The notes beneath the pieces were generated by a model. It was not told where the DNA came from. It worked only from the letters and a program-made list of their open reading frames with translations, and did not search any database. A program made the position numbers and the translations under genes. A stretch of 64,000 bases of DNA from Trichaptum fuscoviolaceum (taxonomy: Eukaryota > Basidiomycota > Agaricomycetes > Hymenochaetales > Trichaptaceae), in assembly GCA_910574455.1 (NCBI GenBank), contig CAJSYZ010000001.1, forward strand, positions 4,075,424-4,139,423. Direction: 5' to 3'. Below, piece after piece: positions 1 to 64,000 of this stretch. Numbering within the stretch: position 1 is the first letter of the stretch; each line of letters starts with the position of its first letter.

Positions 1-997
1 GGCACATAAGATGTATCCGAAGACACAGTTCATTGATACTGTGAATCGCGTGGAGAAGCTGTGCCATCAGAAACGCATGCAGGTGAATGCTTTCTTCACT
101 TTTCCCTTGTAATTTCCTGAGAGCTAATTACACATCGATTGTCTGAAGGTTGCGCTCAGCGTTTACAAAGATCAAGTGAACGGGACAATAAATGGATTAA
201 ACCCTGAAAACAGTGATGATGATGATATGCGATCCGACAAGAACGAAGAGGGAGGAGATATTCGAGCTGCTAAAAGTACATCGCCATCTACGCGAGCGGC
301 ATCATCCTCCCGTGCTTCATCTGCTGCGCTTGATCCACCGCCATCGCGCCCTCCCAGCTCCGCATCTACTCATAACAATGATGACTTTGACATGGGCGAT
401 GAATTCGACCTCGATGCGATGCTGGCACAGGAAGAGGAGATGATGAACGCACGCGCGAGCTCAAGTACTTCTCATAGACCGCCGACATTAAGCGCGAATC
501 AGGTGAAAACAAAGCAAGGCGGCGCTTCGAGTGGGATGGACTTTTCGATTACGGAAGACGAGGAGGCGCTATTTGAAGAGCTGTGTGGTGACGATCCGTC
601 CATGTTCGATGACCCTCCCAAGTTCTCGACGCCCACTGGTGCGACATCGTCCGAGTCTAGACCTACCGGTCCTTCCGCCTTTTCTACTACACAATCCCGG
701 GCAAGTTCGGATCTGGACGACGAGTGGGCGATCCTCGACGAGATCGAGGCGGAGCAGCTGGCGGACGCGAAGCGAGCAACCGAGTCCACGTCAGCTCAAA
801 CCGGTCGAACGTCGGGCTCCGTCGGCGAAAACGTAGCCCAGCTTCTTGATGCCAGAGCGAACGATGCGTCTGGAAGCGCAGTTCCTCCAGCTTCTAGTGG
901 TACCGTACCTTCCCGGGAAGAACCGGAGCTACTTTCCACTACGAATGCTAAGACTGGATATGGCGACGAAGACTGGGATGATATGTATGTTGACTAG
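1..997 (+). CDS. CSM3: CSM3/Swi3/Tipin replication fork protection subunit (5' truncated by window edge)
   Basis: 3' part of a Swi3-domain protein, the small partner of Tof1/Timeless in the fork protection complex that acts in the nucleus during S phase. Exon 2-82 encodes the end of the Swi3 domain (MYPKTQFIDTVNRVEKLCH, then QKRMQ). An intron follows (83-148, GT...AG), then exon 149-997 (VALSVYKDQ...). The remaining ~270 residues are Ser/Pro-rich and acidic and end in DEDWDDMYVD, as is usual for the disordered tail of this family. About 309 residues are visible; the start lies outside the window. A GTATGTT donor at 983 and an AG at about 1043 would allow an alternative 3' intron that replaces the last three residues. 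The family call rests on the short but characteristic Swi3 motif. Confidence 0.8.
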
Positions 998-2240
998 CGG
1001 AAATTGTATATTGACTATAGAGGCACTCTTTGTTGCATTGTAGGCTTCGGACTATGCGAAACTCATCGATCAGCTTCCCGATGTCAAAGCAGAGCTCACT
1101 TCCGGCATTCCGGTGATTAAATGGATGACCGAATCTAGCTGGAACAATCGGTGCCTGTCGATCACGGTTGCTTTCATATCTCAGACACTTTCCCCAGATG
1201 AAAATCTTGCTTTCTCTAGCCCACGTATGGTGATAAGAATTCAACTAATTTAAGAAAGTCTTGAGAATCTACAATTGCAAAATATTTTTCCCGCTAACAG
1301 AGATGTCACTATTCTACTAGTAACGTATCATGATAATGGATTTCCTCTTGCTTTCACTATATCGCTTTAATTGTAAGCTGTCTAACAAACCTTCAGCGAC
1401 CTTTACACGGGAAAGGTGAGCGCTAAGCTTCTCTCTACTAAGATAGATAGTGGGATAGCTCCGGAATATGTCGAGAATGCTAGAGATGACCAGCAAAAGG
1501 ATTGTCAAAGGATCTAGATGGCTAACGTTGTCAGTGATGCATTCCTAGACTTGGATTCTATTCTGACACCGAAGTGAAGTGCTGGTATGATCGGCACGGG
1601 CTCCGAGCTCCGTACACCGACATAGGAGATAGCGCCTGACATCGCTGCAGAACAACTTCGGTACCTTCGCGGATGAATATGTAAGGCCCGAATAATCGGA
1701 GAAGACCGGAAGAACTTGCGCGTTCGCCACGATGTGGATCTAAAAACTTCGTGAAGGAGATCCCTCTCCTCCTTACTTCTGTCGCAATCCCCCATTGTGT
1801 CCACTGCTTCTTCCTGCTAACTTCAACTTCTTACCAGCATGGCAATGTACTGGTCGCCGAGATACTCGTAGAGAAAGATGAAGGCTGCAAGAAAAACAAA
1901 GTATGTTATGCATTGCTTCTCTCAGAAGCCCAGGTAGCTGCAGGAAGTAACTGGAAGTTGCAAATGCGCAACGAGCAGTGTACGTTTGGCCGGAAGGAAA
2001 GGCGGGAGGGACGGGGGCGAGCGTTGCAGTAGTAAGCAGTTCCCACGGCCACTTGAACCGGTTGGTTCCCGTTTCGTCACGGTCCTTCTGGTGTCCGTTG
2101 AGTCCGAGTCGCGACTGGAGAGCTCGAAGTCACGGACCATGGGAGATTGTTCTGCCATAAAACCAGCTCCTCCCGTGCCACCGTGCACAACACCTCTTCT
2201 CCCCATTCCCCATCGTCGTTCTCCTTAAACTTCAACCAGT
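998..2240. other. Intergenic region, possible unassigned coding fragments
   Basis: The 1.24 kb between the CSM3 homologue and the CoA-transferase gene holds no gene I can name. A plus-strand open stretch at about 1044-1250, just after a TAG acceptor-like site, reads like protein (ASDYAKLIDQLPDVK...). A minus-strand stretch around 1850-1900 (YFVFLAAFIFLYEYLGD) is hydrophobic. Neither can be joined into a model. The last ~200 bp before the CoA-transferase ATG are C/T-rich, as is common in basidiomycete promoters. Confidence 0.4.
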
Positions 2241-4359
2241 ATGCTTGCTGCCAGGCTTGCCTACCGTCAATCGAGGCTTGGTGCGCGTTCACGCCCCGTG
2301 GTCTCCATCCTCGCCTGTGCGAGCGTGCGGAACATCTCCTCGAAGATCCCAGTACCGAATAAATCCAAGGTTTGGGAATCCGTTGATGATGCTGTGAAGG
2401 ACGTCAAATCCGGGGACACAATTGTTTGCGGAGGTACGTCATACATCTTTCGCATTCAACACCTGTAACTTGTTGTTGATCGGTACACCCACAGGATTTG
2501 GTTTATGCGGAACTCCTGGTTTGTCTGAAGATCGCTTTTTCGAAGCAGATGTGCTTATAGATGCCCTTCGTGCCTAGACACCTTGATCCAGGCGCTATCA
2601 AGAAGACCTGAGGTCCAGAATGTTACAGCTGTTTCGAACAATGCTGGTGTGGATAAACGAGGACTAGGTGCATCATTATATGCTTACGGATCGCCTGTAA
2701 TTTAACTCATCACACTCATGCAAAGGTATTCTACTTCACACTGGACAAATTGGAACGATGATCTCATCATACATCGGCGGGTACGTAGAGTTCGAGGTGC
2801 CATTTACGTCATGATGCTGATATCTGTGTGGTAAACAGGAACAAGATGTTTGAGAAGTTATATCTTACAGGGAAGATCGGTCTTGAGCTTGTTCCACAAG
2901 GCACTCTTGTGGAACGACTTCGTGCCCATGCAGCGGGCATCCCTGCCTTTTTCACTGCCACCGGTGCCAATACCGCAGTAGAGGCCGGTTCCATCCCCAT
3001 CCGTTATGCTGAAGGCGGTATGGAGGCAGGTGTGGTCAAAAAGGGGAATGCAAAGGAAGCACGCGAAATCAATGGGAAACGTTACGTGCTTGAGCCTGCC
3101 CTAGCTGCAGATGTTGCATTCGTAAGGGCGTGGAAGGTCGATGAGGTTGGAAATACTGTCTTCAGGTCGGTGACTCTGGTTTCGCTGAATTCATTCCTAC
3201 TTTCCCTTTCTCTACAGCTCACTTTACTGATTATCATCTCATGAAGATATGCACAAAACAACTATAACACTGTGGCAGCTAAGAATGCAGCCCTTACTAT
3301 CGTAGAGGTATGTATTTGACTTTTCAGCGCATCACCGTCTGCTGATAAGCAATTTAGGCGGAAGAAATAGTCCCTGTCGGTTCACTATCACCGAACGCCA
3401 TTCATGTACCCGGAATTTATGTTGATCGGATCGTCAAAGCCACTGTGCCTAAAGAAATTGAAACTTACACTCTTTCTCACACGGGTGCGGCGGCTGCGGA
3501 CGCTCCTAAACTCGACCGTGCACATCAGATACGTGAGCGCATTGCGAAGCGTGCGGCGAAAGAAATCAAAGATGGCTTCTACGTGAACTTGGGTGTTGGA
3601 ATTCCGACGTTGGTTACAGAGTTCTTGGAACCTGGCGTTCGCGTGTGGATTCAGAGTGAGAATGGCATTCTAGGCATGGGTCCGTACCCCACAAAGGAAA
3701 AGGTCGACGCGTAAGTTAATGATGGCCGTTGTTGAGTATCGACCTACTAGCTCACACTAACTTGCACTCAAGTGATATCATCAATGCTGGAAAGGAAACC
3801 GTTACCCTTCTACCAGGCGCTTCTGTCTTCGGTGAGTGAGCTCGGCGGTTGCATACGCTTTATACCCGTTACTTAACTTCTTTTCCCATAGACTCTTCTG
3901 AATCCTTTGCCATGATTCGTGGCGGTCATATGGATGTGTCCATCTTGGGTGTATGCATTCTGATTTTGATGTACAATAGTCAATCGCTCACCTCTATTAC
4001 AGGCCCTGCAAGTCTCTCAGGCGGGTGACCTCGCCAATTTCATGATCCCCGGAAAGGTGGTCAAGGGTATCGGGGGTGCTATGGACCTCGTCTCGAACCC
4101 AGAGAAAACTAAAGTCATCTCAGTCCTTGAGCACTGCGCACGAGACGGTAGCCCGAAGATTAGGAAAGAGTGTTCCTTACCCTTAACGGGATCACGCTGC
4201 CTCAGCCACATCATCACAGACCTTGCAGTCTTTGAGGTCGACCGCAACGCGGGTGAGTTAGAGCTGATCGAACTCGCGCCTGGTGTTACGTTAGACGAAG
4301 TGAAGGCGAAGACGGCATGTGACTTCAGGGTGAGGAGTAACCTTGGTACAATGCCTTGA
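2241..4359 (+). CDS. Succinyl-CoA:3-ketoacid CoA transferase, mitochondrial (SCOT/OXCT)
   Basis: Transfers CoA from succinyl-CoA to acetoacetate, the ketone-body activating step in the mitochondrial matrix. Ten exons: 2241-2433, 2495-2518, 2578-2667, 2726-2780, 2839-3165, 3247-3307, 3358-3710, 3773-3831, 3892-3950, 4003-4359. They give 525 residues, the usual length for the family. The first ~35 residues are Arg/Ser/Ala-rich without acidic residues, a typical mitochondrial presequence. The alpha-subunit half carries [16 protein letters not shown] and [13 protein letters not shown]. The beta half starts near [19 protein letters not shown] and holds the catalytic glutamate in [10 protein letters not shown], followed by [18 protein letters not shown]. 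All introns are 50-80 bp, and phases agree at each join. No frame damage is seen. Confidence 0.95.
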
Positions 4360-5057
4360 ACATGACTAGGCTGTGGTGTTGTGGAACAGACTCTGTATTG
4401 TTTAGAGTAGATGTTATATGCATTGTATATTTCTTTTATCACCTTGACATTTTCCTGCTAAAAATAAGATCCTGATGCTCTTAGAGGACTCATTTACGGG
4501 AGATGTATGCAAGTCGTAGGACATGTCACGTATGTTCTGTCACTGGCAGTGGTTAGCATACTTCAACATTGTATGTAGATACTCAAGGTGTTAGTACAAC
4601 GACCGTAAGAACCATGGCATGGAAGATTTCGACAAAATGATGGTGATAGTAGGCAAAATCTGTATTCCATGATTAGCCAGGGCGAAAAGAAAGACCCGGT
4701 GTCATCAGCAGACGTCCAAAATTTTCAAACAGAGTCAGTTTCAAGACATGATTGGCTTGTGACGATGATCGCCAACAAAATTGTTGTCCCTTCAGTTATC
4801 TCGTCGTCGTGTCGCTTCGAATACAAGGCAAAAAGTGAGATCTGGGAAGGACTCAGGCTGAGGCGTGGGAATAAAGCAACCGCGTAATCATTGCCGAAAG
4901 AAGAGCAGCTGGTTGTTTGCGATTGTCACGGTCACTGAGCGCGGCTACCTGGCCGCCCTTTCGCTCCTCAAGCCTGCCAGTGCCTGCGTTCCGCTCGCCT
5001 TCACGCTCTTTCACCGACGTCCAAGCCCTCTGCTCATTGTTATTGACATTTTACACC
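4360..5057. other. Intergenic region / SMI1 promoter
   Basis: About 700 bp between two plus-strand genes. The short open frames here show no protein-like composition. The segment just before 5058 is C/T-rich, which fits a basidiomycete core promoter. Nothing else is recognised. Confidence 0.5.
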
Positions 5058-7286
5058 ATGGGCTGGTTCTCCAACCTTTTCTCGCCAGCGGCCTCAAATG
5101 TCAATGCAAGGAAGAAGATGGCCATGTCCACTCATGATGCCTTTTCTTTACCAACTTCATCCCCGATAACTGCCTCCCACCCCGATGCTTTTGCGAGATC
5201 CGGTGCAAATACTCCAGACATCGAGTCCCAGCTGAACCCGTCGTACTCATATCCTCCACCAATGAGTAGCCCTACAACATATGATTATGTCCCTAGGGTG
5301 AAGTACGTTCATCTCTTTACTTTTCTCTACTTTGCGAACAGCATTCATCTCCGTTTTGTATAGTGGTCGAGGTCCTTCTTCAAACTCAAGACAATCGTCG
5401 CTACTTCCTACGCATTCCACCGCACCTTTATCGCCCTTGCCACCTTATCCTGCACTAGAGCAAACGTGGGGCCGCATACGGAATTGGCTTTCAAGAGAGT
5501 ATCCTGAGCTTGGTGACACACTCAACTATGGAATCCTTCCTCAAGACTTGGGCGAGATTGAGATGGCACTGGGAATGCAACTACCCCAAGCAGTACGGGA
5601 ATCGTACCTCATTGTCGACGGACAGGAGGCGGAATCTTCAGCAGGCTGCTCTGAGGGATTATTTTTTGGCCTGACCTTCCTTCCTCTTGAGGACGTCCTC
5701 GAGGAATGGCGGTTCTGGCGCGAGGTGGACGACGACCCCTCAACCGGGGGAAACCCTCGGCTCAGAGAACTGATGCAATCCATCCCTCCCAGATGGGTGC
5801 GGCGCGCGTATTCTCAGCGTGGGTGGATACCGCTAGTAACTGACAAGGCGGGTAATTACCTCGGTGTGGACTTAAACCCGGACGAACATGGATCTGTCGG
5901 TCAGGTTATCGTGTTTGGACGTGATTTCGATTCGAAGATCGTCATGTGGAGGGGGGATGGTCCAGCAGGGTGGGCGCGGTGGTTGGCTAGCTTTGCGGAG
6001 GAGTTGGAAAGTGGTGAAGGGTTCGAGCTGGGCCATGTGAGTGATGAAAGCGAAGGGAGCGAAGACAGTGTTGGGTATGAGAGCTACTTTTACGACGGAA
6101 GTGGTAGAACGAAAGGGGACGGAGGTGGTGACTCTGGTGCTGGACTGCGCATGACTGGGGAATACCGGGGATGGAGTGTATTAGAAGCTTGGGCCGACAA
6201 AAGCGTAAAGAAATGGCGCGAAAATGGCCAATTGCCTGACCAGCCGGTTTCCCCGGAATTAACGAACAAAGTATGCCGCTCTTGTATATTGGTGTTTTAT
6301 ATAGCAGTGCTCACATGTTTACCTAGGGTTCCGCAAAGGTTGGTCTGGGAATGCTAGACGTAGGGGCAGGTAAAAGTAATGGAGCCGAAGTTCCTATACC
6401 TATCGTGCGAAGTGCTGAGGAGGATTCAAAGACTCCTACACGATCGACTACCAATGCTATACACTCTGCTTCTGGTAATGGACAGCCGTTACTTCCAACC
6501 ATCTCTGTAACGAAAGCCCCGGCACCTCGGCCGTTAGAGCTGCCTTCTCCCCGCGATTTACGGTCTCCGTCGCCGATAGACTCACGCAGCACGTCATTCG
6601 ATCAAGACTTGGAACGCGGTAGAGAATCCTCGATGGATGAAGTTGAACACCCTCTCAGCTCTCCCGCTGTACCCGTGAAGTCACAACCACCAACAAGTTC
6701 TGTTGCAAAGCGGTCGAACGAAACCATTTCTCCTATTAAAGAGGCAACGCTGGTTTCGCTGCCCCCCTCCTCTGATGACCTAACACCTACTTCCGAGAAA
6801 CCTTCACCTGCGGTTGCCGATCTATTACAACAAAACGAAGCCTCTCAGGGCGTCCCTATCACACCGATTCAACCTGAAACTTCGCCGATAGTCAAGAAGC
6901 TGGACATGCAAGATTCTTTGATCGACACAGTTTCTGCTCCTTCAACTTCGCAAACTACTCTTGGTGAGACCGAAGCCGTATCCCATGAGGATACACAGGA
7001 TCCAGATCAGACCATCCGTCTCATTGGTGGTGGTGGCATCGCTGGTCTTGTATCAGACGCGGAGCCTGTTCCGGAAGCAGAACACGATCTTGACTTAGCG
7101 GAGGTGGCCTCGGTGACGTCCGTTACATCTACTGATGCGGAAACTGCTTCAATATCATCGAAGAAGTCTAAGCATGAGAAGAAGAAAAGTTTCTCCGCAG
7201 GCTTGAAGAAGATTGGGAAGCTGGGCTCGGGAAGTGCGAAGCGGAACTCAAAGTCGGACTCAAAAGGCAAGAATGGTGCACCATGA
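5058..7286 (+). CDS. SMI1: SMI1/KNR4-type cell wall assembly regulator
   Basis: Knr4/Smi1 homologues link cell-wall integrity signalling (Slt2 MAP kinase, calcineurin) to glucan and chitin synthesis and are largely disordered hub proteins. Exons 5058-5302, 5364-6270 and 6327-7286 give 703 residues. The conserved SMI1/KNR4 domain lies in exon 2: TWGRIRNWLSREYPELGDTL, then ILPQDLGEIEMALGMQLPQAVRESYLIVDGQ, then GLFFGLTFLPLEDVLEEWRFW and WIPLVTDKAGNYLGVDLNPD. The C-terminal half is Ser/Pro/Thr-rich and ends in a strongly basic tail (KKSKHEKKKS...). The start is the ATG of MGWFSNLF, a family-typical opening. The second intron (6271-6326) contains no in-frame break that matters to the call. Confidence 0.88.
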
Positions 7287-7865
7287 CGATTTCGGACACA
7301 TCTTTCGATTGGACTCGCGATTGCGACTTTGTAGCGCACTCTATCCTATCAATAGTTGCAGCACCTAATCGTAATCCTACACTCATTTTTTTTCGTTCTT
7401 CCTAGTCCTCTTTTTGATACTCGCATTGCATTACTCCTCTGCGCCTCGGCATCATTCATGTACCAATCCATACCTTTCTGATACCCTTATATTCTTGATA
7501 TTGTTTGAAACAGTTCTATCTCACAGTAATCGGCAATAATAAATAATAAATCACACATCAATAGGCGGATGTCATCCTTTGAAATAAACAATGATAAATA
7601 GCACTTCCACATTGGGAATGTTCATCGGCCACACTGTGAGGGCCTTTGTGAACGTCAAAGACAGTGCGGCGGGCGATAACTGACCACGCATCCATCACGA
7701 ATTCGTACGTATGTGAAGCAGATACATATATGAGGAACTCTTGATAAGTTATTTGGTTGTTTCAGCTACTAAGTCGCGGAAATTAAGACATCGAAGTCGC
7801 ATCGGTCGACCTAAAGCGCGCGCTCCCTTCCCGGGCTCCCGAATTTATTGTCACGTCGAGAGGCT
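7287..7865. other. Intergenic region (SMI1 3' end and EAF1 promoter)
   Basis: 579 bp between two same-strand genes. An AT-rich run at about 7536-7555 contains repeated AATAAA-like hexamers and is a plausible polyadenylation region for SMI1. No gene is seen. Confidence 0.45.
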
Positions 7866-10800
7866 ATGTCTATCGATGTTTCTAGAGAATATGCAATTCA
7901 AGAGAGGTTGAACCTCCTTCAGTAAGTTTCTAGGTATCTTTACCTGCACAACAACTCATGCGCCGTTCAGGGAGATCGCGGACCGGAGGAATGAGCTCTT
8001 GCGAGAGTTGTTTGGCATGGTGAAGCGGGCAGGCAATGCCAACGCGCTAAACCTTACGGATGAGGAACCAGCCTTGGAGGAGGACGATGAGGAGATTGGT
8101 AGATTCCTAGAGAGGTTTGACTTAACGAAGAAGTACGTTATTGTGTTTCATCCTCTATATTCCACATATCTCAACGACTCGCTTGTGCTAGCCCGGAGTC
8201 AGGTTCTATCCTCAACTATGAGATTCCTGAAGTCAGTTTTGAAACTTCTCCGTATCCTTCTGAACAACCATCACCATCCCATTCTGTGCATTTGGATGCC
8301 GAGGAGACTGTGGATGAGCCTGAGGAGACGGAGGAGCTGGAAGAGCAGCAAGGTCAGGAGCAAGCACAGGAGCAGGCTGAGGGGACAGATAAAGAGACAG
8401 TTGAAGAGGTAGCTGAGGATGAGGCAGTTGAAACAAAACCCGAAGCTGAAGTACTCGATGTTTCTGGTGTGGAAGCTGCTCTGAAACGGACCACGTCTCC
8501 CGAACTCGAAACTCCTGGAACCCCATTATCCTCTCGCTTAAACCGGCCGAGAAATGAACTTCAAGAGGCGGACGAGGACCGTATGGAAATTGACGAGGGA
8601 ACACCTCAAGTATCGTCTCCTAGCAAATCCGAACATTCTGAAGAAGGGGAGGAGGAGGAAGCAGCGTCAGAGGAGGTAGCAATGCAGGAGGACGGTGGCT
8701 CCAGCTATGAGGAACCGATAGTACAGAAGCATACTTCACCGACTCCGGCGCAGGACGAAGATGAGGATGAACTCGACATTATTTCTCTTGTTTCTAGCTC
8801 CTCGCGGCATCCCGCCAAACTCAAGAAGGAAGAAGACGTCCAGGAGGAGACACTCTCCGAAGTGCCCTCTCCACGTGAAGAGTCTATTGAGGTTAACCAC
8901 GCTGAGATGGAGGCGGAAGGCTCACAGGATGCTGACGATGAAGATGAGACTCCTGAACAAGAGATTTCGCCTGACTCTACTTCTCCCCAGCAAGTCTTAG
9001 CAGAACCAGAGGTCGTCAAAGACGAATCACCGAGTCCATCTCCAAGCTCTCCTTCTCCAAAAACTCCCCCTCCCCCCTCCCCTCCGCTGAAAGCCCCTGC
9101 CTCTTTCCGCAACATGCCTGCATCCCCATTACCGCCCCCGAAACCAGCCCCTCCTCCAGTGATTGTACAACTAAATTCAGTGCAGGACGAGATTCATCCT
9201 TCTTACGCGTTTTCGGAAGACCTCCCACCTTCAAAACCTCCGCCCACACCTTCACCTATGAACTCAAAGTCCAAAAAGGCGATTCAGTACGCACTCCCCC
9301 CACTGTCTGCTCTTCCAGCCGAGTTCAACCGCAAAGGGAAAACTTCGAAATCACGCAAGCGAGACAAAGATCGCGAGAAGAGTGGCTCGGACAGCGGAAA
9401 GAAGGATGACTGGACTCCCTTGGGTATGGCAAAGTGGTCGGCCTTACTTCACACCAATCCAGTCCATAAGAGATTGGCAAGGGCAGCGAAATGTGTTACT
9501 ACTCAAAACTGGAATGTAAGTTCGTCATCACATGAGAATGCTACATACAATTTACTCTTTATTCTATAGACCGCCATGACTGAGATCAAGCTCGTCCGTG
9601 TTTTTGACCGGATCGAGTTACTTAAAGATGCCGGACGATGGAGCTTTCGGCAGCCGAAGAAGCAGCGTGGTGCCGGTGGAGTGCATAAGACACACTGGGA
9701 TTACCTTCTGGACGAAATGGTGAGTGTTTTGGATGTACCTGCAGCCGCTTATACCAATAATCGTTGAATAGAAATGGCTGCAAGTTGACTTTCGTGAGGA
9801 ACGTCGCTGGAAACTTGCCTTCGCATTTGAGCTATCCCTATCCGTACTGGAATGGCACGAAGCAGGAAGCTACGAAGAACGCGTGAGGCTCGGAATCATT
9901 TCAAAGTGGAGGAGGCCAGACCCCATAGAAGTCGACCACAATACCAATACACAGGAGACCGTAGACATTTTGGATATGGATGAGCCTGAAACACTCACAA
10001 TTGATGGCCCCGAAAATCAAATTTCCTCCGTGCAGGCGGATGACGTTGATTCGGAAGACGAAGAAAGGGAGATCGAACGTAGGGAACAGCAAATCATCGA
10101 CGATGCTTTGAATCCTGAATCAGTGGTTGCTGCTGCAATCGAGGACGCGAATCAACCTGCTTCAGACCTGAATGTTTCTGGAGATACACCGGCTATGGCG
10201 CCAAAGCTGGAAGAGATAGAGAATACGGATGCTTTGTATGCGGTTGGTCCTTCCGCCGAACAGACGGCAATGGACGTCGATTCCGCTGAACCTTCACACT
10301 CCAACGAAGTTAATAGTCACCCGAAGGCTGAAATTGTAGAGCAGACCGAAACATCTGCTCTTAAAGACCAGTCGAAAAATCCTAACTTCGGAACGCAGCT
10401 TGATAACGGAACAGCCAATGGATACACATCCAAGGGTCCGACAATTTCCTCCGAGCGGATGAAGGAAGCGCGCGCAAAATTTCTATCCCTACCCATGGAC
10501 ACCTTGATTGTTTCTTTGGACGACCTCGCTTTGTTTGAAGAGACTAATGACTCAGAGCAATCCGAGGAAAACGTTTTCGCTGAAGAGAAACCTGAATTCC
10601 AACTTTCGTCCTTGTTTCCTGAGCTTCAGACTTATGGCTTCTTTGAAGCACCAAATATTGATAGCGTCAATGTGTTCGGCGAAGGGCGGAAGAAAAGCGA
10701 TAAGAAGGGAGACAAGGACGACCCCACTAAACGGATGGATGAGTCCACTTACACGAAACTTTATCCAACCGGAATTTTCATGCAGAAGAAACCAACACTT

Positions 10801-12490
10801 ATCAGCGCCCTGCAACCAGCGAAGAAATGGCGGAAGGGTAAATGGATTAACTTAGATGAATCTCCTGTAGTGAGTGATGTAGACGGACCTGCGCCACTAG
10901 TGTGCGAGGATAGTACTTGCGGTAAATGTTCTTTCACTCGTGTAAGTGTCAAAAAAGTTAGACTGACTTAATTGCTGCAGCACTCTTTGAGGGTCGTAGG
11001 CAGGGCCCCGTTATTCCTTCCACTCATCTTTTTATGGGCTCCACTCAGGCCAAACGACGGACTGCCGAGATACAGTGGTCCCCAGCAGAAGACAATGTCC
11101 TCAAAGATCTCACTGATCGTTATCCGAATAACTGGAGGCTCATCGCAGATGTCATGAATTCATCTCGTTTGAGAACGCGTGCAGACATGCGAACCCCTCA
11201 AGAGTGTCTTGAAAGGTGGAAAGCGAGATGGCTTCCAGGAGCTCGTGCATCGCTTGCGCCGAATAGCTCTGGATCGTTTGGCTCCCTTGAAGAGGTTGGT
11301 GCAGGTTTTGGAGCTTCTCCTTTCTCTGCATTCGCGTTGGATAGCGCATCTTCACCGCCCCCTCCCACTCCTACTGGAGGTAGCTCAGCATCTCAAATGA
11401 CCACGAGAGGTGTTAAACGGCAAGCAACTTCTGCCGCTCAAAACACGGCAAACCTCTCGGTAAACACCATGAATCCGAACACTGTTGAAGGTCGTAAGCG
11501 ACGTAGACATTTCATGGTTAACGATAGCATGCGAAAGGCTTCGAAAAGGAGAGATGCTATGATGCGAGCCAGTCGTGAGCAAACCTCCTTATCAATCATG
11601 TTGTGAGGTTGTAACATTGTGTACAGTGAACGCCAAAAAGCAGACAGGGCCGATACATGACACCCACTTCCAATATGGAAACAAGACGAAATATACACCT
11701 CAAGAACTCTCTCGACTGAAGCATGAGAAAGACGAGTTGGCCAGAAGACAAGAAGAGGCACGACGTATGCAAGCTCGGGAGCAAATGATACGGATGCAGC
11801 AGCTACAGCAACAACAACAGCAACAACAGCAGCTTAATGCAACCCAGCAACAAGCTGCTGCTGCTGCATCCCAAGCTGGACCGCAAATACGCTCTTCGCA
11901 GGTCAACATCTCACAACAGCATCAGAGATTGCCAGTGCAGGCAGGGACAGCGCAGCCCTTATCTCCTTCAACACTACGTACTCTCGCTCAAGCACAAGCA
12001 CAGGCACAGGCGCAGAATCAGGTGCAAAACCAAGCTCAAGCAGGCGCTGTTCAGACACTATTATCTGCCCAGTTTGGGAATCGAGGAGGAGCGACATCGC
12101 CAACGGGTGCCGTGCACTCGTCCCCACCCCGTTCTACGGCTACGCCATCTAATGGAACACCCAACCTCAGACCCTCCTCGGCGCAACGAAATGTTGCACT
12201 CACAAGTGCACCTGGTGCACATCCCCTTCCCGGATCTTCCGTATCTCTTACTGGAAACCCAATCGCTCGACAGAATCCATCACTTGCGACGTACTTTGCA
12301 AACACTGGTGATCAACAAATGCAACAGCTACTCAGATACCAACTTGTTGTGAGACAAATTTCTACTTTTGATGTCTAAGAGAAAGAGAAGACTGATGTTT
12401 CCCTTCCGTCAGCAACAACACCAGCAACAGCAACAGCAACAGGCAAACCAGCAAGTTCCTCTGCCACAACAACCACACCAAAATCCATAG
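7866..12490 (+). CDS. EAF1: EAF1/VID21-type NuA4 histone acetyltransferase subunit (HSA + SANT)
   Basis: Platform subunit that assembles the NuA4 acetyltransferase complex in the nucleus. Exons: 7866-7921, 7971-8132, 8192-9515, 9570-9719, 9772-10941, about 10981/10992-11574, 11627-12348, 12413-12490; about 1,414 residues. The long acidic N-terminal part (Glu/Pro-rich) precedes the HSA domain, which spans the exon 3/4/5 joins ([20 protein letters not shown] ... [23 protein letters not shown]). A SANT/Myb domain follows ([30 protein letters not shown]), then a polyglutamine/Ala-Gln C-terminus (from about 11800). The junction after CGKCSFTR is unclear: strong donor 10942 with acceptor 10991 keeps frame, and so does weak donor 10940 with strong acceptor 10980. 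Domain order matches the family. Confidence 0.88.
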
Positions 12491-13265
12491 CTGTACAGAA
12501 GTCGATCGGTATTTATTTGTAGTATTTAACTGCTATGCTATATGTTTGTAGAATAGTATTACCGCTCGTCCATCCTCATGTAAAATACACGCGACAGAAT
12601 ATTAAACGAGATGATGCACTAGTGTCCTCAAAGTAATCATTTAACTCCTAAAGCGAACGAACGGAGACGAACACCGGAAGTAGCGGTATTCAAATTACAT
12701 ATAGAGAATATACTAAATATGGAAATATATGATCGACTTCTTCTGAACTCTAAAACCTTATTTTACAGTGCCTTAAAGCCTCTGCACGTATATATGTTTT
12801 TCACACATTCTGACAGACTATGAATGTCTTCCAATCGAGAAAAATAGTCTATTTGAGAATATCTTGTAGTAACTTGCGCTTTCACTCAAATTACATAAGA
12901 AGTTACAAAGTCGATAAGGAAGAAAGACATAATGAAAATACTCATGATAAGAAGTCTCGGATGAAAGTGCTCTAACGGAATATTCGTCAAAGGTTTCTGA
13001 GCTCTATATAAGAACTTGCTAAGCGAAAAGTCATCGTCCGTCCGAATCGAAGGCGGATGCGCTTTGAACTTGAATACTACTTAGAAATCGTGAGAAAGTA
13101 TTGGTAAGTAACACTGGCAGTACAGTGCTATGACTAAGGCCCGGGACTCCGTATCTTTTTGAAGTTGAAAAGTTGTTGTGGAGACTCGACATCCACTCTC
13201 AACAGAATCCACTTCAAGATAACTTTATCTAACACGCAATTTGCAACAGAGCATTTGTAGCACCG
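12491..13265. other. Intergenic region
   Basis: 775 bp of A+T-rich sequence between EAF1 and the AlkB gene. I see no open frame with protein-like content, no repeat and no RNA gene. Confidence 0.5.
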
Positions 13266-14256
13266 ATGAGCTCTGAAGAAACAGATATATTACTCGCTAC
13301 TCTTATAAGTCTTCTTCAACCTCCCATTCCATCGCATACCGACCTTCTTAACGCGCTGGCGGACTACGATGGAAATCCTGAAGCAGCAGCGCGTTCGTTG
13401 GCACGTGAGCGAGGTACTGAGCCAACTCAAAAGCGAAAGCGAGCAACTACAGATCTTGAGCAATGGCTGAAGCTTTCGGATCGCGATGCTAGTGATGGAA
13501 GATCGTCGGCGTCAAGTGCACATAAACGCAGCAAGCCAGATAGTTACAACTCCCAAAGCACGGCCGCGAACCCTTCAAGGCAAAACAAAACGCCTTCAGT
13601 GGGACACAACTCAAATCCTCCGAGGCTTGTTAACCTAATGTCGGTTCTACGGGATGGTTCATCTTCAGCGATGACAGCTGCACCCCGTTTACCGCCATTG
13701 TTACTTTCGAATCCATCTATGGTAGCTCAACACACACCCTGTACTCTGCATTACTCGGTTCTTCCGCAGGATCTTGCTTGTGAGCTGTTCTACACAATGC
13801 TCGATGCCGCTCAAGGCTGGTCGAGAAACAAGTGGTGGCTCTTTGATCGTCTGGTTGAAAGCCCTCATAGGACCTCCTTCTTTGCTCGAACAGAAGGATT
13901 TGACGCTCATAGCAGAGATCCTAAGTCGGAGGAGAGTGTAGCTGAAATATGGAAAGAAGCTGCGCAATTCTGGTCCGTCCTCTTCACTGTGCCTTTTTAA
14001 TGTTATGTTATATATGAAATCCCACAGGTACAATGGTCGTAAGACCGACCCTCCGCTTCCCTTTCCGGAGGAAATGGAGGCTGCTTGTAACTATGTTGAG
14101 AAGATAGTCAACGAGGAAATGCGAAAACGCCCGCGCTTTCCTCTAGAATGGGGTGGATTTACGGGTTCCAAGGACGATACATGGCGAGCAAATGTCGCCG
14201 CCTCAAATTGCTACGAAGGAGCGAAAGAGAGTGTTGGATTCCACTCCGATCAGCTT
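13266..14256 (+). pseudogene. AlkB-family 2OG-Fe(II) dioxygenase, 5' half, interrupted by a 25.4-kb insertion
   Basis: AlkB proteins oxidatively remove alkyl groups from nucleic-acid bases using Fe(II) and 2-oxoglutarate. Exons 13266-13972 and 14028-14256. The N-terminus (residues ~5-50, DILLATLISLLQPP...DYDGNPEAAARSLA) looks like a CUE/UBA-type helical domain, followed by a disordered region and the start of the AlkB fold (FPLEWGGFTGSKDDTW, then the HxD metal-binding motif in SVGFHSDQ). Homology stops exactly at 14256. Read into the insertion, the frame adds about 14 unrelated residues and stops at 14299-14301, so the distal iron-binding histidine and the 2OG-binding arginines are lost. The missing half lies at 39630-40449 on the same strand and in matching frame. 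Confidence 0.92.
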
Positions 14257-14284
14257 CATCAGGGAAACTACTTTTTGCTTAAGG
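14257..14284. repeat. Left terminal inverted repeat of the giant element
   Basis: 28 bp beginning CATCAGGGAAAC and ending GCTTAAGG. It pairs with the right terminus (39599-39627) with about 24 matched positions and one 1-bp gap. The outermost 10 bp are identical. It is immediately preceded by TT, the proposed target duplication. Confidence 0.88.
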
Positions 14285-15099
14285 CGACTGACGCGTCCTG
14301 ACGCTGCCTTAAATGGACTGAAGGGTTGCTATGCCTGTCTGAAATCTACTGATATGTTGCTATGCCTGTCTGAAATCAACTGATGGCCTGAACACACTGA
14401 AATAAGCCAATTTTCAGGACACACTCAGTACGTCAGTACATCAGGAGGTCAGTCAAGCATAAGTAAAGACTAAGTACAAGCATGTACAATTCAAATGTCA
14501 TAGTAAGTACAAATCAGTACACCAGTAATTCAGTACGCCAGTATTGTAGGCTGCGCGCTGCTTTCCTCTCGCCTTCGCTGATAAGGATGTTTCATGCTTT
14601 TCGTTGTTGGCTGAGCGACTCAAGCACATTTGCCTTGTGCGCTTCGAGAATTGTCCGACTTCCGCCCAAGTGGCATATTCTTCCTGACGCCTGAAACAAT
14701 TGTCAAACATAAATTCCAGAGTTCTTACTACGGGTTTTCGGAGGACTCGGACATACTATTTTCAATCTGTTCCGAAAGCAATTTCTCTCTTGTCCGATTG
14801 CGCACGTTCTGATCATTTTCCCTCAAGGTCCATGTTCTTGAATTACCCTCCACCTTGAATGGTCCGCCGTAGCCGCTCGTGTCAATTCTCGTCACCGCAA
14901 CCTATCGATCTAGCTCTGCTTCTACACACCTTGAGAAGCAGATTGCCTCCGGTGGGAAGTGGGGGTAGATCTCGGTCTGGAAGTTGTTTGTTCAATAGGG
15001 AGTTTTGGTCTGACGCCAGAACGATCGGTATATATCGCAAGTGTTCATACTCCTGGTTTGTTCCTTCTGGATCATCCGAAAAGTGTTTGAGTAAGGCTT
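14285..15099. repeat. Left subterminal repeat region of the giant element
   Basis: Contains two direct copies of TTGCTATGCCTGTCTGAAATC (14326-14346 and 14357-14377, period 31 bp, each continuing as a near-identical ACTGA-ending tail). After them comes a stretch rich in CAGTAC, GTCAGT and AAGTAC words (14420-14540). Similar CTGAAATCAGT/ACTGA words lie inside the right end (39450-39600) in mirrored orientation. Subterminal repeats are the usual transposase-binding region in CACTA-like elements. The rest up to 15.1 kb shows no gene. Confidence 0.65.
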
Positions 15100-16740
15100 T
15101 ATACTGTAGCTCGAATGCACTTTAACAAGATGACTTACGGCCGTCAGCGAATCAACAAGTATCCCATCGATATGTAGGCAACACTCATTATCTGCAACTT
15201 CGCTCACGTCGTAAGGCTTCAGAATAAGCTCTGTGATACGCATCACTACACCTGTTCGGTCGTCCAGCGTATTGGCAAGCCGGATTTTCTGCTTCGCGAA
15301 TGCCTGGATCATCGAAAGTACGTTCTCGGTGGACAACTGGCTGATTTAGGAGGTGGTCGTGAACTTCCCTTGCCCAGCTCGCTCTCAACTCACATCGTCT
15401 TATTCATCAGCGACACAACTCACTTCGATACTGATTGACCAAGGACAGCACCACCGTAGTCCTAGATTTAAGAAAGTAAGACCACTACAGGCCGGAACAA
15501 ATGACTATTCGAGAAGAGCTCACTCGAGTGGTTGATCCATCCCCTCGCACGAACGTACCACAGATCAAGTTCACTGTACCTTTCGTAATACCGATACCGT
15601 ATCCGTGAGACAGAACTCTACCTTCACCATCGAGTCCTTGATGCCAACCAGACGGCACGACAGCGCAGCATGTCCGTTCCACACGACCTTGCTCGAGGTG
15701 AACTTGATAGCGTTGCCGACAATGTTCGTAATGACCTGGCGCAGATGCAGCGAGTCACCGATGAGCTGATCAGGAATGTCTGGGTAAACATCATATGTGA
15801 GGTCGAGGTTGTTTTGCGATGGTCGTACAACGAGAGTCTTGAGGTTACCGAAAACCGTGTGTCTCAGTGAATACCAAACTTGCTCTATCGTCATCCTGCC
15901 TGCTTCGAACGTAGTAATTAATCGAAATATTAGCAACTGAATTCGGAAGCATCGGCGGCGGATTAGCTTACTCTTCGAGATATCCAAAATATCGACATTA
16001 ATCAATAGCAGACTCCGAGCCAAACTATGCACCAGCAGAAGACTCTCGCGCTGACTCTTATTCAAATTGCTATCCAGCGTAAACTCTTTCATGCCAATGA
16101 TACCGTTCATAGGGGTCGAATCTCATGAGACGTGTTCGCCAAGAACTCCAACTTGGAGCGACTGGCAAGTTCGGCAGCTTCACGAGCGGCGGCGTTCTTC
16201 TAAATCGACTCGCGCAAGTAGTGCACAATTTAATTGATTTGATGAGTCTCAAAGGATTCCATCTCGCCTGAGCCTTTGACGGTGATGAAACACGTGAAGT
16301 CGCCGTTTATACTAGTAGCTGCAGTACTGATCTGCGCGAAACCACGCACTTCGGTCGTCAAGTTTCCGGCCATGGTGTCAACAGCCATTCTATTCGGAGT
16401 GCGTTCAGTAAAAACCACACTACACAATTCAGCGGAATGCTAGTGAAATAAACATACGTGATTTTTTGCTGTGACATGAACATTCTCGATTTCAGCTTGA
16501 ACACCGAGTTTTTTCGTTCTGACTTCCCGCGCGACTTTGGTCACCCCCGCAGTGAAGAGAGCCAACTGGTCAACCATGCCATTGATGGCCAAGTCCAGAA
16601 TATCACCCTGAACAGACACGCCCACGATCTCCTGCGTCAAGTCGCCACGAGCGACGGTCGTAGTCGCGACAACAATGGTACGCACTTGAAAGTTCACCTG
16701 CGTCAAAGAAAAGTGAGACAATTCTCTCCAAGACAAAAGC
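15100..16740 (-). pseudogene. Decayed group III (Nik1/Os-1-type) hybrid histidine kinase
   Basis: Group III kinases carry repeated HAMP domains and regulate the HOG stress pathway. On the minus strand, family blocks appear in correct order but in shifting frames. The last HAMP repeats come first (VNFQVRTIVVATTTVARGDL, INGMVDQLALFTAGVTKVAR, about 16740-16480). [16 protein letters not shown] follows (~16380). Next is the dimerisation/H-box region with NGIIGMKEF, LLLVHSLARSLLLI and ILDISK (~16110-15980), then the ATPase N-box (SLHLRQVITNIVGNAIKFT, ~15750). A frameshifted ADGSTTRE-like block (~15530) and part of a receiver-like segment (EVADNE, GILVDSLTAV, ~15200) come last. Several frame breaks, in-frame stops and the loss of G-boxes show it is non-functional. 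It lies inside the giant element, so it is probably a captured host gene copy. Confidence 0.82.
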
Positions 16741-17021
16741 GCAGCATAGGTTGTCGCCCATTTGCTGTACTAGTAGTCACAGTCTCGAGCTCCATCACCC
16801 CGCGAAGTTGTCCAGATCAATAATTGTCTAACACATTTAGCTTCGGTTAGATCTGTGTTGATATGATATGTTTGAAGAGCAAAGTATCCGAAATAGACGC
16901 ATGTGGTTTCGCTGATGAATAAACCAGTATAAGCCTAGTAATATAATAGCAAGAAGAGAAGTCCGTACTTATAGTTCCAGAGGCTTCAAAGGTTGCGCTT
17001 ATTCTCTTCCCTCGCATGCCC

Positions 17022-17660
17022 TCATAGATGTTCGCCACCGTAGTCCGATGCTTGTGAACTAGATGTAGCGCCTAGGTTCACGCTACCTTCCGGCGACTTG
17101 CTAGAGATTGGCCGGGAGATGCTGGCAGCTGTTTCATGGAAAGATGTTCGCCTCGCGTCATCGCGTTTTTTCACTATCGGAGGTGTATCACATTCAACTA
17201 GAGGTATGAAGGTGTCTCGCAAGACGGTATGAGGTGGTGTTCCGAGGCCGGGGCCGGGGCCGTCAGCCTGCAATTGACGGACGCGAGATTTACTACGTTG
17301 CAATGGCGGTTTCGGCGCAGGAAACTGATATGTGAAGCGAGGGGCATCCAAGGACACATGCGCAAGGCTGGCGCGGGATCGGTCGTGTAGTTCATCTGCC
17401 CCCTCATCAATAGCGTCCTCTGCCACCTCTTCAATCGTCAGCGGACGGCCCTTGCCCTTCCTTTCCTATAAGGCGGTGTCGACTCTAGTTGAAGACGAAG
17501 GATTGTTACTAATTTTTGATGAAGATCACAACAGTTGGTGATGCAACATGTATCGGCCTATCCTCAGCGGGTGTCGTTCGAAAGGTAGAAGATGCTCGCT
17601 TCAGCGTGCACGTCGGAGCTCCTCTCACTATAACAAGGCCGCCCACCTTCTCCTCTCCAG
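17022..17660 (-). pseudogene. Unidentified gene fragment, minus strand
   Basis: Two exon-like stretches read well on the minus strand: about 17660-17560 (EEKVGGLVIVRGAPTCTLKR, then TTPAEDRPIHVASPT) and 17445-17022 (ERKGKGRPLTIEEVAEDAID, then LHDRSRASLAHVSLDAPRFT, ending DYGGEHL and a stop). An AG acceptor at about 17467 could join them. The composition is Pro/Ser/Arg-rich and low in hydrophobic residues, so it is likely a disordered segment of a larger protein. I recognise no family. It sits just upstream of the histidine-kinase remnant on the same strand but does not match the N-terminus expected for that family. It may be part of another captured gene. Confidence 0.4.
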
Positions 17661-17894
17661 GTACTAAAGACAAATGTGAGTGATAAGATCAAGCAAGAAG
17701 CACGTTCTCAGACGTACACTATCGTTTTTTGGTTCATTCGGAAATGTTGAAGTCTAGGCGAGTTCAATACAAGCTTGAGGGTAGGATAAAACATAACTTG
17801 TTCAGGCCAATAAGTGGTCTTATGGAATGGGTGGGGGATGGCGGAGAAGTGCTCATAACAAGACTGGAGAACGTACACTGTGTCGTTGAGGGGA

Positions 17895-17985
17895 CGCAGT
17901 GGTAAAAAGTTCAAGTTCAAGTTCAAGTGCAAGTGCAGTCCGAGTCACGGTGGCAACTTGAACTTGAACTCTTCAAGTTCCAATT
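17895..17985. repeat. TTCAAG/CTTGAA palindromic island (small)
   Basis: Runs of AAGTTCAAGTTCAAG on one side and AACTTGAACTTGAA on the other form an inverted repeat around a short G/C-rich centre that contains GTCCGAGTCACGGTGGC. These are the same words that build the larger islands further right in the element. Confidence 0.7.
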
Positions 17986-18243
17986 TTAGATTTAAAGCTC
18001 CACTGGAAGCATCATCATGGCAAGCAATCCGAACAGCAGACAGACACCATTGGCGACATCTTCCAAACCACTTTGATACCTCAGACTACGGTGATCATTC
18101 GGGAAAAAAAGGCAATTCAATAATAAATTTTAATCATGAATCTCCTGGCAACTTTGAAAGACAAGAGCATGCGCACAACAATTTACTCGATAACTCAAGC
18201 ACATTTGGTCAAACCTGCTACTGGTGGGCCTCAGCCTACTAGA

Positions 18244-19287
18244 TCAAGCCTCGAAGTTCTTGATGTACTTATCCGGTAAGGGTGAGTGGCTTTGGCTCAG
18301 GGCCAAAGCTACAGCAAACGTGCTGTGAACGTCAATAGCTGCATCTAGTATTCCAGTACAGCAGATCATGCAAGTGAGAACTTGAAGATGGTTGATCTTG
18401 AACAACAGAATGATAACTTACACTCTTTTTGTGCCGCTGATAGCTCGTCAGCTGCCCAGTCACTCATTGTGACCTCACTACTCTTCTTGACGTTCAGCCT
18501 CAATACTTCTCCCACTATTTTTTCGAGCTTGACAGTCGGAGTCGGATGCTGGAACCAGAGACGAGGGTTTAAGAGCAGTTGGGACCAGGTCGGGTTTTTG
18601 GGCCAGACTTCCGGGTAGACAACGCGTGCCCAATCTGTCAGATCGACACAGGAGCGCACAGAGGTGCGAAACTTGCGCTTTATACGCACTGCGTCACCTG
18701 CCATTTCTTCTGTTAGGCCACCTCGCAGGAGAAAAGATAAGTTATTCATACCGTTGATTCCTGCGGAAATTTTCATGACTGTACCATCCCCAAGGAGTTG
18801 CGCCAACGTAGGGGGAAGGTCAGTAAGAGTATGCGTCCTGACTAGATAAATGTGGTGTTGAACTGCGAGTTGGATGAGGTCCACGCGATGATTGGGCCCT
18901 TCTCCGCCACTTGCCCACTCGATGTCGATCGAGACAAATCTACTAGCTGGTACCTGTGGCAATGATGCATATATTGCAGTCACTGCATTGTCCACATCCA
19001 AGCCCGTGCGACACTGTATCGGAACTATATTATGGAGCCTATATTGATGTAATTCGGAGAGAGGTGTTGGTGGTGTACCCCGAGAAGATCAAGAAACGTT
19101 TGCAGTTTCTTGTGTATCTAGCAACAAGTCAGTGTACAGATCTTGATATGAATGAAACAAGTACCTTCGTTTGAGCCCTTGCTGTCCACCGTTGAACGAG
19201 CTGAAAGCGGAGGACGGTGCGGAGGTGCAGGCGTGCGTAATCAAGGGAGAGGAGGATGAGAAGGATAGTACGAAGATTTGAGAACAT
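18244..19287 (-). CDS. 3'-5' exonuclease domain (DEDD, WRN-like) protein
   Basis: RNase H-fold exonuclease domain as in WRN and RNase D. Exons on the minus strand: 19287-19165, 19013-18422, 18344-18244, giving 271 residues with all phases consistent. The N-terminus is hydrophobic (MFSNLRTILLILLSLDYARL), possibly a signal-anchor or a degenerate presequence. Motif I is intact (SIDIEWA, Asp and Glu ligands). Motif III is intact across the last join (DELSAAQKEYAAIDVHSTF, Tyr and Asp). The motif II region reads KISAGINGMNNLSFLL, where active relatives usually have Asp after GxxG, so a metal ligand may be missing. It lies inside the giant element and is intact in frame, unlike its neighbours to the left, so it may be functional cargo. 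The precise subfamily is not resolved. Confidence 0.8.
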
Positions 19288-21839
19288 GATTCACGGTGGA
19301 ATGGCTTGATGATGATCTTGGGGACAATACCCGCTCCCACTTCACACTTATACAAAGTAGTTGAAGTCAGTTTTCTGATTTCCCATTCTTCTAGAAAGAG
19401 AGAGGGAGCTATTAGTGCTTTGTACTATGACTCGGATAAACCGCAAGTTGAACTGATAGTAGGAGATGACAAATGATTTCTTCCGGATGACTTGATTATA
19501 AGGCTTCTTTTCATTTTAAGCACAAACGAACAAGAAAATGAGTCATGTTAACTCCGAAGAAGTCGGGAGGATACAACCCACTGCACAAAGAAGCTGCTCC
19601 ATCAGCTCTAGAAGGATTTCGAAGAAAGCCATGAGTAACTCACCATACAACAGTCATCCCTGTACACAACCCGAAACTTGAACTAGAACCGTGCCAAAAT
19701 GGGAAATGGGCCAACTTGAATGCATCCCAACCCGCTTCGGAAGGAGTAATTTGCATGAAGGCGCGTTTCTCGTCCTCGGAGCTGAGGGAATTGCGCTGTC
19801 GGCCGATGATGGACTCATACTGCACATTGAAACCGAGTGTTCTCCGTTTAGGCGGCAATGGTGGCGGGGCAGAGGTGTTTGGCAAGGAATGGGAACACGA
19901 CAAGTTGACAACAACTTGGATGATGTCGAAAATGCAGTTATATTTTTCCCTTTGCGGCATTTGCAAATTGAGTTGTGAGTCGCTTTGTCGACCTTTGTGC
20001 ATGCAAGCGGAATATTGGGATGCATCAAACTGCCCGGTGATACATAGCCCCGTATATACGAATCCGACCGCGCAACTTCGCAACCTTCCCTCTCCAGCAT
20101 CCTTCCCATGTTTTTGGGCTCTTTACGCCGCTCAGGCCAGGCGAACTTAGGATTAGATGTCGATTGAGCAGGGATCCCTGAAGTGAGAGTAGACGGTAGG
20201 GATAGAGACTCGTCCCGACTGACTGCTCAGCGCGAGTCCTGTGGCCGCTTATTGTTGAGCTTGAGATGGTCGAGGAAAAGAGGAACGATGGAACGAGAAG
20301 AAGCTGACGCGGCCATCGTTCCTTCCGGTGACAAGAAAGTCGGAGTCATACTGGAAAGTTGTCACTGATGAGTCGGGGATACAGGAATGTGAAGAAAATC
20401 ATACCCATTTGCAGATTCCATACGCGAACGGATGTGTCCAATCCCCCTACCCCCACCCCAAGAAAAGAAGACAATATAATTTTCGGCGTAAATCTTATGC
20501 AGATGTTCTCGGAGAACGTATAGACATTCCCCGTGCCGATGCTCCAAAGCTGAAGAAGCCCGTGAGTATTATGATTCAAAAATTAAAAGAACAACTTACT
20601 CGAGAAGTACAGTAGTAGCTTTCGCTCACTGATTACTGCACGCATACATCCTCTCCTCGTGCCTGTGAGGGCCGGTTCAGTAACTTGCCTCTTTGCACAT
20701 CCGAAACGTCGGTGATGCGTCTCGCAATTCAAAACCTGAGAGGAGCGGACCTCGGATGCAAGTGCAGCAACCAGTTTTAATGTCCTGCTCTCTGAGCTGG
20801 TCATCAGCCACCACTGACGATGAGCTCTCTGGCATAGCCCTGTCCCTCGGAGAAGGTTCACTCATGATATATGGTTACGGATGTAACCACTCTACCATCA
20901 CAAATCGCTGAAGAAGTTTGTGTTGTCAACTGTGGAGGTGGACGCGTGCGCATGTGTGCTCGCCATTGCTTTAGTCGGTGGGGGGATACGCGTCGGCATA
21001 AATCTGCGAGAGAATCCTGGGTCAAGAATTGGGGCGCCTGCTGTGGGCGCAGTAAATTGCGTAGACGGCAGTGGTTTCGTTCCTCTGCAAAAGCGGTTGA
21101 ACTCCTACCCCCTTGGTTTCCATACGAGCCTAGAGCGGCGCACGAGTAGAAACGCGTCGACCCACAGGGAGCTAACAAAGTAAGGCGCAGACGTTTTACG
21201 CGAGCTGCGCGAGGCGTTGAAACCGATAGAACAATTTGAGCGTGCCGAGACAGGCAAAGCGCGAGTCGGCAGATGCGCGGCGGAAGAAAGAGGTCTATCA
21301 GAGTTGTACAAGGTCCCGCATGGTGTTGGGAGAGAATCGGGACGTGCAGGAGGAATTCGATGTTGAAAATTGGTAGAAAAGTGAAGAAGAGAATCTGCGG
21401 TGACTTGGGCGTTGGGATACAGTGGTAGTTGAGGAGGAGGCCATGACTACGTCAGTTCGCTACTGAAAAGTCACTTGAGGCCATCAACGATATTATAGAG
21501 CTTACTCTCTTGGATGATTGGTTAAAGTGTGTCTGTAAGGTGGTTCCTGCCCTAGGCTGCCAGTGCCAGTGTGTAAGATGATCCCGTGTCAACTCAACTG
21601 TACATCCTACGGCAGCGGCTGTTCCTTTTTCCGATAATTGCGTAGGATGCGATCAATAGTGGAGGGTGCGGGCCAAGATGTAATCCTGGAGAGCAGAACG
21701 TAGTGTTAAACAGAAAATACACCAGGACGTAAGACAACCTGAGGAAGTTCTCTGTTAACGAGCCTGGTTGTATGGCATGGTGACTACGGCCAGTGTTGAG
21801 CATCTTCAATGTCCACCAAGTACTATGCCTGTGGTAGCA
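19288..21839. other. Element-internal region with unassigned coding fragments
   Basis: About 2.5 kb without a nameable gene. A minus-strand stretch at 19640-19900 reads like real protein (TLGFNVQYESIIGRQRNSLS, then GWDAFKLAHFPFWHGSSSSF) and may be the last exon of an unknown or broken gene. A plus-strand stretch at about 20920-21180 (LAIALVGGGIRVGINL, then GSRIGAPAVGAVNCVDGSGF) also has protein-like content. Neither could be extended by plausible splicing. The remainder shows no structure I can interpret. Confidence 0.4.
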
Positions 21840-22240
21840 ACAACTTGAAGTTGAAGTCGACAACTGAGTGCCAGCCTGCCAGCCTTAGTAGTGAGTGCCA
21901 CAACTTCAAGTTGAACTTGAAGTCACCGTGCCAGTGACCGGCGTGCCACTGGCACTGGCAGCCTGAGTGGCAGTGAGCCTGAGTGACTCCGACTCAGACA
22001 TCACTGGCAGAAGAATTTGCCGTCCATGTCCTCTTCATCTTGCTCCCCGGAACATTGAAGGGATGAAGTAGTGATGTTGAAGGCAACTTGAGCCAGAGGA
22101 ACTTTAACACGGTGTATGTCCCCGAAACTTGAATGTTAAAGTAGAAGCACAACACAAACAAGCCTTCGGGTACTACTAGTACGAGTACTAGTAGGCTAGT
22201 AGATACTCCTGGCAGCCTGGGGATGCGCTGCATCGTATGA
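21840..22240. repeat. Palindromic-word island A
   Basis: Contains all five recurring words in one place: TTCAAGTTGAACTTGAA (about 21905), GTGCCACTGGCACTGGCA (21944-21962), CCTGAG and GACTCCGACTCAG (21960-22000), and ACTACTAGTACGAGTACTAG (about 22174-22193). Each word is close to its own reverse complement. The island directly follows the 3' end of the minus-strand orphan gene at 22453. Confidence 0.85.
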
Positions 22241-22452
22241 GATGTGGTGATCAGTATTTACAAAATATCTTCAAGTTGAAGGTCATATCATCACACAATC
22301 AAGCAAGACATAGGCGTTTTATTCAAGAAAAAGACGACACATCATTGTTTACTATTATCGGAAAGACAAAGTCGAAACATCATTGTTTATCAGGAAGACA
22401 GATAGACTCGACGAAGTTTATACCGTGACCATATACTACGGGTAGTAGTATA

Positions 22453-25400
22453 CTAGGACAAGGGCGTCAAAGATTTGAGTCGAGATACGCCTTCGCCGGT
22501 AATCCGAAACTCAAATGGCTCTTTGTAATGAGGATTGGAAGGATTCACAAATCCTTCCTTGGAACTAGGAGGCTTCCGTGTTTGCTCACGCACTTCCTTT
22601 GCCCAGTCCATGCGCAGAGCCAAATAAGACTGAGGTGCCCGACCATAAGGGCCATGGTTCCCCACTATCTTGCATATCCTTTTAAGCACGTCCTGCTGTT
22701 CATAGGTAAAGAGTGGTTCCCCCGCTGTCAGGTGCAGTACGGATGGTGCGTTTTCTATGAATTTGAAGAGAGATTCGTCGTCACCATAATAATGTCGGTC
22801 GTGGATAAGTTTATTCAAATGTTGCCTGAGTGGAGTCTCGTTCATCACCTCAAAAACGACATGTTCAGAAGACGTAATCATCTGCATCGCGTTGGAAAGG
22901 ATAACAGCTTTCTCCCTGTGCGTATTTCGCCGCTTCTCCAGATGCAGGATCTTCGATAATTTTTTTCGGTCTTCGTCATTTTCCGGCCACTTTCGCACTG
23001 GCACCGGGACTTCCGTGAGATTCGCCTGCTTGACAACTTCCGCTAGTGTGTTCAAGGATAATTGGTCGAAAGAAGCTGAGACTTCCTCAAAACTGCGCTG
23101 TATATCAGCTGGGAGAGCTTTTGGAGGAAAACCTTTGGCCGACGCATGGGGTATGTCCTCAGAGCCATAGTATTCGATGTCGCCCTCTTCGGCCATCTTT
23201 GCAAAGAATTCCTCGAAATAGAACTTAGGCAGGTCCTTCAGATCGAGGACACCCTCTTCTGATGGATCAAGATTTGGGAACGGTTTGCACGTAAAGTCAT
23301 CTATGCTGGCATCCCATGTGGACTCCTGCTCGTCGAGTGTGGTGGCTGGCTGTTGTGAATCCAACTTCTTCAGCTTGCGATTGAGGATGACATACAACCT
23401 TCGATGGAATTCGAAGATAAGATAGAAGCGCACAAGAAAGAAACGGAACTTTTCGATGGATTTTGCGTCAGGCGACGGCTGCCAGGAGTTTGTGAAGGGG
23501 TATTTGGATTTAAGCTCTGCTCTCGCGCCCTCTACCAAGCTCTGCAGCTTCTTTTCGGTTTCCCTCAGCGTCTTCACGGCCCGGCCCCTCTTTTCCTCAC
23601 TACACTTTGGGTCCTTTGTCGTCTCCTCTGCTTTCTTTTTCGCCTTAACCGCGTCCTTGTATGTCGTATCCTCCTCGCGGAAGTCTGCTAACTTGTCTTC
23701 AATCCCTGCTAACCACTCTTCGTAGCGTGCTTCCTCTGAGGATATGAGGCTTTGAGGTAAAGCGGTGAGCAGGTCATCAAACAGATGCCTTGCAATGGGA
23801 ACCTTTCCGTCCCGGCGCATGGTTGGTTGGGCAGTGAACTCAGCGTAAAGCTCGTTTACACCTCTGATGAGCCCCGCTGTCTTGACACCGCCATCACCAG
23901 TAATGTCAAAAGGGGCAACCGATTCGATCTTGAATTTGTTTGGGAAAACAATGGCAAAAGCCATATAAAGAATGTTCCTGGCGTCCTCGAAGACGTGTCG
24001 TAGTTTAATACTACAAGCTGCCGCTTCGCTCTATGTGAGAACTCATGAGTTTAATTTGTTTTGCAATAGCTTTCAAGATGACTTACCGATTCAGCTGCTA
24101 CGGCAATGATTTGAAGCTCGCATATCATGACAGCGAACGATGCTATAGTCCGCGTCAAAAGGTCGTCTTTGGAGCGGTCCGCCTTCCGTTCAGCATCCAA
24201 TGTCTGGTCCGCCTTCCGTTCAGCATCCAATGTCTCCAAACGAGCCAGCTTTTCGTTCATTTGATGCACCTTGTCGGTGGTGCTTTGAATCATATCAAAT
24301 TGACTGTCAAGCCTTTTGCTAACATTAGCTGCCATGACGGAGTGTAGCGCATGGATGCCCTCCTCAGCTGCAGCCCTCGCAAGCATCGGGTAATTCAGGG
24401 TTGCCTGGTCCTTTATATGTTGTATCTCGTTGGAGAGAGAATCGACTTTCTCCTCCAAGGTCTTTATTGTCTCCGAGTAATCCGTGTTCTCCGATTTGGC
24501 CGCCTTTTTTTTCGTGGCTTTCAGATCTTCCCTTTTTTTCTCAAGATCTTGAGATCCAACATTCCGCATCGCCCGATCCAGCCGTTCATCCACTTTCTTT
24601 TTTTCATCAGGATTCGCCGCCCGAGCTGCCGCTCCATGCTTGAGTTTTGTTATCACCTGGTTGAGAACTTTGGCAGTCTCGACCAGCTTTCCTCCAATGT
24701 CCGTCCATTCCTTGCCCGCTTTGTCCAAGTCGCCCCCTATCCCATTGAGCATGGTGACTGACAAGTCGCTAGTTGGGTATAGGAAAGAGATAAGAAGCAA
24801 TCTACACAGACTGGCAATGTCACTCACAGGTTCGTTTTCAAGTCTTCGACACTGTTTGACGGCTTGGAGTCCACGTCCGACCCAGGTTTTGCCACCCCAC
24901 TGCCAGTGGCACCGGCACTGGCGGCCTCGCTGACAGTAGAATGGAATGTCATCAAGATGCAATTAAGCTCAGGCTGGCAACACTACTCACAATTCCAAAT
25001 TGGATGTGTCTGGTTCCGCCTCAGTGGCAGACGTCAAATTGCCACTGCCAACTCCTAGTCCGACCTCAAACTCCGATTGTGACCTCAACCCGGGCCCTGC
25101 ACTTGCAAGAGACTCCGAGTCGGACATGGAGACGCCGGGCCCATTCACTGGCAGGCTGTCAAGAGAATGTCCTGGTCACATACTTTGAAGGCTGGCAACA
25201 TGAATGACACTTACTTGATTGCTGATTTGCCACTGTCATCTCGCTGTGCCATCTGATTGAAAATTTCAATTGCTTTCACCATGTCTGACCACGTCTTTAT
25301 AAGCCACGAATAGGCTCCATCTTCGCCAACAAGAACTAGTCCTGTTTGGACTTTTTGTGAAAGAATTGAAATTACTACTAATACTAGTTTTTGAGACATG

Positions 25401-25558
25401 TACTACATACCAGCTAGTCTGGCTTTCTCTGGATCCAGCAGCATTGTGATTTTGATTGGCTTGGGAGGCTGAGGCTGAGTGCCAGTGGCTTGCTGGCCCG
25501 GGATGCCAGTGTTAACAGGTAGCACTGGCATGTTAGCGTGAGGGACAACAAGAGACAT
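22453..25558 (-). CDS. Orphan gene 1: large helical protein of unknown function (933 aa)
   Basis: Six exons on the minus strand with GT-AG borders and matching phases throughout: 25558-25411, 25341-25215, 25155-24991, 24929-24828, 24768-24087, 24030-22453. Residues 1-~55 are Pro/Gln-rich (VLPVNTGIPGQQATGTQPQP). Residues ~90-180 are low-complexity Ser/Gly/Glu (ASAGATGSGVAKPGSDVDSK). From ~180 to ~410 is long charged helix and coiled coil (LDKAGKEWTDIGGKLVETAK; LEKKREDLKATKKKAAKSEN), including a tandem TLDAERKAD repeat. The ~520-residue C-terminal part is mixed and globular-looking with no motif I know (IRGVNELYAEFTAQ; EYYGSEDIPHASAKGFPP; HDRHYYGDDESLFKFIENAP). No signal peptide or clear membrane span. 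The open frame over six exons argues for recent selection. Lies inside the giant element between islands A and B. Confidence 0.8.
24880..25170. repeat. Palindromic words inside exons 3-4 of orphan gene 1
   Basis: TGCCAGTGGCACCGGCACTGGC (start 24901), GAGACTCCGAGTCGGAC (25109-25125) and CACTGGCAGGCTG (about 25146) lie within coding exons and the intron between them. They are translated as Ala/Gly/Ser/Asp-rich low-complexity protein. This shows that island words extend into coding sequence without breaking frame. Confidence 0.65.
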
Positions 25559-26060
25559 TCTGAAGGGATAGTCGTTGAGTTGCTGGCTTCAAGATGATGT
25601 GGGGGGCATCATGATGGGGTCCGCTGCCAGTGGCAACTAAAAGCTATTCACCGTCGGAACGTGAACTTGAAGAAGTTGATGGAAGTCGGATACTACCGCT
25701 GCCAGCAGGCCACACCGTGACTCAGGCTGACGGAGTGCCGTGAAGAGTAGTACTATATTTAAATTTAAGTACTCAGGCTAGTACTACTATGCCAGTGATA
25801 CTACTACTACTAGTAGTAGGACTTCCCAGCCTCACTGGCACTGGCAGTGCCACAGCATGAGTGCACCCGCTGCGAGTAGTACTACTACCGTAACTACTAG
25901 TACTACTACTACTACTACTAGTACTTACTAGTCGAATTTGAAGTTGATGATCTCAGCAACTTGACAGCTCGGCCGCCGCAGTTCGCTTCGGAGTCCGAGT
26001 CCTCGCCGGATAGTACTATAGTAGTACTATACTTGTTTGTGTTTCACGGCATGATGATGC
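25490..26060. repeat. Palindromic-word island B
   Basis: Lies just upstream of the orphan gene 1 start codon (25558), so it covers its promoter and 5' leader. It is rich in TACTACTACTAGTAGTAGGA-type runs (25800-25822, 25878-25932), GCCTCACTGGCACTGGCAGT (about 25832) and CCACACCGTGACTCAGGCTGA (about 25710). Confidence 0.8.
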
Positions 26061-26090
26061 GGAGGCACCGTGATCATCATTATGATGGTA

Positions 26091-26477
26091 CTGGATGCCT
26101 TCCCGTAAGGATTTAGGACGACGATTCTTATCCTAAATCCTCTTCCGAATATTATCCGGGAACGGAGCCAACTTTCCGGTCGACGTCGGTCGTCCTAAAT
26201 TACTGAGATCAAGGAAGGGCTCTAAACATTACAGCAGCGTTCTCACATACCATATTTAGTAGAAGTGAAGATTATGTGACGCACCCGCTTCCATTTTAAG
26301 CAATTTTATCTATGAAAATAATCCGGCAGACCTCACCGTGGCAACCGGAAAGGAATTTAGGACCCGTCCTAGATGTTGCTTACGGTTTAGGATGGCTGTC
26401 CTAAACCTGTACCTGACGGAGTTTCAAAGATTTAGGACAGCCTCCGCCGTCCTAAATTCTTACGGGAAGGCATCCAC
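26091..26477. mobile_element. MITE-like element with TA flanks and TTTAGGAC repeats
   Basis: The left end TGGATGCCTTCCCGTAAGGA (26092 on) continuing into TTTAGGAC (to 26119) is repeated inverted at 26449-26476 with 27 of 28 bases matching. Both ends are flanked by TA (26089-26090, 26478-26479), consistent with a TA target duplication as in Tc1/mariner-type MITEs. Length is about 387 bp and there is no coding capacity. The interior carries further TTTAGGAC/GTCCTAAA words in both orientations (for example near 26190, 26352, 26383 and 26430). Related end fragments occur again at about 26540 and 26705, suggesting older partial copies next to it. Confidence 0.7.
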
Positions 26478-26479
26478 TA

Positions 26480-26960
26480 GAGTAGTGACGCAGCCTGCGG
26501 CTCAGGCTGAGTCGGAAGCCACCATACTCAGGCTATGCTTCCCGTACTAAGGATTTAGAACGGCTTTTTCGTCCTACAAGTAGTATGTAGTACTAGTACT
26601 AAACGGCACGGCTCGGAGCCAAACTCTCCGTCTTGCCCGGGCCCTAAATTTCCAGGATCTAGCAGAGGGGAAGGGTCTGCCAGATGGTCCGTGTCTAGGA
26701 CAGTTGTCCTAAATGCCTGCCTTGCTTACCGTACTAGTAGTAGTATCAGGTAAGATATCATAAGTACACCCTGATACCTTACCTTCAAGTTCAAAGGTAA
26801 GTTATACCGCGGGTCTCCATGGACCGGCAGAACTTCTGCTCAAGGCCGGCGGTGGACGGGTGGCTTCAACCTCCCTAAATGCTTGCCAGCCTGAGTGCCA
26901 AGCGGGGTCTTATGGGTTTCAATTTCGGGTGTCCTAAATCCTTCATCCAGTGGCGCCACT
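26480..26960. repeat. Cluster of partial TTTAGGAC-type fragments
   Basis: Diverged pieces of the neighbouring MITE-like element: CTTCCCGTACTAAGGATTTA near 26540, TTGTCCTAAATGCCTGCC near 26703, CCCTAAATGCTTGCCAGC near 26872 and GTGTCCTAAATCCTTCATCC near 26930, mixed with TACTAGTAGTAG words. No gene is seen. Confidence 0.55.
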
Positions 26961-27470
26961 GGCAGTGATACCGTGACTCAGGCTCAGCCTGAGCCTGAGG
27001 CTGCCACTGCAGTGCCAGTGGCAGTGAGGCTACTAGTTCTGGGAGGAAGGGCACTGCGTTCCGGAATTGCGTGATAACGCTCAGGGAAATCTGCCTCCCG
27101 TGCGAACGTCTTCAAGTTGACAAATGGGGGACTCGGACTCGGAGTAAGGGACTTGCCGGCGAAGCTCGGCCCGTTTTCTACTACTGTAGTATTAGTAATA
27201 ACTTGAAGTTGCCCCTCAGGCTCACTGGCACTCACTGCCAGTGGCTCACTCAGGCTACTACTAGTACTAGTAATAGCCTACTACTACTAGTACTACTCAG
27301 GCTGCCGGTGGCATGCCACGGTGGCGACACTTGACCTTCATTCCAACTTCACTCACCGTTTGAATAACCCTTGCCATTACTTTCCTCTCAGGCATACTAC
27401 TACTACTACTAGTATTCCTAGTAGTAGTACTCACTGCACTGCCAACTTGAAGTAGCTCAGGCTCTTCGTT
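26940..27470. repeat. Palindromic-word island C
   Basis: A dense run of GGCTCAGCCTGAGCCTGAGG (26981-27000), CAGTGCCAGTGGCAGTG (27011-27025), GGACTCGGACTCGGAGT (about 27130), ACTGCCAGTGGCTCACTCAGG and CTACTACTAGTACTAG (27234-27265). It ends a few tens of bases before the start of orphan gene 2 (27493). Confidence 0.85.
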
Positions 27471-27492
27471 CAGTCACTATCAAATCTCCAAA

Positions 27493-29318
27493 ATGTCAAG
27501 TTCTGATCTCGGGGATACTCCAAGCTCTTGCTTGGACACAGACGAGGACGAGGACGGTTCAGAATCCAGCTTTGGTCTCAACACTCACAGCTCAAAGTCC
27601 GCGATCATCGAAGACGAGAGCGAATACGAAGTGTATACAAATCCTGTAGAGGTTAAGTTCGGTAGGACCACATATTATCTATATTTCAGTGTGTGGTTTG
27701 GCTTATCTTCAATGACTTGTCAGAGGACCTACCCTTTGGTTATCGCTCGGGAGCATATATCGATAGCACGGTGGTCCAGTCAATCACCAAAAGCTTAGAG
27801 TCCAAGCTAGAGCATGCAAATCGCTTCGGGTTTTCGTCGAACGATTTCAAGGAAACACTTGTTCTGGCTGATCGGCTGGGGAGGTACTTTGATACGTCAA
27901 ATCAGTATATCAGTAACCGGGTTAGGGAAGCACAGGCTCTGCAGAGGAAGACGGCTGTGATGCTAGACCAGTTTCGGATCAGTACATACCAGTACACGGA
28001 CATGATCTTCAAGCTAGGTGAAGAACTAGCTATCCTGATGCGTTATACGGTAAGCTGCAAATTAAATCAAAAGCTTGAATGCACGTCTCTAACCGCTTGT
28101 TCTTATGGTAATGCGCTATAGCCCGAGGAGCCACTTGAGCTGCTTATCCGCAAGCGTGTGGAGGAATCAAGACTTGCTGTCGCCACGGCGTTCATATCTG
28201 TTCTTCCCGGCTTTTTCCCGTCAGGGAAACTCATCAATGTTTTCACTGGGGACGTCATCTGGGATAATTTCTTGTCTTGCTTAGTCGCCCGATATCATTC
28301 ACACCATGCAATCGTGCGTTGGCAACGTAAATTTGAGGATGAGGAGGCCGGCAATCGATTGATACAGACAAAATCTGTCTTTTCTGCCATAAGGATCGAC
28401 ATCAAAGGCACAAAGCTCGAGGAAAATGTTCGTCGTGAACTCTCTGCTCAATTGAAGCACTTTTACGCCAGTCGTGGGCGTGAATCTTAAAGGCTCTACA
28501 AGCAGGCCCCGAAACCCAAGGCTTGCGCTCAAGTTCTTTCTCCCCCTACTTATTTGGTCATATAACGAGTGCAAGGATTGGATCGTCTTCCTAGACAAAT
28601 GCCGTGCGGAACAATTGCCAAAGTCGCCCGTTGGTCAACTCTCAGAAGCAGAAGTCAATTGTTCTGCGACTCAGGCGACTCCGACTGTCTTTCAATCCGG
28701 AACAGCACGAGAGGCTCGGCGTCGATGGAAACGTGAACTTGAACGTGCCGGTGGAGAAGCTGCTCTAGCTGACTTTCATCGACTCATTCAGAAGTCAATG
28801 GATATTCTTGGCGTCGACTCGGCTGATGGTGGAACGTCCTCATTGGAGAATAATCGACAAATCCAGCGCGAATACGGAAATTATTCGGTTGTTCTGCGCA
28901 GGTTCAACTGGATCAGGAAATGTTTAATCATCCTCTGTGATGATTCGCTTCGGATCTGTTGCTCATGAATGATGGTGCAATGCAGCGCTTCTCCAGGGAG
29001 ATGGACTTTGCTAGGCTGGGCATTATCGAAGTGACTCGAGCCATTAGGCAATTTGACGATGCTGATCGCAAAGATATAGACAAGGAAAGACTCGACAGGG
29101 CCGCCGAATTTCTCCACGAAGATATGGAACACATCGATCATGCCCTTATTCCGGCAGAGCAAATTTTTGACTCTTTACTCCTGAAGACAGTCGACGATTT
29201 ACTTCGTAATTATGGTCCATTTTATTTAACAGATTATGGAATCCTATTTGCTCTTCTCGACAAATTGGATCCCATCACGGACACCGACTCGGATGTCAAT
29301 ATGAGCTCGGCGATGTAA
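27493..29318 (+). CDS. Orphan gene 2: helix-rich protein of unknown function, frame breaks in the 3' half
   Basis: Exons 27493-27651, 27690-28049 and 28122-~28470 read cleanly. An acidic Ser-rich N-terminus (LDTDEDEDGSESSFGLN) precedes a helical region (VVQSITKSLESKLEHANRFG, then ALQRKTAVMLDQF) and a hydrophobic stretch (VATAFISVLPGFFPSGKLIN) that might be a membrane-inserting hairpin. After about 28470 the protein-like frame jumps (28500-28950: RLALKFFLPLLIWSYNECKD, REARRRWKRELERAGGEAAL). It jumps again at about 28960-29318 (FSREMDFARLGIIEVTRAIR ... DTDSDVNMSSAM, stop). No acceptable introns explain both jumps, so the 3' half is either frameshifted (decaying) or mis-modelled. No family is recognised. 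It sits inside the giant element between islands C and D. Confidence 0.6.
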
Positions 29319-29349
29319 CTGGCGGTTGCATATTGGACCATTCCCCGAC

Positions 29350-30020
29350 ACGAAGTGTTCTAGGGTTCACCAGCGCGCGATTCAAGTTTAAGTTGTGGCC
29401 GTGTTAAATTTTTATTTCGTTTTACTATGTTTATGACAAAAGTCAAGGACTCGGATTGTACTAGTACTACTCATTCTATGCCAGTGCTTACTCCCTTTTC
29501 AAGTTTAACTTAAAGCTCCTCTCGCACTATGCTGCACTATTGGTAGTTAGTACTAGTAGCAACTATGTGACATCGTTTTCTTGATTACTACTATATACTG
29601 CAAAAAAATTATTTATTTATTCATAGCATATGCTTCAAGTTGATAGTACTACCGTGACTACTAGTAGTACTACTAGTAGTCTGTGTTCAACTTGAACTTC
29701 AACTTCAAGATGGTTAAATTAGAACTTGAAGTAGTACTAGTAGTAGTAGCAGCCTGAGGCAGGTTATTGGTTCATTTCCAGTTGTTGGCAAGTTCCATGT
29801 TATTGTACACTTTTTACTTGAAGTTTTCTATGTTCATACTAGTAGTACTAGTACCAGTAGTAGTAGTACTCAGCCTGAGGCTGCCAGTGCACTGCAGCAG
29901 TGGGAAATTTTGACCACTGCCACTGACAGTGGCATCCGACATGATCCAACTTGAACTTGAAGTCTAAGATGCACCGACTAGTAACACTACAATTCTAGTA
30001 TAGCTAGTACCATAATCCGT
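29350..30020. repeat. Palindromic-word island D
   Basis: Occupies the space between the convergent 3' ends of orphan gene 2 and the Plavaka gene. Contains GACTACTAGTAGTACTACTA (29657 on), TTCAACTTGAACTTCAACTTC (29686-29706), GTACTAGTACCAGTAGTAGTAG (near 29850), CAGCCTGAGGCTGCCAGTGC (29871-29890) and CCACTGACAGTGGCA, in an otherwise A+T-rich background. Confidence 0.85.
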
Positions 30021-30094
30021 CACTGAACATTTAAATGTTATATCCTTACTTCATAAGTTTCAAGGTACTTTGTGAGCTAAATGAGGGTTTATCT

Positions 30095-33000
30095 TTATTG
30101 TTGCCTACTTTCGTACAATGTTTCATGCATGTGCATGTCAGCAAATCGGTTAACATAGAATCTATTGTAAAAGTCCAGGGACTCCTCAGGTGTCAATGAC
30201 TTCGGAGGACATTCATCACCCTCTGGAACCCCAAGGAGGTGAGCTAAACGGAAGATACTCCCTAGAGCTATCACGGATAACTTTGGAGTTTTTGAGTCAC
30301 CGTGACGGGGGTAGCCTGACTCCGAGTCGGAGGTGTCATTCAGGTCACTCCGGCGAGTCCGAGTCAGCGGTTGACGGCAACTTCCAATAGTACTACGCTG
30401 GCACGCGGTAGAGGTCTCTGACTCATACTCTGGCTCGACTATCCACATTCTTGTTTTTCTGTCAGGTGAGTCTCCAACGTTCTTGAAAAACTGGACAAGG
30501 GCGCATTCCTGACGTTCTCCATTGGCGGTGAAGGAGAAAAGAAGCATAACCCGAGCAATTCGCATCCCTGCAAACCCCTTTTTGCGAGAACTAACTTGGA
30601 CAAGAACGACATCACGTCGTGGTTTTCCGCGCCAAGAGGGATTGGACCTGATCACCTCCCTCATTGCTTGCTCTATAGGAATTGATTCGCCGCGGTAGGC
30701 GAAATACGCGGTAGCTGAATGGAAGATGGCAATGTCATTGCCCATGTCCAGTGCAAACTGTTGTTCGGCTATCAGGCTTTCAGAAGCGCTTCCGAGGTCA
30801 TAGTATCCTAATTCGTTCAAGTTGCACCTTTCGTACTTGCAGAATAAGTATATTTTGATGAGTCGTCGGAGCTGTCGGAGTTCCGGATGGCCTTTTATCG
30901 CCGCAAGAGCGTTGAGCTGTTTGGGGTACAGCTTACTGGACTCTGTAAGGATAGCAACGAATAAGTCAGATATCCAGCGCCACAATTTGAAGCTCGTGTT
31001 ACTGACGTTGTTTCGAAGCCATTAACATCAAGCTCGAAGGATCACTTCTACCACCTAAGCAAAACCGATGTTCTGTATTTTCCACATCATGAAGAACAAC
31101 ACTACTTTGCAGTCCTTCCACTGATGAAGTGCTGAAATCATCCAGGTCAGCAATTTCGTTGTGCCCTTGATTACCCACAGTGCCATCGAAGAAATCATCT
31201 GTATCATTGGCTGCTCCTGCCACACCAATACACTGCAACTGCTCCCTCTGATTCGGGATCCTCTCAGCATCATCCTCCTCCGGCTCTGACATATTCTTCC
31301 GCAGAACATCTCGCAAAACTTTCCACGTAGCCTCGGATAGCGTATCGTCTAGCATTCCACGCCGTTTGAAGTCTGACCTCGATGCAATAAGTTTGCTGAG
31401 TCGTTGGTTTGCTGTGATCATCTGGCCCAAGGGATCATTTCTGTTCGAGCGTCGCCACGTTTCTTTGACCGCATAAATATGTTTATTCTCTGTAATCGAT
31501 GAACACAGCCCGCTCGGTGCAGCAAACAGAGGGATCAATGTTGGATAATGGACCATAGCATGCTGTCGTGGTAGTGAAAAGTTATCCCGGATGCCCTTAG
31601 CTATGAATATTTGCCGATAACGGTGAAAGTGATCCAAAGAGGCTTTGATTTGATCAAGAGTTGAGGCTGTAATCGTGTACCGACGCACAAGGTAACAGAA
31701 GTCTAGAAATGCACTTAATGTGCGAATCATATCATCGTGTGCAATGCCCACGATAGCCGGAAGATACACCTAAGCAAATTGCATCAAATATCAGCAAACC
31801 ACTGCCTCGAACAAGATAAAAAGGTCACATACTTTCATAAGTGCCTTAGAATCATTGCCTGTCCATTGCTTGAAGCCTCGGCCTTCGGGGAATCTGCGAA
31901 GTCCAGGAAAAGGAGCAGCAACTCTGATTCTACGCGGATGTTAGCAATGGTATTTACATTAAACAACTTGCGAAAAAAATCACCTTTTATCCACAATATC
32001 CAGCTCTGACGTGGTCAAGCTCTGACATATCCACTCGACAAGATGATCCTTGAACACGCCTTTGATGATTTGGTGCAGCAGGTCCGGAGATATGAGATCG
32101 CATATATCTGCGCGTGGAATGTCATTGGTGAAAGGCTACGGAGCAACGTATCAGTTGCAATATACGCATCCAATGAATAATTTGAAGCACGTACCACAAT
32201 GTCCTGGTGGAATCCGTACTCTTTCCGAATTGTTGCTTTATTCATGTTGTTGGCGTCTACCTGTTCTATCAATCGTTCGTGCAGCTCTTTTGTTCGAGGA
32301 ATTGATACAAATTCCGGATTATCGAGGTCCTTGTGAGGCGCTGTGCATCTATAATGTCGAAAGTAAGTCATCACCACAGAGCTTGATTTCAGGAAAGCCT
32401 GAGGGCGGTAGTACTTACTTGCAGCACCATCCAGTACATATGGCGCAAAGGCTGACCTGTTCCGGATAATCGGCTATATATGAGCCGAGTCCGAAAACCG
32501 ACCTACGCAAGTGACCATCAGGGCACCGGAGAATGGTTTTCTGAGTGTTCATGATCATTGCGGATTTCAGCGAGATTAAGATCCTCGATATAGACGAATG
32601 AAAGATCTGATGTCGAAAGTGCCGGAAGTCATCTGACTTTTCGTATTGCCGCTCAGCTGCAAAGCATCAGAAGTCAATTGAATAGATCACTATTAACACA
32701 TACTCTTTGGTATTGCCAGAAATGCTATGAGCTGGACTGTATTCAGTTTCTGGGACCGCCGGGCCTTGTTTGATACATTCCCAATCGAGAGATACAAAGG
32801 ATAGTATTCATTATTGCCAGTTCCAACAGAAACCGTTGTCTTATCGCTCCCTAAAATGACCGGGACGAACATAGATCCATGGACTGCTTTATCTTCTGCG
32901 TAGATCTTGTTCTAAGTCAAGGATAATAAGTATCTGTGCGAGTTAATGAGTCATGACTTACAGCCTGTTCCCAAGCAAAATTCCCGGACATGTAATTTCT

Positions 33001-34174
33001 GAAAACTCGTTCTTTGTCATTGATATTATTGGTGTCCTCCTTTGTCTGAAATTCACGAAACGGGACAAAGTCAAATTCGCCTTCTAAAGCCGGGTTATCC
33101 ACCAAATTTCGGATTACTTCCAAAGGATCCCGATACCATACATCATATTCTTTCCTCTTCCATGACTCGATGTTCTCGTTTGTCGCTTTTTGGCCATTGT
33201 CGTTAGTGTAGAAGTTACTGAAGGATTTCCAAGATACATCACCGACTTTTGTAGTGTCAATGATCTTGTACAAATTTTGTGCATCTCCATCGAGCAGTGC
33301 ACCAGCTGTATCCAGACTTGAGTCATCATTGGGATCTGTCGCGTCCAATTCGGGATATCTAATAGATTTTGCGTTCTCCGTGGACTGAATTAGTTGATAA
33401 GCCTTCATAATTCCGAGAAGCTTTGTTATGTTGCCAGCAGACATTTGCTCTTCGCGATAGAGAAAATCTGCGAGCTCGAAATCTGCTCGGCACGAATAGG
33501 GAAACCAGTCATTTGACGCAGGTTCGTTCCGTGAAACGGGCGGTTCTTCCTTTTCTAAGAAGTTCCCTTCTTCATCGCATGGAGTGGCTGCACGATATTT
33601 GGTGTCAGAATGCTAAAGTAAACTGGGGACATCATACTTAGCGCGCACCATTTAAATATCTGTGATACACCTTTAAGTTATCATTGTTCTCTTCATAATC
33701 TCCAATGTCGGAGTCCAGATCAGCAGAAGATAGGTCTTGGTCTTCAAGTTCGTCATCTCCAGTGTCAGCATGGGACAGGCAATCAGGACCGTCTAAATCT
33801 TGAAGCAGCTCGTCTCGGCCTATGCTAAGCATCGAGATATCCTGTGTGAGTATAGAAATGTCGTAGTCGTAACTTGAAGAGTTGCAGCCACTTTCATCTT
33901 CATGATGGCCCTCCAAGTCTGTTGGAAGTTCAGGAGAGCCGGGAAGAGCTTGAGGTGTCGAAGGTCGTGCGGGTCGCTTGGGTGAGGAATCCAAGTCGTA
34001 ACCACAAGCAGCAGGTCTTGTTGCAAATGATGACGGGTGAGCTGAATATTCATGTCTTGTCCTTGCGGATTGATTCTTGAACCTCCTGCTGCAGAAGGAG
34101 AAGGTGCATCGAATAGTCGGGGGGAAGATATCTGTAAGATGAACGGGTTTGGGCCTTCGCCGAGTTACCGGCAT
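30095..34174 (-). CDS. Plavaka-type transposase (CMC superfamily) with N-terminal C2H2 finger
   Basis: Minus-strand exons with matched phases: 34174-33649, 33587-32962, 32911-32704, 32656-32419, 32348-32195, 32135-31984, 31929-31833, 31769-~31000. A C-terminal open segment follows (30985-30095). The N-terminus holds one C2H2 finger (CTFSFCSRRFKNQSARTRHE). Then come acidic sequence and conserved Plavaka blocks: WYRDPLEVIRNLVDNPALEG, MSGNFAWEQA, VPVILGSDKTTVSVGTGNNE, PFTNDIPRADICDLISPDLL with HQIIKGVFKDHLVEW, RRFPEGRGFKQWTGNDSKAL, DFCYLVRRYTI, FSLPRQHAMVHY and GLCSSITENKHI. The tail has RSNPSWRGKPRRDVVLVQV and FYVNRFADMHMHETL. About 1,200 residues in total. The join near 31000 needs a frameshift or an unusual intron, so activity is uncertain. 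It is the only transposase seen in the giant element. Confidence 0.9.
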
Positions 34175-34224
34175 TAGTTCCAGTAAATTGAACGCTGAAT
34201 TTAAAGTTGAATGGCACGCTCAGC

Positions 34225-34530
34225 GGTGACGCCCGCGTAGTAACAACTTGAAGTTAGTAGTACTACTAGTAGTAGTACCGGTAGCCTGAGTAGCCACAGC
34301 CTCAGGCTGTCAGTGACTCAGTGGCACCGCCGCCAGCCTGCCAGTGAGCCTGCAAGTGCCAGTGAGTAGTACTAGTACCAGTAGCACTGTGATAGTACTA
34401 GTAATAGAGCTAGCCTGAGTATCCGAGTGTCCAAGTCCGAGTCTGAGTCAGGCTCATTCCGAGTCAGCCTAACTTGAAGGCTGCCAATCACTGGCACTGC
34501 CAGTGCCAGCAAGTGCAAGTGGGCGTAAAT
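34225..34530. repeat. Palindromic-word island E
   Basis: Lies between the divergent starts of the Plavaka gene and the DUF6532-like gene and therefore covers both promoters. Words: GTAGTACTACTAGTAGTAGTAC (34256-34277), CAGCCTCAGGCTGTCAG (about 34299), GCCAGTGAGTAGTACTAGTACC (34349 on), GAGTCTGAGTCAGGCTC (34438 on) and CACTGGCACTGCCAGTGCC (34490 on). Confidence 0.85.
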
Positions 34531-34651
34531 TTTCCTTGAATAGGCGCCCTCATCTCCAACTTCAACTACAACTTGCACCTTTGCCAACTCGATTCACCAT
34601 CGAAACTCATAGCACCTGTCAGCGTGCCTCGACTTGAAACACTGCACAAGA

Positions 34652-37600
34652 ATGTCAACTCGAAGACAAACGCGGGCTAAGAATAGCAATCAGCACCCGG
34701 GAGCCATAGTCAATAAACTCAGAACACGTCGAACGAAAGAGGAGGTATTGAGGGAGAAAGAAGAGAAGGAGAGAAGGAGAGAAGAGCAGGCCTCAAAGCG
34801 TGGTGAGGCATTGAGGGAAAAGGAGGAGAAGGAAAAACAGAAGGAAGAACGGGCAGCTCTGCGCGAAGCTGCGGCTCAACAAGCCGCGGATGCGAGAGAG
34901 AAGAGAAAACTTGATGCGGAACAGAAACGGGCAGCAAAAGAACAAGAGGCATCTGAGAAGGTACGCAAAAAGAGAGCTGCAGCAGAGCAACAGGAAACAG
35001 CAATACTGGAGACGATGGAGCTTGAGAAGAATTTGTCGAAGGCTCTTGACATTTGCACCCAGATGGGCTCAACTGCACCTAAGCTGGCTGGCACTGACAA
35101 ACGAGGGCTAAAAAAACCGAAAGACACTCCTGAAGCTAGTGAGTCCTTATCTTCAAGACAGCGACAGTCGAGTTACCAGATATTGGCATTGCAGGTTCAA
35201 CGAACGAGGAAAAAGACAGCTTTTGTGAAGCTGAAGGCAATGCAAACTTTTATGTTCGTAAGTTGCATTACCTTTACGACTTTAGGTTTTGAAAGATGAA
35301 CATATTGACTCACGTTATGATGCAGCCAATTCCGATGGACCAGATAGAGAGCGCGCAAAAAAGGCGAGGAAAAAGGACACCAGAGGTGCACTTCCTTTCC
35401 GTACTTGTGTGCAGGGCGCAAAGGCTTCAAGTCGTATCATAGGAGGCACTGGCTATCATAGTACGCTTGCAGGACAGGACAGCAGTCTTTCTGGTGAGGA
35501 TACAGACATGATAGACTCGCCCAATACGTCGAAACGGAACGATAAGACAAAGCGACCTGTCAGGGCACTTCGCAACACAGATGGATCCACTTTCTTCGGC
35601 GGAGAGGGCAGAAATCCTGAGATCGCAAGGAAGATAGTAGAAGATATTGACTTGTGAGTTTGAAGTCGTACTACTCAACCGTTCGCATCATAGTACGAAA
35701 GATGAGTTTCAAATTCAAACAAATTCAAGTTGATAGTAAGTGTGAAGCTTGATTTAAACTCAGCTACTTGAAGCTTATCATTGTAGTACTACTTACTACT
35801 ACTACTAGTAGTACTAGTACTGATAGCTTGAATGCGCCCGCCACTGCCAGTGGCAGTTTGAGCGTGCCACGCGTGCGCCAGTGACACTGCCAGTGGCAGC
35901 GACCGTGGCGGCCCGGCGGGTCACCGCCGTGCCACACTTCTTCAAGATCACATGAACCCGAACGTTGCAGCTTCTTCACTTATAATGCTCACATCCTTAT
36001 CTTTGTTTCAAGTTGTGAGCCTGGCTGACACAAGGAAAATTTAGGCTCCCCGCCTCGGTGCAAGAGGATGCAAACTTTAGTCCTTGGGAGGATGAAGGAG
36101 AGACAGTAACCCTCACGAGTTTTCAAGGTGTAAAGAATAGCTTTGCGAGCGAGCGACAGACGGCACATCTTGTTGACTCCGACACTGATAATGTGAGTTG
36201 GTTAAAGCATTCATTAGACTGGCAGATGAAATCTTAATATTTTGATTGTGCGTTTAATTAGGACGCGAGGAGACTTACAATACCGCCCCAAGCCAATGTG
36301 AGTGCCGCTTAAAGTTCAAAGAAATCGTTCGATTCACAGAGACTATGCATCGGTGGAGTCCCATGCACAACGATGGCTAATTAACAATGTTTCTGTATCG
36401 TATCAGGATGGAGCCAGCAATAAATCGAAGAAAAGGAAGCTATCCCGCGACACTCTCTCCGACTTGCAGGCTCCTACAACGTTGGTAAGTGGCATCATAA
36501 TGTCTTGCTTCGTTCGCGCTACTTATCCTTCCTTCTTTGTGCTCTGGAGAAGAAGAATATCAGGAGACAATCGGCCGTTCAGGTGAGTGTTTCACATCAA
36601 AGCATGGATCTGGTGCCGGACTTTCTTGTGTCCTTCGGCGTCGACATATCTTTACTTCATTACTTACCAAACCGTACTCTGAATAGGGCGCGAAAATGCA
36701 GAGAATCGCCAACTCCCAGCTTGATGTAACGGTAAGTTTATTCTGCTTTTACCCCCTCACTACTCACCTGTCATCTCGTCAGGAGGGTATTACTGTCGAT
36801 GGACATAGAGAGCAATCGCCGGCGTTGTATCTGCAGATGCAGGTATGTGTAGGCATCGACACTCAATAGGACAACTTTCTGCACCCCTTTCTTTGGCAAG
36901 GATCTGGTCGTCTACTAAGCTTTGCTTATTGTAGGACAGCATGATCGCGAATAATAAGAAGAGGAAGTCACCGCCGGACTCTAACTCGCATGCCGTGGTA
37001 ATTCTTGCATTTCCACCCAATATTCAGATCACTTCCTTACTATCTAAAACAGACTAGCATGAACGTGTATATGAAGAAGCCGTCATCACAGGCTGCCTCG
37101 ACAGTTAGTGTTAATCCTTCTAATCTCCATTTCATATCATTTCTGATTAAGCAACAAGGATTTGAACCTCACTACTAGTAACAAGAGTAAACTGCAAGAC
37201 AGTCATTCTCAGGCTGATATACTGGTATTCAATTCTCTTCGAGCTTTTCTTGGTAACAATTCCTCTAATTGCTACAGATGAAATCTTCTACTTCTATTCG
37301 CAATTTGAAGAGGTCTCTGGCGGCTCATGCGCAACATATTGCAAGTGTGAGCTAATTGCTGCAATTGATTCGTGTACTAATTCAAGGCTCCTTTAACAGG
37401 CAAGTGGTTGTGAGGTGTCGCTAACACCACGAGCACAATCACCTGCGATGACGACAGTATCCATCAGTCCTGAACCCGAAGTGCTCGCAACCAAGGCTCA
37501 TCTTGGTCATCGCAAAGTCTCTCGGACTACTAGCTCTGTGCGTTAATCAAATCATGTCTATGATATACATCCACTAACTTGCAGAAATGCAGACATCTGT

Positions 37601-39196
37601 AGGGCTTGAGGACAAGGATAGAAATAGTATCGGAAGGGAGGGATCCCGCGCTCCCGGCAAAAAAAGGGCAACGAATCAGTGTCTCCCTCCCGGAACTCAG
37701 GCAGGCTGGACTCACATTCTTCTGCCTTCGCTGTATCGCGCAGTTGGAAAGTCCACAACTCCATGGCAAAACCCGGACAATAAGTCCATCGGAGCCTTGT
37801 GGGGGAAGGTGTTTGATTCTGTCGAACTTAGTTACGACACGCAATTGGCCGACATCTGTTCTTTAGTTGAGTCATCCCTTATTGTCTTTCATCGGCCATT
37901 TTGAATCAAGTATGATCTGCCCTGTAGGCAGCCCAGAGATGCTCTGATAGTTGGCGCAAGAAATTGTTCGAGAAAGCCGAACAATCAATTTCGAGTTTCG
38001 TCGGCAACGAGCGTTCTAAGTCGGTGGAGACCGAAGAAATTGTGAAGATGTTGCAGACAATGGTCGACAAGAAGAAAGCTGAACCATTCCTCTGGGAAAG
38101 CTGGCATAGTATGGATAAGGTATGTAAAAATTTGCCCCATGTCACCCTTCGTATCCCTGCATTGACTCTGAAAGTACAGAAGCAAGGGTTGTTCTGCTCT
38201 GATCTTGTAATCTCAGTGTTGTCCGTACACCTAGTCTTGGCCCTGGGTCGGCATAAAGTACTGGATAAAAACACAATAGGAAAGCCTATCGGTGCCCTCG
38301 CTCTTGCGGCAACCGCGGTATCTATCTACTTCAGTTCTTATAGTGGCTTTATTCGCTGAATTTCTCATGAACAGGTCAAGGTTGCAATCGACAAGCAAGT
38401 GGCCCGGTTGCAAAAGATCAAAGAAGAGTTTGGTGGCGCTGAGTGGTACTTCACCAGTGCTCTGTGGCAGCCTCATACGGACGACTATGTTAACTTATTG
38501 TCGAATTCCTCGTTTTTTACTGAATCAAACTGGGAGAAGGTCCGATCCCGCCTAGCAGCTTACAATTCCATTGAAGATTTTAGTGCGGGAAAGAACACCG
38601 AACTTGTTGGATCGGGTGTCACTGGCAGGGATTTCTCCCTGTATCTTGACGTTGGAGACGCGGATGCGAGCGGCGAGTATACATATGGCGAGGGCGCTAC
38701 TAGAAGTAGTAAGTGCAAGGAGGATAAGGATAATGACGGCGAAGAAGTCGAGGATTTCAAGGATAGGGAAGACGATATGGAGGACGAGAGTGTGGCTTGG
38801 CGAGGGAGACGAGGTCGAGGACAAGGATCAGGAGGAGGACAAGGATCAGGATCAGGATGAGAACAAGGATGCGGACGAGAATTTCAGCGTGGGTTATGGA
38901 CGCAGTGGAGGTTTTGAGGGCGAGGAGAATGACGCAGGCAGAGAGGACTGGGAAGGTGAGGGCGATCGCGAGGAGGACGAGGGTTCATTATGGGATTCGG
39001 CTACGGACGGCGCAGACTTTTAAGAGCAGGTCGATCTCTGGTGAGCTTCGGCTTTGACCCATCACCCCGCCACTGTATTCAAGCTCTTACTACCATCAAC
39101 TTGCAGTGGCATTCGTTCTCTGAATATGCCGAGGAACAGCCTGCCAGCGAGGCAGAAGTGGCAAAATACAATCTGGTTCAGGATGCCGTGGTGTAG
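34652..39196 (+). CDS. DUF6532-like protein with coiled-coil N-terminus, many small exons
   Basis: Starts MSTRRQTRAKNSN, followed by ~120 residues of Lys/Glu/Arg/Ala-rich coiled coil (34740-35030). Then come an Asp/Ser-rich part (35289-35654) and a chain of very short exons with clear GT-AG sites (36045-36192, then about ten exons of 20-120 bp to 37530, many ending in basic KKRK motifs). The folded C-terminal domain spans ~37595-38580 (AGWTHILLPSLYRAVGKSTT, then IGALWGKVFDSV, GLFCSDLVISVLSVHLVLAL, GKPIGALALAATA, EFGGAEWYFTSALWQPHTDD). It resembles DUF6532, a family of unknown function found in Agaricomycetes; this assignment is from memory. An acidic Gly/Asp tail follows, with an apparent 1-bp frame change near 38790. 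The last exon is ~39107-39196. It ends ~400 bp from the element's right TIR. Confidence 0.65.
35690..35935. repeat. Palindromic-word island F inside an intron
   Basis: Sits in the 390-bp intron (35655-36044) of the DUF6532-like gene, far longer than the other introns of that gene (about 40-80 bp). Words: TTACTACTACTACTAGTAGT (35790 on), CGCCACTGCCAGTGGCAGTTTG (35839 on) and CACTGCCAGTGGCAGCG (35885 on). It looks like an island inserted into, or grown within, a normal short intron. Confidence 0.75.
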
Positions 39197-39598
39197 CTAC
39201 TGAGGGACCGTGACACTGATGCACTGATTTCTACTTATTGTCTTAAATTACTTGTGGAAATGAAGTAATTCTGGAACCTCTTACGCACTTACACGCTTGA
39301 GTACTGCAAACCGACAGACAAAAAAGTCTGCTTATATGATTAAATGATGAATTACTTATGGAATGAACTACTTGAACCCCTTACAAACTTATACACTTGA
39401 GCACTGCAATTCGAATGCCAGAAAAAAACTTCTGATATGCTTGAATGCTGAAGACTGAATGCCTGAAGTACTGATTTAAGTCGACGGCACTGATTTCAGC
39501 AGGCCCCTTCCTGAATAATGAAACCACATGCCTGAAATCAGTAAATCAGTAGAATTTCACTTCCCAGGGCTTCAGTAAATTTCAGACCGTTTAAGTAA
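39197..39598. repeat. Right subterminal repeat region of the giant element
   Basis: Holds a diverged ~100-bp direct repeat: 39254-39350 and 39357-39445 share TGGAA(A)TGAA, CTTACxxACTTAxAC, CTTGAGxACTGCAAxxCGA and a run of A. It is followed by CTGAAATCAG/CTGATTTCAG words (39470-39560), mirror images of the CTGAAATC words inside the left terminus. No gene is seen. Confidence 0.65.
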
Positions 39599-39627
39599 CC
39601 TTAAGTGAAAAAGAAGATTCCCTGATG
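39599..39627. repeat. Right terminal inverted repeat of the giant element
   Basis: 29 bp ending AGATTCCCTGATG. Its reverse complement begins CATCAGGGAATCTTC and matches the left TIR at 24 positions with one 1-bp gap. It is directly followed by TT (39628-39629), mirroring the TT before the left TIR. Confidence 0.88.
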
Positions 39628-39629
39628 TT

Positions 39630-40449
39630 ACTAATCTGGGCCCCTATCCTACCATAGCATCATTGAGCCTCGGTAATCAACAAACGCATTCATCAAGCAT
39701 CAATACTGACTATTTTGACCCTCAGGGACTACGCGTACTTTTCGACTCCGAGAAGTAATACCTTCTTCGGATAAACGCCAGGCACGTACATACAATGTCC
39801 CTCTCCCTCATAACTCAGTGAGTCATAGTCGTACATAAATTGTTAATGTGATGACATTTATGTTTATCAGCTCATGATTATGCATGCTTCAACGCAAGAA
39901 AGGTTTAAACACTGTGTGCCTCCTCAGCCCGCGATTGATATATTCCGACCTGCTTTTCCGAGGCGACCTCTCCATGGACGTTCCCCTACTGCCACAGAAC
40001 TTACTTCTGCCGGGATCAGCACGGACTCTCAAAATCTGGGATCGAATTGTCGTATAAACATCACATTCCGATTCTACCGCCCAGATTATCGTCCGGAAAG
40101 CATCCCGCGGTGTAAGTGCGGTGTTCCGTGTATTTTACGACCAGATATGAAGAACAGGATAGATCGCCAGGCTGCACTATCCTCATCAAGCCCTTATTTC
40201 TTTTCGACAGATGAAAGAATCCAAGAGCCAAATAAGGACAATGCACGAGGCAATGCGTCTGATAATAGTACGGTTGAAATAGTGAATTCCATTGCAGATG
40301 GAAGCGACGGCGGTTCCGCCGAGAAAAGTTACACGACGAAGTATTGGTGGACGTGCTATTCTGGCGCCCAGAATGAAGGAAAGGGATGTGGCATGTGGAA
40401 AGTGATGGACGTCAAAGCAGAGGGCCGAGGACCATTCTTTAGAGATTGA
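39630..40449 (+). pseudogene. AlkB-family dioxygenase, 3' half with C-terminal GRF zinc finger
   Basis: Continuation of the gene at 13266-14256. Exons 39630-39672, 39726-39817, 39871-40449. The frame resumes in phase with TNLGPYPTIASLSLGTTRTF, then YNVPLPHNS, LMIMHASTQERFKH (the family's distal iron-ligand histidine region) and CRINITFRFYRPDYRPE (arginines that hold 2-oxoglutarate). A GRF-type zinc finger follows (PRCKCGVPCILRP ... KYWWTCYSGAQNEGKGCGMW), a domain that binds single-stranded nucleic acid in other repair enzymes. Without the insertion the gene would encode 549 residues. Whether an internal ATG in 39871-40449 is expressed is unknown; alone it lacks the HxD motif and cannot be an active enzyme. 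No frame damage is visible besides the insertion, so the event appears recent. Confidence 0.92.
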
Positions 40450-40555
40450 AGCAATGCGATTATAAATGTACAAGATGACACAGATAACTATTCAAAGAAA
40501 ACACGTATTACTTTCTTTCTACTTTGAGCGAGTGACACTGGGAGTTTATTTTGAC

Positions 40556-41450
40556 TTAGATGTTTTGCTGCCCTCTGCCCTCAAGTATATAGGGTAAGCA
40601 AGTCCCATCTGAAAGAACAACGAAAATAGTTAGTGGAGCCTGCGTGCTGTCCAATGTGAGTACCATTGGCTGCGTATCAGATAATATGGATAGATGTGAG
40701 TTGGTCCGAGCGCCCATGGAAGACCCAGCGGGATAGTTCATGCGTGGGTTTTGTTCATAAAGATGCTCATTGCTCCTTGTCGGATGCTGTCGGAGGTACG
40801 CAATTGGATAAGTAACAGGGCCAGCGGTACCGCCGAGCTGAGGCCTGATTCATTGGCTGAGAAGAGCAGATCAAGAAAGGTTTCTACAGTGAGACATACC
40901 CAAAGTGCGAAAAGGCTGGATTCATGTTGAAGGCTCCCATAGAATCTTTCGGAATGTTCTCTGATACGCCCGAAAGACAACCCGGAACGCACCCTCCTGA
41001 GCTTCTTGAGCATGTATGTTTTCCCATGGGCAATATTGCCCCGGAGATGTCCTTCAGAATCAATTCGCAACATTTGCAATAAAACATATAACATTACTCA
41101 CAGGAACAATCTCCTGCGACTCCCTCCCAGGCAGCTTTAGTGCTGTCTGAACATACATCTCTTTCTTCTGTCACCGGGGGTGCGCAGAGGGTCCATTCAT
41201 TTAGCTGTTAGAAAGACAGGCATCATCCATTAGCATATAGCGGGAAACGAATCTCCAAAAAGCCATGCCTTTACGCCTTGGTTCAATGGACTTCGTGGCT
41301 TATAACAACGAATAGCACCGAAATGCGAAAGACGTCGACTTGGAAAGGAAGGGTCTTCGCTCAGAGAGAACACGTGGAAGGGCGTAGGCTGATCCATAGC
41401 TTCAGCACTGGTAGGCGGTCGCGAAGCAATTGAGTTACCCAAATGCCATG
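40556..41450 (-). CDS. Possible multi-exon gene of unknown function
   Basis: Protein-like minus-strand stretches occur in order: MDQPTPFHVFSLSEDPSFPS (41400-41240), NEWTLCAPPVTEERDVCSDS (41205-41110, after an AACAG acceptor and before GTGAGT), GAILPMGKHTCSRSSGGCV to MNPAFSHF (41030-40900), MNQASARRYRWPCYLSNCV (about 40860-40765), then NPRMNYPAGSSMGARTNS to CLPYILEGRGQQNI and stop (about 40745-40556). Splice sites are visible for some borders, but not all joins keep frame. No domain is recognised, and the borders given are approximate. Confidence 0.4.
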
Positions 41451-42297
41451 CTCAAGTTGGCGGCATAAATATGATTCTGAGTGCTCTGAGCGCTTTCGAC
41501 TACACGACATGCGTGAGCACAGTGCTCATGTACTAGGCGAGAATAGCCATTAATTAGTTCATTAATGTTTCAGACTTTCATGAAAATTAATTGCGCACCT
41601 TGATTTATGAATGGCGTCCACTAATCGAATCATGTACGATAATAGCTACAAGTAGGGCTAGATCGTGTAGGAAAAAAGGAGATGTCAAGGATGGTAGATA
41701 GCATGTAGCTCGGTCTAAAAGGTCAAGCAGTTCTGTAGCGCCATCAAACTTCTTACATTTGCAAAGAAGTAGGAGATGAAAATATACCATCGAAGGCTCC
41801 CGTGTTTCGCTTATAAGCATTGTGTTTTGTGCAAATTATGATGGACCTCACTGTCCGCACGTACAAAAAAGTAACACCACCCTATTGTGAAGTCAAGCGT
41901 ACCACGATATTGACTTGAAGATTTAATTTCGAGACTCACTAATTAATTCATTTTGTTTCCGAAGACGCTTGCATCGTAATTGGTTCCGAAAATCGACGTT
42001 CGAGATCATGATACGGCGGAGACCGTCTTATAGCCGTTAGGCATTGTATCCGTATGTCCGAAGCTCCGAAGGAATAATCTTGACCTCTAATAGTCTGACA
42101 GATACATATACCTTCTTGATTGGCAACCGATGTAGCTTTCATAGAACCTACCGTATCACACGATGCTTTCAAACATGGATGAACTACAGCCTGAGGACGA
42201 ACACGAAGAAGTGATATATTAAGAAATTACCCAATGCGATAAATAGCGTCAAAGATGGACAACCGTGCAAAATATGAGAAGAGGGCCACCGGTGGCC
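41451..42297. other. Intergenic region
   Basis: About 850 bp with no supported gene, repeat or RNA. Short open frames on the minus strand (41605-41820, 41948-42172) lack family features and neighbouring splice signals. Confidence 0.45.
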
Positions 42298-45200
42298 TTA
42301 AGAGATGTCTCCTGCATCAGCAATGCGTACTCGAGAGCTCGTATTAGTTCGTGAAGGAAGAACAGGAATCTTGAATGACTGGTGAGGCAGTGCGCTACGC
42401 GGTGCAGCTGTCGCTGATATAACGGCCAATTTCGAGCTTGCGGAGGGTTGCGCGCTTCGGCTACGAGATAGGTTGGCGCCGCCCACATGCTGCTTCTCTT
42501 CGGCTATAAGGCTGCTCAGCAAGCCCACTTGGCCATTCGGGACCGCAGAAGAACCGCCACCAATGCCGTTCGGCATCGGAGAGTAAGGACGAGGAGTGGA
42601 CGAAGGAGAGAAGGAGGAGACGTGGAGAAGCATGACAAATTCCTGCGTCGCGTTTGTGAGCTTGGCAATATCTGAGCGAAGTTGCGAAGAGAGCTGGTGC
42701 GCTGCTCCGTAATTCTTGACAACTTTAGATAGGGCGATGACGGTCTGGTGATTCAGAAAAAGGGGCAAATGATTAGTTAAGAACCAAAGGGACTGGAACG
42801 TGACGCAGTATGTCAGGTCCATGCCACATACCTTAACAAAGACATGGGCGTCTTCTCGTAATGCCTTGCGGTCCGCGTTGGGGAGGCCATCCTGAATCGC
42901 TTTGATATTTTCCCCCAAACGTTGGGTGACAGCCTTCGCTTTCGCGAGACTATCTCGAAGGTCCACAGGTGCGTCCTGCATTTCGTCAGAGATCTCTTCC
43001 AACATCGACCAGACGTACGGCGCCGTGCGTACGGCGCCAGCCATGGCGTCGATCGCCTCCTTATCGACAAGCGTGTTGGATGCGGTTGGGGTGTCGTGGT
43101 TATTACGTGATGGTCCCATGAGGGGTACGGAAATCAACCCATTCTGCGCAGAACCTTGTCTGGAGTGCGCTGAGGGCAAGGGGAATGGAGGGTGTATGGA
43201 GGTGGTGGAGGAAGGAAGAGGAGGGATGAATCCAGGGTGGGGCGCTGTTCGGGGAAGTGTACTGGTGGATCGCGGTGTGGGTGTACTTGATCCACTCGCT
43301 ACCCCGCCAGGAGGAGGCGAGGGTTCGCTATTCGACGGCAAGCTGGCGCCAATCTCGACGTCTTTCACACTGAACGACCCGGCATGCCGACGCGACGTTC
43401 GTAATCGTCCCTCGGACACCGAAGGTCGCTTCATCGAAGGAGCACCTACTACAGTAGGTGTGGTGATAGATCGATTGATTAAAAGTGGATGTTGCGCAGA
43501 ACGTGTTCGGAAGAGTGTAGGGGCTTGTAGGGGAAGAGAGGTGTTGGAGGTGGATGGGGCAGATGATGATGAAGGCTCAGGCTGTTCTGCTATTGGGGGG
43601 ATATGTATTCGACCCGACGACGCTTGTGAAGCGTAATGAGTCTTGTATGAAGGTGGCATATAACCCATGGGTTTGCCATTCATGGACATTGAAGCAGCTC
43701 CGGGTGAAGGTGATGGAGATGTTTTCGATGGCAGACCGAAGGTACGTTCAGAATGTAAGAGTGGCTCAATGGTTTCTAGTTGAGGAGCAATATCTGACCA
43801 TGCATTCGAGATTTCTGCCATGGCTCCATAGAGCATTAGCAACATGTGTCTCGAGTACCGAACGTCATCACGAGATGCAAGAACCTTCAGCTGTAGCGCC
43901 AGAACGCCGACTGCTTTACCAAACATTGCTACGATATCCCTACAACACTCTACCACCCGGCGGCAAACATGCGGTGGGGGGCAACCTGTTCGGCTCAACA
44001 TATCAAACTTATCCAATGCGCTGATTAGGTCCATCATATTCGAACTGGCAGGATCGAGGACTTTCAGCAGCACTGACGATAACCTTTCATCAATCGCGTA
44101 AACAGTGTAGTGCTGCAAGCTCTGATAAATTTGAGACACGGCGAAGAGAATACCGCGGACCGAGTCGATTACGGAAAGTAGAGCTGGATTTATTGTCCGC
44201 GAGATCTTTGAAGTGGGTAGCGTGGAGAGGCGTCGGAAGTAGGAATTGCGTTCGAAATCCATCGATGGTGCTTTCCGCTCGGACGTTGAAGCAGTAGGCT
44301 CGTGTCCTTGCCGTGAGGGGCGCGGGCGCACACGAAGTGGTGCAATGTCTGAGGGAGAGGCCGAAGAAGGACCTGCCTGAGATGACAGACTTTCATACGA
44401 AGGCTGTTTGCTCGTTGTGGGTGCAGTAGGAGCAGGTATCACTACCCTTTCATGAGGAACAAAGTTTGTTTTGGTCCGCCGAAGGTCTGGTAAGCTTTTT
44501 TGCATTGCAAGCCTTGTCTGACGCTCGACTGCATAGGATCTATTGCGACCATGCTGCGGACTAACTATTGGACGTGTCGTGTCATCGTCTACTGAGTCGT
44601 CAGGCGTTGGTAGATACGAATCCGGCGACTCCGAAAAGCCAGTCGGCAAAGTCGGCGACACGTTCACTGTATCAATAGTAGGAGGCATTTCTGGCATGCT
44701 ACCCTCAATGGAATTTGTGTACGACGATGCAGTGTATATAGATGTTTCGGAGTCGATTGAGAACGTCCGAACATGAGGGGTGGGAGTGACGCCTGCGTCG
44801 ATCTTGGATTCATCCTCAGTCTGAGAGGCATTCGAATACGAAACTTGTGACATAGTATCATCTTCGTCCAACGGGTTTTCAGCCATCCAGTCTTTCAACT
44901 GATCGACCCAGCGGTTCATCGCATCCGGATCCTCCAAATCCTCGTCCCATTCCATAACATCCTTTGGAGGCCATTCTATAGGATTGTGATCGGCCTTCAA
45001 CACTGAAAGAGCCTCGAATTTCGCGAAGTATGGGGGAAGCCGGCGAATCTTGTTTTTAGAAATAGCCAGAACCTAGTAAAAAAACACTAATGAGACTACT
45101 AGACCTGCAGATCAATGAACTCGGGAAACACCGACACGAAGATGAACGAGCGAGCCAGGGTTCTCCGGGAGCCGTCTAAGCTTATTCCGACTAAAATCGA

Positions 45201-45686
45201 GGATCTCCAAAGACGGCATGGTCGTAAGCTAGGATAGTAACATTAAGCCACTGTGTTTCGAACATGGTTGAAAGGCGCAAAGACTTGCCACTTCTGGGAA
45301 AACCGTAAACGAGTTTGAACGGAGGGTTAGGTAGCGAAGACGTGAGAGGAGGGAGAATGTCCTAGGAAGTGAAGAGAGGCGGTTGCCCACGAGCGCGATT
45401 CTGCAAGACATGTGAGCAATGTCTTGAGTAGAAAGTATTATAAGAACATTCCGACGTACCTAAGAATGCGACACTCGTCCAACAAATCGTCCCCCTTCCC
45501 AAGTTCAGCCAGTTCCTCTGCACCGGCCTGTGTCACCTCCACAAGGTTCTTGTTACTAAAGTCCAGCGTGCTCCCATCATCCGTTGAGTGCGCAATGGCG
45601 TCGAGCATATGTGTCTTCGACAAAACAAGACCAGTTGCGGGTGACTCGCGCTCGTGCATGGAGGGATGTGGCGAGGCTCTGCCCAT
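42298..45686 (-). CDS. SOG2: SOG2-type RAM-pathway leucine-rich repeat protein
   Basis: Sog2 is a component of the RAM (NDR/LATS-like) kinase network that controls polarity and cell separation. Exons: 45686-45460, 45400-45289, 45228-45136, 45072-42298, giving 1,068 residues. The N-terminal ~170 residues hold leucine-rich repeats (LDFSNKNLVEV; IALVGNRLSSLPRTFSLLSR; LRYLTLRSNSFTVFPEV; LEILDFSRNKLRRLPENPGS; VLAISKNKIRRLPPYFAKFE). A long Ser/Pro-rich region follows, with the conserved helical Sog2 domain in two blocks (PALLSVIDSVRGILFAVSQI, VCRRVVECCRDIVAMFGKAV; later VWSMLEEISDEMQ, SQLRSDIAKLTNATQEFVML). The intron after FTVFPEV begins GCAAGT, so it is a GC-AG intron. The start at MGRASPHPSMHERE is the best ATG before the first repeat; an upstream open frame extends to 45893. 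Confidence 0.9.
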
Positions 45687-47329
45687 GGCGAGGCGGATGG
45701 TGTACCCGCCAGGAACCGTGGACGATGCCAAGGTCCTCGTGGACGTCGTCTGCTGCGATGAGGACGAGAAAGCAGTTAGAAAGAATAATAGAGAGAGGAG
45801 GAGGAGTGGTACGCGAACCTCAACTCGACCCGACCCGGACTTTGCCGAGAGAATGAACCTTGAAGTTAGCAACGGGTATGTTGGTTTTTGCATTCAACGT
45901 CAACGTCGGCAACAGCGACCACTGTTATACTGAACAGCGAGGATGCTTGACCTCTGGTGCATTGAAGCTCACTGCTTCTCTTTTACATTTCTTGCTTCCT
46001 TTGCACTCTACCTCCGGTGGGCCGGCTCTTTCTTGGACGCGAACCCATTGTCACTGCCTCTGCCGCATCGTGGGCTTTGATCTGCCTTGTCCAATGACGC
46101 TTTTCCTGCCTCTTCTACGCCAATCTTGCAGTTGCCTGATCACTAACTGATGTTCTCGTGTTAAGTACCTTGTAGTCTACGTCAAATCGCTAATGTCGCA
46201 AATGTGTGCTGTCTAATTGACGCTTCGTATACACGCTTGCCTTGTCGATCGCGTTTCTTGTCGATGATGCAGCTTCGCATGGCTTAAGCGCCCCCTCACT
46301 GTCCGATCCTTCTCTACTGTGCCTATCTATTTTTTGAAGTTCCGTCAAGCATGGCGGGCTGTGACCCGCTTGCGACTCGTCACTGCAGTGATGGGACCTG
46401 GTGGGAGTTGATGATTTGCCTAAGACATCATTGCATGTAAGTATGCACCTAATTGGCATCAAAGAATTGCACCCAAAGATCATCAGCTCCTTCTGTTCAC
46501 TTCAGATAACTTCAAATGTGCAAAACTACGGGGCCAGGAGTAATCGTGGTTGCCAGAAGTGTATGAATCACAGCACCGGGTAGTTGGACCGGGTGGTCTT
46601 TCGACTTGATGTCGGAAATGAATTCACTGTGAGATTTTCCTTCACTAGATTTTGATATATCAGCCAGGCTTCTCGATAGCTCGACTTCTGTCTTATCTCA
46701 TCTAATGATCCGTCTTCTACACATCCTCGAGTTCCCAATGACGTCTATTGTCCATATGACCAACATCTTGGCATCGTAAACTGTCTTCTCGTCGTCTCAA
46801 CGAATAACTTCCAAAGCCTGTTGCGTGATACCGTGACTTTGAATGATGGTATGTACTTGCCAATAGCAAACTTGTTCATTTCATTTCGACCTCAAGATTG
46901 GAAGTAGAAGAAATGAAATATCGATTGATCGAGATATCAAGCTTAGATAGAAGCCTCTGCATAGTACCTATGACCTTCAGTGATCTCATTCTCATTGACA
47001 TGACTGGTATTACCCATTGACTATTATGACCTACATTGAACTCAAAGAACTCAAAGAAAATGGGATTGGGTGAATGCAGTTCAAGTTGTGCCGGAGCGCC
47101 AGGCCGAAGCGGCAACTTGAAGAGTCACACGGTCAAGAGTCGTGCATCGTGTTGCTGGATCACAATCATCTATCGTCCAGCGCACTCAACTCTTCATTCA
47201 GTTTTATCAACAATATCGCGCATTTTCTTTGCCTATTCTTTCCACGATCAACTCACGACGCTCTAATCTACCTTTATTGCTGCGCTCGACGCCCGCAACG
47301 CGTCGCTCGCAAACAATCTGTCGTCCGTA
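45687..47329. other. Divergent intergenic region between SOG2 and RTS1
   Basis: About 1.6 kb between divergent genes. No coding frame with protein-like content was found. C/T-rich tracts precede the RTS1 start (47200-47320). One small AACTTGAA-type pair (about 47080 and 47115) recalls the island words of the giant element but is isolated. Confidence 0.5.
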
Positions 47330-49981
47330 ATGAAAGGCCTTCAGAAGAGACTGGTTAGCCCGTTCTTTCTCGCGCCTAGTATCTGATTTCTTAACACAAA
47401 CCAACCATTCCTTATACGCTATCGTAGCTCAGCAGGAAGGACTCTAGCTCGAGCAAGAATAAGGATTCTAGTAAGAATGAGTCAAGTTCAAAGAACAATA
47501 GCAATGTTCCGCCTCCGCCTCCTCCTAACAATGCCAAACCGCAATTACCGATGCTCTCGAACGCGGCCAACTCGTCGTTGGGTATTTCATTCGGTGGTGG
47601 GTCCTCCTCAAGCTTGCATTCGACGAGCAGCGCAGCGTCCAGCATAAGCAGTGGCCGTAATGGAGGAAGTACAGGTTTGCAGATGGGCGTTGGTGCGGCA
47701 TATGGCGCGGGTTCTGGGCAACCGCCAGCGATGCCGGATCGCAGGTATGCACAGTCCTCGGAGCGAGTCTCCAACACCCCGCCCATCGTCGTCGTCAGCC
47801 CGGAAGCACACCCTGAGCCGAACGCGCGGGGTGCTGGCGCTGGATACGCGCCTGATCGCGGTGTTTCGAGTCTGGATGGGACGGCTACACCGCCCCGCAC
47901 GGGCCCACTCAATCGTCTGCGCCAGACACCAAAGGACACGATTCCAATCATTGGCAAACCACCCCGAAAACAGAGAAGCAGTCGTTTCGTGCCCTCTGAG
48001 AAAGTTGAGATTGAACGGCTTCCCCCATTCAATGGTGAGAAGTGGACATACAAATAGCCTGGCCGATGGTGCTAACATTTTAACTCATGTCCATTGTTAG
48101 AGTGTCCTCCTCAGGACCGGATAGAGTTGTTCATCAGAAAATTGAATCAGTGCAAAGTTGTCTTCGATTTCAATGATGCGAGCAGCGAGCTTAAGGGAAA
48201 GGCTATTAAAGCGCAAACTCTCACTGAAATGCTAGAATATATCACGACGCAGCGCGGTGTCATCATCGAATCTGTATACCCCGAGGTTGTCAACATGGTA
48301 TGCAATTACCCTCGAGACACCGTCCATGCACTAAAGCCTCGTACAATTGATAGTTTGCAACAAACCTCTTCCGTTCTATACCCCCTCAAGTCAATCCTAC
48401 GGGTGACGCCTTTGACCCAGAAGAGGATGAGCCTGTTTTGGAGCTTGCATGGCCCCACCTCCAAATTGTTTACGAATTCTTCCTGCGTTTCGTCGAGTCC
48501 CCCGACTTCAATACGAATATCGCAAAGCGATACATCGACCAGTCCTTCGTCCTTAATCTACTCGAGCTCTTCGACTCGGAGGATCCACGCGAGCGTGACT
48601 TCCTCAAGACAACGTTGCACCGGATCTATGGCAAGTTTCTCAACCTGCGTGCGTTCATCCGGCGCTCGATCAACAATGTGTTCTTCCAATTCGTGTATGA
48701 GACGGAGCGGCACAATGGTATCGCGGAGTTACTGGAGATACTCGGGTCGATTATCAACGGCTTTGCACTTCCCCTTAAGGAGGAGCACAAAACATTCTTG
48801 ACTAAAGTGCTTATTCCACTGCACAAGGTCAAGAGTCTTTCGCTCTATCACCCTCAACTCGCATATTGTGTCGTACAGTTTCTTGAAAAAGACCCGGGGC
48901 TGACCGAAGACGTACTTCACGGCCTGCTGAAGTTCTGGCCGAAAGTAAATTCACCTAAAGAGGTTATGTTCCTAAATGAGGTCGAGGAGGTGCTTGACGT
49001 GATTGACCCAGCTGAGTTCCCGAAGATTGTCGTACCTCTCTTCCAACAGATAGCGCGGTGCGTGAACAGCCAACACTTCCAGGTCGCTGAGCGGGCGCTG
49101 TACTACTGGAATAACGAATACATCGTGAACCTTATGTCGGATAACTTGGGAATTATTTTGCCAATCATCTTCCCTGCGTTATATATCAATTCAAGATCAC
49201 ATTGGAATAGGCGAGTTATCTCAAACCGGCATTGCATGGTCATGGCTTACTTTCTCCTTAGGACAATACATGGGATGGTCTATAATGCGCTGAAAATGTT
49301 CATGGAGATAAATCCAGAGCTTTTCGAAGATGCCATGCAGCAATTCAAACATTCTCGTATCGCGTACGTTCAACTCACTTCGCTTCCTGTGGGTCTTGCT
49401 GACTCAAGTACGAAATGCGTTTAGTGAGAGACAAAAACGAACGAAGCTATACGAAGATTGGAAGAAGCTCCGGGAAATCGCAATGCAGAATTCCGGGGGG
49501 AAACTGCCAGAAGGCTTCATGGAACAAGCAGTCCCTCCACCACCGCCAGCTGTCGACGATATTGACATCGAGCACCTGACAATGGACCTAAGCATTGCAT
49601 CATTGGATGCAGAACTTGCGCAGGAACTCAATGAAAGCGGAGGAATCGAACGTGTACCCATGGCGGACCCTGGCCTGGAGGTGAAAGAAAACCAGAAATA
49701 ACTATTTATATGCATTCACTCATCGTGTTCTAAGGATCAGTATAACGAAGTTATGGACAACTTCAATACGCCACCTCCCGGTGTGAACAACAACAGCCAG
49801 AGCCCTCATGTGAGACGAAAGAGTGTTCTTCCGGGTACGATATCCTACCTTCTTATCAAGGACTGATGTGTACTGATATATGGTTCTTGTGCTGTACGTA
49901 GTGGACCCCTCAGTTATCCGGGACTTGCAAGCACATCGAAGTTTGGAAGACGCGCGAGGGCTCGCACCCCAAGGGGTGTAA
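47330..49981 (+). CDS. RTS1: PP2A regulatory subunit B56 (RTS1-like)
   Basis: B56/B' subunit that targets protein phosphatase 2A, acting in stress response and at centromeres. Exons: 47330-47353, 47428-48034, 48101-48297, 48354-49210, 49262-49363, 49425-49680, 49735-49834, 49902-49981; 740 residues. A Ser/Asn/Pro-rich N-terminus precedes the B56 HEAT-like fold: [129 protein letters not shown] and [13 protein letters not shown]. Intron 49211-49261 is a GC-AG intron of 51 bp with no stop, so its retention would insert 17 residues. Retention of the next-to-last region (from 49681) would end the protein at 49701 instead. Confidence 0.93.
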
Positions 49982-50730
49982 TCGAGGCGCAAGGACTGCC
50001 TCTGGGCTTCTGTTCAATGCGGATATCGATTCGATTACGATATGTGCCGTGTGCTGATGCTAGTCAACACTAACCCTTGTAACAGCCCTTGAACGCATGC
50101 CTTTCATTTCACGTCCTGAAGTCCTTCGTTTCCCCCGAATATTGATCCGTGATTGCCATACCATTTCTGGACGATGTCCCCTCATCTGATATCCGACCCT
50201 ACTCGTTTTACTTTCATTCTTACATTTTTCTTATCCTTTCTACCCCTCCTCGTAAAGGCCTTTCCGATTATCCCTGTCATATGAAATCGTTCGCTCCTGT
50301 CTGTCTATGTTCTGTTCCTAATATCGCTTGTCCGTAACGTCGTCTCACGCACACACGTACACTGCTAAGTAGTACATCCACACTCTTTTCACGAAACTGG
50401 GCTACGCGTCCTTTCATCGCTATATGGGCTGTGAAAGGCGTATTCCCCTGCAAAATACTTTGCACATAGGTAGTATACTGCATAGCAATAGCTAGTATTG
50501 TAACGGTGTTAGGTTTCATTTCGTTCTGAATGTTCATTTTCCTAACTGAATTCGCTGGAAGCATCTGTGAGATTAAACAAGAGAGATGAAGCTACCGAGA
50601 CGCGCCAGATAGTTCTTGTCTGTTCTACAGACTTCGCGCTCTAACGCGGCAGAGCCTTGAGGTAAAGGTGTGGCGGTGATGACCAAAAGCGGTAATTTTA
50701 GCCATGAGTCAGCAAAGCGATGAGATCATC
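49982..50730. other. Intergenic region
   Basis: About 750 bp between RTS1 and the HSP70 promoter. No gene, repeat or RNA is recognised; it presumably includes the RTS1 3' UTR. Confidence 0.45.
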
Positions 50731-50992
50731 AGGTTCTGGAAGGTGTAAAGAAGGAGCTGGAAGGCTGCAGAAAGATCATAACACGAATGAATATATAAAC
50801 TCACCACTCGCCCAAGCCCTTCCTCCTCAGATTTGTTAACTTTTCCATCGCGACCACTATCATCTCGCATCCCTCTATTCCCCTTTTCTCTCATATCTTT
50901 AGGTGCGTACACTCGTTCTTGATATTGATCGATTCGGTTACTGACTTTGGCGCGGCGCATTCACTCAGACTTTTACCGCGTTTCCAACTCTA
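50731..50992 (+). promoter_or_regulatory. HSP70 promoter: heat-shock element and TATA box
   Basis: TTCTGGAA at 50734-50741 matches inverted nTTC/GAAn half-sites of a heat-shock element, with further GAA-type half sites down to 50770 (GCTGGAAGG, CAGAAAG). A TATA box, ATATATAAA, lies at 50791-50799. A C/T-rich leader runs to the ATG at 50993, where about 190 bp separate TATA and start codon. The pairing of HSE and TATA fits a stress-induced gene. Confidence 0.65.
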
Positions 50993-53072
<2,080 letters not shown>

Positions 53073-53690
53073 AAAACTAAGAATCTGTAGTAGTAGGGGA
53101 CCCGTTGTAGTATCATTGCATTTCCTCATCTCGCATCGCATGTTTGTTTTCTTTCATCTTTCCCCTCTTTCTCATCCTTTACCTGAGTAGCAAAATAATT
53201 GTCTGTGCTCATGTAAGATAGTACAATTTTAGAATGCAATCGCATCTATTTTTATCTATCAAATCTACTCGTTCGTGATTCGTGGGTAACACATTGGTTG
53301 TCAAGTTGTTAATGAGTATGTAATGAGAGTAAGGAACGGTTGAGTCGAGTAATAAACAACGTAATGAAGGTCGTAATGCAAGTATGAAACATAAGGAAGT
53401 GAACATTAGACATTGTGAAGTGTACGAACAGGGTTCTAGAATCGTCTGCTAAGTGGGCAACTCAACAAGTGATCATATGCAAGTGCTAAATATAGCAAGC
53501 TGGAAATGCGTATGGAGACAGACGCTTTCCGTCAATTCTTGTCTCTATCAACACCTCATCGACCCCTCTCTACCATCCACCACCATCTTCTCTCCTCTTG
53601 CCTTTGAAGTTTTTGCACCGCCTCTTGCACCAAAATCTTTGTTCGAAGCGAGCTCACAGTTGGAGACTTTTAGTAGTGAGGCTTGACGAG
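53073..53690. other. Intergenic region
   Basis: About 620 bp: HSP70 3' UTR and the upstream region of the next gene, with a CCATC/TCTC-rich tract near 53560-53600. No gene is seen. Confidence 0.5.
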
Positions 53691-55160
53691 ATGGCAGGTG
53701 AGCTGGGTTCAATCCTCTTTGCACGCGGCAACAAGAAATGGTTCTCATACTTTTGTTATTTGCTTCCGTTGGGCGGTACCCTCAGCGATATACGCTGTAT
53801 ATACTTCGCCAACGCACGCTCCGATACCAAACCACCTTCCAACGCTAATTGTCACCCCTCATGGTACGTGGCAAGTGCAGCTTATGAGAACAACATGTGC
53901 TAAACGGATGGATCATCACTAGGCCAACCAACGAACATATTATACTCATATTTACACACAAATTTCGTACGTCTATGACAACACGAGTCACTCATGTGCG
54001 TTGTGCGGGCTCGCTTACGATGTGGATGCACAGAATACCGAGAATTATCTCCTAACGCCCTCACCGCAAGGTGATCTGTGTGTTGCCAAACTCTTCCCGC
54101 CCAGGAGAGAAACGAACTCCAAAGGTTCCGCATCTGATCCAGGCCATGGCTCGTCGGGCTCTCCGCGTGTTGTTCGCTGTGAGGCGTCACGAAACTTGAA
54201 ATGGTCCATCACGAACACGGGTGTCATCTCTCCAATCTACAAGCTTTCGTTACCTTCGCCCGACTCCGCAGACCTCCCGCTCTTTCAGATCTCAAAGCCG
54301 AACCCTAACGCTGCGTTTTGGAGTATGTTCTACTTTGCGTACGCGGGCCATAATATTCCACCGAAGCGCATCGAGTTTGGCAAGATTCAGAAGAACCCAC
54401 CCGGTCCTAACGGGGGAGGGACGAGGATCAGCATTACGGGCAAGACGCCGGAAGAGAAGGCGGTGTGGCAGACACTCGGTGAAGGCAATGAGGATTGTGT
54501 GGAATGGGTCGTGCTTTGTGCGGCGTTAAATCTTCTCGAGTATGTTTCTTCCCTCTTTATTGCATCCTGACGCCCTCTGAAGTCAACGATGAACGCTTCA
54601 GTGACGAAATCCTCAAAGCTGCGGAGAAAAATGGCGGCGCAATTCCATCACCGGCTGGTACGCCTGGTACGCCAGGTCCAGGACCGGGCGGGCGTCCAGC
54701 ACCCGTCGCGCTGCGCGACCCGGGGCCAACTCCGCGCGCAGGCGGACCTCCTCCGCCACATATACAAAGCCCAGGACCAGGCGGTGGACCTGGGCTAGGG
54801 CCGGGACCAGGTCATCATCAGCACCCTCCACCTCAGCAAGGGCGCGGGCCAGGTCCGCAAGGTCCGCCCCCACCCGGTGGAATGCCCATGCGCGGGCCCC
54901 CACCGCCAGGGCAGATGGGCGGGATGCCGATGCCTGGTGGGCCTGGAGGACCGCCACCGGGTCCGGGAGGTATGCCCCCGCCCGGACACGGGAGAGGGTA
55001 TCCTCCACCTGGAGGGCCGCAGGGGCCTGGTGGGTTCGCGACGCCTCCGCCTCCGGGTCCGGGGTACATGAGTCCGGGGCCTGGTGCACCGCAGGGGTTT
55101 CCTGGAGGACAGCCGCCACCTAGAGGTCCGATGAATGGTCCTCCGGCAAGACGGTTCTAA
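53691..55160 (+). CDS. Conserved fungal protein with Pro/Gly-rich C-terminus, function unknown
   Basis: Exons 53923-54539 and 54602-55160 are well supported. The upstream exon runs from about 53691 (MAGELGSILFARGNKKWFS) to about 53863 (PNHLPTLIVTPHG). The globular part contains a paired-Cys segment (SHSCALCGLAYDVDAQNTEN), PQGDLCVAKLFPP, SNLKWSI-like ASRNLKWSITNTG, FQISKPNPNAAFWSMFYFAY, IPPKRIEFGKIQKNPPGPNG, GKTPEEKAVWQTLGEGNEDC and VEWVVLCAALNLL. The last ~170 residues are PPGG-rich low complexity. The first exon changes frame near 53780 (LPLGG to VPSAIYAV), and its join to 53923 is also out of phase, so the 5' end may hold a sequence error, a micro-intron or a wrong start. No named domain is recognised. 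Confidence 0.7.
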
Positions 55161-56205
55161 TGTTCAAATTTGTCGCCATTACTTCATTCATGGAAGCCGT
55201 TTTTGTTCTCTTCTATGACGTTCGTACTCACTGGTACACCGCGCGAGAGCCTTTAACGTTTATGTGTACAGTTCTTCCTTCCCCCTTGTTCTTGTTGTAA
55301 GTTCGCTGTTGAGCAGACGCTTAAGATTTGGGCGTAAGCTATTTTATGAGAGCATTTCCCCTTTACTCTATCCATCGTTTATCTCTATCGCCATAGTTGC
55401 CTCTCTATTTCTCTTGCGTAACAGATTTCTTTACGTCTCTTTATGCGACCTATTCTCTCGGTTTCTATCTGTCTTTCTTGCAAGCCACATCCCCGAAACC
55501 CCCCCATCAACGCACATGTTCTGTTATGTAGGCGAAAAGGACGATGACTGTTGATATTCGATACCCTGTAATTAATCCAGTCAAAACAAGATCCCGGTTG
55601 TCATCCCACATCCTAGCGCGAATCAAGCTTAGCATGTAGTTTGTCTATTAGGCATTATGACGTTGGTTTAGAAGCTGAAATGTAATGAGATGACTCGGAG
55701 ATGAAATGAATGAAAAGGCCTAGCGGGATGAGTGCCATTGTGCAATGATCGACATCTCCAATCGGAAACTTTAAAACTTAAATATTCTTTAGGGAAGAGA
55801 AAGGTTGTAGGGGGATAGGATCCACAGGGCTGCAAATATTTTCCTCGCTGATCAACAGAAAGCAATGTTCTGGTGAGGCATGGTAAAGCGTACGTATTTT
55901 TTGGAATGTAGCGCCCAAGATAATGATCAGTGCCTGAAGGCCAGAGGGAATGCGCCTGTGAGGACACAACTTGAAGCCGAACAGTGAGTATGTATTTCTG
56001 AGTCCAAATCTGTCTCCGTTCTTCAACACACATTGCCAAAGTTTTTGTACTTGATTATCATTAATTAGTAGATTCCAAAAGTGCAAAGCAACTACTTGAT
56101 GGTGGGAAGTGAAACTAGTGATGGCATGCGTCCCCCTTCCCTCCCCAAATGCGAAGTTGAGGAGCAAGCATGCGCCCCCAAGAGCAGACGTAAGGGCGCA
56201 CAAGC
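55161..56205. other. Convergent intergenic region
   Basis: About 1 kb between convergent 3' ends. Open frames on the minus strand (55668-56039, 55778-56200) are extensions past the citrate synthase stop or chance frames with no family features. No repeat or RNA is seen. Confidence 0.5.
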
Positions 56206-58207
56206 TTACTGCTTGATGAGCTTTTCGAGTGCATCCATCGACAATGCTACAAGAGAAAGTCAGAATAGGATCGAAAAAGGGAAGAGACCTGATGAATTTC
56301 GACTTACACTTCGGACGCTCCAACGGCAGGCCAAGCGCACGGTCCCACACGTACTGTGTCAGCGCACCCAGGGCACGCGATACGCCGAAGATGACGGTGT
56401 AGTACTTGAACTCGCGAACGCCGTAGTGGTAGAGCACACAGCCAGAGGCGGCGTCGACATTCGGGAACGGGTTCTTCGTCTTGCCGTGCTCCTTGAGCAC
56501 GTCTGGCGCAACCTCGGAGGTCTATATTATGAGTATCGATGATTAGCGTCCGCAGAGATAAGCGCCTGTTCCCAGACGATGACGCACCAATTGCACGAGC
56601 TTCACGATCGGGCTCTCCCTCAGCTCGGGGCGCGACTCGCAGAACTTTTGGAGCGCGACGAAGCGCGGGTCAGGCGAGCGGAGGACGCCGTGTCCGTAGC
56701 CGGGGACAACTTGCCCACTCTTGAGCGTCTTCCATAAGTAAGACTTGAGTGTCTCATGCGTGATGTCCGACCCAACTTCCTTCTGCATCTCGAGTTGCCA
56801 GCGGAGGACCTCCTGGTTAGCGAGTCTGGTTTGATAAATGTATTTTAAAACGTTAATAATGAGTATAAGTGCTACGTAGAGCTTACCCGTGTAAGGGACC
56901 AGCAAGGCCTAGAAGGGCAGCGGAGTAGGAGAGGTACGGGTCTGAAAGTGCCGAGCCGACCAAATCTGTGTGATTTTTGCTTAAGCTACAGATAATATCT
57001 CAAAATGAATGATAATGTAATGTACGCACGAGCAGTATGCGCGGAGACGTTACCACCCTCGTGGTCACCATGAAGGGCAATATACAACCGCAAGTATTCT
57101 GTCAGACTCTCGTTGCTTCCAAAGCCAAGCATATTAGAGTAGTTGCCTAAGCACAAAAGTTGATAGTCACGTTAGTCCTTCATATCCAATGCCAGCCTCA
57201 TCTCAGCGAAAATGAGCGACACGTACCAACTAAATCCAAATCCTTGTTGATTCCAGGAACTGCAGAGCGATCTTTGTACACATTGCGGTAGATACGCGCT
57301 GCGAGGGCGGGCAGGCGCGCAATCAAGGCGATAGAATCCTCAAGTGCAGGCTTCCAGTATTCAGACTTCTTCATCCCTGCCTCGTATGCGGCTGCAAACT
57401 GGGACGTCGAGTTGAGGGCGGCGACACCCATGGAGAGCTGGGTCATTGGGTGAAGAGTTGAAGGAAATCTATATAATATTCGAGTACATAACATCAGTTT
57501 AACTTTCTTGACAAATATGAAAATCGTAGAAACGCACGCATCAACGAGTTTCGCGATCTCAGCTGGCAACTCTCCCTTCTCCGCAAGCTCGCGGGAAAGT
57601 TCACGCGTCTGCGCTTCGGTGGGGACCTTGCCCGTGAGCAAGAGCCAGAGCATGCTCTCGGCGATGATCTCCTTCCCGCCTGGCGCAGGCGGCAGCACCT
57701 TTTGGCAGTCTGGGATAGAAAGGCCGTGGAAGCGGATGCCCTATATACAAAACTGAGGTTAGAAGGATGCATGGCAATACAGTAGACTAATGGCCCCGGA
57801 GGCGGGAGAAGCACAGTGAAAGTGCGTACCTCGTTTGGATCCAATACGGACGCCTCCCATAGCATGGCCTTCAATCCTCGCATACCGCCAATGAGGTTTT
57901 CAACCTTCACGTCGCCGATGACGGCCGAACCATGATCCTTCTTCTACACTCAATACACACTTCATCAGAAACTCTGCTCGTGGACAACTGGAACCACAAA
58001 CCAGCCTCAGCAACTGCTCCTGCTTCTGAGGAATAACCTCTTGCAACGTCTCGCGCAAAGACTAAGTAGAAATTTGGAGAATGAGTTCACGTCGTGTCCC
58101 GCACGTAAATTTTGCACGGATGACATTACCGTGGTCGAGGCTAACCGACGTTGCTGGTGCGCTGCACGAGCAAACGCCTTTGCGAGATGCTTTCCTGAAG
58201 GAAACAT
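56206..58207 (-). CDS. CIT1: Citrate synthase, mitochondrial
   Basis: Condenses acetyl-CoA and oxaloacetate to citrate in the matrix. Ten exons: 58207-58130, 58061-58002, 57943-57830, 57740-57538, 57468-57227, 57146-57030, 56965-56887, 56825-56588, 56521-56308, 56246-56206; 461 residues, normal for the eukaryotic enzyme. The presequence is basic ([20 protein letters not shown]). Core motifs are [52 protein letters not shown] and [10 protein letters not shown]. The catalytic set is in place: His in AGPLHGLANQE, His in [10 protein letters not shown] and Asp in FPNVDAASG. The last exon encodes only 13 residues ([11 protein letters not shown]). A 577-bp promoter region separates it from the PEP7 3' end. 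No damage is seen. Confidence 0.96.
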
Positions 58208-58784
58208 TTTGTTTTGAGGTGGTAGGAGGTCACAAGTAAGCTACAAGTGCAACCAAGAACAGTGACCGGAACTAAAGGGCAGAGCTCGGATGGACCGGCT
58301 ATATAGCAAAGCGGGAGGTAGCGGACTTTGAGCGCGTGCCCGGGGGATAGCTTGAGTGACGCGTGCGCATACACCCTGCTTTCCTTTATACCCCACTGTC
58401 CTTCCCCAACGGCCAGCACCATCACCAGCGCCATATTCATGTGGCTCTCGACCCCGCACAAACATACGATTGGACAGCGAGGGCGGACACAATCGGATTC
58501 GACGTCCCCGAGAGGACCATACTCATTGCACATGACAGCGAGCAGAGGGTCTCCGACATCGCCCGCAAGTGTGTTCACGAGGATGTGCAGTGACGAGGAA
58601 CGCTTCGGGTTGCGGCGACGACGGACATAAGTAGAGACGAAGTAGGCCGAGCCAATGAGGTACACGCCCGTGATTATATTCCTTTCATCGACTATTTCTG
58701 CCTCAAGAAGTGCTTCCAAACCCAAGATAAATACATCCTAAATATCCGCCGTATCAAAAATAACCCCCAACTCTATCGTCTGAT
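58208..58784. other. Citrate synthase promoter region
   Basis: 577 bp between the citrate synthase start and the stop codon of the next minus-strand gene. Chance open frames only. Confidence 0.5.
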
Positions 58785-61644
58785 TCATTTTACTCTCTTC
58801 GTGGTCCCACTGTCTGCATTCACGACAATTCGATCAATCTCAGCACGGATTTCGTTCAAGTTCACCTTCAGCGTCTTGACATCCTCGAACTTGCGATGGG
58901 CCTTCGCCTCTTCGATGAATGACTCCAAAAGAGCTTCTTGTTCAAGGAGAGGCTGAAGTGCCATTGCAAGCTCTGAATCCGGATCGATGACTTGCGAATC
59001 TGCCATGCCCGGCGCGGACCCGCTGGTATCCGATGTTGAGGTCGTGCGCTTCTTTGGTTTAGGCAGGGACTGCGACGAAGGTCACCATATGTCACAATCA
59101 AGAAGGACGTAAGGCACATACTTGCAATGGAAACATATTCTTCTGCAAGAAGTTTGTGGCCCTCGCCAGAATTGCGGCTTGCACTCTGTCTTGAGAACTT
59201 CCCGGGCCTCCTGGACATGGTATCTTCCGTATTCGCTTGGCAATAGCGTCATAGTCCGCGAAGGCTTGCAGCAGATTCTTTCGCGCTGCCGTAGCTTCCT
59301 TTGCAGGTGCCTCGTCAACGTTGTTCCTAGCGTACTAATGTTGGCAACTATGATTGAGGAGAATGATTGCAGGTACGTACGACAGTTGTAGCATGAGCTC
59401 TTGAAATTGTGGGAGCTCCTCCTCTATTTCTGACTCAAGTGCAATGAGCGCCTGTCAACAAGCTATCCTTCAGCAAAAAACGATATAGACCGCGTTCTAA
59501 CGTGTCACCCACCTCGTACAGCCGAACCATGGCCGGTACCCGTCTTGCTTCTTCTCGGTATTGTTGTCGCCTATACGTATCAGAGTCAACTCTCATTCAA
59601 GACTTGGACAGGAGGTCACGTACAGCATAATTGGCTTACACTCCCTGCAAATCCTTACACCCTTTATAAACTTTTCCTCCACCTCACCGGCCTTCCCTTT
59701 TCCTCCGTTGAGGGAGTCAACACGTCCCCTCGGACGCACACCGTAATCTACACTTTCTTTCACCTCCTCTATTCTTCCTGACTTCGGATCGGCTACAAAA
59801 AGTAGAGAGCATGGAACGGGACGTTGGGGTTTCTTTACGGGAAGAGAACATATGATGCGTCCGCATAGACGACAGTGGTGCTTGCGATTTGTTAAGGGGT
59901 GGAAGGAAACGCTTTGGGTCGTAGTCAGAATGATTATAAGACCTGTGCGAATAGGCCGGGACTCACGTGCAGAGAGGACAGGCTGTAACCTCAGAATCAT
60001 CTTGCCAGGGCGTTATCCTTTGTTCCGCAGCTATTGACGCAGAATATAAATCAAGTATTAGACTGCATCAGTTGTATGTATCAGATGATTAGTACTCGCC
60101 TCGAATATCGCCCTTTCCACCGTTCGCGGCTGCAGCTCGGCTCTCCAACACACCTCTCCACAATTCTGATGCGCTCTTCGTTCTCAAGTCATTGAAATCA
60201 ATCTCAAACAGACTCGATGCCCTACGCAGAGGTTGAGGTGGCCCGCTCTTTTCTTTACCTTTGCCTTCACCCTGTCCATCCGGAGAAGCAAAATGTAACT
60301 CCACAAGCTTCTCGAATCGCCTCTCAAGCCGCGTGCGTTCAATGCGCCCCTCGTTCCGTACGTTCGAGCGGAGTTCCAGGAATTCATCTGTCCGGGGGCG
60401 GTAAAAGCCCTTCGGTTGGAAGCCTGGACGGTATGCTGATCGGTACTTCGGTGCTGAAGGGCCTATGGGTGTGGAAGGTCCCGATGCCGAGACACTGGTC
60501 GTTCTGGACGTGGAGGGTGCGGGCTGTGGGGTGGGCGAAACAACACGAGACGTAGAGGAAACGGGAGGGTCCGGTGAAGGGGAGGTCGGTTTCAGAGGAG
60601 GAGCAGGCGCAGGTTCTGGAGAAGGATTTGGAGCGGCGGATTGTGTGAGGGAGGTTGTGCGATGGGGAGGAACAATGTGAGGGACGGGGGAATTGACAGC
60701 TAAGGAGGTGCTCCTTTGATGATAACCTGGTGATGTCCCAGTCACTGTAGACTCTTTCCCGAGTGACGAAGGGTAGCGCGATTGAGAAGAGTCAGGAAAC
60801 GATATCGCACCAGGCCTTGGCGTCTCCGCGTCGAAGTGTCGATGAGAGGAAAGTGGGGAAGGAGAGGAAGGAGTGTGGGCAGCAGATAGCATCCGCACGT
60901 GCCCAAGGGTGCTTGCGGGTCGAAGGGGCGAGGACAAGCGCGGTGTCGAGCCTGAGCTTGCCGGCGGACGGATGACACGGAAAGTGGAGGACTTGCGTGA
61001 GGCAATGTCCGGTCTAGATGTCGACGAGGAAGGCCCGGCTTCAGACGAGCCATCTGAAGACGCTGAGGGTGAGACGCTGAGTGCGGAGCTGGTAGTAGAA
61101 GACTGCTTGGATGATGTCGTGGGTACGCTTGATAGACTTGGGCTCGATGGATCAGACGGCTCCTCGTTCACCACGACCTCAGGAATAGGCACTGGGAGAC
61201 TTTTCTCCTTCGCCGTTAGTAGAGCAGGTGGTCCATTAGCTGATACAGCAGCACCTTCTCTGATGTGCTTGTCCTCAGAAGACGTAGGCGCCTGAGTGGG
61301 AACAGTCTCAAGCACGGACACAGGTCGTGGTTTGATCACGAATCCATTAGGCGAGGAGCTTCCAGAGCCTCCAGTCGGTGAAGAAGGGGCCTGAGGAGTC
61401 GCAGTTCCTTCGTTCGAAGCTGCTCGTGTTTCACCAGTGGAACGCGCAAACAAGTCTAGAGAAGGCGACGGCGAATGTCGTGCTTGGGATGCAGCTGACC
61501 CATTTGCTTCCACAGACGCTGCAGAGATGACACGCGAATGGCGTTTCGACTGGGAACAACATTTAATTACAGCGTCATGTTAAGACCATTTGGGTCAATA
61601 TTCACCTTGTAGGCTTGGTATGGAACGTATTGTGCCGTGCTCAT
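58785..61644 (-). CDS. PEP7: PEP7/VAC1-type FYVE protein (rabenosyn-like endosomal tether)
   Basis: Early-endosome tether that binds PI3P through FYVE and links Rab5-type GTPases to fusion on the vacuolar route. Exons: 61644-61606, 61549-60100, 60030-59967, 59911-59624, 59570-59513, 59451-59381, 59326-59122, 59069-58785, giving 819 residues. A ~480-residue Ser/Pro-rich N-terminus precedes the conserved part: GFYRPRTDEFLELR, FNDLRTKSASELWRGVLESR, then the FYVE finger (CPLCTVSFHPLTNRKHHCRL CGRIIC ... GVRICRECKP). Helices follow (RLYEALIALESEIEEELPQF), and the C-terminal Rab-binding helical hairpin (PLLEQEALLESFIEEAKAHR KFEDVKTLKVNLNEIRAEID). The finger has a Pro/Lys-rich insertion. The intron after GGKGDIR starts GCGAGT (GC-AG). 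The start MSTAQYVPYQAYK is the nearest ATG with a matching first intron. Confidence 0.9.
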
Positions 61645-62959
61645 CGTCGTCGACCACTTGATGGCAGTAGCTGCGGTCAATCGCTCACTGGCACCGCGTC
61701 TACTATGAGAGAGAGTAAATCGATTACGTAAAGCAACCTAATCACTGGCGATAGAAAGGCCACGGTCTGCGGACTCTGCACGCTCACCATCATGATCTGA
61801 ACGCTCGGACTATAAGCACCTGGCGCTCTAAGAGTGGGACTATCTCAAAAGATGCGCTGAGTTAGTTTCTAAAGGTACCAGACGATATGGAGATTCCAGA
61901 TCGTGTGGAATGTCCATATGACTGTAGGATGTAGTTCAAGGTTTGTTTATGCTGTTCGTACTCAAATTTCAACCGACAGCTCTCAAGCAGATGCTTCTCT
62001 TCTCCAGATACATCGAATGTCGCAGTGAGCACATGTAACAATCGAAATATGTGGGACGGTATGTTGAATGGGCTGGGAATGATAGGGCGGCTTTGCTTCA
62101 ATAGGCCTGACCTTTCGTCAATCTACCTCTCTTGAGTACCTTTGCCATGCGTACATGGGATGGGTGCATGATGTGGCCTACTCTCTTATGAGTGGGCACA
62201 TGCATGATTGCTATGCTCTTCCGTATTCATGACTTTGCTAAATTGAGTCTCAGGCTGGAAAGATCTAAAGGCAAAATTTACTATAGGCATCTGCTATGTC
62301 TCCCGGCGGCTAAGAGGTCAACACACCAGGAACATATCCACTTCTGCTATTTCCCTCCCACCCTGGACTAGATTATGGACTTAAGGACGTGGATGTTGAG
62401 TTTGCATCCCTCATGCTCGAAAACCAAAATCACCCTCTATTGCGTAAAGGAGCCGCAGGATCGTGGGAGACAGCCTCTGCTATCTCAAACGCCCTCCAGA
62501 ATTGTCTGCTACTCAACTACTTCAACTTAGTGAGTAAAGCTGCCGACGATAATCACATCCAGTGCCGAAAACAAAGCATGCTGTTTAGTACATCTATATA
62601 ACTCACTAGGGTATGCGGCACAGCTCACCTCGCTTGACCTATTTGCTTCTCTCTGCTTAGCTTTGAATACGAGCATCACCGCACCCACTTGGAATTATCT
62701 GCGAAACATGCAGATGTGCCATTATTCCGTATTCTCGGCAACGTCCGGAGCGTCGATCCGCCCAAAGCGTCGGCGCCGTCATGCTTGCCGCTATACACAA
62801 CTTGAAGTCGCGGAGACCGAACAGGTGAGAACCAGATGTCATTCGCAGCAACGTTGTCTGACAATATGTTCAGGATGGCCATTCGCCTTGGCTTTCTTAT
62901 AATGACCCTCGACAATACTCAAAGGAGCGAGATGTAGGATCAGTGGACAACTGCAGTCG
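61645..62959. other. Region with unassigned exon-like stretches
   Basis: Two plus-strand stretches look like exons of an unknown gene: about 62325-62529 (GLDYGLKDVDVEFASLMLEN, then GSWETASAISNALQNCLLLN; ends at GTGAGT) and about 62660-62804 (FEYEHHRTHLELSAKHADVP, then LFRILGNVRSVDPP; preceded by TTAG). No start or family could be found; it may be a gene relic. The rest shows nothing. Confidence 0.35.
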
Positions 62960-64000
62960 TAATGTCGGGATCCCCCAGGACCCCAACATGTCTAAGGCAA
63001 TCCCGAACAGAACCCGGTATGCTGAAACCCGAAATCGCGACCTTGGCTAGATCCCGAAAGGATCCCCCGCTCTCTGATCCCAGAAGAACCGCTGCTTCGC
63101 CATGCATTCTCCTGCTAAGAGTTCCGCCCCGCTATGACCTCCTCGCCCCTGCTTGTCCTCGCCCACGTCTCCTCGTCAGTCCCCCGCCTCGTCCCCGCGT
63201 CTCGATCCATCCCTAGCCCGCCTCGTCGTTCCCCCGACTCTAGGATGATCCCCCGCTCGCTCCCCGCTCCCGTCATGCTCTGTTCCCCGCTCCAGTGAAC
63301 CCCGTACCTCGCCATAGTCCCGAAGTCACTCACCATAGCCACCGCCATAGCCATAGCCTGCCACAGCCATAGCCATAGCCATAGCTATCCCAGACCTCGT
63401 AGGTTCTCGACTATGCCCGGATACCAGATCCCGGCCTCGCGTCCACAGTCATGAAGTGCAGTTAGGAGATTGATCCACTGCGTCCAAAGCCGACCTCTGT
63501 CTGGCCTTGAGTAAGCCAACACGACAGCGGTCAAGGATTGCTGTCCCGCAATCCTGCCCGGTCACGAACCCTGCCCTGCGCTCGTCCTGCCACGGTGCCC
63601 TAGCTAACCCCTTCGACATCCTGTGCCTCTCGACCTGCCCTTGTTCGTCCACAGCCTGCCCCGCCAGAAATCCCGCCTCGCCGCGAACGCTGTCAAGCGT
63701 CCTCTCTGACAATCCCGCAACCCACGCTCGTTCCCGGTTGGAGTCCCGTCAAGACTCCCCCACTCGTCCAGGTTGGAGTCCTGCCAAACTCCCCCCGCTC
63801 GTTTCCAGACTAGAGTCCTGCCAGACTCCCCAGCTCATTCCCGGTAGAAACCCCGCTCGCTTCCCGGTTGGAATCCCACTCCTTTCCCCCGCACGATCCC
63901 AGTCGAAATCCCGCTCGTTTCCCGCCTCGCGTCCCGTCTCGAATCTCTGCGCAAATCCCCCGCAGGATTCCCGCCTTCGATCCCGCCGCGATTCCCCTCG
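62960..64000. repeat. C-rich degenerate minisatellite
   Basis: One strand is strongly C-biased and built from variants of ATCCCGC, CCCGCTCG and TCCCCCGC. From about 63735 a longer unit of ~35-45 bp recurs (GGTTGGAGTCCTGCCAAACT-type followed by CCCCGCTCGTTTCC; starts near 63736, 63770, 63805 and 63860). A short CCATAG hexamer run lies at 63335-63385. No gene is supported; chance open frames follow from the base bias. The array continues to the window edge. Confidence 0.7.

What the first reader, a model, noticed from the sequence alone, without database searches (positions are those of the whole stretch)
14257..39627. 25.4-kb giant transposon splits a host AlkB-GRF gene, with TIRs, TT flanks and an exactly restorable frame
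AlkB coding sequence stops at 14256 right after the HxD motif and resumes at 39630 with the LGPYPTIASLSLG motif, same strand and phase. The intervening 25,371 bp begins CATCAGGGAA and ends with its complement TTCCCTGATG; inverted repeats extend 28/29 bp. TT lies on both sides, and removing the insert plus one TT leaves one open gene with normal introns. Family knowledge says these two AlkB parts are adjacent in one domain. Few cargo-carrying DDE-type elements of this size are described in basidiomycetes, as far as I know, and the clean host halves suggest recent movement.
Basis: partly seen in the sequence, partly recalled or inferred. Interest (0 to 1): 0.96.

Follow-up and report, generated by a model that had tools for sequence, protein, structure and literature searches.

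The report
Giant multi-gene PlavakaB transposon family
In this fungus a 25,371-base transposon sits inside a predicted DNA-repair (AlkB-like) gene and splits it in two; it is one of an estimated 300 long relatives that by estimate span roughly one seventh of the genome, and it was likely placed there by its own cut-and-paste transposase.

Summary
Confirmed. Window 14257-39627 is a 25,371-bp insertion with imperfect 28/29-bp terminal inverted repeats and a 2-bp TT duplication, inside an AlkB gene. Joining the flanks gives a 549-aa protein; 117 of 120 listed homologues run gap-free through the junction. The element encodes a full Plavaka transposase (PF18759, E=2.6e-114); its CATCA..TGATG ends and 2-bp duplication fit published PlavakaB (PMC12730594). 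It is no one-off: the 20-base terminus occurs 593 times in the 59-Mb genome (control 0); paired ends span 16.5% of contig 1. Three sister copies differ by 0.24-0.28% in substitutions; 26 of 28 examined pairs show a 2-bp duplication. Four subfamilies share three core genes (transposase, coiled-coil protein, weakly DUF6532-like protein; dN/dS 0.17-0.32) and carry differing sets of exonuclease, helical and protease-like genes. An exonuclease block shared by two subfamilies is far younger (dS 0.06) than their transposases (0.45-0.58), so modules were likely exchanged. Unlike Starships, the mobilising enzyme found is DDE-type. New, as far as searched: the giant multi-gene form, its abundance and mosaicism. 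Transposition chemistry and accessory-gene roles are inferred.

The parts
14257..39627 (.). Giant PlavakaB-type transposon, 25,371 bp
14255..14256 (.). Left copy of the 2-bp target duplication TT
39628..39629 (.). Right copy of the 2-bp target duplication TT
14257..14284 (+). Left terminal inverted repeat (28 bp)
39599..39627 (-). Right terminal inverted repeat (29 bp, imperfect)
13266..13972 (+). Host AlkB exon 1
14028..14256 (+). Host AlkB exon 2, left part, ending at the insertion
39630..39672 (+). Host AlkB exon 2, right part
39726..39817 (+). Host AlkB exon 3
39871..40449 (+). Host AlkB last exon, with the GRF-like C-terminus (GRF named from recall and from names of homologues; no Pfam GRF hit)
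15571..16122 (-). Histidine-kinase-like fragment, below the Pfam cut-offs
18033..21289 (.). Block shared with subfamily D at 92.5% DNA identity (module exchange)
18244..18997 (-). WRN/RNase-D-like 3'-5' exonuclease (gene model)
22453..24952 (-). 794-aa helical accessory protein 'FFL' (gene model)
25248..25453 (.). Divergent, conversion-like tract private to this copy
27493..29318 (+). Second helical protein 'core2' (gene model; frame broken by indels relative to sister copies)
30095..34174 (-). Plavaka DDE-type transposase, spliced 1192 aa
34652..35657 (+). Coiled-coil core protein (gene model)
37587..39023 (+). Acidic core protein, weakly DUF6532-like (E=0.05, below cut-off; gene model)

Best explanation
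This is a 25,371-bp PlavakaB-type (CACTA/CMC-like) DNA transposon that has inserted into and split a predicted AlkB gene, of which no second copy was found, and it was likely placed there by its own cut-and-paste DDE-type transposase. It belongs to an abundant giant-element family (593 exact ends, an estimated 300 elements). All four subfamilies compared keep three core genes at one end (acidic DUF6532-like protein, coiled-coil protein, transposase) and fill the rest with differing sets of accessory genes (WRN-like exonuclease, helical proteins, protease-like protein). Inferred mechanism: the transposase binds the CATCAGGGAA ends, excises the element and joins it to a 2-bp staggered cut, giving the 2-bp duplication; copies multiply by moving from replicated to unreplicated DNA or by gap repair. 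The subfamilies likely trade modules by recombination. Shown: ends, duplications, copy number, near-identity of copies, coding constraint, module discordance. Not shown: transposition itself, catalytic residues, roles of the accessory proteins, and the AlkB locus in other strains.
For: Frame and homologues across the junction. AlkB search of the genome: 3 matches, all the window's own exons. Three sister 25.3-kb copies on C1 and C2, each with its own 2-bp duplication (TA, AA, AT), 0.24-0.28% from this one in substitutions; two of them 0.03% apart. 26 of 28 pairs examined show a 2-bp duplication: 7 of 7 whole elements, 19 of 20 further pairs (mispaired control mean 2.9, maximum 9 in 2000 shuffles) and 0 of 1 short 3.0-kb pair. 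593 ends, control 0. On C1, 66 ends form 31 convergent neighbour pairs, median 27.0 kb, 16.5% of the contig; scaled to 593 ends about 13.9% of the genome. Transposase PF18759 E=2.6e-114 over profile positions 4-325 of 325. 148 transposase-exon matches (148 of 390 candidates scored), 143 without a stop, 29 (the window's included) identical over all 256 residues. dN/dS: transposase exons 0.20-0.28, coil 0.25-0.32, DUF6532-like exon 0.17. Module map. Module exchange: exonuclease A-D dS 0.06 against transposase A-D 0.45-0.58; the rest of the shared block is as alike as the exonuclease gene (95.5% against 96.0%). Published PlavakaB ends and 2-3-bp duplications match (PMC12730594 section 3.2.2 read).
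Against: 1 of 20 pairs and the one 3.0-kb pair lack a duplication. Only 28 of the 41 pairs were examined, 25 of them on contig 1. The genome share is extrapolated from contig 1 and its spans include nested insertions. Counting gaps, sister copies are 99.3% identical to this one; many gaps are single bases, and they shift frames in some copies. Gene models come from a home-made splicing script, which gave differing or early-ending transposase models in sister copies. The exonuclease lacks the acid expected at motif II. Core2 in this copy has indels. Structure models of two accessory proteins failed (pLDDT 41.5 and 27.4). No same-species empty site was found or searchable.
Confidence: 0.9

Rival explanations
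1. An ordinary small Plavaka element enlarged only by nested insertions of other transposons, so that its size and 'accessory genes' are incidental.
For: Nested insertions are real: C1:4652916 is C1:2554063 plus a Gypsy retroelement and a duplicated gene; the FFL gene is split by about 13 and 8 kb in C1:3738221 and C1:4752480.
Against: Four 25.3-kb copies share one structure throughout. Lengths recur (about 20.0, 23.6 and 25.3 kb). Core and accessory genes are shared between subfamilies at about 27-97% protein identity, with dN/dS of 0.17-0.57 for those tested.
Confidence: 0.06
2. Assembly chimera: the two AlkB halves are not adjacent to this element in the real chromosome.
For: Only the assembly was available; no reads could be examined.
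Against: A perfect 2-bp duplication with an exactly restorable frame at both junctions, and the same signature at 25 other examined pairs, would not arise by misjoining.
Confidence: 0.02
3. A Starship-like giant element mobilised by a tyrosine recombinase, with the Plavaka transposase as a passenger.
For: Size, multi-gene content and module turnover resemble Starships.
Against: Ends and duplications are those published for PlavakaB; the transposase is among the three genes kept in all four subfamilies compared. No DUF3435 match in the genome, but the control genomes gave none either, so that search is uninformative.
Confidence: 0.02

Closest known systems
PlavakaB DNA transposons of Agaricomycetes (Kojima 2025, PMC12730594; passages and section 3.2.2 seen)
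   Same: Termini 5'-CATCA..TGATG-3', 2-bp target duplication, Plavaka transposase with CxxC and HxxxH motifs.
   Different: About 20-25 kb with three core and several accessory genes here; no TET/JBP gene in this element. The passages I read give no element lengths, and the supplements were not available.
Plavaka elements of Marasmius oreades (PMC8290104 and PMC9674265; passages seen)
   Same: Plavaka defined by PF18759, a major DNA-transposon group of a mushroom genome.
   Different: [quoted passage not shown] here this one family spans an estimated 14%.
EnSpm/CACTA elements of the red alga Chondrus crispus (16-20 kb, 4-5 ORFs; cited in PMC6431247, passage seen)
   Same: Enlarged CMC-type cut-and-paste elements with several ORFs.
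   Different: Different lineage; hundreds of copies and exchanged modules are the new part here.
Starships (Pezizomycotina; eight also reported in Tremella fuciformis, PMC13066641, passages seen)
   Same: Giant, multi-gene, modular fungal mobile elements.
   Different: Starships are organised around a tyrosine-recombinase captain; here the conserved enzyme is a DDE-type transposase, with TIRs and 2-bp duplications.
Terminons of rotifers (PMC6431247, passage seen)
   Same: Giant elements that also carry a DEDDy 3'-exonuclease and putative coiled-coil proteins.
   Different: Terminons are retroelements; the likeness is by analogy only.

Membership tests
PlavakaB | Plavaka transposase domain (PF18759) | tested here: met
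   E=2.6e-114, profile positions 4-325 of 325 on the spliced protein
PlavakaB | Termini CATCA..TGATG | tested here: met
   published rule read
PlavakaB | 2- or 3-bp target duplication | tested here: met
   TT at this copy; 26 of 28 pairs examined carry a 2-bp duplication
[quoted passage not shown]
   WCCKC and QHAMVH occur in that order before SITENKH, but the catalytic D, D and E were not aligned to the published figure
PlavakaB | Placement in the PlavakaB clade of a transposase tree | not tested
   reference sequences are in a supplement that was not available; the 120 best of 1406 matches are Plavaka proteins at 37-50% identity
TET+ PlavakaB | TET/JBP dioxygenase gene within the element | tested here: not met
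   3 Tet_JBP matches in the genome, on C3, C8 and C9, none in the window
Starship | DUF3435 tyrosine-recombinase captain | tested here: inconclusive
   0 matches, but the control genomes gave none either; no such hit among the element ORFs scanned, which were not all ORFs
Starship | Mobilisation by that captain rather than by a TIR-bound DDE transposase | not testable with these tools
AlkB host gene | 2OG-Fe(II) oxygenase domain continuous across the insertion point | tested here: met
   PF13532 over residues 191-424, junction between 312 and 313

The most novel reading that the evidence does not exclude
Basidiomycetes have their own answer to Starships: giant, mosaic, cut-and-paste transposons that keep several co-selected genes of their own (coiled-coil, acidic, helical and exonuclease proteins) to overcome the size penalty of DDE transposition, swap modules between subfamilies, and have lately filled about a seventh of a genome.
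Probability: 0.4. Interest if true: 0.8.

Novelty: new variant of a known kind. Interest (0 to 1): 0.62.

Why it matters
The efficiency of DNA transposition is held to drop above about 6 kb of cargo (PMC6431247, passage seen), yet here 20-25-kb elements with a DDE-type transposase exist in an estimated 300 copies, many nearly identical, with several genes under coding constraint. That makes it testable whether accessory proteins let a DDE transposon move long DNA, and offers a basidiomycete counterpart to compare with Starship gene turnover. The AlkB insertion is a clean marker of recent activity in a gene-rich region and a natural disruption of a predicted DNA-repair gene.

Tried and rejected
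Rejected: chance inverted decamer (control 0); a second AlkB copy; TET-carrying Plavaka; large size as proof of varied host cargo (size excess is at least partly nested insertions).

Led nowhere: structure models of the 525-aa FFL exon (pLDDT 41.5) and of the GDSG protease-like protein (27.4), so no fold search was made; profile comparison of FFL and core2 (probability 0.2%); Pfam on the 651-, 404-, 439- and 251-aa accessory proteins (no hit over a cut-off); transposase against solved structures (one hit, E=0.52); DUF3435 search (controls silent); Rfam (0 hits). The FFL search found two unnamed homologues, 99% and 84% identical (residues 268-794 as query, 7996 candidates scored). The host species was not identified: AlkB's best three hits are Sanghuangporus, Coniferiporia and Phellinidium at 53-58%; that these are Hymenochaetaceae is recalled.

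Literature: nine answered searches (two searches returned no paper, one search was a term error). None of the listings shows a giant multi-gene Plavaka; the library holds open-licence papers only. Iyer et al. 2014 was not read (recalled, and cited in the papers seen).
Full report
WHAT IS THERE. The window lies at C1:4075424-4139423 of a 59.1-Mb, 12-contig genome. Bases 14257-39627 (25,371 bp) interrupt an AlkB gene between residues 312 and 313 of 549. Exons 13266-13972, 14028-14256 | insert | 39630-39672, 39726-39817, 39871-40449 join to a 549-aa protein with GT-AG introns of 53-55 bp. It matches PF13532 (E=3.7e-26, residues 191-424) and 276 homologues, best Sanghuangporus baumii at 58% identity and 100% coverage. 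Of the 120 listed, 117 align without a gap 10 residues either side of the junction. The genome search with the middle of this protein gave 3 matches, all the window's own exons. As it stands, the broken frame ends 14 codons into the element.

ENDS AND TARGET SITE. The ends are CATCAGGGAA... with imperfect 28/29-bp inverted repeats and TT on both sides. The 20-base terminus CATCAGGGAAWCTWCYTTYT occurs 593 times, exact, against 0 for the reversed pattern. In the first 100 decamer hits, 37 convergent neighbour pairs lie within 45 kb against 14.3 expected when strands are shuffled, maximum 24 in 2000. I examined the flanks of 28 of the 41 pairs, 25 on C1 and 3 on C2: 7 of 7 whole elements, 19 of 20 further pairs (mispaired control mean 2.9, maximum 9 in 2000) and 0 of 1 for a 3.0-kb pair have a 2-bp duplication, of varied sequence. 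On C1, 66 ends form 31 convergent neighbour pairs, median 27.0 kb, together 914,476 of 5,547,787 bp (16.5%), with 4 same-strand neighbours; scaling by ends gives about 13.9% of the genome. These spans include nested insertions, so they are upper estimates of the elements' own DNA.

AGE. Three sister copies (C1:4909960, C1:2427531, C2:453274; 25,336-25,345 bp) differ from this one by 60-70 substitutions in 25.3 kb (0.24-0.28%); two of them differ by 7 (0.03%). Counting gaps the identity is 99.3%; many gaps are single bases, which may be real or assembly errors. Of 35 substitutions private to the window copy, 26 lie in a sharply bounded tract at 25248-25453, which looks like conversion from a diverged relative.

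GENES. A codon-score splicing script gave the models; one transposase stretch was re-spliced by reading the frames of this and a related copy. The transposase (30095-34174, minus strand, 1192 aa) covers PF18759 positions 4-325 of 325 at E=2.6e-114. The script's models for the sister copies differ in places and one ends early. PF18759 gave 165 genomic matches (123 of 834 candidates scored). One transposase exon gave 148 matches (148 of 390 candidates scored), 143 without a stop and 29, the window's included, identical. Accessory genes: a WRN/RNase-D-like exonuclease (PF01612, E=1.2e-10; 153 matches, 150 of 356 candidates scored), whose DxE and YxxxD motifs align to WRN while the residue after the GIEG-like motif is not D (that this D is catalytic is recalled); a 794-aa helical protein, FFL (83 matches, 82 of 220 candidates scored, 41 of them over all 525 residues of the exon at 97-100%; two unnamed homologues elsewhere); a second helical protein, core2; a coiled-coil protein (150 matches, 150 of 380 candidates scored); an acidic protein weakly like DUF6532 (E=0.05, below cut-off); a histidine-kinase-like fragment below cut-off. 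All counts of repeats are lower bounds.

SUBFAMILIES AND MODULES. Four elements were compared, one per subfamily: A (window), B (C1:760444, 20,619 bp), C (C1:2554063, 23,676 bp) and D (C1:4354277, 20,037 bp). Transposase, coiled-coil and DUF6532-like genes are in all four; the exonuclease is in A, B and D and was not found in C; FFL and core2 are in A and C; another helical protein is in B and D; a GDSG-motif, protease-like protein is in B and C; the histidine-kinase-like fragment was found in A only. DNA comparison shows mosaics even within the core. The coil/DUF6532 arm groups A with C (86.0% over 5.2 kb), and B with D (85.1% over 9.8 kb, transposase included). The transposase block of C is nearest to B (84.6%), then D (81.9%) and A (81.3%). 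A and D are 69-80% alike in the core, yet share a 3.3-kb exonuclease block at 92.5%. In that block the exonuclease gene (96.0%, gaps left out) is no more alike than the rest (95.5%). Between A and D the synonymous divergence is 0.06 for the exonuclease and 0.45-0.58 for transposase exons; between A and C it is 0.20 for the coil and 0.53 for a transposase exon. So blocks have moved between lineages after others diverged; recombination is the likely route. dN/dS is 0.20-0.28 for transposase exons, 0.25-0.32 for the coil, 0.17 for a DUF6532-like exon, 0.43 for the exonuclease, 0.45 for core2 and 0.57 for the B/D helical protein (in the last dS is 1.4, near saturation). FFL and the protease-like protein were not tested.

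WHAT MAKES ELEMENTS LONGER. C1:4652916 (34.8 kb) is C1:2554063 plus a Gypsy retroelement and a duplicated protease-like gene. In C1:3738221 and C1:4752480 the FFL gene is split by about 13 and 8 kb. Base lengths thus appear to be about 20-25 kb; pairs of 11.6, 17.2 and 18.5 kb also exist and were not fetched whole.

COMPARISON. Kojima 2025 (PMC12730594; passages and section 3.2.2 read) describes PlavakaB by CATCA..TGATG ends and 2-3-bp duplications, within a CMCT clade whose members mostly end in CA..TG and make 2-5-bp duplications. This element meets those tests; tree placement was not tested. It has no TET/JBP gene. The 120 best of 1406 transposase matches are 37-50% identical proteins of other fungi; none of the 120 is from the three genera nearest by AlkB. 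[quoted passage not shown] The giant-transposon review PMC6431247 (passages) names 16-20-kb EnSpm elements in Chondrus and a loss of efficiency above 6 kb; KDZ and basidiomycete do not occur in it. My nine answered literature searches list no giant multi-gene Plavaka; they cover open-licence papers only.

VERDICT. Observation confirmed, interpretation supported and extended. The kind (PlavakaB) is known; a giant, multi-gene, mosaic form at an estimated 300 copies is new as far as my searches reach. Transposition chemistry, accessory-protein roles and strain polymorphism remain untested.

Noticed in passing
window 25248-25453: Sharply bounded divergent tract in the window copy holding 26 of its 35 private substitutions, next to a 45-bp insertion: looks like gene conversion from a diverged element.
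   Followed up: partly
G000:C1:18273-21298 and C2:120551-123580: Two roughly 3.03-kb pairs of the same termini, perhaps non-autonomous derivatives; the first lacks a matching 2-bp duplication, the second was not examined.
   Followed up: partly
G000:C1:4652916-4687726: A 34.8-kb copy enlarged by a nested Gypsy retroelement and a duplicated protease-like gene.
   Followed up: partly
L076:1309-3945 (subfamily B) and C1:2554063 element bases 18598-20550 (subfamily C): Accessory proteins of 879 and 651 aa, 27-32% alike, share a GDSG motif like that of trypsin-type serine proteases (likeness recalled); no Pfam match for the 651-aa one, and the structure model failed.
   Followed up: partly
window 18244-18997: The exonuclease keeps motifs I and III of WRN but not the acid at motif II, in subfamilies A and D and apparently B; it may be inactive or differently built.
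   Followed up: partly
G000:C3:5436268, C8:4246, C9:1760512: Three Tet_JBP matches of identical score and length, one close to a contig end; none lies in the window.
   Followed up: no
window 5302-6357, 42298-45072, 48354-49424, 51849-53072, 55778-56521: The flanks are gene-rich: SUKH/KNR4, SOG2, PP2A B56, HSP70 and citrate synthase domains.
   Followed up: no
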